From an uncultured Lachnospiraceae bacterium (GTDB lineage: Bacteria; Bacillota; Clostridia; Lachnospirales; Lachnospiraceae), in NCBI GenBank assembly GCA_946405625.1, contig CAMJHQ010000018.1, positions 1 through 64,000 on the forward strand: a stretch of 64,000 nucleotides of DNA. The letters run 5' to 3'. The notes under the pieces are model-generated. The model made no database searches and was not told the origin of the DNA. It saw only the letters and a program-made list of their open reading frames with translations. Below are positions 1 to 64,000 of this stretch, piece after piece. Each line of letters begins with the position of its first letter. Positions within the stretch are counted from its first letter, which is position 1. The translations under genes were made by a program, and so were the position numbers.

Positions 1-954
1 GTAGTAGGTCTTAAGAATACTACAACAGGTGATACAATCTGTGATGATCAGCATCCGGTTATTCTTGAGTCTATGGAGTTCCCTGAGCCTGTTATCGAGC
101 TCGCTATCGAGCCTAAGACAAAGGACGGACAGGATAAGCTTGCTAATGCTCTTGCTAAGCTTGCTGAAGAAGATCCTACATTCAGAACTCACACAGATCA
201 GGAGACAGGTCAGACAATCATCGCCGGTATGGGTGAGCTTCATCTTGAAATCATCGTAGACAGACTCCTTCGTGAGTTCAAGGTAGAGGCTAACGTTGGT
301 GCACCTCAGGTTGCTTATAAGGAAACATTTACATCACCTGTTGATGTTGATTCCAAGTATGCTAAGCAGTCAGGTGGACGTGGTCAGTACGGACATTGTA
401 AGGTTAAGTTTGAGCCTATGGATCCTAACGGTGAAGAGACATTCAAGTTTGAGTCAACAGTAGTTGGTGGTAACATTCCTAAGGAATATATCCCTGCAAT
501 CGGTGAAGGTATCGAGGAAGCTGCTCAGGCAGGTATCCTTGGTGGTTTCCAGGTGCTCGGTGTATCTGCTAACGTATATGACGGTTCATACCATGAAGTC
601 GATTCTTCTGAAATGGCATTCCACATTGCCGGTTCTATGGCATTCAAGGATGCTATGAAGAAGGGTAATCCGGTACTTCTTGAGCCTGTTATGAAGGTTG
701 AGGTAGTAATGCCTGAGCAGTACATGGGTGATGTTATCGGTGACCTTAACTCAAGACGTGGACGTATCGAAAGCATGGAAGATGTTGGTAACGGAAAGAA
801 GGTTACAGCATATGTTCCGCTTGCTGAGATGTTCGGTTATTCAACAGACCTTCGTTCAAGAACTCAGGGACGTGGTAACTACTCAATGTTCTTCGAGAAG
901 TATGAGCAGTGCCCAAAGAACATTCAGGAGAAGGTTCTGTCACAGAAGGCTTAA
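1..954 (+). CDS. fusA: Elongation factor G, C-terminal part (cut by window edge)
   Basis: This is the last ~317 residues of the ribosomal translocase EF-G, a GTPase that moves tRNA and mRNA after peptide-bond formation. The reading frame is open from base 1, so the gene starts upstream of the window and the GTPase domain is missing. What remains matches domains III-V: the stretch with [14 protein letters not shown], the domain IV segment with [16 protein letters not shown], and the domain V part with [25 protein letters not shown] cut into its usual order. Codon use is strongly biased, as expected for a highly expressed gene. It sits 163 bp before tuf, the normal str-operon order. No internal frameshift is seen. 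Identification is very secure; the symbol follows the family. Confidence 0.97.
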
Positions 955-1029
955 TTCGGATAAAATTAGACGGATTAAACTATAAATATACTTGAAATTA
1001 TAGCTAATCTTTAATATAATTGGGATTAG

Positions 1030-1091
1030 CGTGACGGTCGGGTGGTATCCCGCCCGACGTAAATTTTAGGGGCTCCGAAGTGAAGCGGAGC
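1030..1091 (+). promoter_or_regulatory. Two hairpins in the fusA-tuf spacer
   Basis: Two stem-loops lie between fusA and tuf. The first pairs 1037-1045 with 1050-1058 (nine pairs, GC-rich, one G-T). The second pairs GCTCCG at 1072-1077 with CGGAGC at 1086-1091. Neither is followed by a T-run, so they do not look like terminators. They may be RNA-processing or stability elements, or a leader control of tuf; function is inferred only from position. Confidence 0.5.
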
Positions 1092-1117
1092 AAATACAAT
1101 CCAGGAGGAATTTTAAA

Positions 1118-2305
1118 ATGGCAAAGGCTAAGTTTGAAAGAACAAAACCACATTGTAACATTGGTACCATCGGTCACGTAGATCATGGTAAGACAACTCT
1201 TACAGCAGCTATCACAAAGGTACTTTCAGAGAGAGTAGCTGGTAACGCTGCAGTTGATTTCGCTAATATCGATAAGGCACCTGAAGAGAGAGAAAGAGGT
1301 ATCACAATCTCTACAGCTCACGTTGAGTATGAGACAGAGAATCGTCACTATGCTCACGTTGACTGCCCGGGACATGCTGACTACGTTAAGAACATGATCA
1401 CTGGTGCTGCTCAGATGGATGGAGCTATCCTCGTTGTTGCAGCTACTGACGGTGTTATGGCTCAGACAAAGGAGCACATCCTTCTTTCACGTCAGGTTAA
1501 CGTTCCATACATCATCGTATTCCTTAACAAGTGTGATATGGTTGATGATGAGGAGCTTATCGAGCTCGTTGAGATGGAAGTTACAGAAGCTCTTGAAGAG
1601 TACGGATTTGAGAACGTTCCTATCGTTCGTGGTTCAGCTCTTAAGGCTCTTGAAGATCCTTCAAGTGAGTGGGGAGACAAGATCATGGAACTCATGAAGA
1701 CAGTTGATGAGTACATCCCAACTCCAGAGCGTGATACAGATAAGCCATTCCTTATGCCTGTTGAGGACGTATTCACAATCACAGGTCGTGGTACAGTTGC
1801 TACAGGTAGAGTAGAGCGTGGTACACTCCACATGAACGACGAGCTTGAAATTCTTGGTATCAAGGATGACGTTAAGAAGACAGTTGTTACAGGTATCGAG
1901 ATGTTCCGTAAGCTCCTTGATGAGGCTCAGGCTGGTGATAACATCGGAGCTCTTCTCCGTGGTGTTAACCGTGATGAGGTTCAGAAGGGACAGGTTCTTG
2001 CTAAGCCGGGTTCAGTAACATGCCATAAGAAGTTTACAGCTCAGGTTTACGTTCTTACAAAGGATGAAGGTGGACGTCATACACCTTTCTTCAACAACTA
2101 TCGTCCACAGTTCTATTTCAGAACAACAGACGTTACAGGTGTTTGTAACCTTCCTGCAGGTACAGAAATGTGCATGCCTGGTGATAACGTAGAGATGTCA
2201 ATCGAGCTTATTCACCCAATCGCTATGGAGCAGGGTCTTACATTCGCTATCCGTGAGGGTGGTAGAACAGTAGGTTCAGGCCGTGTTGCTACTATCATTG
2301 AGTAA
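1118..2305 (+). CDS. tuf: Elongation factor Tu
   Basis: EF-Tu is the GTPase that carries aminoacyl-tRNA to the ribosome A site. The 395-residue length is normal. Visible motifs include the P-loop GHVDHGKTT (residues ~19-27), the switch II segment [12 protein letters not shown] and the NKCD guanine-specificity motif; domains 2 and 3 follow without gaps. The start is the ATG after a GGAGGA ribosome site at ~1103. Codon use is highly biased toward the preferred set, as in fusA upstream. A clear terminator follows 26 bp after the stop, so tuf ends the str operon here. Secure. Confidence 0.98.
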
Positions 2306-2330
2306 TCATAGATGGAATTTAGATTTTAAG

Positions 2331-2362
2331 GGCTTTCCGAAGAAATTCGGAAAGCCTTTTTT
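2331..2362 (+). terminator. Intrinsic terminator after tuf
   Basis: A ten-base-pair stem (2331-2340 with 2347-2356) and a six-base loop are followed directly by six T. It ends the fusA-tuf transcript. Confidence 0.9.
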
Positions 2363-2398
2363 GCTTGTTAAAACTTCAGCAATCACCTTCCTTTTTTG

Positions 2399-2427
2399 TT
2401 GTTATGAAAAATGGATTGTGGTACAAT
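2399..2427 (+). promoter_or_regulatory. Promoter for the Na/Pi-like gene
   Basis: TTGTTA (2399-2404), a 17-base spacer and TACAAT (2422-2427) fit a sigma-A-type promoter. It follows the tuf terminator and leaves a leader of about 90 bases before the ATG at 2524. Confidence 0.5.
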
Positions 2428-2523
2428 TTTAAATGAATTTTTATGCGCTCCAAGAGGGCGAATGTCTTCCGGTGAACGTAGATAAATAAAAATCAGAGTT
2501 TTGCAAAGGAGTTTCTCTGCATA

Positions 2524-4686
2524 ATGGACATAATAGATATATTACAATTACTTGGTGGAGTCGGACTCTTACTTTACGGACTTATTCTTATGAGTTCGTC
2601 GCTTGAGAAGATTGCCGGTTCGGGACTTGAGAGAATTCTTGAGAAGCTTACTGCTGACAATAACAAGAGTGTCGGCCAGGTGAAGAGCTGGCTTGTCGGC
2701 GTCGGAGTTACTGCTGCGATTCAGAACTCTGCGGCAATTACAATGAGATTAAGCGGTTTCGTTAATGCCGGGGTTATGAAGCTTATACAGGCACTTCCGG
2801 TTGTATTCGGTTCAAATGTCGGAAGTACGGTTACTGCCCAGATGCTCAGACTGGGTGATCTGAGTTCTGATACACTTATTCTCAGACTTCTCAGACCGTC
2901 TGCTTTGGCACCACTTGTTGTCGGAATAGGCGCATTTATTGTGCTTTTTTCCAAAAAGAAGCGCGCTAAAGATATTGCCGGAATTATGGTGGGCCTTGGT
3001 ATGCTGTTCTATGGTATGACTCTTATGGAACAGATATTTGAACCTTTGAAGGATTCGCAGGATTTCAGACAGTTTATTTCATTCTTTGAAAATCCTGTAT
3101 TTGGTCTTCTGGCAGGACTCATAGTTGCGGCGTTTATCAGAAACTCCAATGCTTCGGTCGGAATACTTCAATCACTTTCGGTTACGGGCGCAATCACATA
3201 TGCAGTTGCAATTCCGGTAGTAATAGGAATTAATATAGGAAAATGTATGCCGATCGTACTCGGTATGATCGGTTCAAATAAGAAAGCAAAGAAGGTTTCG
3301 ATGAGCTATGTGCTCTTCAATCTGTTCGGAGCTTTTTTCTGGATCGCATTTATTTATATAATTCATGCGACACTGGGGCTGCCTTTCTTTAATGATGTTG
3401 TTAACAGAGGCGGTATTGCTAATGTTCATCTTATTTACAACCTTGTGATCAGTCTTGTTTTGCTTCTCTTTACCGGAAAGATAGCGAAGCTTTCTGATAA
3501 GTTTATAGGTGAGGATGAAGTACTTGAGGGTGATAAGGAGCTTGCAAAGCTTGATGATATGCTCCTTGATACACCTACCGTCGCTCTTGAACAGTGTAAG
3601 AGCCTTATTAACAAGATGGGAGAGGCAATACTGGAGAACTATAAGATTGCGACAAGTATGATCTATAAATACGATGCCGGTCAGTTCCCTAAGCTTGAAG
3701 AAAATGAGGCGTTTATTGATAAATGTGAGACGGTTCTTTCAACATATATAGTAAAGATCGATCGCCGAAGACTTACACCAAGCGACAAGATGCTTGTTTC
3801 CGAAATTCTCAATTCTATAAGTGATTTAGAGAGAATGGGCGATTATTGCATGAGTATCGCTTATGTTGCTCAGGATAAGAATGAGAAGAATATACATTTC
3901 TCACCATATGGACATAAAGAGATTGATATTATTGTTGCGGCAGTTGAATATGCCATCGAGAGTACTATAAATGCATTCAAGAATGATGACAGCTCCACAG
4001 CTATAAGAGTAGAACCACTCTCGGAAGTAATAGATAATCTTAAGGATACTATAAAGAATCATCACGTTGAGAGACTTCAGTCAGGAGACTGCAGTATCGA
4101 AGGTGGAGTTTCATTGTTCGATCTCATCAACAGCTTCGAACGTATTGCCTCACATGCATCGAATGTTGCACTTCACGTTATCAAGCGTGTAAGAGGTGAC
4201 GGTGACTTCGATGAAATGCATGGTCATGCAACAGATATCTTCAGTGAAGAATATAAAGCACTTTATCATTATTATGAATCACAGTATTTGAATCCGGTTC
4301 TTCAACCGATGAGCAAGGAAGAATATGACAGGCTTCTTGCGGACAGATTCAGACGTGAGGCTGAAATGGCAGGAAAATCGGGTGCAGATTCCAAGACTGA
4401 ATCCGATCATAAGAAATCGGATAAAAACGATGAAAAGAAGCCGGATAAGAATGAGAAGGCTTCAAAAAATAAGAAAGATTCGAAATCTTCCAAACAGGAT
4501 AAGGGAAGTAAGGCTTCTAAGGAGGCTAAATCCGAGACTGAAAAACTTACAGATAAAGCAAAGAAATCCGAAACTGATAAACCGGGAGAAACTGCTGATA
4601 CATCTGTAGAGGATAAGAAGAAAAAGCAGTCTGATAAGAAACAAGTCGATAAAAAAGAACAATCAAAGAAGAAAAAGAAAAAGTAG
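2524..4686 (+). CDS. Na+/phosphate cotransporter family protein with PhoU-like domain and lysine-rich tail
   Basis: The N-terminal ~320 residues form two hydrophobic repeats as in the NptA/YjbB (PF02690) family, which moves phosphate across the cytoplasmic membrane with sodium. The signature QSSS-type segments appear here as altered forms, AAIQNSAAITM near residue 65 and FIRNSNASVG near residue 205, one per repeat. Residues ~345-560 are helical and soluble and resemble the PhoU domain often fused to these carriers. The last ~105 residues are an unusual, almost pure Lys/Ser/Asp/Glu tail ending in a run of lysines. The ATG is preceded by AAAGGAG. The gene is alone between a tuf terminator and a bidirectional terminator. 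The transport substrate is inferred from the family. Confidence 0.85.
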   Translation: MDIIDILQLLGGVGLLLYGLILMSSSLEKIAGSGLERILEKLTADNNKSVGQVKSWLVGVGVTAAIQNSAAITMRLSGFVNAGVMKLIQALPVVFGSNVGSTVTAQMLRLGDLSSDTLILRLLRPSALAPLVVGIGAFIVLFSKKKRAKDIAGIMVGLGMLFYGMTLMEQIFEPLKDSQDFRQFISFFENPVFGLLAGLIVAAFIRNSNASVGILQSLSVTGAITYAVAIPVVIGINIGKCMPIVLGMIGSNKKAKKVSMSYVLFNLFGAFFWIAFIYIIHATLGLPFFNDVVNRGGIANVHLIYNLVISLVLLLFTGKIAKLSDKFIGEDEVLEGDKELAKLDDMLLDTPTVALEQCKSLINKMGEAILENYKIATSMIYKYDAGQFPKLEENEAFIDKCETVLSTYIVKIDRRRLTPSDKMLVSEILNSISDLERMGDYCMSIAYVAQDKNEKNIHFSPYGHKEIDIIVAAVEYAIESTINAFKNDDSSTAIRVEPLSEVIDNLKDTIKNHHVERLQSGDCSIEGGVSLFDLINSFERIASHASNVALHVIKRVRGDGDFDEMHGHATDIFSEEYKALYHYYESQYLNPVLQPMSKEEYDRLLADRFRREAEMAGKSGADSKTESDHKKSDKNDEKKPDKNEKASKNKKDSKSSKQDKGSKASKEAKSETEKLTDKAKKSETDKPGETADTSVEDKKKKQSDKKQVDKKEQSKKKKKK

Positions 4687-4724
4687 AAAACACCCCGAAC
4701 ATAATTGTTCGGGGTGCCTTTTTT
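4687..4724. terminator. Bidirectional terminator between convergent genes
   Basis: A ten-pair stem (4691-4700 with 4707-4716) has an A-run on its left and six T on its right, so it can stop transcription from both the Na/Pi-like gene and the convergent hydrolase gene. Confidence 0.85.
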
Positions 4725-4742
4725 AGAATATACCTGATCAAA

Positions 4743-5696
4743 TCAGGATTTTTCATAGTTGTAGACAAGAGTTCTGTTTATCCAATCCTGTATGAATGAA
4801 TATACCTCGGAATGAGCCGGCTCGTTAAGAATCTCATGACGCATGTCAGGGAATAGATGGCATTCAATATCCTTGATTCCGGCTTCTACATATTTGTTAT
4901 ATACATATTTAACACCCTTGCCGAGGTTGCCGACTGGATCGAGTTCTCCGGAAACCAAAAGAATCGGAAGATCCTTAGGTATTTTATTGATATTTCTTTT
5001 CTGGTTTACATAACGCACAGTGGTTAAAAGAGCCTCATAACCATTCAATGTGAATGTAAATGTACAGCGTGGATCGCTATAATATTTTTCCATAATTTCA
5101 GGATCGCTGCATATCCAGGAATTGCTTTTGTCAATGCCGTTAAGATCATAAATCTTATAAGGTGCAGTATATGTCATATCCCTGATCTTAAGGCTTCTGT
5201 GATGCCATCCCTTGGCTTTGGCCATTGCACTGATCATAGATAGTCCTGCAGTGGTTGTGACATCATTTTCCTGACCTGTTCCGACGATTATGGCCCCTTT
5301 AAGACCTTCAGCTTTAAGAGACAGATAACGTCTCAAAAGGTAGGAGCCCATGCTGTGACCTAACATATAGTAAGGCAGATCGGGATAAAGACTCTGAGCT
5401 GCCGAGCGAACTCTGTGGATATCACGGATAAGTGCATCAGCAGGACGCGAATCTGCTACATAGCCCCAGTTTTCAATGCTTGTAACAGATTGTCCGTGAC
5501 CGAGATGATCATGACCGAATACTACATACCCCTGATCAGTCAAAAACTTGGCGAAATCTTCATAGCGTTCGATATATTCAACCATACCGTGAATGATCTG
5601 GATAACAGCTTTGGGTTCAGAGTCCGGAATTCTGCATATTACATGCAGGGCTGTCTTTCCATCACATGACGGAATGCTGTAGTTTTTCTTCTTCAC
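4743..5696 (-). CDS. Alpha/beta hydrolase, monoacylglycerol-lipase/lysophospholipase type
   Basis: A cytoplasmic serine hydrolase of about 317 residues. The nucleophile elbow GHSMGS is near residue 112; an acid candidate lies in SGELDPVG and the catalytic histidine in MRHEILNE, the order found in Hydrolase_4 (PF12146) proteins that cleave lysophospholipids or monoacylglycerols. I chose the GTG at 5696 because the sequence AGGAGGGG (5704-5711) lies seven bases in front of it; a TTG at 5717 would begin upstream of that ribosome site and is unlikely. No signal peptide or membrane segment is seen. The gene is single and convergent with the Na/Pi-like gene. The exact substrate cannot be read from sequence. 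Confidence 0.85.
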   Translation of the reverse strand: MKKKNYSIPSCDGKTALHVICRIPDSEPKAVIQIIHGMVEYIERYEDFAKFLTDQGYVVFGHDHLGHGQSVTSIENWGYVADSRPADALIRDIHRVRSAAQSLYPDLPYYMLGHSMGSYLLRRYLSLKAEGLKGAIIVGTGQENDVTTTAGLSMISAMAKAKGWHHRSLKIRDMTYTAPYKIYDLNGIDKSNSWICSDPEIMEKYYSDPRCTFTFTLNGYEALLTTVRYVNQKRNINKIPKDLPILLVSGELDPVGNLGKGVKYVYNKYVEAGIKDIECHLFPDMRHEILNEPAHSEVYSFIQDWINRTLVYNYEKS

Positions 5697-5717
5697 TATA
5701 TAACCCCTCCTATACAA

Positions 5718-5998
5718 TACTAACTATAAATAACCCATAACATAATAACACAACATACAGTATAAATGCAAAATATAATCACTATATAAGGAGGTTTTCT
5801 GATTACTTCAGGAGGTTATATAATGGGAGGAATTGCTTTATAGATAAGAAATGGCAAATTTCTTTGGTAAATTCTTATAATAATCTTTGTTAAATACTTA
5901 CAAAATATTTGACTATGGGAAATAATGAAGTATAATTAGACTTGTTGGGAGATTATAGAAGGGTACCGAGGGCTTATTGACTTTACATTATTTATCTT
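5718..5998. other. Intergenic region at the start of the pilus locus
   Basis: AT-rich spacer between the divergent hydrolase gene and the first pilin. It holds two AGGAGG-like sequences (near 5789 and 5810) followed only by a six-codon ORF (ATG at 5823, stop at 5841), and the promoter listed separately. No larger gene is seen. Confidence 0.6.
5909..5936 (+). promoter_or_regulatory. Promoter of the first pilin gene
   Basis: TTGACT (5909-5914), a 16-base spacer and a perfect TATAAT (5931-5936) lie about 100 bases before the pilin start. A hairpin CCTCA/TGAGG (about 6007-6028) is present in the leader just before the start codon. Confidence 0.6.
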
Positions 5999-6037
5999 TT
6001 GTGGTGCCTCAGCTTTTTGGGATTGAGGATAATTAAG

Positions 6038-6550
6038 ATGAAAAAACAACATAAAAATGCCGGATTTTCGCTTGTGGAGCTTATCATTGTTATTGCTGTG
6101 CTAGCAATACTCGCTGTGGCTATAGCACTTGCGGTTGTTCATTATATAGAAAAATCCAGGCATGCTACTGATGTTGAGACTGCAGATGAGATAGCAAGGT
6201 GCATAGCAAATGAGCTTCTTGCGGATGATCTTGAGTTTAATGAAAACCCGTCTTTTACAGTCAAGGTTGACGGAACTCATACGGAGATTACAGCAGTCAA
6301 TATTCCGAATGCGGCAGAGCATATGAATAAGGTGTTTGAAGGCTTGAATATAGTGAATTATTCAACGCCGACCAATACGGGAGCCGATACTTGGACAAGC
6401 TCGACGACGGAGATGAAATGTAAATCATCAAAGACAGCATCGACTGAAACGGGAGATGACGGAAGCGGAAACAGTACGTTGAGAGAATATATTGTTGAGC
6501 TTGATTCGGAAGGAAAGATAGTTAAAAATATATATCGTGTTGAAGACTGA
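6038..6550 (+). CDS. Type IV pilin-like protein, first gene of pilus locus
   Basis: A 170-residue prepilin. The short basic leader MKKQHKNAG is followed by FSLVELIIVIAVLAILAVAI, i.e. a prepilin-peptidase site after Gly9 and the conserved Glu at mature position 5, then the hydrophobic assembly helix. The remaining ~130 residues are a small hydrophilic head with a Thr/Ser/Gly-rich stretch and no recognised domain. I chose the ATG at 6038, preceded by TGAGGA, because the upstream GTG-type start at 5999 would put a non-pilin extension before the leader. It has its own promoter and terminator, so it is transcribed apart from the giant pilins downstream. It may be a minor or alternative pilin; its role is inferred. 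Confidence 0.85.
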   Translation: MKKQHKNAGFSLVELIIVIAVLAILAVAIALAVVHYIEKSRHATDVETADEIARCIANELLADDLEFNENPSFTVKVDGTHTEITAVNIPNAAEHMNKVFEGLNIVNYSTPTNTGADTWTSSTTEMKCKSSKTASTETGDDGSGNSTLREYIVELDSEGKIVKNIYRVED

Positions 6551-6577
6551 TGCTATATTTGATACAGCTCAATATTC

Positions 6578-6605
6578 AGGGATCTCGAGGAGAGATCCCT
6601 TTTTT
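6578..6605 (+). terminator. Intrinsic terminator after first pilin
   Basis: Nine-pair stem (6578-6586 with 6592-6600) with a five-base loop, followed by six T (the last stem base included). It separates the first pilin from the giant-pilin operon. Confidence 0.9.
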
Positions 6606-6769
6606 ATTATATGGTAATTCTTTGTTTATGATCATTCTTAATATATTATTAAATTGGGCAGAATATTGATATTTTTCGCCGAATTTCTAATAGTAAAAAA
6701 CTAACAAATTTATTTGTTGATTATTCACAGAAAAAACACTGAATATCTTGATTTATATGTGATTTTTGT

Positions 6770-6799
6770 TTGACTCAGTGTATATAAAGATTATATAAT
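6770..6799 (+). promoter_or_regulatory. Promoter of the giant-pilin operon
   Basis: TTGACT (6770-6775), an 18-base spacer and a perfect TATAAT (6794-6799). Predicted transcription start is near 6806, just before the leader hairpin. Confidence 0.65.
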
Positions 6800-6814
6800 T
6801 ATAGTGTATAAATG

Positions 6815-6846
6815 CCTGTATTCTAACCCTTTTTATACAGGTTTTT
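6815..6846 (+). terminator. Terminator-like hairpin in the leader (possible attenuator)
   Basis: CCTGTAT (6815-6821) pairs with ATACAGG (6835-6841) across a 13-base loop and is followed by five T. It lies between the promoter and the first gene of the operon, where an attenuator would sit. The stem is short, so its strength is uncertain. Confidence 0.45.
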
Positions 6847-6904
6847 ACGAAGGAGAAATAGTTTTTATGTAGTTGGATATTTATGAAAGGATAAGCAGTA
6901 ATTT

Positions 6905-9900
6905 ATGAGGATTAAAAGTGCCGAAAACAGAATTACTGATACAAGAAAAGGCTTCACTATGGTGGAGCTGATTGTCGTGCTTGTAGTTCTTGCTATTATT
7001 GCTGCCTTCATTATTCCGGCTTTACTTGGCTTTATAGATAAGGGTAAAGAAAGCGAGTATAAGGCTCATGCAGAGGCAGCACTTGCCGCAACTCAGACTG
7101 CGCTTTCCGACCTTTATAATGATGCGAGCAGCAGTTATACACCTGTCAAGAGAGAAAGTACAAGAAAACTTGCAGGTGCGCCTGAAGATACTGCATTTAC
7201 AGTATGGACCGAAAAAGTTCTGTGGGATGGAAGAACTAAAGCACTCGAGAGTGAGATTGCTTCATATACGATAATCAAAGCGATATATAAAGAAAATGAA
7301 AATGTCTATATGTACTATGACGGTGCAGAGTGGACAAAATATGATAACGAAAGGGATGCCAAGAAAGCGGCAGTCGGAGTTGACGGAGAAGATAATACGA
7401 ATTCACTCGGAGATAATGTAATCTTTGTATGGCCGTATAAGAGAGATTATGCTTATCTTACGGATAAAGAGGGCAATCCGGATCCTCAGCAGTCTCCGGA
7501 CGGACCGATCATTAAGATTGTAACATTTCATACAGACAGATCCCTTCTTTCACAGGCATATTTTCAGAGAGTCGGCAAACCGGGAAGCTCGGTCAGGGAT
7601 TCTGTAAAAGTCGTTTTCTGGAAAAACGGGGATACGATCACATCGGATTATTGGGATGGTACTGTATTTACCGAGAACGAAAATTATCAGTATACATTTC
7701 ACACTTCTACAAGCGTGAACTTAGGCGGATGGCTCCCTAATTCCGAGGACAACCATGATTATATCTGTGTGACCAAGGATGACGTTATTGACTACATTTT
7801 CAATTTATCACCTGATGAGATTTCGGAGTTTGATTTTTATGCGGATCTCTATACCAACGGTAAGGTTGATGAGGTAACGCTCGGAAAGAGTCAGTTCAGA
7901 AGTTTTGTTGATTCATTCGGTTCGGATATAACAGGAATTGAAAAGGTTGAATTGTCTGATGATGAGATTCCTGAGATAGGTTCATTTGCTGAGAATTACG
8001 GAGCTCAGAGAGTTGATGATAACGAAAACAGAAGAGCTATGATCTATGCATGGGTCGATGGAAGTACTGTTAAATGGTGCACAAATGCACTTGTGGCATA
8101 TATGCCTGCTGACTGCAGTGATTTCTTTAAGGGCGGAGATAATCTGGTCGGACTTGATTTCAGCGAATTTGATTCTTCAAGAGTGACTGATGTGAGCGGA
8201 ATGTTTGCTGAATGCGAGAATTTACAGGAAGTTACACTGGGTGGCAGCCTTGCTTCTGCCGGTATTACGGATGTAAGTGAAATGTTTGCCGGATGTACCG
8301 CGCTTTCATCGGTTGATTCTTCAAGTATAGGCTCGGGAACACTTACATCGGTTTACGGTATGTTTAAAGACTGCAGCTCACTGACAGGAGATATTATATT
8401 TGCGGATTCTTTCAATACTTCTTCAATCGAGAGCTTCGAGGATATGTTTGTTAACTGCGGAGCTTCGTATATTGATGCAGGAAAGATAGATACATCTTCG
8501 GCGACGAGTTTAAAGAATATGTTCAAAGACTGCAGTAATCTCGGGGCACTTGATGTCAGCGGATGGAATGTATCTAAGGTCAGAACTCTGGAAGGTACAT
8601 TCAGAGGATGTTCGAATCTCAGCCTTACTGTAGACGGATGGTCACTGGGTGAGTGTACGAATTTAAATAATACTTTTAACGGATGCAGTTCTTTAGGTTC
8701 AATGGATATGAGTGCTCTGGGACTTTCCGGAAAGCTTACAGGCATGAACAGTACTTTCAGAGATTGTTCGGGACTTACAAGCATTACATTTCCTGAGAAT
8801 TTTGATACTACATCTGTATCAAGTATGGAAAACCTTTTCAACGGATGCAGCAGCATCTCAGAGCTTAATCTTATGATGTTTGATACGCGTAATGTAACAG
8901 GTTTTACAGGAATGTTTAACGGCATGACAAGTCTTACTACGATTTATGCAAGCCTTGACTTTGTTGTAAACAGTGATGATGTTGTGATGTTCGAAGGAGA
9001 TGAAAACTTATTTGGCGGACATACACATTATTCGGATGAATTAAGCAGTAAGGATACTTCTAAATATGCATGGATCGATATGAGAGATAAAAAACCGGGA
9101 TATTTTTACGGATTATCCTTCAAAGCGGTTCTGAGCAAGTCGGAATTCCAGAAGCTGTTTAAACAGGAAACAAGAGATGTTGTAAAGGTTGATTACGGTG
9201 AACATGAATTTGCAAGTAATGTCTTTAATGTTACGGATGCAGCATCTTCATCCACCGGTTCTTATATATATGCATGGAGAGACGGGACTACTGTAAAATG
9301 GTGCACAAATGCACTTATTGCATATATGCCTCCTGACTGCAGTAAGTTTTTCCAAAATAATACAAATCTTTATAAATTCAGCTTCAGAGGTTTTGATACT
9401 TCTCTGATCACAACGATGGATGACATGTTCGGTTGTACCGCAGACGGTACCAGATCCAATCTTTCCGAAATTGATTTCGGAGATGATTTCAGAACTGATA
9501 GTCTGACTATTTTAAGAAATGCTTTCAGACGATGCATAAAACTTGAGAGCCTTGATCTTAGCGGATGGGATGTAAGTAATGTCACGGATCTGACTGATAC
9601 ATTTGCCAGATGCAAGGGCTTAAAGGAAATCAATCTTTCCGGTTGGGATGTAAGCAATGTTAAATATATGCAAAGTACCTTCAGAAACTGTGAGGTACTG
9701 ACTTACCTTGATCTTAGCACCTGGCATACTGACAGTCTTGAAACTATGCAGCAGATGTTCTTTCAGTGTTATAAGCTTAAAACCGTAAAATTTGATAATT
9801 GGAATGCTGAGAATCTGCTTAATGTGTCCAGCACTTTTAACAGTTGCAGCAGTTTGGAAACAATCGATCTTAGCGGCTGGGATACAAGTAAAGTGAGATC

Positions 9901-10249
9901 TACAGCTAATATGTTTAATGGTTGTACTAATCTCAAGACTGTTGATCTGAGCGGCTGGACAACAGTGGGTATTGACGGAACCGTGGCAGTTTCGGTAACC
10001 AATAGTTCAGAAAAAACCTCAGGCTTTGAGAATATGTTTAATGGATGTTCTAAACTGACTACCATATATGAGACACAGGATTTTGTTTTTGTTAAAAATA
10101 TAAAAACAGGTAATATGTTTAACGGCTGCAATTCACTTGTCGGAGGTGCGGGAACGCAATTTTCTGCAAGCGGAAATGGAAATAAACCTGCATATGCAAG
10201 AATCGATGATCCGGAAAACGGAAAGCCGGGATATTTTACGATGAAATAA
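6905..10249 (+). CDS. Giant type IV pilin-like protein with BspA/DUF285 leucine-rich repeats
   Basis: This 1114-residue protein starts with a prepilin leader ending KG, then FTMVELIVVLVVLAIIAAF with Glu5 in place, so it should be processed and anchored as a pilin. Residues ~17-150 resemble the small major pilin of this locus (shared PALLGxID, similar helix, and YYDGAEW versus YFDGSSW). From about residue 370 come two tandem blocks, each opening with VKWCTNALxAYMPxDCS (residues ~389 and ~796), followed by many ~23-residue repeats of the type F-x-x-C-x-x-L-x-x-L-D-L-S-G-W-D-V-S, as in BspA-like DUF285 surface proteins that bind host or matrix ligands. There is no LPXTG or other wall anchor. The start is the ATG at 6905 (GAAAGGA upstream). 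A surface adhesin carried by the pilus is the likely role. Confidence 0.9.
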   Translation: MRIKSAENRITDTRKGFTMVELIVVLVVLAIIAAFIIPALLGFIDKGKESEYKAHAEAALAATQTALSDLYNDASSSYTPVKRESTRKLAGAPEDTAFTVWTEKVLWDGRTKALESEIASYTIIKAIYKENENVYMYYDGAEWTKYDNERDAKKAAVGVDGEDNTNSLGDNVIFVWPYKRDYAYLTDKEGNPDPQQSPDGPIIKIVTFHTDRSLLSQAYFQRVGKPGSSVRDSVKVVFWKNGDTITSDYWDGTVFTENENYQYTFHTSTSVNLGGWLPNSEDNHDYICVTKDDVIDYIFNLSPDEISEFDFYADLYTNGKVDEVTLGKSQFRSFVDSFGSDITGIEKVELSDDEIPEIGSFAENYGAQRVDDNENRRAMIYAWVDGSTVKWCTNALVAYMPADCSDFFKGGDNLVGLDFSEFDSSRVTDVSGMFAECENLQEVTLGGSLASAGITDVSEMFAGCTALSSVDSSSIGSGTLTSVYGMFKDCSSLTGDIIFADSFNTSSIESFEDMFVNCGASYIDAGKIDTSSATSLKNMFKDCSNLGALDVSGWNVSKVRTLEGTFRGCSNLSLTVDGWSLGECTNLNNTFNGCSSLGSMDMSALGLSGKLTGMNSTFRDCSGLTSITFPENFDTTSVSSMENLFNGCSSISELNLMMFDTRNVTGFTGMFNGMTSLTTIYASLDFVVNSDDVVMFEGDENLFGGHTHYSDELSSKDTSKYAWIDMRDKKPGYFYGLSFKAVLSKSEFQKLFKQETRDVVKVDYGEHEFASNVFNVTDAASSSTGSYIYAWRDGTTVKWCTNALIAYMPPDCSKFFQNNTNLYKFSFRGFDTSLITTMDDMFGCTADGTRSNLSEIDFGDDFRTDSLTILRNAFRRCIKLESLDLSGWDVSNVTDLTDTFARCKGLKEINLSGWDVSNVKYMQSTFRNCEVLTYLDLSTWHTDSLETMQQMFFQCYKLKTVKFDNWNAENLLNVSSTFNSCSSLETIDLSGWDTSKVRSTANMFNGCTNLKTVDLSGWTTVGIDGTVAVSVTNSSEKTSGFENMFNGCSKLTTIYETQDFVFVKNIKTGNMFNGCNSLVGGAGTQFSASGNGNKPAYARIDDPENGKPGYFTMK

Positions 10250-10292
10250 TAGTTTTAGATTATAGATGATGAATAGTTAAGTAGGGTTTGTT

Positions 10293-13200
10293 ATGGGTAG
10301 ACAAAGAACAAATAAACTTAATAATGTTCAGAATCGAGGCTTCACTCTCGTCGAGTTGATAGTCATTCTTGTGTTGCTTATGATCCTCATTACACTTGGA
10401 ATAGGCGGTATCTTTGCATGGCAGGATTGGACTCGCTTTAAGCAGGAAAATACCGGTGCCGAGAGTATATTCTATGCTGCACAGAATCAGCTTAATGAGC
10501 TGAATGCAAACGGTATGATGGATGATAAGATTTATCCGGTGCTGGAGTCCTTTACGGATAATCATTTATTGGGTACTCCTGAACAGCCGAATTATTTTGA
10601 TGGGGATACTATTTCCTTTGATCTGAGTGACGGCACAACAGAGTACTACAGATGGCTTTCGGACGGAAGTCTTAATGGAGCAATATGGAGAAGTCCGGCC
10701 GATGCGGCAGACATAGATGACCCGGACAACATTACCAATTATCAGGGAAATATATATTATCTTTCGGCTGACAGAGGCGACTTTGACAGATATCTGAAAG
10801 GCGAGCTTCAGAACTCCGAAGGTGACAGGGATGCGGTACTTCTCTTTGATATCATTACACCTTACATTTCAGATAAATCTGTTTTAAATGGAGCTATCTG
10901 GATGGAGTTTTCGCCTGAAGCAGCTCAGGTATTTTCCGTATGCTACAGCGACAGGGTTACAAGCTTTACTCATAACGGTGGAGACAGATCGGTTGAAAGT
11001 AATGCTTCATCCGCAAGCGTTCTTTTCAGACAGGAATCGAAAAGAAGAGATCTGCTTATCGGTTATTATGCGACTGAGTCAATGTCGGTTCCGTTGATCG
11101 GAAAGAGTAAGGGAATGACAACGGGACTTGAGCTTCGTAATGATGAAACTCTGAGTCTTGTTATTAATGCCGGTGAGTCAATAGATACATCGGTTGTATA
11201 TGATGTTGTTGTATATAACGGAAATGATAATAATGCCAAGAACAGGCTTATGTCATTTTCTCTTAATGCTGCTGATATTCCGGAACTTACCGGAGAAAAT
11301 AAACCGGTAGCAAATGCTGAAATGGCAGGTAAGAATCCGGTTACTGTTAATGCGACTTTCTATGAGGGCGTTTATAAATCATCTACACCTAAAGAAATTC
11401 GTATTCCGGTCTGGAAAGATCAGGAGATTGATGAAGGAAAGACTGTCTGGAAGATTCATGTAGTTCTTGATGCTGCTGATGTTCAGGCTCAGTCATGCCT
11501 TTATGTAGATCGTAAGAATCCGGATGAAAGCTTTATCAATACATACAGCTTTTATGGTTTCGGCTTCACCATGAACAGAATAAATAAGATAAGCTGTGGA
11601 GTTTCGGCTGTAAAAGACGGTGACATCAGAGGAGAAGAAAATCTTACAAATACCGAAAGCCCGACATTTGCAAATGTTGAGACAAGCGGTGGAGTTAAGC
11701 TTTATACAATAAAGAACGGAAGACATCTCTATAATGTCAGATTCGAGACAGATTATAAGGTCGGAACAGGTGACAGAACATTTAAGCTTGCCAATGATAT
11801 TGACTGGAATGAATTCGTAAACAATCCGGCAACAGATGATGGATGCAATTATTTTCTCAACTCATATGCAGCAGGTGGAAACGAGGAAGGCATCAATTTT
11901 GAAGGACTGGATTATTCCGCAAACGAAATAGATAATGTGCTGGCTTCGGGAATCGATGTGACCGATACAAGAAATTACAGATTCCCTGGCTTTAGAGTAC
12001 TTGCTGAAGGCGATACATTTACCGGCCTTAAAAAGAAGGGTGAAAATGAAGGAGATCCGAATGAGGTTTACTGTATAAGTAATCTCCGAATAGCTTTCAG
12101 TGCAAATGTATTGTATGGCGTATATGGTCAGATCAACAGAGATTTCTGGAGTAATTCCTCATATACCATTTCAAGTTTCGGAAGTTATACGGAATATTCG
12201 GCATCTCATCCGGTGCTTGCATCGGTCAGAAGAGGTGAATGTCCGGTCGGACTTTTTGCGGAAAATAACGGCTCGATCGAGGATCTCGCATTGAACCATC
12301 ACAGAGTTATCGGAATGGAGCTTCTGAAGGATTACAGAAACAGCTCTTCAACAGGAACATTGGTATATACCAATATGTCAGGTGGTTTCGTTGGAAATAA
12401 CTTGGGATATGTTAAGGGACTTACTCTCCGTAACGTTAATTCCATTACGGATGAAGATACTATCGTAAATGAGCCTGCTGAGAATTATTCCAAGGTCAAC
12501 GGCAAAACAGATGTCGGAGGAATCGTAGGACGTGAGTCATGGGCTCATGATACATATGAAGGCGCAACTGCGGAACTTATTAATCTTGCTAATTATGGCA
12601 GAGTTTCCGGTATGGAAAAGGTCGGAGGAATAGTAGGTAATGCTTATGTTATAAGAACTAACCATAATAAGGTTCAATTGGATGGTAACATACGTGGAAG
12701 ACTCAGCTATTTTGACGATGGTTATACATTATTCGGAAAATATAATAATAATCTTGAACTTACAAATCTGAGCGAGTTGAAGTCATTATCCGGACACGGA
12801 ATTAAAATGATCGATCATATAGTTATTAAGAACTGTGTGAACAGAGGACTGGTATCCGGTGATGATCTGATCCATGATGAGTATCTGGTTTATTACGGAG
12901 GAACTTATAATTCTCTGACATCAAACAGTCTTTACAGATGCTCCTTCATTGGAGGTATAGCAGGAATAGCGATTGACGGTATATTTATGGATTCGAGATC
13001 TGACGGCTATACGGGATTCGCAAGCGATCTTGGAAGAATTGTTATTGAAGATTGTTCTTCATACAGACTCTATTCACCGACGGAGATAAAAACTCTTGAG
13101 TCGAGTGAAGGCAGCGGAGCTTTCCCGAACGGACGGATCAAGGATATGATCCAGCATGATTATTACGTCGGAGGACTTGTGGGTTACTCAAGACTTGTAA

Positions 13201-16200
13201 CCTATAACAATTGCTCAAATGCATCTGTCGATGCGATTACTGAGGAAACAGAGGGCTATAAGCCTTTCGTATTCGGACGTAATTATGTCGGAGGAATGTT
13301 CGGATGTTATGATACATCTGTAATCAATGGAGACGGTGCAGTCAACACTGTCGGAAACAGAACATATAATGCGGTAAATTATATCAATACTATCGGTGTC
13401 ATGCATGTCGGAGGATTTGCCGGCGGAGCGGGAATCGGAGATGACATACGTCAGGGATTTTATTTGTCTTATCCGTCATCGAATGAGGGCTCACAGGTTT
13501 CTCAGGTACAGGGCCAGATTACAAGAAGTGTCAGAGATGTTTGTAACAGGGCTGTCGTTTTGGGCGTGAGAAGAGACAAACTCGACTATGCGAAGGATTC
13601 AGGAATTGTTTATCTTCAGGATAGAACAATAAACCTGGGAGTTCTGGATGCAAATAACAGAGTTCTTAATAATATGCCGGATTCATGCATAGGCGGAGTT
13701 CTTGGTAACTCGCGTTTTATAGGTGTTAATCTTGATAATATTCAGGATACGGAGACGAAGAATTATGCTCTGAAGCTTATCGGAATTGACGGTACTTTTG
13801 ATACAGCTGACTATGACGACTGTATGGATGCTGACAGTTATTCCTATTACGGTGGAAATGCTGTAGGCGGAATAGTAGGAAAGCTTATCGGAGCAGGCGG
13901 TATAGGACTTAATCCTGAAAACGATTCTTCATCAACCATCAGTGCGGTTGTTTATGGTGAAGATTCTGTAGGCGGATGTGTTGCCGGATCAAGTAATGAC
14001 AACAGAACGGTTCAGAGAATAACAGTAAAGAACTCGCTGATAATCGGAAGAGATATGGTCGGAGGATTATCAGGTAAGAATCATTACACAGTAGTCAAGG
14101 GAGTTGATTGCGGTAATTACAGAGTTTACGGAAGATATTCCGTCGGTGGTGCCGTAGGTTCGATAAACTATGATAATAATAGTGCTGAAATATATATTAC
14201 AAAAGAAAACAATGATATGGTTGAGGTCAGAGGAAAAGCATATGTCGGCGGAGTTGCCGGAACATGTCTTTCTTCAGCCGGCAGTCTGAATGGAAGAATA
14301 GAAAACGTTTCAGTTGAAGCGGAAGAATTCGCGGGTGGAATAGTCGGAGCAGCCTATGGAAACAATAATAACAGAAAGAATTACAGCGTTAATAATATCA
14401 GAGTAAAAACTTCTGATATTACTGTTACTGCTGAAAATGCATTTGCCGGCGGATTCATCGGACTTTATGCATTTCATAAGGGGCGCGGAGCAAATAGTGG
14501 CGTTACACAGGAAAACGCATTTACGATAGCAGAAGATATTACGGAACCAAAACAGGTTTATATGGATGTTACAGATTCGAAACTGGATACATGTTATCTT
14601 ATAAGACTTGCCGAAAATATGAGTAATACATCATCGGCCGTAGCGAATGTTGTAAACAGTGAAACCGCAGAAAGCGGTAATTGGGGATTAAATCCTAATC
14701 TGGGAAATGAAACGGTTACGTCTTCACAGATGACATTTGACGGTGCGATATTTGCATCTACAAATGTATCGGTCGAGGCTCCGCTTTTTGCCGGCGGAGT
14801 GTTCGGATATATTCCGAATGGCCTGAATGTAAAGTTTTCTGTTTCAAACAAATCGGTTGTAAGCACAAAGGTTACGGCTACGGGACCGGCAGTAGATGCA
14901 CTGTTTACTGATGATCTGATTGTAGGTGTTCAGGACAGTAAGTTCCTTTATTCAGGAGGAATAATAGGTCGTGTTCCCGATAAAGTTACAATCTCCGGTG
15001 CGTCATATAACGGAGTGATAACGAATCCTGATTCGAATTACTCAGGTCAGATTGCGGAAGTAAATGACGGACGTCTCGAGAAATGTATAATTAAATCTTT
15101 CAATAACGAAACTACTAAAAACGGATATATGGGAGGTCTGGTTGGATTAAACAGCAACAATGGTGTTATTTCAAGTGATAATGTTATAGAGTCCAAAGCC
15201 AGTTTGACAGGAAGTAAAGTACTTGGCGCTTATATGGGAAGAAACCTTGCGGATGTCTATCTGTCGCAGGTTGTTACATATAGTGAAAATCCCGATAATC
15301 ATGTGGTTACATATGAGTACGGACCTTGGGGCAATTGGAATAATATCAGCGACAGTAATCTGGTAAGCTTATCTGTCGGAAATGATGTCCAGGGCAGTGC
15401 GATCGGATTCCTCATAGGTGAAAACTTCGGAACCATAGATATAAGGGATTCTTCACTGGAGTCTACAAAGATTTCCGGTGCCGAATATGCAGGATTATAT
15501 GCGGGAATTAATCGTGGTACCGGTGAGATATATGACAGCCGTATTAAGTTTGATTCAAATAATCAGCCTAGAGAAGACAGTACAAGAGTAAATGTAGGTG
15601 TTGAAAATGTAATCAATTCCAAAGCTAAGCTTACAGTTAAGGATGTTGATGCTGTTGGACTTGTTACCGGAAAGAACACCGGCAAGATTGAGTATATAGT
15701 AACATCTTCGAATACGGTTGCATTTGGCCTTTCGGCAACCGGCGAGACTTATATGGGCGGAATAGCCGGAGTAAACGGTGACGGGCCTGATGACGGTGTT
15801 ATCAGATACTGCTTTAACTATATGAATATAAGCGGAGGAGATAAGACCGGAGGTATAGTAGGTCTTTCTGACGGAGTATCGGTATTGCAGCAATGCGATA
15901 ACCATGCAACGTTAAATGCACGTGAGGTTGCAGCCGGAATAATCGGTTGGAGCAGTGAAAAGGTTACATCGGATTACAGTAATGAAATATCCGATTGTGT
16001 TAATACAGGAAATATCAGAACAGATGATGGTTCTGACAGAGCCGGAATCGCAGGAAAGGTATTATACGGAGAAGTTACTCTGTGCAGAAATTATGCACCG
16101 GATCTTGATTACGGAATCTGTGCAGGAGATGATGACGGAGTAACATATTCCAAGAACCTTGAAGCAGGTGGACTCAACGAAGGCATTGAAGGAAATGATA

Positions 16201-17681
16201 ATCCTATTGCACCGGTTGACAAGGCTGAACTGGAAAGAAATTTCTATCTTTTCGGTGAATCGGGTAATCTGACCGATAAGCTTCCGAGTGATGTTAATTC
16301 CGGCAGCGGATCGGGCGGTGAATCAGGCGGAGAATCAGGCGGTGAGTCAGGCGGAGAATCCGGCGGTGAGTCAGGCGGAGAATCCGGCGGAGACGACAAC
16401 AAAGCATTCCCGAACGTTGATTTTTCGGATTATATAGGAGCTCATCCTGATAATCAGGATAAGCCTTGGTACAATCAGTATCTTGAAAACTGGGGTCCAA
16501 GCTATCACAGCGATATTAGGAATTATATAAGAATATACAATAGCCAATATGAAACAAATAATCCGATGTACAGTGAATATCCGTGGTTTAAGGAATTCAC
16601 ACAAGCTCAGTATGGCACCGAGGCTGATAATCCGGATTTTATGGATATTTGTGCTAAGGTCTACAGTGTTTACAGAGTAATTCATCCGGAAGATGCGGGG
16701 CTTTCCTTTGCAGATTATATGGCAGTATATGAGTATATCTATAAGAAAGGAAGTATACCTTCTTCAATCCCAACGGCAGAGGATATGATGCCTGATGCTG
16801 ACGGGAATTCAGATAATACTTCAGATGAAGTGGCAACAGATGAAGCTGCAACATCAACCGGAGAGGCTTCTGATGAAAGTGTGACAGCTGTTGATGATGC
16901 GGTGGATGAAAGCGTGCCGGTTGCTTCAGTGGATGCAAGTATGACAGTTTCGGTAAATGAAACTACGGATAACGAAACGACAACTGATGAGCCTGAAGGT
17001 AAGACGGTTATAGCTGAGACTGCAGAGAATATCGATTATGCAACTGCTCCTGCAAGTTTCAGTGAAAATGCATTTAGCATAGTATTTCCTCAGGAAATAC
17101 TGGATTTAAAGACTAATGATAATCATTTAGTGACTACAATATATGGCTGGGATGGAGATTACGGACCTAAAGCGGAAATTAACAGTCGAATACATACCTG
17201 GGGTCCACAAGATAATCCTTGGCTGCTTAGTGCTTATCAAGCATCGGGAATGAGTGAAACCGACTTCCATACTTATATGTCTAAAATCTATGCAGCATAT
17301 AGATATTACGGAAATGATTATTCCTCAGCGACATTGGAAAACTTCCTAGAATATGTAAGTAAGGTTTTTGAAACGGGTTCGCTTGATCCTAACAGTGGTG
17401 GAACAGTAGTAGTACTTAATGATGACAGCCATTGGCCATGCAGGCTTTATGTCCTGGATAGGGGCAATGTAGATACTCCTGATTGTTTACTTACATTTAA
17501 GAGATATGAGGATTATTATATAAGTGCCGGTATTACAATGGATGTAAATCCGGCCAATACAAAGGGAATCGGGCTCTTTAAGGCGATGGATGAAGCGTTT
17601 ATCGACATGGCTGAAAATGAGACAGACTATCCGAATAATGATTCGGGCGATACTTGGGGATTCGTTAAGAGCGGAGAATAA
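10293..17681 (+). CDS. Giant type IV pilin-like protein with GLUG-type repeats (2462 aa)
   Basis: The protein begins with a prepilin leader (cleavage after Gly16) and FTLVELIVILVLLMILI, giving a pilin anchor with Glu5. Residues ~20-200 look like a pilin head; residues ~640-1950 hold roughly twenty short motifs of the form VGGIVG or AGGFIG spaced through beta-rich sequence, typical of GLUG repeats found in bacterial adhesins and IgA-peptidase-like surface proteins. A run of GGES units follows (residues ~2005-2033), then two related C-terminal modules each starting WGP (residues ~2067 and ~2303), separated by an acidic Thr/Ser/Asp linker. There is no sorting signal. The ribosome site (TAGGG) is weak. 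It is 43 bp after the BspA-type pilin and 3 bp before the next pilin gene, so it is in the same operon. Likely a very large pilus adhesin. Confidence 0.88.
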   Translation: MGRQRTNKLNNVQNRGFTLVELIVILVLLMILITLGIGGIFAWQDWTRFKQENTGAESIFYAAQNQLNELNANGMMDDKIYPVLESFTDNHLLGTPEQPNYFDGDTISFDLSDGTTEYYRWLSDGSLNGAIWRSPADAADIDDPDNITNYQGNIYYLSADRGDFDRYLKGELQNSEGDRDAVLLFDIITPYISDKSVLNGAIWMEFSPEAAQVFSVCYSDRVTSFTHNGGDRSVESNASSASVLFRQESKRRDLLIGYYATESMSVPLIGKSKGMTTGLELRNDETLSLVINAGESIDTSVVYDVVVYNGNDNNAKNRLMSFSLNAADIPELTGENKPVANAEMAGKNPVTVNATFYEGVYKSSTPKEIRIPVWKDQEIDEGKTVWKIHVVLDAADVQAQSCLYVDRKNPDESFINTYSFYGFGFTMNRINKISCGVSAVKDGDIRGEENLTNTESPTFANVETSGGVKLYTIKNGRHLYNVRFETDYKVGTGDRTFKLANDIDWNEFVNNPATDDGCNYFLNSYAAGGNEEGINFEGLDYSANEIDNVLASGIDVTDTRNYRFPGFRVLAEGDTFTGLKKKGENEGDPNEVYCISNLRIAFSANVLYGVYGQINRDFWSNSSYTISSFGSYTEYSASHPVLASVRRGECPVGLFAENNGSIEDLALNHHRVIGMELLKDYRNSSSTGTLVYTNMSGGFVGNNLGYVKGLTLRNVNSITDEDTIVNEPAENYSKVNGKTDVGGIVGRESWAHDTYEGATAELINLANYGRVSGMEKVGGIVGNAYVIRTNHNKVQLDGNIRGRLSYFDDGYTLFGKYNNNLELTNLSELKSLSGHGIKMIDHIVIKNCVNRGLVSGDDLIHDEYLVYYGGTYNSLTSNSLYRCSFIGGIAGIAIDGIFMDSRSDGYTGFASDLGRIVIEDCSSYRLYSPTEIKTLESSEGSGAFPNGRIKDMIQHDYYVGGLVGYSRLVTYNNCSNASVDAITEETEGYKPFVFGRNYVGGMFGCYDTSVINGDGAVNTVGNRTYNAVNYINTIGVMHVGGFAGGAGIGDDIRQGFYLSYPSSNEGSQVSQVQGQITRSVRDVCNRAVVLGVRRDKLDYAKDSGIVYLQDRTINLGVLDANNRVLNNMPDSCIGGVLGNSRFIGVNLDNIQDTETKNYALKLIGIDGTFDTADYDDCMDADSYSYYGGNAVGGIVGKLIGAGGIGLNPENDSSSTISAVVYGEDSVGGCVAGSSNDNRTVQRITVKNSLIIGRDMVGGLSGKNHYTVVKGVDCGNYRVYGRYSVGGAVGSINYDNNSAEIYITKENNDMVEVRGKAYVGGVAGTCLSSAGSLNGRIENVSVEAEEFAGGIVGAAYGNNNNRKNYSVNNIRVKTSDITVTAENAFAGGFIGLYAFHKGRGANSGVTQENAFTIAEDITEPKQVYMDVTDSKLDTCYLIRLAENMSNTSSAVANVVNSETAESGNWGLNPNLGNETVTSSQMTFDGAIFASTNVSVEAPLFAGGVFGYIPNGLNVKFSVSNKSVVSTKVTATGPAVDALFTDDLIVGVQDSKFLYSGGIIGRVPDKVTISGASYNGVITNPDSNYSGQIAEVNDGRLEKCIIKSFNNETTKNGYMGGLVGLNSNNGVISSDNVIESKASLTGSKVLGAYMGRNLADVYLSQVVTYSENPDNHVVTYEYGPWGNWNNISDSNLVSLSVGNDVQGSAIGFLIGENFGTIDIRDSSLESTKISGAEYAGLYAGINRGTGEIYDSRIKFDSNNQPREDSTRVNVGVENVINSKAKLTVKDVDAVGLVTGKNTGKIEYIVTSSNTVAFGLSATGETYMGGIAGVNGDGPDDGVIRYCFNYMNISGGDKTGGIVGLSDGVSVLQQCDNHATLNAREVAAGIIGWSSEKVTSDYSNEISDCVNTGNIRTDDGSDRAGIAGKVLYGEVTLCRNYAPDLDYGICAGDDDGVTYSKNLEAGGLNEGIEGNDNPIAPVDKAELERNFYLFGESGNLTDKLPSDVNSGSGSGGESGGESGGESGGESGGESGGESGGDDNKAFPNVDFSDYIGAHPDNQDKPWYNQYLENWGPSYHSDIRNYIRIYNSQYETNNPMYSEYPWFKEFTQAQYGTEADNPDFMDICAKVYSVYRVIHPEDAGLSFADYMAVYEYIYKKGSIPSSIPTAEDMMPDADGNSDNTSDEVATDEAATSTGEASDESVTAVDDAVDESVPVASVDASMTVSVNETTDNETTTDEPEGKTVIAETAENIDYATAPASFSENAFSIVFPQEILDLKTNDNHLVTTIYGWDGDYGPKAEINSRIHTWGPQDNPWLLSAYQASGMSETDFHTYMSKIYAAYRYYGNDYSSATLENFLEYVSKVFETGSLDPNSGGTVVVLNDDSHWPCRLYVLDRGNVDTPDCLLTFKRYEDYYISAGITMDVNPANTKGIGLFKAMDEAFIDMAENETDYPNNDSGDTWGFVKSGE
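16309..16395 (+). repeat. 12-bp tandem repeats encoding GGES units
   Basis: Six GGES units and a final GGDD are encoded by alternating near-identical 12-bp units inside the 2462-aa gene. They form a flexible linker between the GLUG region and the C-terminal modules, and copy number could vary by slippage without breaking the frame. Confidence 0.85.
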
Positions 17682-17684
17682 CAG

Positions 17685-18416
17685 ATGGTAAATATTGTTC
17701 GAAAAAGACAATATAATAAGGGTGCTGCAATGGTGGTTTCTATAATCATCATTGCAGTGCTTATGATATTTGCATTTTCGCTTATATTGATCTCCTACAA
17801 TCTGTATGCTTCGCAAAATAAAAATATTGCAAGTATAAGAAATATGGAGGCTGCAAATACTCTCAGCATTTCTCTTCAGCAGGAAATGACCGATGAGAAT
17901 GCCTGGGATGAAAGCAATCTCTGGAATTATGTCAGATTTAATCTTTTTGATCTGGATGATACATCGACAGGCGCATGGCCTTATTATTCACCTTTGAAGG
18001 CCGGAGATATAGGCTATGAACCGGGACATGACCGGAATGCTGCCGTGAAGGAGTTTAGGCTTGATTCAAATTCAGGCGTTGAGTGCCTTCCTGCTGAAAC
18101 ATTTGTAAGAGTATACTGGACGCTGCCGGATGATATAAGCGCAGCGGATTATCTGGCAACTTCAGACCCGGAATTCAGAATGGAAGCTAAACGAGGAGCC
18201 AGATTATTTATTGAAATACAATGTAATACGGGAAGTCAGTCATATAAGGTTACAGAGATTTTGCAGCTTGATGTAGAAGAAATGACTATGCCGGATGATG
18301 AAGACAAACAGAATAAGCTGGAGATTTATTATTCGAATTATATTTCAGCAGCTGAATACCACGAACGGATTAACCGTAATGAGAAATGGACATGGATCCA
18401 CGAGGCGAGAAAATGA
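17685..18416 (+). CDS. Minor pilin-like protein of PilX/ComGG type
   Basis: A 243-residue protein with a basic leader ending NKG followed by AAMVVSIIIIAVLMIFAFSLI. The cleavage context and helix are pilin-like, but mature position 5 is Val, not Glu, as in GspK/PilX-like minor pilins that sit at the tip and initiate assembly. The rest is hydrophilic, with no domain I recognise. It starts three bases after the stop of the 2462-aa gene and overlaps the next gene by ATGA, so the genes are translationally coupled. The absence of Glu5 is directly seen; the tip role is by analogy with T2SS/T4P minor pilins. Confidence 0.75.
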   Translation: MVNIVRKRQYNKGAAMVVSIIIIAVLMIFAFSLILISYNLYASQNKNIASIRNMEAANTLSISLQQEMTDENAWDESNLWNYVRFNLFDLDDTSTGAWPYYSPLKAGDIGYEPGHDRNAAVKEFRLDSNSGVECLPAETFVRVYWTLPDDISAADYLATSDPEFRMEAKRGARLFIEIQCNTGSQSYKVTEILQLDVEEMTMPDDEDKQNKLEIYYSNYISAAEYHERINRNEKWTWIHEARK

Positions 18417-18868
18417 TAAAGAAGTATTCGAGAAAAAAGAATAATAGGGGCTCCACTATGGTTGAAACTCTTGTTTCTTTCGTGGTGATTGCTGCGGTTT
18501 TGGCCGCTCTATATGCTATTGTCAGCTTTTCTACCAGACTGTGGATGAATTCTGTTGATGCGGCAAATATTCAGCAAAGCTTTACCGATGAGATTGCAAG
18601 AATAAATCCGAACACCAGTGCGGTTGACATAACTCATTATACAGCGGGACCCGTAATTGATTCCGAAGACGGAAAACAATATGCGGATTTTGAACTTGTA
18701 TCTGTGGACAGTGTAAGTGGTGAAACTACAACGATAAAGCTGAATAATATCAGCGCGGACAGCTATGTCAGTATAGAAAAGTCAGTTGAGGACGAGAATA
18801 TTGCAGCACCGAAGGCTATAGTATTTAAGCATAAGAGTCAATTGGAAGATGTTGATGACGGAGATTGA
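18413..18868 (+). CDS. Minor type IV pilin-like protein
   Basis: A 151-residue prepilin-like protein: leader MIKKYSRKKNNRG, then STMVETLVSFVVIAAVLAAL, with Glu5 present. The start is the ATG that overlaps the previous stop codon as ATGA; an upstream in-frame ATG at 18386 would put residues before the basic leader and is less likely. The globular part (~110 residues) has no recognised domain. It lies between two other minor pilin genes with almost no spacing and is probably part of a minor pilin complex that primes assembly, as for GspI/J or PilV/W; the assignment to one of these is not possible by eye. Confidence 0.8.
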   Translation: MIKKYSRKKNNRGSTMVETLVSFVVIAAVLAALYAIVSFSTRLWMNSVDAANIQQSFTDEIARINPNTSAVDITHYTAGPVIDSEDGKQYADFELVSVDSVSGETTTIKLNNISADSYVSIEKSVEDENIAAPKAIVFKHKSQLEDVDDGD

Positions 18869-18871
18869 TAC

Positions 18872-19540
18872 ATGAAGGAAGCTCTCAGGAAAAAACATAA
18901 CAACAAAGGTATGACGCTGGTTGAGATGGTGGTCAGTTTTGCACTTCTCAGCATTCTTGTTGCGGCTTCTACGGTTATCATATCAAATGTGACGGCTCTT
19001 TATTATCGGGTGAAAGGCGAGAATTACTCACGTCAGATAAGCAATATTGTAATAACTAAGGTTTCATCCGAAATAGCCGGGGCAAAGTTCAATCAGAGAA
19101 ATTCAGCCATGAGTCCGAAGATCCATACAAAGGTAGACGGTGCTGATGTTGATGGAACGGCTATAGAAATATATGATCGTACGGATACAAGGGTTTACAT
19201 TTATGCAAAAGACGGCATTCTGGTACTAAAATATCCGAAAATATCGGATGAAGAAAAGCCTGAGAACAACAGAGTCTCAAATGAATGGAAATATGATCAG
19301 AGTATCTATAATGACTTTAGTATAAAGGAATTATATTTTGTGCAGGCAAATACTGCAGATAATGAAGAGCTAGCCGCAGAATACGGACTTACGGGAGTAG
19401 ATCCTACAAATTATCACGATAATGTTGTAGCAGTCTATATGACCTTAACAAGTCCGAAATACGGGGAGTTTAAGGTTTACAGATATGTGAAGATCTACGA
19501 AGCTCCGGAGACGGGGTTCACAATTGATATTATTGAATAA
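18872..19540 (+). CDS. Minor type IV pilin-like protein
   Basis: A 222-residue prepilin-like protein with leader MKEALRKKHNNKG and mature start MTLVEMVVSFALLSILVAA, including Glu5. Its length and the position after two smaller minor pilins resemble the GspJ/PilW-type subunit. The head includes beta-rich sequence near VYIYAKDGILVLKYPK but no named domain. It starts three bases after the previous gene, so it is co-translated. No frameshift or odd composition is seen. Function is inferred from the leader and the neighbours. Confidence 0.8.
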   Translation: MKEALRKKHNNKGMTLVEMVVSFALLSILVAASTVIISNVTALYYRVKGENYSRQISNIVITKVSSEIAGAKFNQRNSAMSPKIHTKVDGADVDGTAIEIYDRTDTRVYIYAKDGILVLKYPKISDEEKPENNRVSNEWKYDQSIYNDFSIKELYFVQANTADNEELAAEYGLTGVDPTNYHDNVVAVYMTLTSPKYGEFKVYRYVKIYEAPETGFTIDIIE

Positions 19541-19594
19541 TAACCCGATACGCTTTATAATTAAAGGATAAGCAGGGGTTGGATTAATGCTTAG

Positions 19595-20038
19595 ATGGGG
19601 TATAGAATGGGGCGACAGGAAGAAAGTATTAAATTTGGGCGAGTCTTAAAAATAATCCTTATCATAATAGGTGTACTGATAATCTGTGCAGCTGTTTTCT
19701 TTTCATTCTATATTCGCGTCAATGCCAAGCAATGTCTTCGAGATGCGAAGAATGTTCATATGGCACTTAATTCAATTGAGATTGAGTATTATGCTCAAGG
19801 TAAATCCATATATGATCCGACTAGGTATTCGGGACTGGCACCGGGAGTTCAGGATGCGGTTTCGAATCTGGTTGAAAATGAGGGTCGATACAGACTTCTC
19901 GGATATGATGATCAGAACCATCGTATAACCGTACTTCAGTATAGAAACGGTTTCTATGAAGTGAATTACTACGCTTCTCCGACAGAAGAGGTCTGGGAAG
20001 TAAACTATCTGATGAATATTTATCATTTAAGTGATTGA
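19595..20038 (+). CDS. Single-pass membrane protein in pilus operon, no prepilin leader
   Basis: A 147-residue protein with a basic N-terminus, one hydrophobic segment (about residues 19-41, VLKIILIIIGVLIICAAVFF) and an extracytoplasmic part. After the membrane segment it resembles small pilins in layout (a helix-like stretch CLRDAKNVHMALNSIEIEYY, then short beta segments), yet no G-F-x-x-x-E cleavage site is present. Start choice is uncertain: ATG at 19595 is listed, but an in-frame ATG at 19607 has a better spaced GGGG. It sits between the minor pilins and the prepilin-peptidase-like gene. I do not recognise a family; an accessory pilus assembly role is a guess from context. Confidence 0.65.
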   Translation: MGYRMGRQEESIKFGRVLKIILIIIGVLIICAAVFFSFYIRVNAKQCLRDAKNVHMALNSIEIEYYAQGKSIYDPTRYSGLAPGVQDAVSNLVENEGRYRLLGYDDQNHRITVLQYRNGFYEVNYYASPTEEVWEVNYLMNIYHLSD

Positions 20039-20084
20039 TATAGTCATCTTACTGATATAAATGGGGAATTGAGGAGAACATGGG

Positions 20085-20501
20085 ATGTTTTGGCTGACGG
20101 CATCAATAATTGCGGCAAGAGTATTGATTGAAATTATATTCTTTGCAATAGGTGCGTCGATCTTTTCCTTCTTAAATGTGGTAATATACAGGCTTCCGCG
20201 GCATATGGGTTACGTAGAAGGAAAATCCATGTGTCCGACCTGCAAGCATACATTATATGCAAAAGATCTTATTCCGATTATTTCTTGGATAAGTCTGAAA
20301 GGGAAATGCAGATATTGCGGCGAGAAGATATCTGTGAGATATACGGTAGTCGAGGTGATCGGAGGTATAGCGGCGGTTGCGGCGACCTTGATCATCGGGA
20401 TTAATCTGTGGGCGTTGGCTGCATTTCTTCTGATAGGAGTATTTACTGTAGCTATATGTATTATATATGACAGATTCACTGCTATGAAAAAAGGGGAATA
20501 A
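20085..20501 (+). CDS. Stand-alone N-terminal domain of prepilin peptidase (PilD-like)
   Basis: The 138-residue protein matches the N-terminal DiS_P_DiS domain of A24 prepilin peptidases: a first membrane segment ending in FLNVVIYRLPRHM, then CPTCKHTL, KDLIPIISW, KGKCRYCG and YTVVEVIGG, with the two CxxC pairs that bind zinc. Family members are about 220-260 residues and carry a C-terminal aspartyl-protease half with a GxGD motif; here the protein stops after the next membrane segments and pilC begins two bases later, so that half is absent rather than frameshifted nearby. It may act as the methylation domain or be a non-catalytic partner. The start is the ATG at 20085 after GAGGAG; the ATG at 20080 leads only to a five-codon ORF. 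Confidence 0.85.
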   Translation: MFWLTASIIAARVLIEIIFFAIGASIFSFLNVVIYRLPRHMGYVEGKSMCPTCKHTLYAKDLIPIISWISLKGKCRYCGEKISVRYTVVEVIGGIAAVAATLIIGINLWALAAFLLIGVFTVAICIIYDRFTAMKKGE

Positions 20502-20502
20502 T

Positions 20503-21708
20503 ATGGCAAGCTATAAGTATAAGGCTAGAGATGAAGAAGGAAATGTTATTTCCGGAAGAATGAAGGCTGTTGATGAAAATGACCTTCATGAAAAATTGAA
20601 AAACGATAATATGTTTCTGCTTGATCTGAAGGAAGAGACATCGACCAGGAAGGGTACCAAGAGACTTAAGCTGGACAGACTGGCTGATTTTGCGAGGAGT
20701 ATTTCGAAGCTTCTCGGAGCCGGAGTTACGCTGGTGAGGGCACTCGGTATTGTTTCCGAAGATGAATCGATCTCCGAAAAGGAAAGAGAAATATATCAGA
20801 ACGTTCTTAAACAGGTAAAATCCGGAATGACATTTTCGGATGCACTTGAAGAGCAGGGAGATACCTTCCCGACACTGTTTGTCAATATGATAAGAAGTGC
20901 GGAATCGGGTGGAAATCTTGATGAAACCTGTATGAATATGGCGAATTATTACAGCAAGGAATACAGGATAAATCAGAAGATTTCCAGTTCCATGGTTTAT
21001 CCGAAGATTCTGACAGTCCTTATAGTTATAGTTCTTATAATAATTATGGGATTCGTTCTTCCACAGTTTGAATCGTTGTTTGCACAGATGGAATCGCTGC
21101 CTGTCACAACACGGATTCTGATGGGAATCAGTAATTTCGTGGCAAATTACTGGTATCTTCTCATTTTCTTCTGCGTGATCCTCTTTATGATCATAAAGGT
21201 TGTTTTCGCAATTCCTTCCGTGAAGCTTTGGAGGGATAAGATGGAACTCAGGATCCCGAAGATCGGCAGACTGAAAAAGATAATATATACGGCCAGATTT
21301 GCAAGAACGCTTTCAAGCCTTTATTCTGCGGGAATTCCGATTATCACATGCCTTCAGATTGCCAAAGCAACAATTGGAAATTCATATATTGAATCTCAGT
21401 TTGAAAAGCTTATTGCGGATGTACGTTCCGGTGAAACACTTAGTTCCGGAGTGGATAAAATAGATGGATTTGTCAAGAAGCTTCCATCCTCCATTAATAT
21501 CGGTGAGGAGACCGGAGCACTTGATCATATGCTTATTTCCATAGCTGATCAGATGGATTACGATTCTGAGATAGCTACGGAGAAGATGGTTGCAATGCTT
21601 GAACCTGTGATGATCGTTATTATGGCAGTTGTGGTCGGATTCATAATGATTTCGATAATTCAGCCGATTTACGGTTCATATCAGGCGATTGCCGATAATA
21701 CCATGTAA
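20503..21708 (+). CDS. pilC: Type IV pilus inner-membrane platform protein PilC (GspF family)
   Basis: This 401-residue protein has the N-terminal MASYKYKARDEEGN motif and two copies of the T2SSF helical domain (about residues 60-185 and 265-390), separated by membrane segments near residues 165-190 and 215-240, with a last one near 370-390. PilC anchors the assembly ATPase to the membrane and passes pilins into the growing fibre. Length and domain order are normal. It has AAAGGGG before the ATG and begins two bases after the prepilin-peptidase-like gene. Secure as a T4P/T2SS platform protein. Confidence 0.95.
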   Translation: MASYKYKARDEEGNVISGRMKAVDENDLHEKLKNDNMFLLDLKEETSTRKGTKRLKLDRLADFARSISKLLGAGVTLVRALGIVSEDESISEKEREIYQNVLKQVKSGMTFSDALEEQGDTFPTLFVNMIRSAESGGNLDETCMNMANYYSKEYRINQKISSSMVYPKILTVLIVIVLIIIMGFVLPQFESLFAQMESLPVTTRILMGISNFVANYWYLLIFFCVILFMIIKVVFAIPSVKLWRDKMELRIPKIGRLKKIIYTARFARTLSSLYSAGIPIITCLQIAKATIGNSYIESQFEKLIADVRSGETLSSGVDKIDGFVKKLPSSINIGEETGALDHMLISIADQMDYDSEIATEKMVAMLEPVMIVIMAVVVGFIMISIIQPIYGSYQAIADNTM

Positions 21709-21724
21709 TAAGGGGGATAGCGAA

Positions 21725-23188
21725 TTGAGTGTAAGTGTATATCTAAATAACCTCCAGGTGCAGATAGTTATCGGCACCCGTGGTAAAAAGGGAAAATTTC
21801 AAAACTCAATTATAGTTGAAGCTCCTGAGGGCAGTATCATAAACGGAATGGTTATGGACTCTGACAGCTTTACATCATTTTTGAGGGGAGTATGGGCTCA
21901 GTATAAGCTTCCGAAGAAGGATGTTCATCTTGTTGTAAACAGCAATAAGATTCCCGGAAGACTGGTAGATGCGCCGAAGCAGAGCCCTCAGAAGATGAGA
22001 CAATTCCTTTCGAGAGAACTGTCTGATATGCAGAGAGAAGATGAGAAGTCCATTATCTGTTTTAATGAGCTTGGTGGTGCCGAAAAGGGTATGGCGAAGC
22101 TGTATGCGGAGATGGTACCGCACAATCTGGTTAAGGATTATCTGGATATTTTTGCGGCTGCAGGTATTGCTGTTAAAAGCATAACTTCTGCCGAAGGAAG
22201 TATTATAGGCCTCCTGGAACAGACTGTTGCAAAACAGTATAAGACCTTTGTACTGCAGATTACCAACGGTAACATAGTTACTAACATTCTCTGGGTAAAT
22301 GGAATATTCAATTATATCAACTCTACCAGATTGTTTAATGATCATGGTACGGAGGCATATTATCAGGACTGCGCAAGATCTCTCGGAAATATGAGGCAGT
22401 TTATGATGGCTAATAAGCTTGAGTCCGAAATTCAGAGAGTTTTGATAGCCGGTACAGAGCGTAATGATATAAGTTTCTATGGTCAGTATGTTGCAGATGA
22501 AGGTATTAATGCACCTGTAGAAATTCTGTACCAGGGTCTGGCAGCTTCTTCAGTGCAGAGCTTTGAAGCCCAGAAGGCTATTTTCGCAGTCAGCGGCCTT
22601 TATGACATGGGCTGGGAAAGCAACTTCGTTAACAAATTCAATGCGAAGTCGGAAGAAAAGAAGATGGATCCGGAGCTGAAAAAGGCGATAGTTACTATCG
22701 GAATCGTTACCGGTGTTATGTTGGCCATATTTGCCGTTACCTTATTCCTCAGGCTTATGAGACAGAAGGAGTACGACGCATTGGTAGAATATAATACCGA
22801 TCCGTCGGTCGTTGCTCAGGCGAGTTTGTTTGATACTTTGTCCGTCAAAAGAGATGCCCTTGCTGCGCAGGCTAATTCCATCAGAAATGTACTTGATACG
22901 ATCGAAACATATCCGATACTTAATGATGAGATCATAAAAGTTCTCGAGGATACCGCCCAGGGTTATGCAAAGATTGAAATAGGAAGCTTTGATGCGGAAA
23001 ATGGTCATGTAAATGTTACGGCTACGGCAAACGATGTTGAGAAGATAAACCAGTATATAGACAGACTTGAGGAACAGGAAATATTCAAAGAAGTTACCTA
23101 CTCCGGTTACAACATGCTTCAGGACGGAACCTGGAGTATAAATGTTAAATGTATCTTTGCTGAGAGTGTTGGAAGGGAAGGTGAATGA
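21725..23188 (+). CDS. PilM-PilN-like fusion protein
   Basis: In this 488-residue protein, residues 1-310 form a soluble domain with weak similarity to the actin-like PilM, a single membrane segment follows (about residues 323-346, KKAIVTIGIVTGVMLAIFAV), and then a PilN-like coiled and beta-rich extracytoplasmic part. In most organisms PilM and PilN are separate proteins joined through the PilN N-terminus; here they are one chain. I chose the TTG at 21725, seven bases after AGGGGGAT (21711-21718); an upstream ATG at 21689 lies inside pilC. The next gene is PilO-like, matching the M-N-O order. The fold assignment is by layout and position more than by strong motifs. Confidence 0.75.
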   Translation: MSVSVYLNNLQVQIVIGTRGKKGKFQNSIIVEAPEGSIINGMVMDSDSFTSFLRGVWAQYKLPKKDVHLVVNSNKIPGRLVDAPKQSPQKMRQFLSRELSDMQREDEKSIICFNELGGAEKGMAKLYAEMVPHNLVKDYLDIFAAAGIAVKSITSAEGSIIGLLEQTVAKQYKTFVLQITNGNIVTNILWVNGIFNYINSTRLFNDHGTEAYYQDCARSLGNMRQFMMANKLESEIQRVLIAGTERNDISFYGQYVADEGINAPVEILYQGLAASSVQSFEAQKAIFAVSGLYDMGWESNFVNKFNAKSEEKKMDPELKKAIVTIGIVTGVMLAIFAVTLFLRLMRQKEYDALVEYNTDPSVVAQASLFDTLSVKRDALAAQANSIRNVLDTIETYPILNDEIIKVLEDTAQGYAKIEIGSFDAENGHVNVTATANDVEKINQYIDRLEEQEIFKEVTYSGYNMLQDGTWSINVKCIFAESVGREGE

Positions 23189-23189
23189 C

Positions 23190-24053
23190 ATGAAGAGTAA
23201 TCTTACCGAAAAAGATAAACGACTGTTACTTTTCATGTTTCTCTTCGTAATAGTTGTTGGAATTGGCTATTGGGGTATATTGCCTCAGATAAAGCAGTTC
23301 AACACTCTTGAAAACGAGATTGATAAGGAAACAGTTAAACAGTCCATAAATGAACAGAAGGTTATGAATCTTTTCATTGTCGAAGATCAGTGTACAGAGT
23401 ATGAAGAGGCAATGGCTGAAGATAAAACCAAGTTCTATGATATGATGACTGAAGCGGATATAGACCGTATGCTTACATCAAATGCGGTTTCAAACGGATT
23501 GGAAGTGTTCAGCTTCAGTGTTAATATACCGGATAAGCCTTCAAGCAGAATGGCATATATTTATTCGGATCTGTATCAGCGCCAGCTTGAATACGAAGCG
23601 GAAAGAAAGCTTACAGATAAGGAAATATCCAATAATAAGGACGATGAAGAGCTCTTAAATGAAGCATCCGGTAAAAAATCCTCAAAAGACAAAAAAGAAG
23701 AGAAAGTAGACATTATGAAGCAGGAGGTGGTTGATGTATTTGGTAATGCAGATGCCATCGGAGTTAATACGGACATTTATGCTGCACGTGTTACGATATC
23801 TCTCGGAGGAGATGAGGCTGCGCTTCACAGATTCCTTAATCAGATGATAGACAGTGATAAGAAGGTACTTATAACAGCTTATAACTGGGGAGAATATAAA
23901 ACTACCAAGGAAGTAAAAACAAAGTCTACAGAAGATGATGAAAAGGAAACCACTACAAAGGAAGTGGTGATCAAGAAGTCTCTTACAATAACGATGGAAT
24001 TCTATATGTGTAAGCAGATAGAAGAAACATCGGCTGAAGCAGAGGAAGAATAA
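23190..24053 (+). CDS. PilO-like pilus alignment protein
   Basis: A 287-residue protein with a short cytoplasmic N-terminus, one membrane segment (LLLFMFLFVIVVGIGYWGIL, near residues 12-31), a coiled-coil stretch, a charged Lys/Glu/Asp loop (about residues 145-175), and a C-terminal ferredoxin-like part ending in TITMEFYMC. This is the layout of PilO, which pairs with PilN and links PilM to the outside. I chose the ATG at 23190 (GGAAGGGAAGG upstream). It starts one base after the fusion gene's stop. The low-complexity loop is larger than usual. Assignment rests on layout and gene order. Confidence 0.75.
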   Translation: MKSNLTEKDKRLLLFMFLFVIVVGIGYWGILPQIKQFNTLENEIDKETVKQSINEQKVMNLFIVEDQCTEYEEAMAEDKTKFYDMMTEADIDRMLTSNAVSNGLEVFSFSVNIPDKPSSRMAYIYSDLYQRQLEYEAERKLTDKEISNNKDDEELLNEASGKKSSKDKKEEKVDIMKQEVVDVFGNADAIGVNTDIYAARVTISLGGDEAALHRFLNQMIDSDKKVLITAYNWGEYKTTKEVKTKSTEDDEKETTTKEVVIKKSLTITMEFYMCKQIEETSAEAEEE

Positions 24054-24168
24054 CTTCCAGAGATGCTTCTGATAGGATTTTTAAATGTTTTTAGTTTGTA
24101 AACTGAGGTAAGACTGCCGGTTTCTGACAGATTATCTTACGGATTGGTATGACAGTGGGGATTACAGG

Positions 24169-25854
24169 ATGGATGCTAGAAATAACAGAAACATTCGAAT
24201 AGGTGATGTGCTTAAGGAATTCGGTTATGTTACTGATGAGCAGGTTGGTGAAGCAATAGCTTATCAGAAGGAGCATGAAGGCGTAAGACTCGGCGGTGCT
24301 CTTATTGCGCTGAATTATATTACGGAACGTCAGATGCTTGAGGCTTTAGGACAGAGACTGAATTACCATGTTGTTAATATATCGGATCTGACGGTTGATA
24401 TTAACGCTGTAGAGATGATCCCTCGGCCGTTGGCTGAAAAATACAGTATTCTTGCTTATAAGATTGAAGATGAGGTGCTGTATATTCTTACCAATGATCC
24501 TCTGAATTTCTATGGAATTGAGGATGTCAGACAGGTTGCGGGAACGGAGCTTCATATAGAGCTGTGCGAAAAACAGACCCTTGATAATGCGATAAATTAT
24601 TATTATTCTGAGGTTTCTGCAAGAAAGGCTGCCGATAAGGCATCCAAGTCAAGCTTCGCCGAAGAAGACGAGATAGAGGTTAATATCGAAGAGGGAGATG
24701 ATGATACTCCTATTATCAATCTCCTTAATTCACTGGTTGTAAGAGCCTACAACTCTAATGTTTCGGATATTCATATTGAGCCGTTTGAGAAGTTCACATC
24801 CGTTAGAATGAGAATGGACGGTGTTATAGTTGACTTCATGACCTTGCAGAAGAATATCCATAATTCACTTATCGCACGTATCAAAATACTCGGAGATCTG
24901 GATATTGCAGAGAGGCGTGTTCCTCAGGATGGACATTTTAAGACTACGATAGATGGCACTCCGGTAAATGTCAGAGTTTCTGTTATTCCGACCGTATTCG
25001 GTGAAAAAGCGGTTCTGAGACTTCTGGCCTCAGCTGCAACAATCGATAATTCGGGAACATTCGGTATGAGTGAGAAGAATTATCAGATTGTAAAGGCGAT
25101 GCTGAATTCTCCGAACGGTATTGTATATGTAACAGGACCTACCGGTTCCGGTAAATCAACAACACTCTACATGATGCTTTCGGAACTGTCGAAGAGAGCG
25201 GTTAATATTTCGACTATTGAAGATCCTGTAGAGAAGAATCTTCCGAAGTTAAATCAGATGCAGGTTAATACGACTGCTGGACTTACCTTTGAAATCGGCC
25301 TCAGAGCGCTGCTTCGTCAGGACCCTGATATTATCATGCTCGGTGAGACAAGAGACGCAGAAACGGCTTCTATCTCGGTCAGAGCGGCTATTACAGGTCA
25401 CTTGGTGCTCTCCACACTCCATACAAATGATGCGGCATCGTCAGTAACAAGACTTGTAGATATGGGAATAGAACCATATATGCTTGCCAACTCGCTTGTC
25501 GGAATCATAGCACAGAGACTTGTCAGAAAGGTCTGCCCGGACTGTGGACAGTGGGGGGAAATGACCGATGAAGAGGAGAGAGTAGTCGGCAGACGCCTTC
25601 CGAGGGTCATGCATAAGGTTGGATGCAAGAAATGTAATAATACCGGCTATAGAGGCCGAATCTCGATTCATGAGATACTTCCGATAGATAAGCCTGTCAG
25701 AAAGCTTATATCTGAGGAAGCGACTTCAGAAGAGATCAAAGAATATGCAAGACGTGAGCTTGGAATGCTGACATTGAAAGAAAGTTGCATGCAGTTGATT
25801 GAAGCAGGAATAACAACTGTTGAAGAACTTGTTAAGGTTGCATATTATGATTGA
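24169..25854 (+). CDS. pilB: Type IV pilus assembly ATPase PilB (GspE family)
   Basis: This 561-residue hexameric ATPase powers pilus extension at the membrane platform. Residues ~10-75 hold two MshEN-type motifs (RIGDVLKEFGYVTDEQ... and RLGGALIALNYITERQ...), the module that binds cyclic di-GMP in MshE and some PilB. The Walker A motif GPTGSGKST is near residue 323, Walker B-like DPDIIMLGETRD near 384, and a zinc site CPDCG / CKKCNNTGYRGR near 454-490, all as in PilB. A GTGGGG ribosome site precedes the ATG. It is the last gene before a terminator; no PilT retraction ATPase is in the window. Very secure. Confidence 0.96.
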   Translation: MDARNNRNIRIGDVLKEFGYVTDEQVGEAIAYQKEHEGVRLGGALIALNYITERQMLEALGQRLNYHVVNISDLTVDINAVEMIPRPLAEKYSILAYKIEDEVLYILTNDPLNFYGIEDVRQVAGTELHIELCEKQTLDNAINYYYSEVSARKAADKASKSSFAEEDEIEVNIEEGDDDTPIINLLNSLVVRAYNSNVSDIHIEPFEKFTSVRMRMDGVIVDFMTLQKNIHNSLIARIKILGDLDIAERRVPQDGHFKTTIDGTPVNVRVSVIPTVFGEKAVLRLLASAATIDNSGTFGMSEKNYQIVKAMLNSPNGIVYVTGPTGSGKSTTLYMMLSELSKRAVNISTIEDPVEKNLPKLNQMQVNTTAGLTFEIGLRALLRQDPDIIMLGETRDAETASISVRAAITGHLVLSTLHTNDAASSVTRLVDMGIEPYMLANSLVGIIAQRLVRKVCPDCGQWGEMTDEEERVVGRRLPRVMHKVGCKKCNNTGYRGRISIHEILPIDKPVRKLISEEATSEEIKEYARRELGMLTLKESCMQLIEAGITTVEELVKVAYYD

Positions 25855-25885
25855 TTTACCTCAATAATTGTTTTGAAAATATCCC

Positions 25886-25917
25886 AAAGGCTGTCGTCAA
25901 ACAGATGACAGCCTTTT
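25886..25917 (+). terminator. Intrinsic terminator after pilB
   Basis: AAAGGCTGTC (25886-25895) pairs with GACAGCCTTT (25907-25916), ending in a short T-run. It closes the giant-pilin operon. Confidence 0.8.
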
Positions 25918-25920
25918 AAA

Positions 25921-26309
25921 TCTATTGTCAGACAATGATTATGTCAAAATTCACATAATTTCGATAATTTTGGCAAAAAAATATTTGTGTATTTTTTGTG
26001 ACTTTGTAAATAAATTACCAATTTGATGTGATAAATTGTGAATATTTGCACTTCAAAAAATGGTCAAAATGTGTACTTTGTGATTGAGTATGAATGATAT
26101 TGACAAAGAATGATTGAATTAATTATGAAATAATGAAGATATGTATAGAATGCACAATGAGGTTTGTTAATTATTGTTCGTTTGGTAGAATTGCACAATT
26201 AGTTTACATAATAACTTGCAAATCGGGGGTTTAGTTGTTACAATTACATTAACTTATTCATGAGAGAGTTAAGTTAAATCAAACAATTATTAATAAGGAG
26301 GACAAACTT
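25921..26309. other. Long AT-rich control region of the major pilin gene
   Basis: About 390 bases without a gene. It has several promoter-like pairs (TTGACA at 26100 with TATGAA 18 bases on; TTGTTA at 26164 with TAGAAT; TTGCAA at 26216 with TACAAT), a palindrome AATTG-CA-CAATT (26189-26200) at the middle -10 site, and a strong AAGGAGGA ribosome site at 26295. Confidence 0.5.
26216..26244 (+). promoter_or_regulatory. Most likely promoter of the major pilin gene
   Basis: TTGCAA (26216-26221), a 17-base spacer and TACAAT (26239-26244). It is closest to the gene and gives a leader of about 60 bases. Two upstream candidates may add to expression. Confidence 0.5.
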
Positions 26310-26762
26310 ATGAAGAAGAACACAAATAAGGGTTTTACCCTCGTTGAACTTATTGTCGTACTCGTTATCCTTGCTATCCTGGCAGCGATTTTAGTACCTG
26401 CCCTTCTTGGATACATTGATAGAGCCAGAAAGAATCAGGTAGTTCTTAATGCTAAGTCTTATCTTACAGCAGCTCAGGCAGAGATGTCATCTCTCTACGG
26501 CGAGAAGAAAGAGCCTAGCAAAATATCAGATCGTGCAACTACAGTTCAGGCTACAGCTGATGTTGATGCTGCTAAAGAAGTAAAGGTTGGATGCAAAGCT
26601 GCATTCGATGATTCAAAAGGCTTCACAAAGGACAATCATGATGCATTTGTAATTTCCTATGTACTTTACAAGGAAGGCGATGTTACATTATACTTCGACG
26701 GATCTTCATGGAGTGAGACAAAGCCGGCTGATCCAGCAAGTGGTTTATTCTCAATCAAATAA
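26310..26762 (+). CDS. Major type IV pilin
   Basis: This 150-residue prepilin has the classic leader MKKNTNKG and mature start FTLVELIVVLVILAILAAIL with Glu5, a long N-terminal helix (PALLGYIDRARKNQVVLNAK), and a compact head ending VTLYFDGSSWSETK. A strong ribosome site (AAGGAGGA, spacing about eight bases), its own promoter region and its own terminator suggest high expression, as expected for the main fibre subunit. The first part of the 1114-aa giant protein resembles this whole protein. No cysteine pair for a D-region loop is present (one Cys only). Calling it the major pilin is inferred from size and expression signals. Confidence 0.88.
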   Translation: MKKNTNKGFTLVELIVVLVILAILAAILVPALLGYIDRARKNQVVLNAKSYLTAAQAEMSSLYGEKKEPSKISDRATTVQATADVDAAKEVKVGCKAAFDDSKGFTKDNHDAFVISYVLYKEGDVTLYFDGSSWSETKPADPASGLFSIK

Positions 26763-26804
26763 GTTCTATGAGGTATGATACATAAAACTGAATAGCAAAA
26801 AATT

Positions 26805-26834
26805 AGCGCAGGCTTAACGGCCTGCGCTTTTTTT
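26805..26834. terminator. Bidirectional terminator after the major pilin
   Basis: AGCGCAGG (26805-26812) pairs with CCTGCGCT (26821-26828), with an A-run before and seven T after. It overlaps the last codons of the convergent YfhO-like gene, so both genes share it. Confidence 0.88.
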
Positions 26835-29800
26835 AGGTTTCAATTTATATTTCCTGATACCGATAGATATAAGGATTATAATTGAAATGATTGTTACTAT
26901 ATAACCGATAAGATCTAATATGTTATCAGACGAATCATATATCAGAGTGATTTCATTATTCCCTTTAGGAAGATCGAGAAGAAGTCCGCCGATATTGGAT
27001 TTATCAGGATCATACATAGTTTCTTCGCCATTTTTAATCACCTTCCAGCCTTTATATGCCGGAACAGGAACATATAACTGTATATCATCGGCTGATGAAT
27101 AATTATATCTGATAATATTATCATTCACGGTATGATCGGCACTGATCGAATCGGAATAATCCTTTAGATAAGCTGATAGTTCGGCAAGTGCATCTATATC
27201 GAGACTGGCTATGTAAATCTGATCCGGGCCGGAAGCTTTTGTATCCGAACCAAAGGAATATTCGATGTCTCCTGCTGCATATCCGAGAAATCTGATCGAT
27301 CTATCTGAAGAGATATAATAGTTTCCGGTTATTCCTTCAGGAACCGTTATTATTACAATGGATTTTTTGTCAGGATCCAAGGCATCAATCTCGCTCTTTT
27401 CAGGAGAATCAATGTCATTATCTTCAGTTCCCGAAAAATCATTTTCGGAGGAAAGCTCTTTAAATCTAATGTTTATATCTTCATTTGCAGGAATATATAG
27501 CGGTTTTCCGATCAGTTGGATCGAAAGATCATTTTGATAATCAAATAAGTTATCATAATCCCGTGGATTTCTGAAAATAAAATCTTTCGGAAATGCTGCT
27601 GCGAAATGTACTGCATAGGGATCCTCGTATAATCCCATTGTTCCATTACGCTCGAGCAATTTATAGTATGAAGGAATATTATCCTCTGTGGACCTTTTTG
27701 AAATCATAAAATGATTTACATTTATCATAATATTCGAAATCGGATTTCCATAATTGTAGGAAAGACTGTTTACCGAATAGGAAGTATTCCAGGTTTCGGA
27801 TAGCATTGATTGTTCTTTCTGCACGGTTGAAGAGAATAGGCTGGTAGAATATATATCTATAAGGCTTGCCGTATTCAGATTAAATGTATTGATAATCTCG
27901 GTTCTGTCCATTGATTCGGAAATCAGGTTATACTTTTGTGAAAGCTGTTTTGCCGAAAGGATTTCAGCAGAGCTTATCATATCAGTTCGCATAGGTACGG
28001 AATAATACCTGAAGGTTTCATATGTCGAATAAATCAGTTCGGCCGACATGGCGAGAAGGAGAAATGCAGTTGCTTTATAATACTTCTTCTTTGTATGTCC
28101 CAAGAAAAATACCGAAAGATATATCAATACAAAAACAGTAGTCCATGTACAGGCTTTAATTACAAAGCTATGATTAGCAAGGATTCCGATAAGGATTATG
28201 CATGAGAACAGCGTAAATGCGAGAAGCTGTTTTGAAGAATACAGGTCTTTATAATTTATTATCACATCATACAGAATTACTATGCTCGTGAAAATGAAGA
28301 AGATTGCAAATCTGTTCGGTACGAACGACTGAATATGAAATCCGTGGAATATGAAATTAAGAAGTTCATTTCCATAGGATAAATAAAGCAGCAGAATTAA
28401 AAGAACTCTGCGGATCCGCACCGAAATCGGGATTTTCCTAATGAATAAGAACAGCGATACAGACAGAAGACATAAGAGTCCGGAATAAGTGTTCGCAATC
28501 GTCCAATCGGAAGATACAAGGTTTACATTATGATTAACCTCAAATTCCTTCAGGGATCCGATTATATTCTGTGTCAGGGGATTGATGGTGCCGAGTGCGG
28601 CAGAATCGCTTTCTGTGTAACCTCCATTCATTACGGCTGTGTAGAATCCCGCAAGACTGAAGCATGCTATTCCGGCAGACAGTATCGAGGATAATGCGAA
28701 TCTGATACCGTTCCGGATAAATCCCTTCAAAGAACCATGATCAAGTGTCAGAAAATAAAGAATAAGAAATTCGCACAGTAGAAATGCAAAATAATTATTT
28801 ATTATCATATATATACCGAGAACAGCGCTGTAGAGAGCAAACTTCTTCTCATATACCATTCTTTCCATAGAATACATGATTATCGGCAGGAAAAGGACAA
28901 TATCCAGAAAACCGTTAAAATGCATATAATTTAATACATAGGATGATAATGTATATGCCATTGCAATAGGAATCAGCTTCAATTCATGCTTATCCATTCT
29001 GCCGCCGTGCGGTCTGTGAGTGAGATAGAACAGAATCGAAGGACCGGTGCATATAAATATAAGACCATAAAGAGTATTGTATCCGAGAAGGCTGTATTCA
29101 ATAGGGAAGAAAAGCAGAACCAGTCTTAATGGATTCAGGAAGTACAGGAGAGACAGAAGAGATACACCTCCACGCATGTATCCCAGAGTGTAGTCGACTT
29201 TGGAAAATCTGAGGTTTCTGATGTTATCTATTAAATGTGTATATGTAGGATAATCTTCAATAAGTCCGTCGGAAATAATAGCAGAGCTGTCACCGAACGG
29301 AACAGTATGAGCCATTGTGATGAAAATAAGCCATGTAAGGATTGCAAGCATTATAGTATAAAAATATACTTTGTTATCGGCGATAAATGCTTCAAAACGG
29401 TTTGGCTTACCGCTAATACTAAACTCTTTCTTTCTGAAGATGATCAGAAGAACAGCAGCGGTAATCAGGTTTAAAAAGAAGATGATCATATATGAGCCCG
29501 AAGTATCCGCTGCATCGGAAGCAGAGCGTAAAATATCTGACGAAGATGAGTTTACATAACTTGAATTTAGCGCTGATATAAATCTGTCGAATTCATTTTT
29601 ATCAAAGAATACGGCTTTCCTGTTTATTTTTTCGTCTTGAAGTGTGATAGGTGATGCATTATATATAACCATAGCTTCCTGATCGGGAGTAAGGTTCCCG
29701 AGATGCATGACATGGCTCATTGATACATAATAATCGCCGGGTTCATCAAAACTGAAATAAAGTGTAGCCGAATCAAGATTTGTCGGATCATTAATATTCT

Positions 29801-31361
29801 GAGTGACTCTGCAATAGGATTCCGTTTCAACGAAGATATCACCGCATCCGCTGATTTTCGAAGCGATAGAATTCAGGTCACTGAATGATAAATCCTCTAT
29901 TTCACTTGGTGATATCTGTTTTTCTTCCAGATAAGGAAGGATTATATCCATAGATACATTTACAACATCAGGATTATGATATACGGAAACTGAACCATCG
30001 GTACTGGACAGGGCATCATCAAGGATTAGATTGGAATCCGGCTTATCGAATCTGTCGGTGGTGATAACGTAGTTATAACCAAGGAGAGCATTTGTAACTG
30101 GATTTGATTTATTTGTTTCTGAGTCATATATGAGTACTTTTGCGTTATTATCAATTGATTGAATATTTTTGATGCAGCAGTCAATCTTATATGGAGTAGT
30201 ATCGGTATAATCCTTAGATGTCTTTCCGAGATTGGAAAAAGTAATTGCAAACGATATGATGGCTGCTAATAAAGAAAGACCGGAAAATAGCAGAGATTTC
30301 GCAAGCTTAATTTGCTTCAGTGAATCATATGCCAATACCAGTATGAAAAATACAAATGTAAATAGGAAGATTTTCTTTTCGGAATACTCGCTGCTGAAGC
30401 CGCTTAAAAGATATGCCGGTGTTGAAAGGAGAGTGGCGAGAACAAGAACCGCTGTAAGGCAGATCGAACGAAGCTTTTGCCAGATTGAAATGTGCTTGTT
30501 CAGTAATACCAGAACGATTACAAGTACAGTTATTAAGGAAATAACGGGAGCCTTGGATATTAATGTATCCGGAATAAACATCGGCTCAATATAGAATTTA
30601 TAATTCGGGAAGAAGAGACTCCTGCTTCCGGAACGGATATCGTCATTAAGAATATTGCACCACACAGGAGAAGTGATTCCGATTATCAGAATATCCGAAA
30701 TAAGCTTTGTAATGAAGGTTACAAAGAAATGTCTGATATTTTTATATTCGGGAATTATCAAATATATAATACTGAAAATGAGAGATACTACAGCAGTTTC
30801 AAAGCTTAAAGCTATAGATAGACTCATAGATATGATATAGAGAAGCGGCTTTGCTGAGCCTTCAATTCGGCCAAAGCCCATCATTACCAACGGGAATAAT
30901 GCTACGGCAGGCAGAAATGCGATATTCATTCCGATACCGGTCATATGTATGGAAATAGAATAAATTGCTGAAATAAAAACCTTGAGAAGAACGGAAGACT
31001 TTAAAACCTCTGCAGTGTTTTTAGATGAATCATCCTGTGATTTTGAAGAATCATCCTGTGATTTATAAGGATCATCATTTGAGCCACAGTGCACAAGATA
31101 GATAAAGAAGAGCATTCCGGAAATGCTGCAAAGAATTATGTAAACCAGATTAATGACGAATGAAAGATTACTTCCGACTAAACCGGTAAAATCGGAAATG
31201 CGTGAGATAAAGGAAGCATTTCCACTTGCAGTAAGTACATCTTTAGTTCCAAAGGGTGCAAATCCGCCGAGGCAGGCGCTTAAGAGAATTATAAGAAAGG
31301 GGATTACGAACGACAGAGCCGTTAAGGGGCTGATAAAATTTTTAACGGATTTTGTTTTCAT
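26814..31361 (-). CDS. YfhO-family membrane protein with an apparent N-terminal duplication
   Basis: A 1515-residue polytopic protein. Residues ~665-1515 read as a complete YfhO-like protein (PF09586): PFGDSSAIISDG after the first membrane segment, a long multi-span GT-C-like core, then a C-terminal extracytoplasmic domain (GITGNYYISSD..., VPAYKGWKVIKNGEE) and a last membrane segment. The first ~640 residues look like another related unit: FAPFGTKDVLTASG at residues 33-47, about ten membrane spans and a soluble end. In Bacillus, YfhO adds sugars to lipoteichoic acid from an undecaprenyl-phosphate donor; a similar role in envelope glycosylation is inferred. Start is the ATG at 31361 after CGGAGCG. 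Single gene, convergent with the pilus locus. Confidence 0.8.
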   Translation of the reverse strand: MKTKSVKNFISPLTALSFVIPFLIILLSACLGGFAPFGTKDVLTASGNASFISRISDFTGLVGSNLSFVINLVYIILCSISGMLFFIYLVHCGSNDDPYKSQDDSSKSQDDSSKNTAEVLKSSVLLKVFISAIYSISIHMTGIGMNIAFLPAVALFPLVMMGFGRIEGSAKPLLYIISMSLSIALSFETAVVSLIFSIIYLIIPEYKNIRHFFVTFITKLISDILIIGITSPVWCNILNDDIRSGSRSLFFPNYKFYIEPMFIPDTLISKAPVISLITVLVIVLVLLNKHISIWQKLRSICLTAVLVLATLLSTPAYLLSGFSSEYSEKKIFLFTFVFFILVLAYDSLKQIKLAKSLLFSGLSLLAAIISFAITFSNLGKTSKDYTDTTPYKIDCCIKNIQSIDNNAKVLIYDSETNKSNPVTNALLGYNYVITTDRFDKPDSNLILDDALSSTDGSVSVYHNPDVVNVSMDIILPYLEEKQISPSEIEDLSFSDLNSIASKISGCGDIFVETESYCRVTQNINDPTNLDSATLYFSFDEPGDYYVSMSHVMHLGNLTPDQEAMVIYNASPITLQDEKINRKAVFFDKNEFDRFISALNSSYVNSSSSDILRSASDAADTSGSYMIIFFLNLITAAVLLIIFRKKEFSISGKPNRFEAFIADNKVYFYTIMLAILTWLIFITMAHTVPFGDSSAIISDGLIEDYPTYTHLIDNIRNLRFSKVDYTLGYMRGGVSLLSLLYFLNPLRLVLLFFPIEYSLLGYNTLYGLIFICTGPSILFYLTHRPHGGRMDKHELKLIPIAMAYTLSSYVLNYMHFNGFLDIVLFLPIIMYSMERMVYEKKFALYSAVLGIYMIINNYFAFLLCEFLILYFLTLDHGSLKGFIRNGIRFALSSILSAGIACFSLAGFYTAVMNGGYTESDSAALGTINPLTQNIIGSLKEFEVNHNVNLVSSDWTIANTYSGLLCLLSVSLFLFIRKIPISVRIRRVLLILLLYLSYGNELLNFIFHGFHIQSFVPNRFAIFFIFTSIVILYDVIINYKDLYSSKQLLAFTLFSCIILIGILANHSFVIKACTWTTVFVLIYLSVFFLGHTKKKYYKATAFLLLAMSAELIYSTYETFRYYSVPMRTDMISSAEILSAKQLSQKYNLISESMDRTEIINTFNLNTASLIDIYSTSLFSSTVQKEQSMLSETWNTSYSVNSLSYNYGNPISNIMINVNHFMISKRSTEDNIPSYYKLLERNGTMGLYEDPYAVHFAAAFPKDFIFRNPRDYDNLFDYQNDLSIQLIGKPLYIPANEDINIRFKELSSENDFSGTEDNDIDSPEKSEIDALDPDKKSIVIITVPEGITGNYYISSDRSIRFLGYAAGDIEYSFGSDTKASGPDQIYIASLDIDALAELSAYLKDYSDSISADHTVNDNIIRYNYSSADDIQLYVPVPAYKGWKVIKNGEETMYDPDKSNIGGLLLDLPKGNNEITLIYDSSDNILDLIGYIVTIISIIILISIGIRKYKLKPKKSAGR

Positions 31362-31364
31362 TTA

Positions 31365-31706
31365 ATAACGCTCCGATCTCTGCAAATAATCTTTAGTCTG
31401 TTTTTCAAGCCTGTTTTATTGCAAATTCACACAAAAATAAGTATATCATAGAACTCTAACCTTTACATAGATTTTTACGGATGTACGATAATTTTATGAA
31501 ATGTGAGTGAAGTTGAAGCATGTGATCTGCTAAGCATTTTTGGGTAGGATAGGGCATTTAAAGATAAACAGAAGGTTCTTGACAGAGCTGATTTGGCAAG
31601 GTATCATGAAAAGATGCATGGCGGAAGTCGACTTGTACTTTAGAAGAAAAACGGAATCCGGAGATTATGAATCAATCAGGATATTATAAAAAAGGAGTTT
31701 GAACAT
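31365..31706. other. Intergenic region between divergent YfhO-like and DegV genes
   Basis: About 340 bases. It carries a possible promoter for the DegV gene (31579-31607) and a short open stretch (about 31550-31645) translating to a 30-residue piece that includes RADLARYHEKMHGG, without a good start; it could be a gene remnant or chance. Confidence 0.5.
31579..31607 (+). promoter_or_regulatory. Promoter upstream of the DegV gene
   Basis: TTGACA (31579-31584), a 17-base spacer and TATCAT (31602-31607), about 100 bases before the DegV start codon. Confidence 0.5.
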
Positions 31707-32591
31707 ATGGAAGATTACATTTTAAGTTGTTGTTCTTCGTGTGATTTATCAAACGAATGGATTGAAAAAAGAAACCTTCATTACGTAAGCTTCAACGTTA
31801 TGGTAGGGGATGAAACCAAGAAGGATGACATGGGGAAAACATTTTCACCATGGGAAATGTATAAGCTGATGGCTAAAGGCGCGGAGACAAAAACTTCGCA
31901 GGTAAGCATCGGTGAATATATGGATCATTTCGAGCAGTTCCTTAAAGAAGGAAAGGATATAATCCATGTTACCCTTTCAACGGGTATTTCGGGCACATAT
32001 AACAGCGCCTGCCAGGCGGCTGATGAGCTTGCAGAGAAGTATCCTGACAGAAAGATAACGATTATCGATTCGCTGGCAGCTTCGTCGGGCTACGGTCTTC
32101 TTATGGAGTTTGCAGCTGACAAGAGAGACGAAGGGCTGAGTTATGATGAACTGGTTCAGTGGATCGAAGAAAATAAGTTAAATGTGGTTCATTGGTTTTT
32201 CTCGACGGACCTTACATATTATATTAAGGGTGGAAGAGTTTCAAAGGCAGCCGGTCTTGTGGGCCAGATGCTGAATATCTGTCCGCTGCTTAATGTTGAT
32301 TTTCAGGGTCGACTGATTCCGAGAGAAAAGGTAAGAACAAATAAGAAGGTAATTAAAAGAATCGTTGAGAAAATGGTTGAAGAAGCTGATTACGGAATCG
32401 ATTATTTCGGAAAGGTATTTCTTTCAGATTCCGATAAAGAGCTAGGACTTGCGGTTCAGAATGAAATAGAGAGAGTTTACCCGAGACTTAAAGGTAAGGT
32501 CCAGAGATTTGATATCGGTTGTACGATCGGAGCACATACAGGCCCGGGTACAGTAGCGCTTTTCTTCCAGGGAAAGAAGAGAGTAGACTGA
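31707..32591 (+). CDS. DegV family fatty-acid-binding protein
   Basis: A 294-residue cytoplasmic protein of the DegV/FakB family. Visible features are the N-terminal strand with SSCDLS, the segment TSQVS near residue 65, HVTLSTGISGTYNSA near residues 88-102, and GGRVSKAAGLVGQML near residues 176-190, all typical positions for the fatty-acid pocket. In Firmicutes FakB presents the fatty acid to the kinase FakA, feeding membrane lipid synthesis; no FakA gene is in the window. ATG is preceded by AAAGGAG. Family is secure, ligand inferred. Confidence 0.92.
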   Translation: MEDYILSCCSSCDLSNEWIEKRNLHYVSFNVMVGDETKKDDMGKTFSPWEMYKLMAKGAETKTSQVSIGEYMDHFEQFLKEGKDIIHVTLSTGISGTYNSACQAADELAEKYPDRKITIIDSLAASSGYGLLMEFAADKRDEGLSYDELVQWIEENKLNVVHWFFSTDLTYYIKGGRVSKAAGLVGQMLNICPLLNVDFQGRLIPREKVRTNKKVIKRIVEKMVEEADYGIDYFGKVFLSDSDKELGLAVQNEIERVYPRLKGKVQRFDIGCTIGAHTGPGTVALFFQGKKRVD

Positions 32592-32713
32592 TAATTCAGA
32601 ATAACAGCAGATGGTTAATATATCGATAACCGGAGGCGGATAAATATATTTAGATAACCGACAGCAGGTATTATATTTCGGAAATACGTACTGATCGAGG
32701 CAGGAGAGAATTA

Positions 32714-33808
32714 ATGAGCAAGATTATACTTACGGGTGACAGACCTACAGGAAAGCTTCATCTGGGACATTATGTAGGATCACTCAGAAGAAGAGTTGAA
32801 CTTCAGAACAGCGGAGAATATGATAAGATTTTTATCATGATCGCCGATGCACAGGCACTTACGGATAATTTCGATAATCCGGATAAGATAAGAGACAATA
32901 TAATCGAGGTAGCCCTTGACTATCTTTCAGTAGGACTTGATCCGGCAAAGTCACACCTTTTCATTCAGTCTTATGTTACGGAGCTTACAGAGCTTTCATT
33001 TTACTATATGAATCTTGTAACTGTTTCAAGACTTGAGAGAAATCCTACGGTTAAATCTGAGATTCAGATGAGAAATTTCGAGACGAGTATTCCGGTTGGA
33101 TTCTTTACATATCCTATAAGTCAGGCGTCGGATATTACTGCATTTAAGGCAACGGTGGTACCTGTAGGAGAAGATCAGCTGCCGATGATCGAGCAGACGA
33201 GAGAAATCGTTCGTAAATTCAATGCAACATACGGAAACGGAAAAGAAATCCTTGTTGAGCCTAAGGCTCTTATTCCTGAAAATGAAATATGCTGCAGACT
33301 TCCGGGTACAGACGGAAAAGCAAAGATGAGTAAGTCACTCGGAAATTGTATCTATCTTTCCGATGATGAGGAAACTGTAAGACAGAAGGTAATGAGCATG
33401 TATACAGATCCTGATCATATCAAGGTTTCAGATCCGGGTAAGGTAGAAGGAAATGCAGTATTTACATATCTTGATGCATTTGCATCAGATGCGGATTTTG
33501 CAGAGTTTCTTCCGGATTATAAGAACCTTGATGAACTTAAGGATCATTATAAGAGAGGCGGACTCGGTGACGTTAAGGTTAAGAAGTTCCTTCTTTCTGT
33601 TATCAATAAGGAGCTTGCACCGGTAAGAGCAAGAAGAGCAGAGTACGAGAAGGATATTCCTGCGGTATATGAGATACTTAAGGAAGGATGCAGAGCTGCA
33701 CAGGCCGAAGCAGCAAAGACTCTTGCTGAAGTTAAGTCAGCTATGAGAATAAATTACTTTGATGACAGCGCTTTGATCCAGGGACAGCAGGAAAAGTTTA
33801 ATAAATAG
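32714..33808 (+). CDS. trpS: Tryptophan--tRNA ligase
   Basis: A class I aminoacyl-tRNA synthetase of 364 residues that charges tRNA-Trp. The HIGH-type motif appears as [10 protein letters not shown] (residues ~13-22) and the KMSKS motif as KMSKSLGN (near residue 204). Length and motif spacing match the TrpRS family. The start has CAGGAGAGA just ahead. No T-box leader could be made out in the 120-base spacer, which is unusual enough to mention for a Clostridia trpS. The next gene, an HD hydrolase, follows after 29 bp and is likely co-transcribed. Secure. Confidence 0.96.
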
Positions 33809-33837
33809 ATCTGCAGGTATAGGAGAGTTTTCTTCAA

Positions 33838-34269
33838 ATGATATATACGGAACTTACAAACAAGGCGATAAAGATTGCTTTTGAAGCACATGCCGGTCAG
33901 TTGGACAGATCGGGGCTTCCTTACGTTCTTCATCCCATTCATGTAGCGGAGCAGATGAAGGATGAGGATACCTGTGTGGTTGCACTGCTTCATGATGTTA
34001 TAGAGGATACGGATATGACACTTGAAGACCTTCGCACATACGGATTTACAGAAGCACAGCTTGAGGGTGTCAGATTGATGACTCGTCTTGAAGATGAAGA
34101 CTATTTTGATTATGTCAGAAATCTGAAGGATAATCCGATCGCAAGAGCTGTAAAGATAGAGGATCTGAAGCATAATTCCGATAAAGCCAGAATTTCTGTA
34201 ATGACTGATGATGATCAAAAGAGGCTTGAAAAGTATAAAAAGGCACTGGAGATACTTGGAGCACTGTAG
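33838..34269 (+). CDS. Small HD-domain hydrolase (SpoT/MESH1-like)
   Basis: A 143-residue stand-alone HD-domain protein. It carries the metal-binding motifs HPIHVAEQM, ALLHDVIEDTD (the HD pair) and KIEDLKHNSD, matching the (p)ppGpp-hydrolase half of RelA/SpoT and small relatives such as MESH1. Removal of ppGpp is therefore a possible activity, but many small HD proteins act on other nucleotides. It begins 29 bp after trpS with AGGAGAG before the ATG. Length is shorter than typical small alarmone hydrolases (about 180), so specificity is uncertain. Confidence 0.8.
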   Translation: MIYTELTNKAIKIAFEAHAGQLDRSGLPYVLHPIHVAEQMKDEDTCVVALLHDVIEDTDMTLEDLRTYGFTEAQLEGVRLMTRLEDEDYFDYVRNLKDNPIARAVKIEDLKHNSDKARISVMTDDDQKRLEKYKKALEILGAL

Positions 34270-34377
34270 GATATCGGAGCGGCAGTCAAAGAATGTTTGA
34301 TTTAGATTTAAATCAAGAATATAGTTTGTGAATTCTTCGATAATTTGTGTTATAGAGTGCAAAAGATATTAAATAAG

Positions 34378-34386
34378 TGATATAAT
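34378..34386 (+). promoter_or_regulatory. Extended -10 promoter of the GGDEF gene
   Basis: TGATATAAT (34378-34386) is an extended -10 (TGn plus TATAAT) with no clear -35. The predicted start near 34392 coincides with the first base of the hairpin that follows. Confidence 0.5.
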
Positions 34387-34390
34387 AAAT

Positions 34391-34445
34391 GTAACTATTC
34401 AGCATATTGGGAAATGTATAAAAATGCTGTATAGTTACATTTTTT
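34391..34445 (+). promoter_or_regulatory. Long stem-loop with T-run in the leader of the GGDEF gene
   Basis: The arm at 34391-34405 pairs with 34424-34438 at 14 of 15 positions across an 18-base loop, followed by a run of seven T. It could end transcription from the HD gene and also act as an attenuator or 5' stabilising hairpin for the GGDEF gene, whose start is 16 bases further on. Confidence 0.6.
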
Positions 34446-34460
34446 TACATTCGAGAAGGT

Positions 34461-36389
34461 ATGGGAACCGGTACAGATTATGAAGAAAAAATCGCTGTAT
34501 TTACAAATGGATGGAATGATGAATATCTGGGATTTGCCTTACAGGGAATTCGTGATACTGCAACCCGATATAATATGGATGTGTACGTTTTTATGGACTA
34601 TACATCATATGACAAAACCGAAGAGAATATATTGGGTGAATTAAATATCCTGAATCTTCCGGATCTGAAGAATTTTGATGGGGTTCTGCTGTTGGGAAAT
34701 ACTTTATATGCGGCAGGAGAAATAGATATTCTCAGGGAAAGAGTGATCGAAGCAGACATTCCTGCGGTATGTCTGGAAGCGTTGATCGATGATATAGACT
34801 GCTTCAGAACCGAAAATGTCAACGGAATGAAAGAGCTTACTGAGCATCTCATTGTTAAACACGGAGTTCGTGATATCTTCTGGGTTGGCGGACCGAGTGA
34901 CAACAAAGAAAGCATTGACAGGTATAATGCTGTAAAGGAGACCATGAATAAGCACGGCCTTTCGGTTGATCCGAGGAAGAGTGTTGACGGAAGTTGGAGC
35001 TTTGCTATAATTCAGGAGCTCATGCCGGATATAATACAGGGAATGGACAGGCTTCCGGATGCATTTATCTGTGCAAATGATGTTATGGCAATGGGAGTTT
35101 GTCTTTCGCTGGATCGTGCGGGATATAAGGTTCCGGATGATGTTATTGTCACGGGCTTTGATAATCTTCTGAGTGGAAGCTATTTTTCTCCGACTATTGC
35201 ATCGGTTGACCGAGGATGGAGTACAAGAAGCAGTCAGGCTACTGAACATCTGATGAGCATAATGGAAGACGGACCAAGATGCAGTGATACTGTGTTTGAT
35301 TCCACGTTTGATCCGGGAGAAAGCTGTGGCTGTCCGATTACTGCCGAAGAAGCATTTATTCAAAAGGAAGGCGGAAGAAGAACATATAGCCTGCCGCTTG
35401 AAAGAACTGTTTTTGACTGGCATCTTCTGGATATAGATGCGGCTACCGCCGGAATTAAAAAGAAGAGTGAATTACATGATGCATATAAGGACCTTTGGTC
35501 AAAGAATCATTCATATGAGGGTGATACATTTGCATTGTGTATAGATCATACTTACATGAGGTCCGTAGAGGAAGATATAATGCCGCTTACGGAAGGCTAC
35601 AGCGAAAAGATGGACGTAGTTTTCTGTATGGTGGATGGAAGAGTAATGCCGGAGGGCAGCATATATACCAAGGATCTTGTGCCTTATTATACCAGTAATC
35701 CGGATGATTCGGTGATGTTTCTGTTTGTGCCGCTGCATAATCAGCAATACTGTGAGGGGTACCTTGTAATAAAGGATAATTATAAAGTTATCAAGGATTT
35801 TTATCTCAATTCGCTTGTAAGTCATATAAGTCTCGGAATCGACAGAGGCCGGCAGAATATAAAACTTGAAAATATGAATCGAAAGCTTCAGGAGATTTCT
35901 GTACAGGATGAACTGACGGGACTTCTTAACCGTATGGGATATGAGAAACTGGCGATTCCATATCTTGAGAAGCTCAGAGAACAGCGTAAGAAGGCAATCA
36001 TTCTGGTTGCTGATATAAACAGAATGAAGCTTATAAATGACAGATACGGTCACCTCCACGGTGATAATGCCATAAAGATTACCGCAAATGCCATCATGAA
36101 GATGATCCCGAAGGAGTGGAAAGCTGTAAGATACGGTGGCGATGAATATGTTATTATCGGTGAGGCGGCTCTTTGCGATAACATTAATCATGTAAAAAAG
36201 AAAATCATCGAAGATATAGACAGACAGGTAGCGGAACTCAAATTGCCATTTAAATTGAGTGTAAGTATCGGCTATGTAAATGTAGTTTCGGACAGCAATC
36301 TCAGTATAGAAGAATGCTTCCGTATGGCCGATGATGCTATGTACAAGATGAAGGAGATGGCGCATAAAGCCGAAGAGAGTGAAGCCTGA
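34461..36389 (+). CDS. Diguanylate cyclase with LacI-type sugar-binding-like sensor domain
   Basis: A 642-residue protein. Residues ~8-290 look like the periplasmic-binding-protein-like domain of LacI/GalR regulators (IAVFTNGWNDEYLGFALQGI, DGVLLLGN, VWGG-like WVGGPSDN, AFICANDVMAMG, VTGFDN), but there is no helix-turn-helix and no signal peptide or membrane segment. A middle region (~300-470) precedes a coiled linker, and residues ~475-635 are a GGDEF domain with DELTGLLNR and RYGGDEYVII, so cyclic di-GMP synthesis is expected. The protein therefore probably couples a small cytoplasmic ligand to c-di-GMP. The ATG is right after GAGAAGG, so spacing is tight. A 58-bp duplication of its 3' end follows the stop. 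Link to the pilus locus is an inference. Confidence 0.88.
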   Translation: MGTGTDYEEKIAVFTNGWNDEYLGFALQGIRDTATRYNMDVYVFMDYTSYDKTEENILGELNILNLPDLKNFDGVLLLGNTLYAAGEIDILRERVIEADIPAVCLEALIDDIDCFRTENVNGMKELTEHLIVKHGVRDIFWVGGPSDNKESIDRYNAVKETMNKHGLSVDPRKSVDGSWSFAIIQELMPDIIQGMDRLPDAFICANDVMAMGVCLSLDRAGYKVPDDVIVTGFDNLLSGSYFSPTIASVDRGWSTRSSQATEHLMSIMEDGPRCSDTVFDSTFDPGESCGCPITAEEAFIQKEGGRRTYSLPLERTVFDWHLLDIDAATAGIKKKSELHDAYKDLWSKNHSYEGDTFALCIDHTYMRSVEEDIMPLTEGYSEKMDVVFCMVDGRVMPEGSIYTKDLVPYYTSNPDDSVMFLFVPLHNQQYCEGYLVIKDNYKVIKDFYLNSLVSHISLGIDRGRQNIKLENMNRKLQEISVQDELTGLLNRMGYEKLAIPYLEKLREQRKKAIILVADINRMKLINDRYGHLHGDNAIKITANAIMKMIPKEWKAVRYGGDEYVIIGEAALCDNINHVKKKIIEDIDRQVAELKLPFKLSVSIGYVNVVSDSNLSIEECFRMADDAMYKMKEMAHKAEESEA

Positions 36390-36450
36390 AATTGCTATGT
36401 ACAAGATGAAGGAGATGGCACATAAAGCTGAAGAGAGCGATGCCTGAAAT
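36335..36450 (+). repeat. 58-bp tandem duplication of a gene end
   Basis: Bases 36335-36392, which include the last 17 codons and stop of the GGDEF gene, are repeated at 36393-36450 with a few changes. The second copy lies outside the reading frame, so it does not alter the protein. Confidence 0.9.
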
Positions 36451-36493
36451 ATCACGTATGGGTAGCTTAAAACCGAATAAGAAAAAATATATA

Positions 36494-36526
36494 ATCCCGA
36501 CAGGTTTGACTCGACTGTCGGGATTT
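36494..36526 (+). terminator. Probable terminator after the GGDEF gene
   Basis: ATCCCGACAG (36494-36503) pairs with CTGTCGGGAT (36515-36524). The T-run after it is short and broken, so strength is uncertain. Confidence 0.6.
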
Positions 36527-36573
36527 CGTATTATAATCTATGTTATGAAACGATTTTAAGAATAGGAATCAAT

Positions 36574-37566
36574 GTGCATATGAGATACAGATCTGCAAAT
36601 GATTATATGAGACATATTTTCGGATATAAGGTATATAAGATTTCAATCAACGGTGGGTTCACCTGCCCTAACAGGGATGGCTCATTAGGTGTGGGCGGTT
36701 GTATATTCTGCTCAGGTGAAGGATCCGGAGATTTCAGTGAAGATGCAGAACTACCGGTAAATGAGCAGATAGAAAGTGGGAAGAAGAGGGTTATTTCAAA
36801 GCTTCCCAAGGATATGGATGATTCAGTTCCGCGGTTTATGGCATATTTCCAGGCATATACTAATACATATGCACCGGTTGAAAGGCTTCGAAGTCTTTTT
36901 ACCGAGGCGATAATGCATCCGGATATTGTGGGCATTTCCATAGCTACAAGACCTGACTGCCTGGGAGATGATGTGATAGAACTTCTGGATGAACTGAAAG
37001 GTATCAAGCCTGTGTGGGTAGAACTCGGATTACAGACTATTCATAAGAAAACGGCAGAATACATAAGAAGAGGTTATGATCTTCCTGTTTATACAGATGC
37101 TGTAAAGAGGCTGACCGGGCATGTGAGCCACATAATCACTCATGTAATCCTTGGCCTTCCGGGTGAATCAAAAGAGGATATGCTGGAAACAGTTCGATTT
37201 GTTGGAAGTATTGCAAGTGCCGGATATGAAGGAAGACGCTCGGATATAGAGGGCAATGAAGACGATGTGAAGCAGGATGAAGATGGGAAGAAGAATGAAG
37301 CTGTCAGAGATCTGTTTGGAATCAAACTTCAACTGCTGCATGTAATACATGGGACGGATCTGGAGAAGGATTATATGCGGGGAATGTTTGAGTGCCTCAC
37401 GCTTGATGAATATGCAGACATAATCCGTGATGCGATAAGTATTCTTCCTCCTGATATGGTAGTTCATCGAATAACGGGTGACGGAGCCAAGAAAACTCTG
37501 GTAGCACCGTTATGGAGTGCAGACAAGAAGAGGGTGCTGAATACACTTAATAAAAAACTGATGTAA
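36574..37566 (+). CDS. TIGR01212 family radical SAM protein (YhcC-like)
   Basis: A 330-residue protein with the N-terminal cysteine cluster CPNRDGSLGVGGCIFC (residues ~30-45), where the spacing of the first Cys to the CxxC pair is as in the TIGR01212/YhcC branch of Elp3-like radical SAM proteins. Further family motifs include FQAYTNTYAP, GISIATRPDCL, WVELGLQT and HVILGLPGE. The natural substrate of the family is not established. I took the GTG at 36574 (TAGGA six bases upstream); an ATG at 36580 is also possible. A charged insert (about residues 218-248) is specific to this protein. Neighbours give no functional link. Confidence 0.88.
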   Translation: MHMRYRSANDYMRHIFGYKVYKISINGGFTCPNRDGSLGVGGCIFCSGEGSGDFSEDAELPVNEQIESGKKRVISKLPKDMDDSVPRFMAYFQAYTNTYAPVERLRSLFTEAIMHPDIVGISIATRPDCLGDDVIELLDELKGIKPVWVELGLQTIHKKTAEYIRRGYDLPVYTDAVKRLTGHVSHIITHVILGLPGESKEDMLETVRFVGSIASAGYEGRRSDIEGNEDDVKQDEDGKKNEAVRDLFGIKLQLLHVIHGTDLEKDYMRGMFECLTLDEYADIIRDAISILPPDMVVHRITGDGAKKTLVAPLWSADKKRVLNTLNKKLM

Positions 37567-37706
37567 GTTAGTCGGTGAATGAAATATAACCTGAAATAAT
37601 GTGAAAGATACAATACGATAAAATACTGATATAAGACGATGGATTATATTTTGACGATGTTATAATTTACACCATAGGAACTATATTTGGGGAAACGGAG
37701 GCAAAA

Positions 37707-38546
37707 ATGGATAAACGGGTTTACGATCTTATTGAATGGGGAAATGAATGTTACAGAGACGGAAAGTATGACGAGGCATTTGGGGCGTATAGTGAAGCCT
37801 TGAAATATGATCCGAGTAACAGATATATTTATGCGAATCTCGGTAACTGTTACATGAACGGTTATGGATGTGAGCAGGATACAAAGAAGGCACTCGGATA
37901 CTATGTTGATGTGATCAACGAGAGAGATCAGCTTGCAGATACATATTTTGAATATGTAAAGAGTCTTGCAGACAGTGGTGACGGATATGCTGCATTTATT
38001 ATCGGGGATGTGTATTCATGCAGTGATTATAATGACACTGATTATCTGACAGGAATTAAGTATTATCAGATGTGCATTGATCAGAATTCCGAATGTTCAG
38101 TAAATGCAAAGGAACAGATAACCAAGGCATACTATTATTCGGATATTTCAAAGGCACATACTTATCTGGACGAGCTTCTGACAGTTTATTCAGATGATCT
38201 TGTGGACAGACCTTTTATAGAGCAGATAGCTGCACTTGTATATGGTGCAGGATATGGTGTAAGTAAGGATTCGAGAAAGGCTATAGAACATGGCAAAAAT
38301 GCGTTCTATGGCGGTAATAAGAAGGTAAAAGAATACGCTGCAATAGAGATAATTGATGTAATAAGAGAAAGGATCGTAAATCAAAATGATCTTGATTATG
38401 CAAGACTTGTTGCGAGGTCGTACATTTATGATAAGAATCCAACTGCAGCAAATAACATAATTAATGCGGTTGTATATAACAACACCGATCTGGATGTTGT
38501 AAGAAATGTAATTCCTGAATGGAAAAAGGAATTCGGTGTTCAATAA
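37707..38546 (+). CDS. TPR/Sel1-like repeat protein
   Basis: A 279-residue soluble helical protein. The first ~75 residues contain two TPR-like helix pairs (EWGNECYRDGKYDEAFGAYSEALKYDPSN and the following segment), then Sel1-like pieces such as CYMNGYGCEQDTKKALGYY and VYGAGYGVSKDSRKAIEHG. Such proteins are protein-protein scaffolds; no catalytic motif is seen. An extended -10 (TGTTATAAT, 37658-37666) lies upstream and CGGAGG precedes the ATG. The lipoprotein gene follows directly and may overlap if its GTG start is used, which suggests they work together. Partner and role unknown. Confidence 0.75.
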   Translation: MDKRVYDLIEWGNECYRDGKYDEAFGAYSEALKYDPSNRYIYANLGNCYMNGYGCEQDTKKALGYYVDVINERDQLADTYFEYVKSLADSGDGYAAFIIGDVYSCSDYNDTDYLTGIKYYQMCIDQNSECSVNAKEQITKAYYYSDISKAHTYLDELLTVYSDDLVDRPFIEQIAALVYGAGYGVSKDSRKAIEHGKNAFYGGNKKVKEYAAIEIIDVIRERIVNQNDLDYARLVARSYIYDKNPTAANNIINAVVYNNTDLDVVRNVIPEWKKEFGVQ

Positions 38547-38568
38547 GAATGAGGGAAAGAACAGCGTT

Positions 38569-40020
38569 ATGAAAAAAGCTGATAAGATGAATAATTCAAT
38601 TATTTGGCTGATATGTATTTTGTTCCTGCTCGGATTTTCGGGATGCGGTTCAAAGAATGTTGATGTTACTTCCGGAACGGGCACGGATACGACGCAGACG
38701 ACGAGTACTCAGGGGGCAAATATGACTACAGAAGATGAATATATTACCGGGGGGCATATAGATAACACAGATCCGAATGCACCTAAACATATAGAATCAA
38801 CTGAAATTACTGAGTTCGATTCGGATTTTTATGCAGAAAGAAGATGGAACAAAGAGGAAATAAGTCATTTTATTTTTCAAATAAAGAAGGATGAAAGCGG
38901 AGTCCTCACTGCGTATGAGAAGGAAACCGGTATAAGCTGTCCGGCAGATGAATATCTGTTAGAGGATCTTCAGGATATTATTGAAGCGCGTGACCTTGTA
39001 AGTTATAACGGATGGTATGAAAAAACGAACGGAATCCCACCGGAATTCGGACCATTCTTTTTTAAGGCCACATATGAATCCGGGGAAGTCTTAGAATTTA
39101 CTATGGAAGGACCCGCAGAGTGGCGTGATGATGTGTATGATGTTTTTGCTGAATGGTTTTCGGAAAATGGAATAGACGACTTATATCCTGAGAAGCCTGA
39201 TGCAAATGTGACAAGAATCAATTTCAAGTATGTCGATGAAGAAATGGCAGTAAATATTCACGAGACGGAAGTCCTGAAGGAAGATGCGATTGACGGAGAA
39301 ACACATTTGCTTGAGCTGGATTATGAGGATAAGAAAAATCCGGAATTATCGGAAGAGCTGTTTATAAAGATTCCTGATGGCTACTTTAAGAGGATAACCG
39401 AGATAATAAACGGTTCGGATATAGTCAGGGATCACTATTTCGGATTGCTTGATAGTGATGTGACCGATGCATATAACTTCCTGGATGTATACTTCGAGTA
39501 TGATGATGATACGAGGGTATCAGTCGAAACACATGATAAATCACAGATCGAGAGAGAAAGATTTGTAATAGATCAGATGCTCAGTTATCATGAGAGCATT
39601 TTTGGCAAGCGATTGACAGCCGACAATGAAGATGATATGACACCTATACCATGTATGAGCGTGTTTGTCGGAGATACATTTTTTGGAGTTGAAATGGAAT
39701 ATAATCCATCAAGGGAAGCATTTGTCGAAAAACTCGGAGGAGGTATTTCGATAGATCTTCATGATGAAGAGGGCAGTGTAAAGGTCGGAGAACTTCCGTG
39801 GGAACTGCCGAGGGATGATGAAGAGATGACAGCTCGACCCGGCGAGATCATACTTTGCGGTGAAAACAGTATTGCTATATGCTATGAAGAGTATTCGGGA
39901 AGCTTTACGAAAATCGGTAAATTTACTAACTTTAACGAAGAAGATATAAAGAAAATACAGGACAGCTTCGGTGGAGATGAGACGGTAACGGTAAATTTCA
40001 TAGTAGAATGGACAGAATAG
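38569..40020 (+). CDS. Secreted lipoprotein of unknown function
   Basis: A 483-residue protein with a signal peptide (MKKADKM..., hydrophobic stretch IIWLICILFLLGF) ending in a lipobox-like GFSGC, so it should be lipid-anchored outside the membrane. A Thr/Ser-rich spacer follows, then a large acidic, beta-rich domain without a motif I recognise. Two starts are possible: ATG 38569 (listed, gives a normal-length signal peptide) and GTG 38536, which has AAGGA five bases upstream but would overlap the TPR gene and lengthen the leader. Short repeats begin at its stop codon. Function not assigned. Confidence 0.7.
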   Translation: MKKADKMNNSIIWLICILFLLGFSGCGSKNVDVTSGTGTDTTQTTSTQGANMTTEDEYITGGHIDNTDPNAPKHIESTEITEFDSDFYAERRWNKEEISHFIFQIKKDESGVLTAYEKETGISCPADEYLLEDLQDIIEARDLVSYNGWYEKTNGIPPEFGPFFFKATYESGEVLEFTMEGPAEWRDDVYDVFAEWFSENGIDDLYPEKPDANVTRINFKYVDEEMAVNIHETEVLKEDAIDGETHLLELDYEDKKNPELSEELFIKIPDGYFKRITEIINGSDIVRDHYFGLLDSDVTDAYNFLDVYFEYDDDTRVSVETHDKSQIERERFVIDQMLSYHESIFGKRLTADNEDDMTPIPCMSVFVGDTFFGVEMEYNPSREAFVEKLGGGISIDLHDEEGSVKVGELPWELPRDDEEMTARPGEIILCGENSIAICYEEYSGSFTKIGKFTNFNEEDIKKIQDSFGGDETVTVNFIVEWTE

Positions 40021-40101
40021 AATACGATTGAATTGACGGAATAGAATCGATTGAATCTGTATAACAGAATTCGGTTGAATAGACGGAATAGAATACGAGG
40101 G
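40011..40101 (+). repeat. Short direct repeats of GACGGAATAGAAT type
   Basis: Three copies of a ~22-base unit with GACrGAATAGAAT (starting at 40011, 40035 and 40082; the first two are adjacent) run from the end of the lipoprotein gene into the spacer. Confidence 0.6.
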
Positions 40102-40112
40102 GTGTATGAATG

Positions 40113-40143
40113 CAGGCAGAGGAGTAAATCCTCTGCCTGTTTA
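40113..40143 (+). terminator. Terminator after the lipoprotein gene
   Basis: Perfect eleven-pair stem (40113-40123 with 40129-40139) and a five-base loop, followed by a short T-run. Confidence 0.8.
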
Positions 40144-40282
40144 TCGTTTTAATGGGTGCATATAATATATGGATCTAAAGGCGTGATTGAAAAAAGAATT
40201 ATAGATGCTAAGTGAGAAAGGATATCTGAAATATAAAAAATGAAATATGAAAAAATTTTTTTGAAAGATGAATAAAAAAATG

Positions 40283-40311
40283 TTGACAAACAACTTATGA
40301 CGGGGTATATT
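40283..40311 (+). promoter_or_regulatory. Promoter of the metal-resistance operon
   Basis: TTGACA (40283-40288), a 17-base spacer and TATATT (40306-40311). Confidence 0.7.
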
Positions 40312-40312
40312 G

Positions 40313-40338
40313 AACACATGAACAAACGTGCATATGTT
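40313..40338 (+). promoter_or_regulatory. Operator-like inverted repeat for the ArsR-type repressor
   Basis: AACACATG (40313-40320), ten bases, then CATATGTT (40331-40338): seven of eight positions are symmetric. It begins two bases after the -10 box, where binding would block transcription, as for SmtB/CadC/CzrA-type repressors that control their own operon. Confidence 0.6.
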
Positions 40339-40355
40339 TTAAAGGAGTTTAAAAT

Positions 40356-40712
40356 ATGTCAGAAAATAAAAAAACGGCGGAGGAAAAAGTGATCAATGTT
40401 AAGGCAGCAGAGAAAATATCCGAGACAATGCCGGATGATGAGTATCTGTATGACCTTTCGGAACTTTTCAGAATCTTCGGTGATTCTACAAGAATAAAAA
40501 TACTATTTGCGCTCTTTGATGCAGAGCTGTGCGTAGGAGATATATCAAATATCCTGAAGCTCAGTCAGTCATCAGTCAGCCATCAGCTTAGAATCCTTAA
40601 GGATAACAAGCTGGTCAAGTTCAGACGCGACGGAAAGAGTATTTATTATTCACTTGATGATGATCATGTAAGATCAATACTGCAACTGGGTATGGATCAT
40701 GTGGAAGAGTAG
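40356..40712 (+). CDS. ArsR/SmtB family metal-sensing repressor
   Basis: A 118-residue winged helix-turn-helix repressor. The recognition region reads LKLSQSSVSHQLRIL and the wing FRRDGKSIYYSL. It has ELCVGDI in helix 3, the metal box region, and at the C-terminus DDHVRSILQLGMDHVEE, which gives D-x-H...H-x-x-E with ten residues between the histidines, the alpha-5 zinc site of SmtB/CzrA. It should release DNA when Zn, Cd or Co binds, inducing the HMA protein and P-type ATPase downstream. AAAGGAG precedes the start. The metal cannot be fixed by sequence alone. Confidence 0.9.
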   Translation: MSENKKTAEEKVINVKAAEKISETMPDDEYLYDLSELFRIFGDSTRIKILFALFDAELCVGDISNILKLSQSSVSHQLRILKDNKLVKFRRDGKSIYYSLDDDHVRSILQLGMDHVEE

Positions 40713-41063
40713 TCCAGGGGATTGCTTCGAACGAAGTGAGAAGAGGGACCCGTGGTCCTGAGCGAAGCAGGGATTGGCAACGCTTATAGGCAGAACAGGG
40801 TTCACGCAGTTTTCTGCCGACCTGTGAAGCGGGGGGCAATACTTGTACGCGTGAACAGGAGTTTGCGAAGCAAACGGGTTCACGCAGTGTTCTGCCGATC
40901 TGTGAAGCAGGGATTGGCAACACTTGTACGCGTGAACAGGAGTTTGCGAAGCAAACGGGTTCACGCAGTGTTCTGCCGACCTGTGAAGCAGGGGGTGGCA
41001 ACGCTTGTAGGCAGAACAGCACGCAGTGTTCTGCCGAAAGATTATAGAATAAGGAGATAAACA
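40713..41063 (+). repeat. GC-rich hairpin-forming tandem repeat inside the metal operon
   Basis: No gene is present. Two near-identical 81-bp units (40841-40921 and 40922-41002, three differences) are flanked by partial units. Each unit has a long hairpin: GCGTGAAC pairs with GTTCACGC, enclosing GTTTGC-GAA-GCAAAC. The right flank has another stem, GGCAGAACA with TGTTCTGCC (near 41010-41035). Base composition is clearly more GC-rich than the flanking genes. Open frames across it on both strands are only repeats of the DNA unit and lack ribosome sites. It separates the repressor from the HMA protein gene. Confidence 0.85.
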
Positions 41064-41282
41064 ATGAAGAAAACATACAAAGTAGACGTTGATTGTGCTG
41101 CATGTGCAGAGAAGATGCAGGAGACTATCAAAAATACAGAAGGTATCAAGGATGCAACACTCAGCTTTATGACACTCAAGTTAAAGGTTGAATTCGATGA
41201 GGGAGTTGATCCTGACGAGGTTATGAAAAAAGCTCGTGATAACTGCAAAAAAGTCGAAGATGATATGGAGATATATTTATAA
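41064..41282 (+). CDS. Small HMA-domain metal-binding protein
   Basis: A 72-residue protein made of one heavy-metal-associated domain, with the metal-binding motif DCAACAEKM (CxxC, residues ~11-14) and a ferredoxin-like beta-alpha-beta pattern. In most Zn/Cd/Pb or Cu P-type ATPases this domain is at the N-terminus; here the ATPase that follows lacks it, so this protein probably acts as its detached metal donor or sensor. It has AAGGAG before the ATG. It is separated from the repressor by the hairpin repeat and from the ATPase by a terminator-like hairpin. Confidence 0.9.
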   Translation: MKKTYKVDVDCAACAEKMQETIKNTEGIKDATLSFMTLKLKVEFDEGVDPDEVMKKARDNCKKVEDDMEIYL

Positions 41283-41298
41283 ATAATTGATTTTCAAC

Positions 41299-41332
41299 GT
41301 GTCACCGGTGTGTTTTCCGGTGGCACATTTTT
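41299..41332 (+). terminator. Terminator-like hairpin between HMA protein and ATPase genes
   Basis: Ten-pair stem (41299-41308 with 41317-41326, one G-T) followed by ATTTTT. Since the ATPase gene starts 13 bases later with its own AAAGGAG, this probably lowers rather than abolishes ATPase expression relative to the HMA protein. Confidence 0.75.
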
Positions 41333-41344
41333 AAAGGAGTTTTT

Positions 41345-43327
41345 ATGACTGCGAAGCAGAAAAAATCATTAATAAGAGTTATCATTGCATTCGTTCTTGT
41401 GGCTGCACTGATGGTTACATTTCATTTTTATGAATGCTCGAAGTGGATTCAGCTGCCGCTTTATCTGGTTCCGTATCTGATTGTGGGATTTGACGTTCTC
41501 AAGAAGGCTGCAAAGAATATCCGCAACGGACAGGTGTTCGATGAGCAGTTCCTTATGTCGATTGCAACGATAGGTGCGATCGCAACAGGAGAGTTCAGTG
41601 AAGGCGTTGCGGTTATGCTGTTCTATCAGATAGGTGAGCTGTTCCAGAGTATTGCTGTCGGAAAGAGCCGTAAGAATATTGCTGATCTGATGGATATCAG
41701 GCCTGATACTGCAAATCTGGAACATGAGGATGGAAGTATTACAGAAGAAGATCCTGATGACATCGAGATAGGAAGTATAATTGTAGTTAATCCGGGCGAA
41801 AAGGTTCCGATTGACGGACTCGTTATTGAAGGAACATCCTCACTTGATACCAGTGCACTTACAGGAGAATCGGTTCCGAGAACCGTACATGAGGGAGAAG
41901 AGATCATTTCCGGATGCGTAAGTCTTTCGGGAAGAATTAAGATAAAGACAACCAAGGAGTTCGGTGAATCAACTGTTTCGAAGATACTTGATCTGGTTGA
42001 GAATTCAAGTCTGAAGAAGGCTCGGGCTGAGAACTTCATTTCAAAGTTTGCTAAGTACTATACACCGATCGTATGTTACAGTGCACTTGCACTTGCATTG
42101 ATCCCGCCGGTATTTCTGATGATAATCGGTAAGGAAGCAGCATGGGTAACCTGGATTATGAGAGCACTCACATTTCTCGTAATCAGCTGTCCGTGTGCGG
42201 TAGTTATATCGGTTCCGCTCAGCTTCTTCGGTGGAATAGGCTGTGCTTCAAAGAACGGAATCCTGGTCAAAGGTTCGAATTATCTGGAAATCCTGTCGGA
42301 TACGAAAACAATTGTATTTGATAAGACGGGAACTCTGACCAAAGGCGTTTTTGAAGTGACGGGAATCTACGTATCGGATTCTTTCATGAAAACTATATCC
42401 AATCCTTCGGATAAGAATATAAAGTCCGATGCGGAGCTGAAGCTGCTCGGATATGCGGCTGCTGCTGAAGCTGCGTCGAGTCATCCGATTGCGCAGAGTA
42501 TCTGTAAAGCATATAAGGAAAAGGCAGGTTCGATTGAGTCATCTGATAAGAAAATAGAGGACATTACAGAGATTGCCGGTCATGGTATTCAGGCCGTGAT
42601 TAAAGAAGGCGGTGCACCTGTTAAGGTTCTCGCCGGTAACCTGAGACTTATGGACAGGGAAAATGTAACAGTAGATGAGATACATGATGAGGGAACGAGC
42701 TGCTATATCGCAATCGAGGGAATGTATGCGGGATGCATAGTGATTTCCGATGTTGTTAAACCAAATGCCGGAATAGCTATGGAAAGCCTGGCAAACCAGG
42801 GAATAAAAACTGTAATGCTCACGGGTGACAGTAAGATGGCTGCCGAGCGAGTTGCAGAAGAAGTGAATGTAACCGCGTATAAGGCAGAACTGCTTCCGGG
42901 AGATAAAGTATCGGAAGTTGAACTGCTTCTTGATGAGCTGGCAGGCGGAGCGTCTTCGGATAAAGCCGAGAAAGCACGCGGAAGGCTTGCATTTGTCGGA
43001 GACGGAATCAACGACGCACCGGTTCTTGCAAGAGCTGATATAGGAATTGCAATGGGCGCAATGGGTTCAGATGCAGCAATCGAAGCAGCGGACGTTGTTC
43101 TGATGGATGATGATCCGGCTAAGATTTCTCTTGCTATGAGAATATCCAGAAAGACCCTCAGAATCGTAAGACAGAATATCATATTTGCGATATCGGTTAA
43201 GGTGCTTTGCCTTATCCTCGGAGCTTTGGGCTTTGCCAACATGTGGATAGCGATATTCGCAGATGTCGGCGTAATGGTCATTGCAGTACTTAATGCGACA
43301 AGATGTCTCAGGATTTACGGAGAATGA
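41345..43327 (+). CDS. Heavy-metal-translocating P-type ATPase (Zn/Cd/Pb type)
   Basis: A 660-residue P1B-ATPase that exports metal ions with ATP. It has the membrane metal site CPCAVV (near residue 282), phosphorylation motif DKTGTLTKG (near 325), SSHPIA (the HP locus, near 378) and GDGINDAPVLARADIGIAMG (near 552). CPC plus the context of an SmtB-type repressor points to Zn/Cd/Pb rather than Cu. There is no N-terminal HMA domain: the first ~20 residues go straight into the membrane, and the HMA domain is encoded by the preceding gene. Starts after AAAGGAG. Ends its operon with a terminator at 43381. Confidence 0.94.
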   Translation: MTAKQKKSLIRVIIAFVLVAALMVTFHFYECSKWIQLPLYLVPYLIVGFDVLKKAAKNIRNGQVFDEQFLMSIATIGAIATGEFSEGVAVMLFYQIGELFQSIAVGKSRKNIADLMDIRPDTANLEHEDGSITEEDPDDIEIGSIIVVNPGEKVPIDGLVIEGTSSLDTSALTGESVPRTVHEGEEIISGCVSLSGRIKIKTTKEFGESTVSKILDLVENSSLKKARAENFISKFAKYYTPIVCYSALALALIPPVFLMIIGKEAAWVTWIMRALTFLVISCPCAVVISVPLSFFGGIGCASKNGILVKGSNYLEILSDTKTIVFDKTGTLTKGVFEVTGIYVSDSFMKTISNPSDKNIKSDAELKLLGYAAAAEAASSHPIAQSICKAYKEKAGSIESSDKKIEDITEIAGHGIQAVIKEGGAPVKVLAGNLRLMDRENVTVDEIHDEGTSCYIAIEGMYAGCIVISDVVKPNAGIAMESLANQGIKTVMLTGDSKMAAERVAEEVNVTAYKAELLPGDKVSEVELLLDELAGGASSDKAEKARGRLAFVGDGINDAPVLARADIGIAMGAMGSDAAIEAADVVLMDDDPAKISLAMRISRKTLRIVRQNIIFAISVKVLCLILGALGFANMWIAIFADVGVMVIAVLNATRCLRIYGE

Positions 43328-43380
43328 TCGACGGATGTACAGTTAATATACGTGGATGAACAATGAATAAATTATAATGA

Positions 43381-43416
43381 AATGCCTCATTTGATCTTAT
43401 GACAGATGGGGCATTT
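43381..43416 (+). terminator. Terminator after the metal ATPase
   Basis: Ten-pair stem (43381-43390 with 43406-43415, one G-T) ending in a short T-run. Confidence 0.7.
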
Positions 43417-43522
43417 TCGTTATGGAAAAATGCTGTGATTGTGATAAAATATAGTCTCAGGGATTGAGGAAACAGCAAAGCGATCCCGTTATATTTCGAT
43501 TATCATGTAAAGGAGATATACA

Positions 43523-44317
43523 ATGAAGTTAGGTGTGATCGGTGCCGGAAATATGGCAAGTGCCATTATCGGTGGAATAATTAGTAACAAGGTTATATCG
43601 GCTGATGAGATAATATGTTCTTCACCGGTGGCTGAAGAGCGTACAAGAGCAGAAGAGAGATTCAAGATTTCTACGACAGAGGATAACAAGAAGGTTGTTA
43701 AAGAATCTGAGATCGTGCTTCTTGCGGTTAAGCCGCAGGTTGTTCCTGTTGTTGTTGAAGAAATACGTGATACTGTTTCGGAAGATCAGCTGATCATTTC
43801 GATTGTTGCAGGTAAGACAATTGACTGGTTCAGACAGTCATTCGGAAAAGAGATTAAGCTTATCAGAACAATGCCGAATACACCTGCTCTCGTTGGTGAA
43901 GGTATGACAGGTGTAAGTCCTAACGGAAATGTTACCGACGATGACCTGAAGAAAGCTCTCAGCATTCTTTCATCATTTGGTAAAGCTGAAGTTGTTCCGG
44001 AGAAGCTGATGGACAGTGTTGTGGCTGTTTCGGGAAGTTCACCTGCATATGTATTTATGATGATCGAGGCAATGGCTGACGGTGCTGTTAAGCTCGGAAT
44101 GCCCAGAGTTCAGGCATATAAGTTTGCTGCTCAGGCAGTACTCGGAAGTGCTAAGATGGTTCTTGAGACCGGAAAACATCCGGGAGAACTTAAGGATATG
44201 GTATGCTCACCTGCAGGAACAACAATAGAGGCTGTACAGGTACTTGAGGAGGCCGGCTTCAGAGCAAGTCTCATCGATGCTATGGAGGCATGTGCAGAGG
44301 TTTCCAGAAGACTGTAA
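43523..44317 (+). CDS. proC: Pyrroline-5-carboxylate reductase
   Basis: A 264-residue NAD(P)H enzyme for the last step of proline synthesis. The nucleotide-binding loop is GAGNMASAIIGG (residues ~7-18); the family signature region is PGELKDMVCSPAGTTIEAV (residues ~220-240), cut here in order, and the mid segment has RTMPNTPALVGEG. Length is normal. AAAGGAG precedes the ATG. Alone between terminators, so likely its own transcript. Secure. Confidence 0.95.
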   Translation: MKLGVIGAGNMASAIIGGIISNKVISADEIICSSPVAEERTRAEERFKISTTEDNKKVVKESEIVLLAVKPQVVPVVVEEIRDTVSEDQLIISIVAGKTIDWFRQSFGKEIKLIRTMPNTPALVGEGMTGVSPNGNVTDDDLKKALSILSSFGKAEVVPEKLMDSVVAVSGSSPAYVFMMIEAMADGAVKLGMPRVQAYKFAAQAVLGSAKMVLETGKHPGELKDMVCSPAGTTIEAVQVLEEAGFRASLIDAMEACAEVSRRL

Positions 44318-44382
44318 AATATATAATAGCCGCTTGCATTTTAAAATATGCAAGGCTATAATGTAAACCTATTGTTACTGCA

Positions 44383-44400
44383 AAACAGATAAATCTGTTT
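44383..44400 (+). promoter_or_regulatory. Palindrome upstream of purC
   Basis: AAACAGAT-AA-ATCTGTTT, perfectly symmetric, ends 32 bases before the purC start. A second stem-loop (44326-44359) lies further up after proC. It may be an operator; the binding protein is unknown. Confidence 0.4.
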
Positions 44401-44432
44401 AATAAAATATGATTATCACGAGGGAGGCAATC

Positions 44433-45317
44433 ATGAGTGAGACAATGCAGCCGGTAAAGGAAGGCAAAGTAAGAGAGATTTATGACATTGGCGACAGCCT
44501 TGTTATGGTAGCAACTGACAGAATCAGTTGTTATGACGTTATTCTTAAGAATGAAATTGTTAAGAAGGGAACTGTTCTTACACAGATGTCAAAGTTCTGG
44601 TTTGAAATGACAGAGGACATTCTTCCTAATCACATGATCACAACAGATGTAAATGAGATGCCGGAGTTCTTCCGTAAGCCTGAGTTTACAGGAAACAGCA
44701 TGAAGTGCAAGAAGCTCACAATGCTTCCTGTTGAGTGCATCGTTCGTGGATATATAACAGGCAGTGGCTGGGCAAGCTACAAGGAGAACGGTACTGTATG
44801 TGGTATCAAGCTTCCTGAAGGACTTGTTGAGTCAGAGAAGCTTCCTGAGCCGATCTACACACCATCAACAAAGGCTGAGATCGGTGACCATGATGAGAAC
44901 ATTTCTTTCGAAAGATCTGTTGAAGTTCTTGAGAAGGAGTTCCCGGGCAAGGGTCAGGAATATGCTGAGAAGCTTCGCGATTATACAATCGCTCTTTATA
45001 AGAAATGTGCAGATTATGCACTTACAAAGGGTATCATAATTGCTGATACAAAGTTCGAGTTCGGTCTTGATGAGAACGGAAATATCGTTCTCGGTGATGA
45101 GATGCTTACACCTGATTCATCACGTTTCTGGCCTGCAGACGGATATGAGAAGGGCAAGGGTCAGCCTTCCTTCGATAAGCAGTTCGCACGTGACTGGCTC
45201 AAGTCAGATGAGAATAAGAACGAGCCTGAGAACTGGTTCCTTCCACAGGAAATAGTTGATAAGACAATCGACAAGTACCTTTCAGCTTACAGAATGCTGA
45301 CAGGCAAGGAGCTTTAA
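44433..45317 (+). CDS. purC: Phosphoribosylaminoimidazole-succinocarboxamide synthase (SAICAR synthase)
   Basis: A 294-residue enzyme of purine synthesis that joins aspartate to CAIR using ATP. The start [13 protein letters not shown] is the family's ATP-binding entry, followed by [24 protein letters not shown] and later [12 protein letters not shown] and [12 protein letters not shown], all SAICAR synthase motifs. I chose the ATG at 44433, six bases after GAGGGAGG, over an ATG at 44409. It is a longer, eukaryote-like branch compared with short (~235) bacterial enzymes. Codon use is that of a well-expressed gene. purE is elsewhere in the window on the other strand. Confidence 0.95.
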
Positions 45318-45362
45318 TCTTTGGATGCTCTGTGACTAAGACATTATATATTTTGAAAAAGG

Positions 45363-45392
45363 AAAGAACTCTGAGTGGGTTCTTTCTTTTTT
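45363..45392 (+). terminator. Terminator after purC
   Basis: AAAGAAC (45363-45369) pairs with GTTCTTT (45379-45385), followed by a C and seven T. Confidence 0.8.
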
Positions 45393-45454
45393 TGACGTTA
45401 CATTTTAACGGATTTATATATCGCATATTTGTTCATTATTTTCGGTGTTTTTTA

Positions 45455-45483
45455 TTGACTTTAGTGTATTGGAACTGTATATT
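45455..45483 (+). promoter_or_regulatory. Promoter of the BlaI/BlaR1-type pair
   Basis: TTGACT (45455-45460), a 17-base spacer and TATATT (45478-45483), leaving a leader of about 95 bases. Confidence 0.6.
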
Positions 45484-45585
45484 AATTATGTCATGGTTTA
45501 CAGATATAGACCGATTGGCGATGATTTACCATAAGGTTAGATCCTATGGAAAAAAATATATGCTCTATAAAAACGGAGGACGAAA

Positions 45586-45951
45586 ATGGATTTTGAACTT
45601 GGAACTGTTCAGGAAAGATTTGCTGATATTGTATGGGCTAATGAACCTGTGGGATCGGGTGAGCTGGTTAAATTATGTAATACAGAATTAGGATGGAAGA
45701 AGTCAACGACATATACAGTTCTTCGCAAGCTGTGTGATAAAGGACTGTTTAAAAATGTAGACGGAATAGTAACCAGTATTATTTCAAAAGAAGAATTCTA
45801 TTCGGAAAGAAGCAAGCAGATTGTCGATGAATCATTTGAAGGATCGCTTCCGGCTTTTATTGCTGCATTCATGTCGAATAAGACGCTTACATCGAAAGAA
45901 GCTGATGAAATACAGCATATGATTGATGAGTTTAAGAAGGGCGGAAAATAA
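45586..45951 (+). CDS. BlaI/MecI/CopY-type transcriptional repressor
   Basis: A 121-residue winged-helix repressor (Penicillinase_R family). The DNA-binding part reads WKKSTTYTVLRKLCDKGLF, and the C-terminal half ends in a dimerisation helix. Such repressors bind their own promoter and are cut or released after the linked BlaR1/MecR1 sensor protease is activated. ACGGAGGA precedes the ATG. It is two bases from the M56 gene, so the two form a pair. The regulated output genes, beyond the pair itself, are not evident; no beta-lactamase is nearby. Confidence 0.9.
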   Translation: MDFELGTVQERFADIVWANEPVGSGELVKLCNTELGWKKSTTYTVLRKLCDKGLFKNVDGIVTSIISKEEFYSERSKQIVDESFEGSLPAFIAAFMSNKTLTSKEADEIQHMIDEFKKGGK

Positions 45952-45953
45952 GT

Positions 45954-48329
45954 GTGGGTTTAGTGTTTTTAAAAGTATTTAATATGAGTATTGCAGCCAT
46001 ATGGCTGATCTTGGCAGTATTAGTTCTGCGTTTGCTGCTTAAAAATGCACCGAGATGGATTACATGCATACTTTGGGCTGCAGTAGCTTTCAGGCTTATA
46101 TGTCCATTTACCTTTAAGAGTGCATTTAGTATTATACCGGATGCTGAGATTGTAAATATACTGTCAGAAGACCGGCAGTCAGAAGATCAGAAGCAGGATG
46201 ATCAGCATATTTTGAATCAGGATATATCAAGGGATATATATTCGGAAAATCGGGGGATTTCCGATTCAGGAATTGCAGATCAGGAGACAGCGGCATCGGT
46301 AGCAGCAGATTCAAAAAAGGCTGATCAGAAAATTGCAATTTCAAAAACAGCAGATTATGAAACTGCAGATCAGAAGATATCTGAAAATGTTGTGGATAAT
46401 GAGACGGAAAAACACAGCAGTGGTTTAAAATATTCAGTAACTGATAATGTGGCAGATAATCTGATGTTCATCTGGATCGCAGGAGTTGCAGCTTGGCTTG
46501 GTTATGGTCTTATAGGGTATATTAAACTCAGGAAACGAGTTTCGGTATCGATAAATATAAGAGACAACATATATTTATGTGATGATATTAATTCGCCTTT
46601 TGTTATGGGCTTTTTTAAACCGCTCATTTTTATTCCTTCAAAAATACAGGGTGGATTGGTTAAGTATGTCATAGCGCATGAACAGGCTCATATAAAAAGA
46701 CATGATCAATGGTGGAAGCCTCTCGGATATGTAATCCTTTCAATACATTGGTTTAATCCGCTCTGCTGGATAGCATTTGTTCTGTTATGCAGAGATATTG
46801 AAGTTGCTTGTGACGAAAAGGTTATCAGGCGTAGGAGCAGGGATTACAAAGCGAGTTATTCACAGGCCTTGCTGAATATGAGCCGTCCGGGGAAAATGAT
46901 AACTTTATATCCTTTGGGATTTGGTGCGGCAGGCGTAAAAGAGAGAATCAAGAGAGTTCTAAAATATAAAAAAACGGGCTTTTGGAAGATGACAGCCGGA
47001 ACAGTATGTATACTCGGAGTATCAGTATGTTTTTTGACAGATCCTAAAACAGCTGTTGATGTAGAATCATATGAAACATATGTGGCTGATATAAATGCAT
47101 TTAATCTGAGTATAGATAAATACAGTGTGGAAAATGCATCTACATCAGAACTGGCAGGTACTCAAAGCAAGTATGCATATGAAGGATTGTATACAGATAA
47201 TAAAGAAACTGAATTCAGTGAATCCGAGAAGATGAAAATTAAATCAGATGAATCTAAGACTGTAAATACAGAATCAGGTTTGGAGTCGGATTTAAATGAG
47301 AAAAAGAATTCATTAGCAGGTTTAGAATCCGATAAAGTTTCTGATTCAAAAACAAATATAGATCCTCTATCTGAACAGGCTTCAAAGATAAATGATGTTA
47401 ATTCATCGGAAAAGGCTAAAGAAGAAAATAAGGAAACGCAAGAAACATCAGACGTTGACCGTGATGAAAAAGAAATAGCTGAAAGTAACAGCGATGAAAA
47501 AAAGACCGAGAAGAAAGAGTCTGTAAAGGAAGAAGAATCTAAGAAAAATAGTGAGAAGTCAACAATAGTAAAAGATGAAGAAACAGATGAGGGAGATGCT
47601 CAGCCGCAGTATCGTATGCTAAACACAGAATATCAAAAAATGTCTGTGGTAAAATATGGCCAGTATATTTATTATACGGGATTTTATCATGATCTAATGA
47701 GGTATGATACGTTGACTCAGAGCCATGAGATGGTTGCAAAACTTGGAGAAGGCGGTGGTAATAATCTGGTAAAATACGGAGAGGATTTATATCTGGTTAC
47801 GTATAAAGATGCTGTCATCCCATCCCATGGAACTATCTGCCGCATTTCGCCGGAAGGAGAAATAACAGAGCTGGCAGCGGGGGATGAATTTGAGATAAGG
47901 GAAGACAGATTATACTATATAGTTCTGGATAATGTTAATGATGTGCCGGATGTCGAATATCAAAGAGGTCAGATATTCAGTATGGATTTAGACAGAGGTA
48001 CGATAATAGAACATCCGGATTATGATTTTAGTTGTTCTCGTTTAGCTACCAGAACATATGAATACGGTATGCTCGGATGTGTTGATCCGGTAGATGAGTC
48101 GGGACAGTGGCGACCTGGAAAAATACAGTATTTCGATAATATCAGTGGAGATTTGAGAACTGTTGTCGAAATGGACCCAAATGGCTATATAGCCGAGTAT
48201 GCTATGGCCGATGAATATATTGTCTATTTATATTATACTTGGGAAGATTCTGATCTGATCAGTAAACTGGTTATTGAAAAGTACGATGGTACAGAAAAAA
48301 ATGAAATCGATTTTTCACCGGTAGATTGA
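45954..48329 (+). CDS. M56 (BlaR1-like) membrane metalloprotease with unusual sensor domain
   Basis: A 791-residue protein that starts at a GTG two bases after the repressor. It has N-terminal membrane segments (~8-27, ~33-55, ~163-183), a cytosolic zinc protease with HEQAHIKRHD (near residue 241) and the third ligand in DIEVACDEK (near 281), and a last membrane segment near 345-362. In BlaR1 the outer domain is a penicillin-binding sensor; here it is a long charged, low-complexity stretch (~400-545) followed by a beta-rich domain (~551-791) with repeated Y-G-x-x-L/I-Y-Y strands, similar to DUF5050-type propeller repeats. A further repetitive charged insert (~75-150) is between membrane segments. 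The inducer is unknown. Confidence 0.85.
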   Translation: MGLVFLKVFNMSIAAIWLILAVLVLRLLLKNAPRWITCILWAAVAFRLICPFTFKSAFSIIPDAEIVNILSEDRQSEDQKQDDQHILNQDISRDIYSENRGISDSGIADQETAASVAADSKKADQKIAISKTADYETADQKISENVVDNETEKHSSGLKYSVTDNVADNLMFIWIAGVAAWLGYGLIGYIKLRKRVSVSINIRDNIYLCDDINSPFVMGFFKPLIFIPSKIQGGLVKYVIAHEQAHIKRHDQWWKPLGYVILSIHWFNPLCWIAFVLLCRDIEVACDEKVIRRRSRDYKASYSQALLNMSRPGKMITLYPLGFGAAGVKERIKRVLKYKKTGFWKMTAGTVCILGVSVCFLTDPKTAVDVESYETYVADINAFNLSIDKYSVENASTSELAGTQSKYAYEGLYTDNKETEFSESEKMKIKSDESKTVNTESGLESDLNEKKNSLAGLESDKVSDSKTNIDPLSEQASKINDVNSSEKAKEENKETQETSDVDRDEKEIAESNSDEKKTEKKESVKEEESKKNSEKSTIVKDEETDEGDAQPQYRMLNTEYQKMSVVKYGQYIYYTGFYHDLMRYDTLTQSHEMVAKLGEGGGNNLVKYGEDLYLVTYKDAVIPSHGTICRISPEGEITELAAGDEFEIREDRLYYIVLDNVNDVPDVEYQRGQIFSMDLDRGTIIEHPDYDFSCSRLATRTYEYGMLGCVDPVDESGQWRPGKIQYFDNISGDLRTVVEMDPNGYIAEYAMADEYIVYLYYTWEDSDLISKLVIEKYDGTEKNEIDFSPVD

Positions 48330-48354
48330 ATATAATTTAATTATTTGGATGATT

Positions 48355-48413
48355 ATTTACCACAGAGATTTATCCTCTTGCAGATTTGCCACAGGATAAA
48401 CTCTGTGGTAAAT
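48355..48413 (+). repeat. Long inverted repeat after the M56 gene
   Basis: The arm 48355-48376 pairs with 48393-48413 over about 21 bases with one bulge; the loop is 16 bases. No T-run follows. It may end transcription or be a small structured element. Confidence 0.7.
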
Positions 48414-48491
48414 TTATATACGGGAAATGAATGGTACCGTTCGGTTAATTTGCGGATGTACAGAACAAATCCGGAAGAAAAGGAGAATATG

Positions 48492-48926
48492 ATGAAGGTT
48501 AAAATTAATATCAAACAGATGGAGAAGAAAGGGCGGCGGATAAAGCCGATTCCTTTCGAGTATGCCGGGTGTCCTGCAACGGCCGAAGAGCTGATCGAGG
48601 AAACCGTGGATATCATGCTTGACGCATTTAAGAAGAAGATGGAGCGGTCGGCTGCCGAAGAGGTTGAGGGGCCTTTATCGGAAGAGACGATATCAGCTAT
48701 GGCTGAGATGGGAAAGGTGGCTTTCGGATTTATATATAACGATAAGACACCTGACAGAGATGAAGCCGTAGAAACGGCCCGTATGGCATATGTGGACGGG
48801 CTGGTAAGAATTTTTATAAACGGTGAAGAAGCCGAGTATCAGGAAGGCGGAACACCGATCAGTCTCAGTGAAGGGGACGAAGTGACTTTTGTAAGACTTG
48901 CATTTCTTGCAGGTCGAATGTGGTAA
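48492..48926 (+). CDS. Uncharacterised small protein upstream of a DUF4132 gene
   Basis: A 144-residue soluble protein with a basic N-terminus (MKVKINIKQMEKKGRRIKP), a helical middle and a beta-rich end (LVRIFINGEEAEYQEGGTPI...). I know no domain name for it. It starts at the ATG 48492 (AAAAGGAG six bases upstream; another ATG three bases earlier is too close), and its stop is 17 bases before the start I chose for the large DUF4132 gene, so the two are co-expressed. That pairing suggests a partner role, which is not proven. Confidence 0.75.
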   Translation: MKVKINIKQMEKKGRRIKPIPFEYAGCPATAEELIEETVDIMLDAFKKKMERSAAEEVEGPLSEETISAMAEMGKVAFGFIYNDKTPDRDEAVETARMAYVDGLVRIFINGEEAEYQEGGTPISLSEGDEVTFVRLAFLAGRMW

Positions 48927-48943
48927 TGAAAAGGGGAAATGAA

Positions 48944-51900
48944 ATGGAGAACGAAGAAGAGAGAAAAGTAGCCAAAGAGGTAAAGTCAGAATTTATAAAA
49001 AAGGATAATGACCTTGCAAAGTCGTATGGGGCAAAGATTTATGATTATCTGTATGAAAATGATACTTCTTATAGAGGAGGAAGATCGGAGGATTGTCCGG
49101 ACAGCTTCGGAAAGGAACTGAGAGTATTTATCGAGAACGGTGGTACACCGGGGGACTTTTTTATAAAAAATATCGGCAGAATGAAGGGATATATTTCGGA
49201 GGAGCTGCTTCCGTATATGTTTAAAAGTCTGGATACACTGAATGAGTGGCAGATAGATTGGAGATATTCTTATAGGAGATCATATAAAGGAAAGAGTGAT
49301 TACAATCTTTATCTTGATAGGATTCCAAGCCTTATCGATGCTTACAGAATGCAGACGAATTATGGTTATGATATATATTCTCTTATCAAGGGAGAAGTGC
49401 CGGAAAGACTGGCATGCTACTTTAAGCATGAGAAGAGAAACTATCTTAATGAGTATTATATAGCAGCAAAGCTGGATGAGGGAGACGAGAAGCTTGAAGA
49501 GCTTTTGACGGATATCCTTTACGGAGATACGGGAACGGTGAGTCTCCAGCTTATTCGTGCTATTTTCATGAGTCATAATGAGAAAATGTTTGAGCTTATA
49601 GGTAAGACTCTTGTAGCTGCGAGACTGTCGGAGGGACTACGCCAGGCTATATGTGAGAATATGGATTGCGGTAACAAGGAGAGTTTTATCTATGTTCTTA
49701 ATGTTATTCTGGAAAATAATCTGATCAGATTCTCATCAGTAAAGAGGTCTATCGGAGTTTATACAGGACTCGCGGCTTATGATACAAAGGACATTGACAG
49801 GATAAATGATAAGTTGCTGGCACTTATAGTAAGGGCACTTTCAGAAGACGGTGCGATTGAGGAAATGCTTTCTACCGAAGACAGCATGCAGATATATATC
49901 GGTCTTTGGGCACTGGGTTTTGTAGATATTAAAGATGCTATGCATCGCGCGGTTAAGCTCAGTAAGGAGGGAAGCCGTCATCAGAGACTTGTAGCATGTT
50001 ATTTCCTGTCTTACACCACATTTCCTTACGTAACAAACGTTTATGCTAAGGAAATTGTAAAGCAGTTCAGTGATGATGACGAAACACTGGCACTTATCAT
50101 GCCGAGATTCATGGGCGGAATCAGAAGTACAATCTATAATACACTCTATCCGGGAAAGGAAAATCGTTACACCAGTAAAGATAAGTATAAGAGCAGAGTT
50201 TATGTCAAGTTCGGAAGTTATTTCGAGAGTGTTGAGGAATGCAGAGAATTTAATGATCTTCTATATAAGATCCTGGACAGAATCCCGAAGAAGGAAATCG
50301 TTTTTGAACCTTCAGTATTTCCATGGCATAAGGCTATGCTCACAAGTACGGATATTGTGATCAGAATCGCGTTCTGTGCAAGTGCACTTAAGGATGAACA
50401 GCTTATATTAAAGGCTGCAGGTCTTCTTAAGGATATCAGCGGTGATTCAGGTTACAGAGCGGATGTTGTAGAGCTTCTGCTCAGAGAACCGAATTCGCCT
50501 GAACTATTTGATATTCTGACACAGGCTGTCGTTGATGCGGAAACCAGTACAAGGGATATCGCTTATAATCTGCTGAAGCAGGAGCTTGAGACAGACAGAA
50601 CAGCTGATCTGCCTAAGGAAATAGCTTCACCTGTAGGAAGACTTCCTGAGAGAAGCTATATGATTCTTGAAGACTGCCTCAGGCTTAAGAAGGCGGATAT
50701 CAGAGCTAATCTTCTGAAACTCCTTGCTACGAGAGGACCTGAAGAAAAGCTTGAAATGCTGCAGAGACTCTTCAGCGACGGTAAAGAGGAAAAGGTTACG
50801 GCAGGTCTCGATATCATACTTCAGATGAAGAATAATGAAGATGAGCTGTATGCTGCAGCTGCCGAGACTATTAAATATATAGAGAAGCCGACGACAAAGG
50901 AAAGTATACTTATCGAACAGATACAGGGCGCTGCTTCGAAAGAGAGCGAGGAAGAAGAACTGTTTTACGATAAGAATGCAGAGTATACTCCGGTGGTTGA
51001 TGATGCATATATGGCGGAAGCAATGGATATATTCTATAAGCTTTTCCCTGATTCGGAGGTTGCCGATACTCTTGCAGGTACAGAGTCAAAGGGACTCGGA
51101 GCGGTTATAAAGAAGCTGATCAAAGGAAAGCGTAATAAAACATCGGCTGAAAAGGAACTCGAATTTGTCAAAAAACTGGATGATCTGATAGAGGCTAACA
51201 AGAATCTTGAATATGAAACGACATCAGGAATGGAGCTTCTGGGTAATGGTATTTATGCAACCCCGGCACATGTAAGAGGTGAAGGAAGTATAGCATTTGC
51301 CGAGCTTTGGGATAAATTTGAAGAAGAAAATGAAGTGTCCGAAGGACAGCTTGTAAGACTTCAGTTACGCTTTGATAATGATACTTATGGAAATGGAATC
51401 ATAGGCTTTAAGGAATATTTTGAACCACTAATGGCAAAGATGTTCGGACCTCTTTTCGGAGCAAAGGGTTCGATCAGTTTAAAGCATCCACAGCAGGTGA
51501 GTTCGGTTCTCGGATATTTCTGCAGAAAGAGGGATACCTACAAGAAATACAGAGGATATATAGCTGCGATTGTATGTAGTTTCCTCAATGTGACAAAAGA
51601 TTCAACTGAGTATAAATATACGTTTGATAAGTTCAGTAACAGATGGGAGAGAGAAAGGGCAGATAAGAAAAAAACTTATAGTAAGAGCATATTCTCTCAT
51701 TATGCTATCCGGGAAATTGTATCGGGAATCAGAAGTGATGACAGGAACTTCCCGATTCATTATGCACTTAAAACAGGTCTGATCGCAAAGCATATAAAGA
51801 ATGAAAGTATGAGTGTGTATGCGTATACCGACGGATGGTATGCAGGTAACGGTAAGGGACCGCATTCGGTAGACTATATAGGAGCTGCGGCGAACGGCTA

Positions 51901-54247
51901 CATTTCAAAGGATTTCCTGTATAAGAAGCTGCTTGAGGAGAATCGTATCAAGGAAGCTGTAAATGCTGTTTCAAGTATCACGAAGTATATAAGGGAGTCT
52001 GATAAATCTATTACCACCAGAGGAAGAAGCTATTGGTGGACGCATTACAGACAGAATGAGATGGTAAATGAGCTTCTGAAATGTAATGTGGCCGAGCAGG
52101 AAAATGATGAGTTCACGGATATCCAGAAGAAGAAGCTGGAGATTGCCGAAGAGTGTTATGAGAATATCAGTAAGCTCATTATGAGTAAGGAGCTCGTAAG
52201 AGGAGATACAGAGACTGAATATTCGGGAGCATCACTTTCACTTTCAAGAGTATACGGACTCGATTATCTTGTTAGGATACTTAGCGCACTCGGTTCGGAA
52301 ACACTCGACAGAACATCCTACTTCTATAGCTACAGTAACAGAGCAATATCCAAGAGGGAGAGTATGTCTCATCTGCTTTCGGTATGTATACCGGATCCGA
52401 AGGAAGGAGATGCGAAGGAGCAGGCCGATAAGCTGAAGAAACTTCTTAAGGGTACGGATATTAAGGAAGCACGTCTTATCGAGACAGGACTTTACTCGCC
52501 TGAGTGGCTCCCGATCATCGGTGAGTATCTCGGATGGGAAGGCTTTATGTCAGGCTGCTATTACTTCATGGCTCACATGAATGAGAGGTTTGATGACAAG
52601 AGAGCGGCGATAATAGCAAAGTATACTCCGCTTACCGAGGAAGAACTGAATGTCGGTGCATTTGATATCAACTGGTTCAATGAGGTATATGAAACACTCG
52701 GCAAGAAGAGATTTGATGAGATATATAAGGCGGCAAAGTACATTTCCGATGGAGCAAAGCATACCAGGGCAAGAAAGTATGCAGATGCGGCGAGAGGTGA
52801 GATGGATGCTGCAAAGACTGCGGAAGAAATCGGTAAGAAGAGAAATAAGGACCTTCTTATGGCCTATGCGCTGATACCTTGCAATGATAAGGAAAAGACG
52901 GAAAGATATGCATTTATTCAGAAGTATCTGAAAGAGTCCAAGCAGTTCGGTGCGCAGAGACGTGCCAGCGAGAAGGCTGCGGCCGAGATGGCTGTAAAGA
53001 ATCTTGCAACTGCCTCGGGTTACAGTGATGAGACAAGATTTATTCTCAGGATGGAAAGGGAGATATCTTCTGAACTTGTAGGATTCTTTGAACCGCATGA
53101 GGTGGATGATTATACAGTATGGCTTGAAGCGGATGATGCCGGAAAAGTCAGCGTTCTTGTAAAGAAAGGCGAAAAGATACTTAAGTCTGTTCCGGCAGGA
53201 ATCAAGAAGAAGGATTACGTGGTTGACATAACTGAGGCGAAGAAGACCTTCACTGAGCAGTTCAGAAGAACGAAGATTATGATGGAAGAGGCTATGGAGA
53301 GTGAGACAGAGTTCTATGTTTCCGAGATTCTGGATATGGCTTCGGACAGAGTGGTCGGCACTATGGTGAACAGGATACTCTTCATGCAGGGCGATTTCTT
53401 CGGATTCCCTGAAGATATGAAGGAAGCAGGACTTAAAGCAGATTCAACTGTTGTGGTCGCTCATCCTTATAACCTCTTTAAGGCGGGTAGATGGCATGAG
53501 TTCCAGAAATTCTGCTTTGAGAAGGAAATACGTCAGCCGTTTAAGCAGATATTCAGAGAACTCTATGTGAAGACCGAAGAGGAGAAGAATCTGAACGAGA
53601 GCATGAGATATGCCGGAAATCAGATCAATCCGAAGATGACAGTCGGAATCTTGAGAAGTAGAAGATGGGTTGCCGATGCGGAGGACGGACTTCAGAAGGT
53701 TTACTATAAGGAGAATATCATTGCAACGATATATGCGCTTGCAGACTGGTTCTCGCCAAGTGATATAGAAGCACCGACTCTCGAGTGGATTGCATTCTAT
53801 GATAGAAAGACCTTTGAAAGAAAGCAGATAAGCGAGATTCCGGATATCCTCTTCTCAGAGGTTATGAGAGATGTTGATCTTGCTGTCAGCGTAGCTCACG
53901 CGGGAGAGATTGATCCTGAAATGTCACATTCGACAATCGAAATGAGACATGCCATAGCAGAGTTCCTGATCCCGATGTTCAAGCTGAAGAATGTAACACT
54001 TACAGACAGCCATGCGCTTATAGAGGGTACGAGAGGAAAGTATAACATCCATCTCGGAAGCGGTGTCATCCATCAGGAGGGCGGACCTATGATAAATGTG
54101 CTGCCTGTGCATTCACAGCATAGGGGCAGGATATTCCTTCCGTTTGTAGATGACGATCCAAAGACGGCAGAGGTAATGTCGAAGATCATATTCTTCGCAG
54201 AAGATAAAAAAATAAAAGATCCGTATATACTGGATCAGATCATATAA
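48944..54247 (+). CDS. DUF4132 domain-containing giant protein
   Basis: A 1767-residue cytoplasmic protein, mostly helical and HEAT-like in the first two thirds. The last ~270 residues match the DUF4132 region, with TLEWIAFYDRKTFE, DVDLAVSVAHAG, SHALIEGTRGKYNIHLGSG and VLPVHSQHRGRIFLPFVDDDP. Related proteins (including E. coli MolR-like proteins) are of uncertain function. No signal peptide or membrane segment is seen. I chose the ATG at 48944 because AAAAGGGG lies seven bases upstream; a GTG at 48920 and an ATG at 48926 in the same frame overlap the previous stop and are less well placed. No frameshift. A strong terminator follows. Confidence 0.85.
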   Translation: MENEEERKVAKEVKSEFIKKDNDLAKSYGAKIYDYLYENDTSYRGGRSEDCPDSFGKELRVFIENGGTPGDFFIKNIGRMKGYISEELLPYMFKSLDTLNEWQIDWRYSYRRSYKGKSDYNLYLDRIPSLIDAYRMQTNYGYDIYSLIKGEVPERLACYFKHEKRNYLNEYYIAAKLDEGDEKLEELLTDILYGDTGTVSLQLIRAIFMSHNEKMFELIGKTLVAARLSEGLRQAICENMDCGNKESFIYVLNVILENNLIRFSSVKRSIGVYTGLAAYDTKDIDRINDKLLALIVRALSEDGAIEEMLSTEDSMQIYIGLWALGFVDIKDAMHRAVKLSKEGSRHQRLVACYFLSYTTFPYVTNVYAKEIVKQFSDDDETLALIMPRFMGGIRSTIYNTLYPGKENRYTSKDKYKSRVYVKFGSYFESVEECREFNDLLYKILDRIPKKEIVFEPSVFPWHKAMLTSTDIVIRIAFCASALKDEQLILKAAGLLKDISGDSGYRADVVELLLREPNSPELFDILTQAVVDAETSTRDIAYNLLKQELETDRTADLPKEIASPVGRLPERSYMILEDCLRLKKADIRANLLKLLATRGPEEKLEMLQRLFSDGKEEKVTAGLDIILQMKNNEDELYAAAAETIKYIEKPTTKESILIEQIQGAASKESEEEELFYDKNAEYTPVVDDAYMAEAMDIFYKLFPDSEVADTLAGTESKGLGAVIKKLIKGKRNKTSAEKELEFVKKLDDLIEANKNLEYETTSGMELLGNGIYATPAHVRGEGSIAFAELWDKFEEENEVSEGQLVRLQLRFDNDTYGNGIIGFKEYFEPLMAKMFGPLFGAKGSISLKHPQQVSSVLGYFCRKRDTYKKYRGYIAAIVCSFLNVTKDSTEYKYTFDKFSNRWERERADKKKTYSKSIFSHYAIREIVSGIRSDDRNFPIHYALKTGLIAKHIKNESMSVYAYTDGWYAGNGKGPHSVDYIGAAANGYISKDFLYKKLLEENRIKEAVNAVSSITKYIRESDKSITTRGRSYWWTHYRQNEMVNELLKCNVAEQENDEFTDIQKKKLEIAEECYENISKLIMSKELVRGDTETEYSGASLSLSRVYGLDYLVRILSALGSETLDRTSYFYSYSNRAISKRESMSHLLSVCIPDPKEGDAKEQADKLKKLLKGTDIKEARLIETGLYSPEWLPIIGEYLGWEGFMSGCYYFMAHMNERFDDKRAAIIAKYTPLTEEELNVGAFDINWFNEVYETLGKKRFDEIYKAAKYISDGAKHTRARKYADAARGEMDAAKTAEEIGKKRNKDLLMAYALIPCNDKEKTERYAFIQKYLKESKQFGAQRRASEKAAAEMAVKNLATASGYSDETRFILRMEREISSELVGFFEPHEVDDYTVWLEADDAGKVSVLVKKGEKILKSVPAGIKKKDYVVDITEAKKTFTEQFRRTKIMMEEAMESETEFYVSEILDMASDRVVGTMVNRILFMQGDFFGFPEDMKEAGLKADSTVVVAHPYNLFKAGRWHEFQKFCFEKEIRQPFKQIFRELYVKTEEEKNLNESMRYAGNQINPKMTVGILRSRRWVADAEDGLQKVYYKENIIATIYALADWFSPSDIEAPTLEWIAFYDRKTFERKQISEIPDILFSEVMRDVDLAVSVAHAGEIDPEMSHSTIEMRHAIAEFLIPMFKLKNVTLTDSHALIEGTRGKYNIHLGSGVIHQEGGPMINVLPVHSQHRGRIFLPFVDDDPKTAEVMSKIIFFAEDKKIKDPYILDQII

Positions 54248-54275
54248 GTATGATCAGTTAATAATCTATCAGAAG

Positions 54276-54314
54276 AATCGGTTGTGGAAGTATTATTCCA
54301 CAGCCGATTTTTTA
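54276..54314 (+). terminator. Terminator after the DUF4132 gene
   Basis: Thirteen-pair stem (54276-54288 with 54297-54309, one G-T), followed by six T counting the stem end. Confidence 0.9.
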
Positions 54315-54412
54315 TGGTGTGATTATGCATTAAGATAAATTATGAAATTATTTGAAAAACTTAACTTCTTCTCCATGTTGTTATTAAACGTTAAGATATA
54401 AAATAAAATGAC

Positions 54413-54441
54413 TTGAAAAAATAGAATGTTTGTTATATATT
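54413..54441 (+). promoter_or_regulatory. Promoter of the first DUF4214 gene
   Basis: TTGAAA (54413-54418), a 17-base spacer and TATATT (54436-54441). Confidence 0.5.
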
Positions 54442-54484
54442 ACTGAGTGTTGCGTAAATTTATAGCTTAAATGGAGGTACTAAA

Positions 54485-55282
54485 GTGAAACACAAAAAAT
54501 TTCTATGTATGATGATGGCATTATGCATGATGCTGTCAGTGGTAATGATTAACCGGAAAGTTGAAGCAAAAGAGGATACATCATATCAAATGACTGGCTA
54601 CGGAATTACAATCGGTGGTACTAAAGATCCCGTATTAGAGTCATTTAAGTCATATCAGTTAGAGGGGCAGATATTTTCAGATAAACAGTTAAGAAATATA
54701 TATTTGTCAATGGAACGCAAAGTTGGTTACTCTTATAAGAGTATTTCAAAGCCGGTTACACATGGAATATCGGGTTTAAGAACCAGATATTATGATTTGA
54801 GCTCAATGAATTTTACAGATTTATTTAAGATAGAGAATTATACTCCAGGTGAATATCGTTTGTATTTTGCAATCGATAACGTGGATGGACAAGGATTTAG
54901 TAAATATATATATTTCAGCATCGGGTTTGATGAAAGAACATTTGTCCATGAATTATACAGATGTGTTCTGGATAGAGAACCGGACCAAAAAGGTTTTGAT
55001 GATAATCTTAATGCATTGACAAGTGGAAGAATAAGTGCCAGAGGGCTTGCAAGAGCATTTTATCAATCTCCGGAGTTCAAGAAAAAGAACTTAAATAATG
55101 ATCAGTATGTCAGACAGCTATACAAAGGACTGCTTGGAAGATATCCGGATACTGAAGGGTATAATAATTGGATGGCGTGGCTTAATAGAGGAGATGGAGA
55201 TTATAGGGATTTTGTATTAGAACAGTTTTTAAATTCTCCGGAATTTGAAAATCGATGCAGAAATTTTGGAGTAAATTATTAA
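54485..55282 (+). CDS. Secreted DUF4214 protein, copy 1
   Basis: A 265-residue protein with a signal peptide (VKHKKFLCMMMALCMMLSVV, ending near VEAKE). After a beta-rich N-terminal domain (about residues 35-155) come two DUF4214-type helical units (about 160-262): FVHELYRCVLDREPDQKGFDD and YVRQLYKGLLGRYPDTEGYNN, each with the R-x-P-D-x-x-G-F/Y core. DUF4214 occurs in surface and adhesion proteins of gut bacteria. Start is GTG at 54485 with TGGAGGT seven bases upstream. It is followed by a paralogue. No cell-wall anchor is seen, so it is probably released or bound by charge. Function unknown. Confidence 0.82.
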   Translation: MKHKKFLCMMMALCMMLSVVMINRKVEAKEDTSYQMTGYGITIGGTKDPVLESFKSYQLEGQIFSDKQLRNIYLSMERKVGYSYKSISKPVTHGISGLRTRYYDLSSMNFTDLFKIENYTPGEYRLYFAIDNVDGQGFSKYIYFSIGFDERTFVHELYRCVLDREPDQKGFDDNLNALTSGRISARGLARAFYQSPEFKKKNLNNDQYVRQLYKGLLGRYPDTEGYNNWMAWLNRGDGDYRDFVLEQFLNSPEFENRCRNFGVNY

Positions 55283-55350
55283 TTTAAGTTTATTGAATCA
55301 ATTGCCCGGAATTATTCTGATAATATAAAAACAAAATATTCAGATAATAT

Positions 55351-55387
55351 AATCGGATTACCTGTATTTAGGTAATCCGATTTTTAT
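55351..55387 (+). terminator. Terminator between the two DUF4214 genes
   Basis: Perfect thirteen-pair stem (55351-55363 with 55370-55382) with six-base loop and T-run. Confidence 0.9.
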
Positions 55388-55439
55388 AGTAGATTATTAA
55401 TCATTATTAATCTAATGTATCCTATGCTGAAAATATACA

Positions 55440-55468
55440 TTGCGAAATATAAATAAATTCTATAAAAT
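55440..55468 (+). promoter_or_regulatory. Promoter of the second DUF4214 gene
   Basis: TTGCGA (55440-55445), a 17-base spacer and TAAAAT (55463-55468). The next 40 bases and the ribosome site resemble those before copy 1. Confidence 0.45.
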
Positions 55469-55512
55469 GTTATATGTTGCAAAAAAACTATATTTTAAGT
55501 GGAGGTACTAAA

Positions 55513-56310
55513 GTGAAACACAGAAGAATTTTATGTATGATGATGGCATTATGCATGATGCTGTCAGTGGTAATGATCAACCCCAAAGTTGAAGCGCAAG
55601 GAACCCCAAGTGTATTTGAATTCTTTAAACTTACAATCGGTGGTACTAAAAATCCTGTATTGGAGTCTTTTACATCATATCAGCTAGAAGGGTGGGTATA
55701 CTCTAATAAACAGTTAAAAACATTGTATATGGTAATGGAGCGCAAAGATAGCACAGGTTATAAGACAATATTAACTCCGCGAACATATGATTTAAGGGGA
55801 TTAAGAACCTGTTCTTATAATTTTAGTGCAATGACAAATTTTAAAAGGGATTTTAAGATAGAGAATCTTACTCCGGGTGAATATCGTTTGTATGTTGGGG
55901 TTTCAAACGTAGATGGTGTAGGAATAGCTAAATATTTATATTTCAGCATCGGGTTTGATGAAAGAACATTTGTTCATGAATTATACAGATGTGTTTTGGA
56001 TAGAGAACCTGATGTTGAAGGATTTAATAACAATCTCTATGCATTGACAAGTGGAAGGGTAAATGCCAGAGGGCTCGCTAGGGCATTTGTTCAGTCTCCT
56101 GAATTTAAAAGTAGGAATTTTAATAACGATCAGTATATCAGACAGCTTTATAAAGGACTGCTTGGAAGATATCCGGATACCGGAGGATATAATAGCTGGA
56201 TGTGGTGGCTTACAAGAGGAGATGGAGATTATAGGGATTTTGTATTGGAACAGTTTTTAAATTCCCCGGAATTTGAAAATCGATGCAGAAATTTTGGAGT
56301 AAATTATTAA
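55513..56310 (+). CDS. Secreted DUF4214 protein, copy 2
   Basis: A 265-residue paralogue of the preceding protein, with nearly the same signal peptide (VKHRRILCMMMALCMMLSVV), the same domain layout and the same two DUF4214 units (FVHELYRCVLDREPDVEGFNN and YIRQLYKGLLGRYPDTGGYNS). The most diverged part is residues ~27-140, the exposed N-terminal domain, while the C-terminal end is almost identical. The start is the GTG at 55513 (same TGGAGGT context as copy 1), not the upstream in-frame start at 55474. A tandem duplication with diversification of the outer domain is the likely history. Confidence 0.82.
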   Translation: MKHRRILCMMMALCMMLSVVMINPKVEAQGTPSVFEFFKLTIGGTKNPVLESFTSYQLEGWVYSNKQLKTLYMVMERKDSTGYKTILTPRTYDLRGLRTCSYNFSAMTNFKRDFKIENLTPGEYRLYVGVSNVDGVGIAKYLYFSIGFDERTFVHELYRCVLDREPDVEGFNNNLYALTSGRVNARGLARAFVQSPEFKSRNFNNDQYIRQLYKGLLGRYPDTGGYNSWMWWLTRGDGDYRDFVLEQFLNSPEFENRCRNFGVNY

Positions 56311-56325
56311 TTTAAGTTAAAATAT

Positions 56326-56353
56326 GCCGGCCGCGCATAACTGCGTGACCGGC
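56326..56353. terminator. Shared terminator after the DUF4214 pair
   Basis: GC-rich twelve-position stem (56326-56337 with 56342-56353; one mismatch, one wobble) between convergent genes. Its T-run is weak on the plus strand. Confidence 0.6.
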
Positions 56354-56382
56354 TAATTTATTATGCATGTATCAATTATAAG

Positions 56383-58302
56383 CTATGGCCTTACCAGGAA
56401 GACATCAATCGGTTCACCGCTCTGCATAACCATGGTTCCGACGGCATATTGCTTGTAACCGTTTGAATAGAAACCGTGAACGGTAAAGGCGAGGCCTTCG
56501 GTTTCGGGATCAAAGCTCAGTGTACCGTCTGAGTTATATTTTCCTTTCAGATTCAAACTATCGGAATCACTTATATCTGTCCAGTCTTCATCGTTTTCCC
56601 ATTTTTCATAGAGGTAATAAATTACGAAATCAATATCTGATCCTTCTGTAGAACTTATTGAGACGTTGGCGTACGTTTCGCCAAAGGAGTCAAACTTATG
56701 TTCTCTGTCGATGATCATATAGCAATCCCATTCACCGTAGATTTGGTTTTGATCGGTAATCAGTTGGCCGCCCAGACTATAATCACCTTTTAATGCTTCA
56801 TCAGCCCATTCAAAGTCATAATTTAATGAAAGGGAAGAGAAAACATCCGAGTAATCTGTCGGTTTGATCGGAATTGCGCTCTGGTTGACTTTGTAATACA
56901 GAAAATCATCAACTTCACTATCTACGCCGTTATAACCTTTATCTAAGAAAAGAGAATAGTCCAGGTCAAAGGCTTCGTTAGAAGATATTTTGGCCGATAT
57001 TTCATTTTCTCTGGATTCAATAGCATCATATCTTTCCCGCGTGACATCCTTGTTATAAAGTGCTATAACCAATCCGTCATAATCCTTCGGTACTTTGATA
57101 CAGAATACTGATCTGAAATGATTTATAAATGTATATTTCGTTCCCTCGTCAGTTTCCTCGGATTCATCGGGATATTCGATACTCTCGGTTAATTTGACAA
57201 TAGAAAGATTTAACGGTTCACCGTACAGGTCAAATGTAAGATTATTCGGATGGAAATCTGTTATTTCGGAATATTCATTAAAATACTCCAGCCTGCAGCC
57301 GGTATAATAATCAAAGAACATAGGGGCTGTGCTGTTACATACGAAAACCTTTTCACCCGAAAGCTGATCAAGGACATGTGATTGTCTGTAAGTAGTGTAA
57401 ATGATATAGTACATTACATTTCCTTCGGAATCGGGTTCGGTAACCAGAATATTGTCGACGGAGTTAACGTATACGCTGTCCAATGTCTGAAGTTGTTCGT
57501 TGTCTATTGGCGAAAGGGTCAGCAGATCATCGGTTTCGTAATATTCATCATTATAATACAGCCTGGCATAGGCATTTGCACTTGCATACTGATCCAAAGA
57601 AGAGAAGGTGATTCCGGCAGTTTCGGCATAAGGAGTCGGCTTCGGCGCTTCTGTAGTTGCCTCCGTAGTAGCTTCGGTGGTCACTTCGGCTTTTTCGGTA
57701 GCTGCCTCGGTTTTATCTGCTTCTAATTCGGCTTTCTTGTCATCCTTTTTCTTCGCCGGATCCTCTTTATCCTTGTTGACGGAAGCTACTTCTGTTGACG
57801 GTATGTCGGCTGTGCTTTTGCTGTCTTTACGGGATAATACTATAACTAATGTGATGACAGCAGCCAGAAGCAGTACCGAACATATGACAAGCGGAATCAG
57901 GAAGGATTTCTGTTTCGGTGTATTTGGAGCCGGCTGATACATGCCTTGATTGTTCGGGTTCTGCATATACTGATTCTGATTATTCGGAGCCTGAGGGTAT
58001 ATGCTCTGATTGTTCGGGTTCTGCATATACTGATTCTGATTATTCGAAGCCTGAGGGTACATGCTCTGATTGTTCGGGTTCTGCATATACTGGTTCTGAT
58101 TATTCGGAGTCTGAGGGTACATGCTCTGATTGTTCGGGTTCTGCATATACTGACTCTGGTTATTTGGGGTCTGAGAGTACATTCCCTGACTATTCGGAGT
58201 CTGTTGGTAAGGCGGCTGAGTAGTTGTTAACTGAGCCTCTCCGCAGAATGAACAGAATGTGGAATCATCGGGCAAAACTGCTCCGCAGCGGATACATTTC
58301 AT
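56383..58302 (-). CDS. Zinc-ribbon membrane protein with Asn/Gln/Pro repeats
   Basis: A 639-residue protein. It begins with a zinc ribbon (MKCIRCGAVLPDDSTFCSFCG, split here as CIRCG ... CSFCG), then about 100 residues of repeats built on NPNNQSMYPQTPNNQNQYMQ, one membrane segment (about residues 135-157, SFLIPLVICSVLLLAAVITL), an Ala/Thr/Glu/Lys-rich spacer, and a large extracytoplasmic beta-rich domain of ~420 residues without a known motif. The start at 58302 follows AAAGGAGG; an upstream ATG adds unlikely residues. Proteins with this plan (cytosolic ribbon, one membrane segment, outer domain) are common in Firmicutes and mostly uncharacterised. It follows purE on the same strand but is separated by a terminator. 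Confidence 0.8.
   Translation of the reverse strand: MKCIRCGAVLPDDSTFCSFCGEAQLTTTQPPYQQTPNSQGMYSQTPNNQSQYMQNPNNQSMYPQTPNNQNQYMQNPNNQSMYPQASNNQNQYMQNPNNQSIYPQAPNNQNQYMQNPNNQGMYQPAPNTPKQKSFLIPLVICSVLLLAAVITLVIVLSRKDSKSTADIPSTEVASVNKDKEDPAKKKDDKKAELEADKTEAATEKAEVTTEATTEATTEAPKPTPYAETAGITFSSLDQYASANAYARLYYNDEYYETDDLLTLSPIDNEQLQTLDSVYVNSVDNILVTEPDSEGNVMYYIIYTTYRQSHVLDQLSGEKVFVCNSTAPMFFDYYTGCRLEYFNEYSEITDFHPNNLTFDLYGEPLNLSIVKLTESIEYPDESEETDEGTKYTFINHFRSVFCIKVPKDYDGLVIALYNKDVTRERYDAIESRENEISAKISSNEAFDLDYSLFLDKGYNGVDSEVDDFLYYKVNQSAIPIKPTDYSDVFSSLSLNYDFEWADEALKGDYSLGGQLITDQNQIYGEWDCYMIIDREHKFDSFGETYANVSISSTEGSDIDFVIYYLYEKWENDEDWTDISDSDSLNLKGKYNSDGTLSFDPETEGLAFTVHGFYSNGYKQYAVGTMVMQSGEPIDVFLVRP
57947..58190 (-). 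repeat. About four 60-bp tandem repeats
   Basis: The minus-strand gene holds roughly four copies of a 60-bp unit encoding a 20-residue Asn/Gln/Tyr/Pro repeat. Units differ by a few bases. Repeat number could change in frame by slippage or recombination. Confidence 0.85.
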
Positions 58303-58324
58303 AGTGACCTCCTTTCTGTGTGTA

Positions 58325-58361
58325 CAAAAAAACGGCAGTCTTGTATAGAACAAAACTGCCG
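58325..58361 (-). terminator. Terminator after purE
   Basis: Stem CGGCAGT (58333-58339) with ACTGCCG (58355-58361); on the minus strand it is followed by seven T. Confidence 0.75.
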
Positions 58362-58371
58362 CTTGAAAAGC

Positions 58372-58863
58372 CTAGTTCTCGAACTTAGCGATAACCTCTG
58401 CGTTTGCCTTCTCGGCTGCTTCGGCCATATTCTTACGTTCGATCATAAGTCGCTGACGAACATCCTCGTGCTTGATAGACATTATCTCAAGTGCGAGCCA
58501 TGCAGCGTTTTTTCCGCCGTTGATGGCAACGGTTGCTACAGGGATTCCCGGCGGCATCTGAACTATTGAATAGAGTGCATCTGTTCCGTCAAGCACTGAG
58601 CTTGAAAGAGGAACACCGATAACCGGAAGAACGGTCATAGAAGCAACTACGCCCGGAAGAGCTGCAGCCATTCCTGCGGCTGTAATGATAACTTCGGTTC
58701 CATCCTCGTTTATCTCGTCTATAAATTCCGCAAGAGCCTTGTGAGCTCTGTGTGCAGACAGGCATCTTACCTTGATATCAACGCCATAGTCCTTAAGGAT
58801 TTCCACAGCGGGTTCGATCTTAGGAAGATCGCTGGTAGATCCCATAATGATTGCTGCTTTCAT
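58372..58863 (-). CDS. purE: N5-carboxyaminoimidazole ribonucleotide mutase
   Basis: A 163-residue enzyme (PurE class I) that converts N5-CAIR to CAIR in purine synthesis. It has the N-terminal IIMGSTSDLP, the active-site histidine in LSAHRAHKAL, and AAGMAAALPGVVAS and PVIGVPLSSS further on, the usual order. Start is the ATG at 58863, after GATGAGGAA. It is not next to purK or purC, which lies 13 kb away on the other strand. Secure. Confidence 0.95.
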   Translation of the reverse strand: MKAAIIMGSTSDLPKIEPAVEILKDYGVDIKVRCLSAHRAHKALAEFIDEINEDGTEVIITAAGMAAALPGVVASMTVLPVIGVPLSSSVLDGTDALYSIVQMPPGIPVATVAINGGKNAAWLALEIMSIKHEDVRQRLMIERKNMAEAAEKANAEVIAKFEN

Positions 58864-58991
58864 TTTATTTCCTCATCTTTCTTTTTGTGGTATAGTAACT
58901 AGGCGGCTCAATAGTCGTCTATATTAAAATTATACCATAGCAATGTGTGGTTGCAAGCGTGAAATGTACCATATCGGAGGTTTGAAGAATT

Positions 58992-59768
58992 TTGCTGATA
59001 TATATTGTGAGACACGGAACTACAGAATGGAACAGCGAGCATAAGATACAGGGAAGAACCGATATCATGCTCGATAGCCTGGGACGGGAGATGGCAAGAC
59101 AGACGGGTGAGAGATTCAAAGAGCTGGGGATTACATTTGACAGGATTTACTCGAGTCCGCTGAAGAGAGCATACGAAACGGCAAGGCTGATAGCCGATCC
59201 GGAGTATCGTCAGGATCCGGAGAGTACGGAAATAGAGAAGTCGGATAAGATAATAATCGATAAAAGACTCAGGGAGCTGAGCTTCGGAAGACAGGAGGGG
59301 CAGCATGTGGAATCAATGATGCTTGATATCACGGTTCCCTTCAGATATTTCAAGTCGAATCCGGACAAGTATGATGAGCTGACAATACATGACAGCGATA
59401 CGGAAAGTCTGTCAACGCTCTGTGAGAGGGCGGCAGAGTTCCTGAAGGAGAATATTGAAAGTGCAGGAGACAATGCCGAAAATTCCGGAGAAAATGCCGG
59501 AAGTACAGGAAAAACAACGGGATGCAAGGCGAATGCTGCCGATGAAGAAAGAATCCTGATTTCGGGACACGGAGCACTCAACAAGGCACTTCTCATGAAT
59601 ATCAGGAGAATGCCGGGAATGCACAGCTTCTGGGGAGACGGACTCCAGCCGAACTGCGGCATAGACATTGTCAGATTTGATCCTGAGGCTAAAAAGTATG
59701 AAATACTTGAATCGAACAGGACGTATTATGAAGAAAAGCTTAAAAGCATGATAACACAACTCTTATAA
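58992..59768 (+). CDS. Histidine phosphatase family protein (phosphoglycerate-mutase-like)
   Basis: A 258-residue phosphatase. The N-terminal motif IVRHGTTEWN has the catalytic histidine (near residue 8), followed by YSSPLKRAYETA, RELSFGRQEG and the second histidine in ISGHGALNKALL (near residue 192), the normal arrangement for acid phosphatase/PGM relatives. An insert near residues 155-185 (AENSGENAGSTGKTTG and neighbours) is low-complexity and probably a loop. Start is a TTG at 58992, ten bases after CGGAGGT; no ATG fits. It may dephosphorylate small metabolites (for example sugar phosphates or cobalamin intermediates); substrate unknown. Confidence 0.85.
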   Translation: MLIYIVRHGTTEWNSEHKIQGRTDIMLDSLGREMARQTGERFKELGITFDRIYSSPLKRAYETARLIADPEYRQDPESTEIEKSDKIIIDKRLRELSFGRQEGQHVESMMLDITVPFRYFKSNPDKYDELTIHDSDTESLSTLCERAAEFLKENIESAGDNAENSGENAGSTGKTTGCKANAADEERILISGHGALNKALLMNIRRMPGMHSFWGDGLQPNCGIDIVRFDPEAKKYEILESNRTYYEEKLKSMITQLL

Positions 59769-59803
59769 CATTATTAACAAGTGCATTTTTCTCAAAACAT
59801 AGA

Positions 59804-59832
59804 TTGTTAATTGTCTTTATTTATGCTAATAT
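59804..59832 (+). promoter_or_regulatory. Promoter of the IscU-like/GGGtGRT pair
   Basis: TTGTTA (59804-59809), a 17-base spacer and TAATAT (59827-59832) preceded by TGC, which makes an extended -10. Strong expression of the pair is suggested. Confidence 0.6.
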
Positions 59833-59890
59833 ATTGGGTGCGTTTAATAGAAATATTAATACCTACCACATTTATAAGAAGGAGGATCAT

Positions 59891-60583
59891 ATGATTTACT
59901 CAACAGAAGTTAAGAATATGTGCCCTGTTACACAGGGGGTACATCATGGTGCTGCACCAATTCCTGAGGAAGCTAAGTGGGTGCAGGCTAAGAAGGTAGA
60001 AGATATATCAGGTTATACTCATGGTATAGGCTGGTGCGCTCCACAGCAGGGATGCTGCAAGCTTTCACTTAATGTTAAGGATGGTATCATCCAGGAAGCA
60101 CTTGTAGAGACTGTTGGATGTTCAGGTATGACACATTCAGCTGCTATGGCAGCAGAAATCCTTCCGGGACTTACAGTTATGGAAGCTCTTAACACAGACC
60201 TTGTTTGTGACGCTATCAACACAGCTATGAGAGAGCTTTTCCTTCAGATCGTTTACGGAAGAACTCAGAGCGCATTCTCAGAGGACGGACTTCAGATCGG
60301 TGCCGGACTTGAGGACCTTGGTAAGGGAGCTCGTTCAATGGTTGGTACAACTTATGGTACACTTGATAAGGGACCTCGTTACCTTGAGCTTACTGATGGA
60401 TATATTACTGACATTGCACTTGATGAGAACGATGAGATCATCGGTTACAAGTATGTAAACTTTGGAAAGATGATGGACTTCATCAAGGCCGGTGACGATA
60501 CAGATACAGCATTCAAGAAGGCTTCAGGTCAGTACGGACGTGTGGCTGATGCTGTTAGATGCATTGACCCAAGAAAGCAGTAA
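59891..60583 (+). CDS. IscU/NifU-like iron-sulfur scaffold homologue
   Basis: A 230-residue protein. The middle region has WCAPQQGCCKLSLNVKDG, VGCSGMTHSAAMAAEI and further cysteines, resembling the scaffold fold of IscU/NifU, which assembles Fe-S clusters, though the spacing of cysteines is not the standard IscU set. I chose the ATG at 59891 (AAGGAGGA just before) over an upstream in-frame start at 59804. It forms a pair with the GGGtGRT gene, which it precedes by 18 bp. This pair is known mainly from Clostridia. Codon use is like that of translation genes, so expression is likely high. Role in cluster assembly is inferred. Confidence 0.8.
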   Translation: MIYSTEVKNMCPVTQGVHHGAAPIPEEAKWVQAKKVEDISGYTHGIGWCAPQQGCCKLSLNVKDGIIQEALVETVGCSGMTHSAAMAAEILPGLTVMEALNTDLVCDAINTAMRELFLQIVYGRTQSAFSEDGLQIGAGLEDLGKGARSMVGTTYGTLDKGPRYLELTDGYITDIALDENDEIIGYKYVNFGKMMDFIKAGDDTDTAFKKASGQYGRVADAVRCIDPRKQ

Positions 60584-60601
60584 GAGAAGGAGGAAGATAA
60601 A

Positions 60602-61621
60602 ATGGCATTATTTGAATCATATGAGAGAAGAGAGCCTCAGATCCTTGCTGCACTTAAGGAGTATGGCATCTCATCAATTGAAGAGTGTAAAGAAATCACA
60701 GAAGCTGCCGGTATCGATGTATACCACCTCATCGAGGGAATTCAGCCAATCTGTTTTGAAAATGCTAAGTGGGCTTACACAGTAGGTGCTGCTATAGCTA
60801 TAAAGAAGGGCTGCAGAAAGGCAGCAGATGCTGCAGCAGCTATCGGTATCGGACTTCAGGCTTTCTGTATTCCGGGATCAGTTGCAGACAGACGTAAGGT
60901 TGGTCTTGGACATGGTAACCTTGGAAAGATGCTTCTTGAAGAGGATACAGAGTGTTTCGCATTCCTTGCAGGTCATGAGTCATTTGCAGCTGCTGAGGGT
61001 GCTATCGGTATCGCTGAGAAGGCTAACAAGGTTCGTCAGAAGCCGCTCAGAGTTATCCTTAACGGTCTTGGTAAGGACGCAGCTCAGATCATCTCACGTA
61101 TCAATGGTTTCACATATGTAGAGACAAAGTACAATTACTATACAGGAGAAGTTGAGGAAGTATTCAGAAAGTGCTACTCAAAGGATCCTGAGTCACCACG
61201 TGCAAAGGTTAACTGCTACGGCGCTAACGATGTACAGGAAGGTGTTGCTATCATGTGGAAGGAAAATGTTGACGTATCTATCACAGGTAACTCAACAAAC
61301 CCAACAAGATTCCAGCATCCTGTAGCAGGTACATACAAGAAGGAGCGTGTTGAGGCTGGTAAGAAGTACTTCTCAGTTGCTTCAGGTGGTGGTACAGGTC
61401 GTACACTTCATCCGGACAACATGGCAGCAGGTCCTGCTTCATATGGTATGACAGATACTATGGGACGTATGCACAGCGATGCTCAGTTCGCAGGTTCTTC
61501 ATCAGTTCCGGCTCACGTTGAAATGATGGGACTTATCGGTGCAGGTAACAACCCAATGGTTGGTATGACAGTTTCTACAGCAGTTTCAATTGAAGAGGCT
61601 GCAAAGGCAGGTAAGTTCTAA
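60602..61621 (+). CDS. GGGtGRT protein
   Basis: A 339-residue protein of the GGGtGRT family (PF14057), named from the motif SGGGTGRTLHPDNMA seen near residue 262. Other conserved segments are GLGHGNLGKMLLEEDTECF and STNPTRFQHPVAGTYKKERVE, split here in order. The family's biochemical role is not established. It is always found next to an IscU-like protein, as here, with ribosome site AGGAGGA and codon use typical of highly expressed genes. No membrane segment. A strong terminator follows, so the pair is a two-gene operon. Confidence 0.9.
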   Translation: MALFESYERREPQILAALKEYGISSIEECKEITEAAGIDVYHLIEGIQPICFENAKWAYTVGAAIAIKKGCRKAADAAAAIGIGLQAFCIPGSVADRRKVGLGHGNLGKMLLEEDTECFAFLAGHESFAAAEGAIGIAEKANKVRQKPLRVILNGLGKDAAQIISRINGFTYVETKYNYYTGEVEEVFRKCYSKDPESPRAKVNCYGANDVQEGVAIMWKENVDVSITGNSTNPTRFQHPVAGTYKKERVEAGKKYFSVASGGGTGRTLHPDNMAAGPASYGMTDTMGRMHSDAQFAGSSSVPAHVEMMGLIGAGNNPMVGMTVSTAVSIEEAAKAGKF

Positions 61622-61650
61622 TTACTGTTGAATAAGTCTTGTAAATATAT

Positions 61651-61685
61651 AACCGGCTCAACGAAAAAGTTGAGTCGGTTTTTTT
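61651..61685 (+). terminator. Terminator after the GGGtGRT gene
   Basis: Twelve-pair stem (61651-61662 with 61669-61680; one wobble) with a T-run. Confidence 0.9.
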
Positions 61686-61783
61686 ATGCGTTTGAGATTA
61701 TACATATCCTGAAAGACAATATAGATAAGCTTTGATCTGATATACAGATCAGAATTGAAAATTTAAAAAGTTCCATAAATAAG

Positions 61784-61813
61784 AATAAGCGCCTTGTTAG
61801 GCGCTTATTTCTT
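61784..61813 (+). terminator. Second terminator-like hairpin
   Basis: Ten-pair stem (61784-61793 with 61800-61809), six-base loop, followed by a T-rich stretch. Confidence 0.7.
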
Positions 61814-61929
61814 CTTTACACTATTAATCTATAAACCTTTGAGAGAACTTTGCTTCGCTTCAATTGGCTTGACTGTATATTACTACAACCCTATATGTAA
61901 GTGTTTAAGAGACTATAAATAATTTGTAA

Positions 61930-61956
61930 ACATACTGTTAACAGTGTGTTTTTTTT
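61930..61956 (+). terminator. Third terminator-like palindrome
   Basis: ACATACTGTT (61930-61939) and AACAGTGTGT (61940-61949) are complementary at nine of ten positions, with a T-run after. A promoter-like pair begins 60 bases upstream, so a short RNA or attenuated leader is possible. Confidence 0.55.
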
Positions 61957-62114
61957 ATCAGATATCTGTCCTTTTTCTGTCTAATAATGTGTTTTTTTCG
62001 TTATTAAATGGTATACTGAATACCAGTGGCAGAACATCTGTTTACAGTAGGGAATATTCTTGTGCCGTAAATAAAGCATAGTTCTGTCATATTGGAATAA
62101 ATGGGGTATATACA

Positions 62115-63793
<1,679 letters not shown>

Positions 63794-63950
63794 TACATAC
63801 ATTTTCTGCATATGATTTAATATGTATGGAAAGAGCGTTGATCGAGTACAGAAATATATGTATTCTGTTGACATAATGATAATAAAATCAACAAAAAACG
63901 ATTTTAACTAAAAAAAATTCATAAAAAATCAAAAAAACTTAATTTTATTA

Positions 63951-63979
63951 TTTACAACGAGAAAATGATAGTATATAAT
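63951..63979 (+). promoter_or_regulatory. Strong promoter at the window end
   Basis: TTTACA (63951-63956), a 17-base spacer and a perfect TATAAT (63974-63979), then a G-rich start of sequence (AGTGGGGCAAAGC). It should drive a gene beyond the window. Confidence 0.65.
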
Positions 63980-64000
63980 CTTGCTTTAGTGGGGCAAAGC

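Follow-up and report, generated by a model that had tools for sequence, protein, structure and literature searches.

Organization of the pilus locus

The assembly machines of type IV pili (T4P) usually handle subunits of about 15-25 kDa. The window, as we call the whole stretch of 64,000 nucleotides analyzed here, contains a T4P locus in which two far larger proteins start like pilins. This raises the question of whether these giants are themselves pilins and, if so, whether they are assembled into a pilus that displays them as adhesins or receptors.

The locus spans window positions 5999-26762 and comes from a gut or rumen bacterium. It has 13 plus-strand genes, more than the nine or ten pilus genes counted in a preliminary description. 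Eleven of them form a single operon, which is flanked by separately placed small pilins at 6035 and 26310. Seven of the 13 genes encode pilins or pilin-like proteins. The genes and associated sites are:

5909-5936: promoter-like site upstream of the 171-aa prepilin
6035..6550, plus strand: small prepilin, 171 aa, apparently a separate transcription unit
6578-6600: terminator-like site after the 171-aa prepilin
6770..6799, plus strand: promoter-like site upstream of the giant operon (TTGACT-18-TATAAT, 11/12, a consensus match only)
6905..10249, plus strand: giant pilin 1, 1114 aa, 123 kDa
10293..17681, plus strand: giant pilin 2, 2462 aa, 266 kDa
17685..18416, plus strand: K-like minor pilin (GspK/PilX position, lacking Glu5), typed by gene order and the missing Glu5
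18386..18868, plus strand: I-like (PilV type) minor pilin, putatively typed by gene order
18872..19540, plus strand: J-like (PilW type) minor pilin, putatively typed by gene order
19595..20038, plus strand: 147-aa protein with a single N-terminal hydrophobic stretch
20085..20501, plus strand: A24_N-only protein, the methylase-associated half of prepilin peptidase, with two CxxC and no GxGD
20503..21708, plus strand: platform protein PilC/GspF (T2SSF)
21716..23188, plus strand: PilM/PilN-like assembly protein (weak PilN match, E=0.006, under the curated cut-off)
23142..24053, plus strand: PilO-like assembly protein, assigned by position alone, with no Pfam match
24169..25854, plus strand: extension ATPase PilB (MshEN and T2SSE)
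26310..26762, plus strand: probable major pilin, 150 aa
26805-26828: terminator-like site after the probable major pilin

A PilB ATPase, a platform protein, PilM/N/O-like proteins and a major pilin are thus held in one locus, with PilO named by position and PilN by a weak match. Judged from the genes, the locus is best explained as one that would make a type IVa-like pilus in a monoderm. Prepilin peptidase is present only as a separate gene on contig C12, the one A24 peptidase detected in the genome; the operon holds the A24_N half alone. Control by c-di-GMP in clostridia would suggest an upstream riboswitch. No riboswitch matched at the gathering score in the window, and positions 5650-7000 gave a single chance-level hit.

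Recurrence in related genomes

A search for the same gene order in related genomes had been proposed in the preliminary description. Both giants recur in the same order in 10 of the 12 loci fetched from the same genus, the window's included. The exceptions are G017, which has the larger giant alone, and G024, where the contig end falls inside the larger giant. Chance or misassembled ORFs were rejected as an explanation, since the giants recur in many genomes, including G002 and G005, each assembled as one contig. The window's genus is mixed in this respect, with a giant seen in 9 of 13 genomes of at least 90% completeness. Cultured relatives also carry giants, namely Lachnospiraceae bacterium AC2029 (both giants), Cuneatibacter caecimuris DSM 29486 and Diplocloster agilis ASD5720.

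Across the family, 46 of 396 Lachnospiraceae genomes surveyed contained pilin-headed frames of at least 1000 aa by hand count, the rule being a match that begins at profile position 15 or earlier in an open frame of at least 1000 aa. Thirteen of these 46 genomes had supplied rows to the search profile, three (G394, G398 and G060) have a stop inside the listed match, and one (G224) was missed by the leader motif scan. A family search with a single window protein as the query gave 14/298 at E<=1e-10.

The surroundings of the giants were compared in 24 loci. In all 23 that bear a giant (12 from the same genus, 11 from other genera) the next ORF is a K-like pilin, separated by -62 to +87 bases; in the window it starts 3 bases past giant 2. 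In the one remaining locus, G183, the giant-2 slot is occupied by a pilin of 213 aa. Outside these loci, G139 differs in having K-I-J upstream of the giant, and no labelled K-like gene follows the giant in G189, G059, G338, G234, G358, G226, G158, G368, G432 or G224. The 147-aa protein has a homologue in 17 of the 24 loci, and in genus g340 this homologue directly follows the giant in four of five loci. The 171-aa prepilin was the best match of no other ORF across the 24 loci.

All 26 K-like pilins lack Glu5 (read by eye), as do K subunits of tip complexes (excerpt of PMC9934059). The names I, J and K are inferred from gene order and Glu5. Pfam PilX_N matched one of 20 K-like members (E=0.008). 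When profiles were searched against the PDB, those of the K-like and I-like pilins found no pilins below E=0.1, and that of the J-like pilins gave alpha1 matches only.

The giants as probable processed pilins

Both giant ORFs are uninterrupted single frames. In each, the first 16 residues form a leader whose last residue is Gly; FTMVELIV follows in giant 1 and FTLVELIV in giant 2. With its Gly at -1, the leader is a class III signal peptide, and mature position 5 is Glu in both. Pfam N_methyl scores 27.0 bits in giant 1 and 21.7 bits in giant 2, above the curated cut-off of 21.2, so the earlier claim of two giant proteins with prepilin leaders and Glu5 holds. N_methyl was also found in 15 of 16 giant-2 proteins and, together with DUF285, in 11 of 11 giant-1 proteins. 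The Glu5 column is unvarying in the 11 giant-1 and 16 giant-2 sequences aligned. The giant-2 alignment (A2) includes 16 of the 24 slot proteins, each whole in one fetched stretch, and omits the cut protein of G024 and the 213-aa protein; a further alignment (A3) covers the first part of 21 proteins.

We next considered how the giants might be held at the cell surface. Among 47 giants chosen by a leader motif that requires Glu5, none showed an LPxTG-like motif within 60 residues of its C terminus (46 true ends; G420 was cut by the fetched stretch). Attachment to the wall, sortase-linked or otherwise, was the alternative that the preliminary description had named, and the lack of a C-terminal LPxTG with hydrophobic stretch disfavors it. 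Nor did any of the 47 have a 19-residue stretch past alpha1 with a mean hydropathy of at least 1.8 (highest 1.78), which leaves alpha1N as the sole hydrophobic anchor found. This would suit processed giants that stay in the membrane, where alpha1 is a mere anchor and the long parts cross the wall without joining a filament. A part of at least 1000 residues would presumably also burden an assembling filament. We consider membrane retention unlikely, though the best of the alternatives: the Glu5 column does not vary in either alignment, a small pilin takes the place of giant 2 in G183, and, as set out below, the homology between the giant modules and stand-alone pilins extends past alpha1N.

The predicted parts of giant 1, by residue, are:

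1-16: leader
to about 215: module resembling the major pilin
215-400: variable region
from about 400: DUF285/LRR region

The LRR region, recognized earlier, is confirmed by matches to DUF285 (E=1.6e-80), LRR_5 (E=9.6e-18) and the NCBIfam PARCEL repeat (E=6.7e-55). When ten major-pilin heads, stripped of alpha1N, were made into a profile, it matched seven of the 11 giant-1 heads (E<=0.04; window copy, E=2.6e-5). The profile found nothing in the other four, and neither giant-2 nor J-like heads were matched at E<=1. Both pilins and LRR proteins were matched in the PDB by the giant-1 profile.

The predicted parts of giant 2, by residue, are:

1-16: leader
to about 215-225: pilin module
to about 640: conserved second region
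696-1852: GLUG-like motifs
2003-2035: Ser-Gly-Glu linker, followed by a lineage-specific end

Two small pilins, of 213 aa in G183 and 204 aa in G386, match giant-2 modules without alpha1N (best E=1.6e-12 and 1.1e-11, respectively). For the window module the values are E=1.9e-8 and E=3.3e-9. In the PDB, the giant-2 profile matched pilin starts only, best 8pfb (E=3.9e-8, profile positions 19-108). Across lineages, homologues span 204 to 7662 aa, reaching 812 kDa. Conservation drops from the N to the C terminus: among the ORFs of three locus batches, residues 225-640 match 24 other proteins and residues 1995-2462 match two.

The earlier description of the repeats as GLUG stands in part. The motif GG[IVLFM]xG occurs 18 times in residues 696-1852 against a mean of 0.76 in 200 shuffles, but Pfam Glug (PF07581) matches only 5 of 16 giant-2 proteins scanned, all five among the 15 relatives, and does not match the window copy at E<=0.05. 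The repeats would form a rod, probably a beta-solenoid.

Considering the leader, the module homology beyond alpha1 and the operon position, we regard it as very likely that the giants are processed pilins. The pilin half of the earlier proposal that the adhesin is the pilin itself is thereby supported; the adhesin role is plausible, and we infer it.

Proposed assembly and display, and alternatives

We favor the reading that the giants are modular pilins of an extreme kind, which the T4P machine processes and builds into the pilus as adhesins or receptors presented at the tip. The A24 peptidase on C12 would cleave the giant leaders, and the platform protein and PilB would insert the giant modules into the filament via alpha1. 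Giant 2, neighbor of the K-, I- and J-like minor pilins, may enter the tip-initiating complex and project its long repeat rod. Giant 1 has a module similar to the major pilin and may enter that pilus too, either at its tip or on its shaft, where it would display its LRR domain. The C-terminal parts would then bind a ligand, for example plant fiber, mucin, a host protein or another cell. We consider assembly of the giants in the filament likely and an adhesin or receptor function rather likely; placement of giant 2 at the tip is only slightly favored.

In another reading the pilus is a secretion piston, a short pseudopilus that would export or release the giants, with no display on a long pilus. 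T4P and type II secretion share core parts that are present here (T2SSE, T2SSF). The operon has no PilT of its own, and the single PilT-type ATPase match in the genome adjoins another PilB on contig C5. PilT is an accessory part on which pilus assembly does not depend. However, the giants retain pilin modules, which released substrates would presumably not need, and PilT lies directly upstream of the giant in seven loci from other genera (G266, G067, G166, G049, G321, G420 and G397), which suits a retractable pilus. A piston is therefore improbable in our view.

We give equally little weight to a role in DNA capture or as another non-adhesive receptor. The precedent is the Thermus pilin ComZ, which contains a large beta-solenoid, has demonstrated DNA binding and has been argued to occupy the tip (excerpt of PMC6561018), and the kind of repeat in giant 2 suggests a solenoid too. 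Yet ComZ, at 554 residues according to the same excerpt, has less than a quarter of the length of giant 2, which has a lineage-specific end, while the LRRs of giant 1 are of the surface-protein type.

Within the favored reading of assembled modular pilins, a more tentative extension, less likely than not, is that the pilin beside K-I-J in many Clostridia is an elongating display site, its length ranging between about 200 and over 7600 residues. A second giant, based on a module like that of the major pilin, might decorate the shaft in the window's genus, so that one pilus would show two different giant receptors, at the tip and on the shaft.

Relation to known pilins and adhesins

The LRR part of giant 1 is like the BspA/DUF285 (PARCEL) LRR surface proteins, here borne by a pilin. 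We take IPR026906 to be the BspA-type LRR entry. This entry figures in a list of the 15 most frequent modular pilin architectures (excerpt of PMC8179133), so the fusion of LRRs to a pilin is probably no novelty in itself. A 2021 paper described pilins bearing adhesive domains, known as modular pilins (excerpt of PMC8179133). This dates the contrast drawn earlier with PilY1 and makes "undescribed system" too strong for the giants, which are an extreme version of a published principle.

A close likeness is to PilB and PilC of Streptococcus sanguinis, which have a class III leader, a small pilin module, a C-terminal graft and a monoderm host; an adhesion role has been shown and a tip complex proposed (excerpts of PMC8179133 and PMC9934059). 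According to these excerpts, only one or two domains are grafted onto each, and PilC is 52.8 kDa, in contrast to the 123 and 266 kDa, long repeat arrays, tandem giants and relatives to 812 kDa found here. The most extreme modular pilin by domain number in the PMC8179133 excerpt has 860 residues. ComZ of Thermus thermophilus resembles giant 2 as a pilin with a large beta-solenoid, for which a tip location has been argued, but its solenoid of about 380 residues is set within the pilin fold (excerpt of PMC6561018), whereas the giant-2 repeats come after the pilin module and span more than 1000 residues, their fold being presumed. The diderm PilC/PilY1 tip adhesin is also a very large tip effector with variable modules (excerpts of PMC8179133 and PMC9934059); unlike the giants, it is no pilin. 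PF05567 (PilY1) matched none of eight genomes in a search whose controls also gave no match, leaving it without a positive control.

In a limited open-access literature, mainly titles and the starts of abstracts, no pilins of this size were described in Lachnospiraceae. Neither repeated elongation nor a second giant on a major-pilin-like module was described in that literature. The giant size, recurring among related bacteria, looks new. Assembly of the giants would mean that the T4P machine can pass pilins well above the 860 residues of the case in the 2021 excerpt, which bears on how subunits of 100 to 800 kDa pass through the pilus base and peptidoglycan. Gut Lachnospiraceae, some of them cultured, would also gain a dedicated and testable class of surface receptors.

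Separate peptidase and methylase genes

The window's genus encodes the two halves of prepilin peptidase, peptidase and methylase, in separate genes. Within a limited search of literature excerpts, a peptidase without the methylase half was mentioned and a separate methylase half was not found. The purpose of pilin N-methylation was termed a mystery in a 2023 review (excerpt of PMC10191384), and the separate genes provide a natural way into it.

Organization of the pilus locus

The source genome of the window comprises 3.3 Mb in 70 contigs. Reading the ORFs of the window placed 13 plus-strand genes between a hydrolase gene and a gene for what we take to be a YfhO-like membrane protein.

Features of the pilus locus
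4743-5717, minus strand: hydrolase gene, upstream border of the pilus genes
6035-6550, plus strand: small pilin, preceded by a promoter-like site of its own and followed by a terminator-like hairpin
6905-25854, plus strand: gene row read as one operon, behind a promoter-like site at 6770-6799
26310 (start), plus strand: 150-aa pilin after the operon, with a hairpin 3' of the gene
26814-31361, minus strand: membrane protein gene, downstream border of the pilus genes

The operon encodes two giant pilins (giant 1, 1114 residues; giant 2, 2462 residues), three minor pilins, a 147-aa protein, a protein consisting only of A24_N (the methylase-associated half of prepilin peptidase), PilC, PilM/N-like and PilO-like proteins, and PilB. 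The promoter-like site before it matches 11 of 12 consensus bases. Since such sites are not enriched in the stretch that holds it (5 observed versus 6.9 in shuffles), its position is the sole support for a promoter there. The 150-aa pilin is probably the major pilin. The 147-aa protein (19595-20038) has a single hydrophobic N-terminal stretch and no assigned function; its gene was present in 17 of the 24 loci compared (12 from the window's genus, window included, and 12 from other genera), with the pilins on one side and the peptidase or platform genes on the other.

Pilin modules and C-terminal grafts of the giants

In both giants the leader is 16 residues long and its last residue is Gly, and residue 5 of the mature protein is Glu. 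A major-pilin profile, built from ten heads with the hydrophobic N-terminal part (alpha1N) removed, matched seven of the 11 giant-1 heads at E ≤ 0.04 (window giant 1, E = 2.6e-5) and none of the giant-2 or J-like heads at E ≤ 1. Two small pilins from genera other than the window's matched giant-2 modules, also with alpha1N removed: the 213-aa pilin of genome G183 (best E = 1.6e-12; window copy, E = 1.9e-8) and the 204-aa pilin of genome G386 (best E = 1.1e-11; window copy, E = 3.3e-9). Because these matches extend beyond alpha1N, each giant, judged by sequence similarity, contains a real pilin module of roughly 215 residues. The modules of giant 1 and giant 2 seem to belong to different types.

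The graft of giant 1 consists of DUF285/PARCEL leucine-rich repeats, and DUF285 was found in all 11 giant-1 homologues scanned. Giant 2 has three further regions ahead of its end.

Regions of giant 2
Residues 225-640: conserved second region
Residues 696-1852: 18 GLUG-like motifs (GG[IVLFM]xG; shuffled mean, 0.76)
Residues 2003-2035: Ser-Gly-Glu linker

Just two other proteins among the loci compared matched the end of giant 2. The label "GLUG", used for its repeats in the preliminary description, seems fair but is unproven, as the Pfam Glug model matched five of 16 giant-2 proteins, the window's not among them. Neither a sortase-type end nor a further hydrophobic segment (mean hydropathy ≥1.8) was found in any of 47 giants, one of which (genome G420) has its end cut by the fetched stretch.

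Conservation and size range

An open frame of at least 1300 aa matching giant 2 was found in 13 of 25 genomes of the window's genus, and in nine of the 13 that are at least 90% complete. Ten of the 12 same-genus loci carried both giants, with their order and the kinds of gene downstream of them unchanged; the exceptions were G017, without giant 1, and G024, whose contig stops inside giant 2. Among the other-genus loci, 11 of 12 had a giant-2 homologue followed by a K-like pilin, and in the twelfth (G183) the 213-aa pilin occupies the place of giant 2. Homologues in the compared loci reached 4186 aa.

At E ≤ 1e-12, the N-terminal profile matched 66 of 396 Lachnospiraceae genomes, spread over 55 of 280 genera, and 46 of the 396 had a pilin-headed frame of at least 1000 aa (hand count). 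A class-wide draw matched 28 of 393 genomes, and five genomes outside the family had frames with a pilin head that measured 1908 to 3001 aa (hand count). Genome G189 (L184-L185, G189:C19:308000-346500) contained an ORF of 7662 aa (812 kDa), preceded by genes for PilB, PilT and a small pilin. This ORF has a prepilin leader, a first part matching the N-terminal profile (E = 7e-35) and 80 GG[IVLFM]xG motifs; no gene labelled K-like lies downstream of it in the fetched locus.

In five species of g340, a genus of another family, the homologue measured 483, 501, 2446, 2780 and 2994 aa. Where it has just 483 aa (G482; L224, G482:C24), the J-like pilin is itself a giant of at least 1285 aa, running off the fetched stretch, and is similar to the leucine-rich part of giant 1. 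This length range and the giant J-like pilin point to grafts having been gained or lost repeatedly. A single story for all loci is counted against by three observations: in four of five g340 loci, the gene for the 147-aa protein and PilC come after the homologue in place of K-I-J; more distant loci are mostly similar only over the pilin's first part and have different neighbours; and G139 carries K-I-J upstream of the giant.

A split prepilin peptidase

The operon's peptidase gene (20085-20501) is reduced to the A24_N half in all 12 same-genus loci, with both CxxC pairs kept and the catalytic GxGD part absent; the G015 copy has a GNGD in its tail, misplaced for a catalytic motif. A separate A24 protein with GxGD and without CxxC was present in all five genus genomes examined (in the window's genome, L202 (G000:C12) 6776-7645). 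Of 24 copies in other-genus loci, 18 had both CxxC and GxGD and four, all from g340, had GxGD alone (peptidase half alone in four of five g340 loci); the remaining two were G505 (g340), with CxxC and without GxGD, and G158, cut by the fetched stretch. Since the separate protein is the sole A24 match (E ≤ 0.001) in the window's genome, it most likely cleaves all prepilins, the operon protein remaining a methylase. Passages of PMC10191384 describe one enzyme with methylation and proteolysis domains and call the purpose of methylation a mystery.

Proposed working and relation to known modular pilins

Sections of three papers (PMC8179133, PMC9934059, PMC10191384) place both modular pilins and K-type subunits without Glu5 at the tip of the pilus, which is built from the tip towards the base. 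Glu5 is missing in all 26 proteins labelled K-like, a type assigned by gene order and Glu5. From this placement and these genes, we infer that giant 2 would join the tip complex and project its repeats. Giant 1 could enter tip or shaft via its major-pilin-like module. The kinds of repeat, the variable ends and the S. sanguinis precedent suggest that the giants may act as adhesins.

The modular pilin as a kind is already known: parts of PMC8179133 report over 1,200 modular pilins in 264 architectures, with an extreme case reaching 860 residues and 12 domain copies, and list IPR026906 as one of the most frequent grafts. Our search of open-access papers found no pilins of 1000 to 7600 residues described, nor a pilin elongating beside minor pilins or an operon with two such giants; priority for giant pilins is therefore likely, though not established.

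Other pilus genes in the genome

A second type IV pilus core lies at 269-4490 of L203 (G000:C5:1-12000), where PilB, PilT and PilC are joined by a pilin motif at the edge of the contig; its PilT-type ATPase is the only one in the genome. Contig C9 encodes a Tad-like ATPase. Several orphan prepilins are dispersed over contigs C1, C5, C14, C24, C29, C30 and C51, some with alpha1 regions resembling that of the pilin at 26310.
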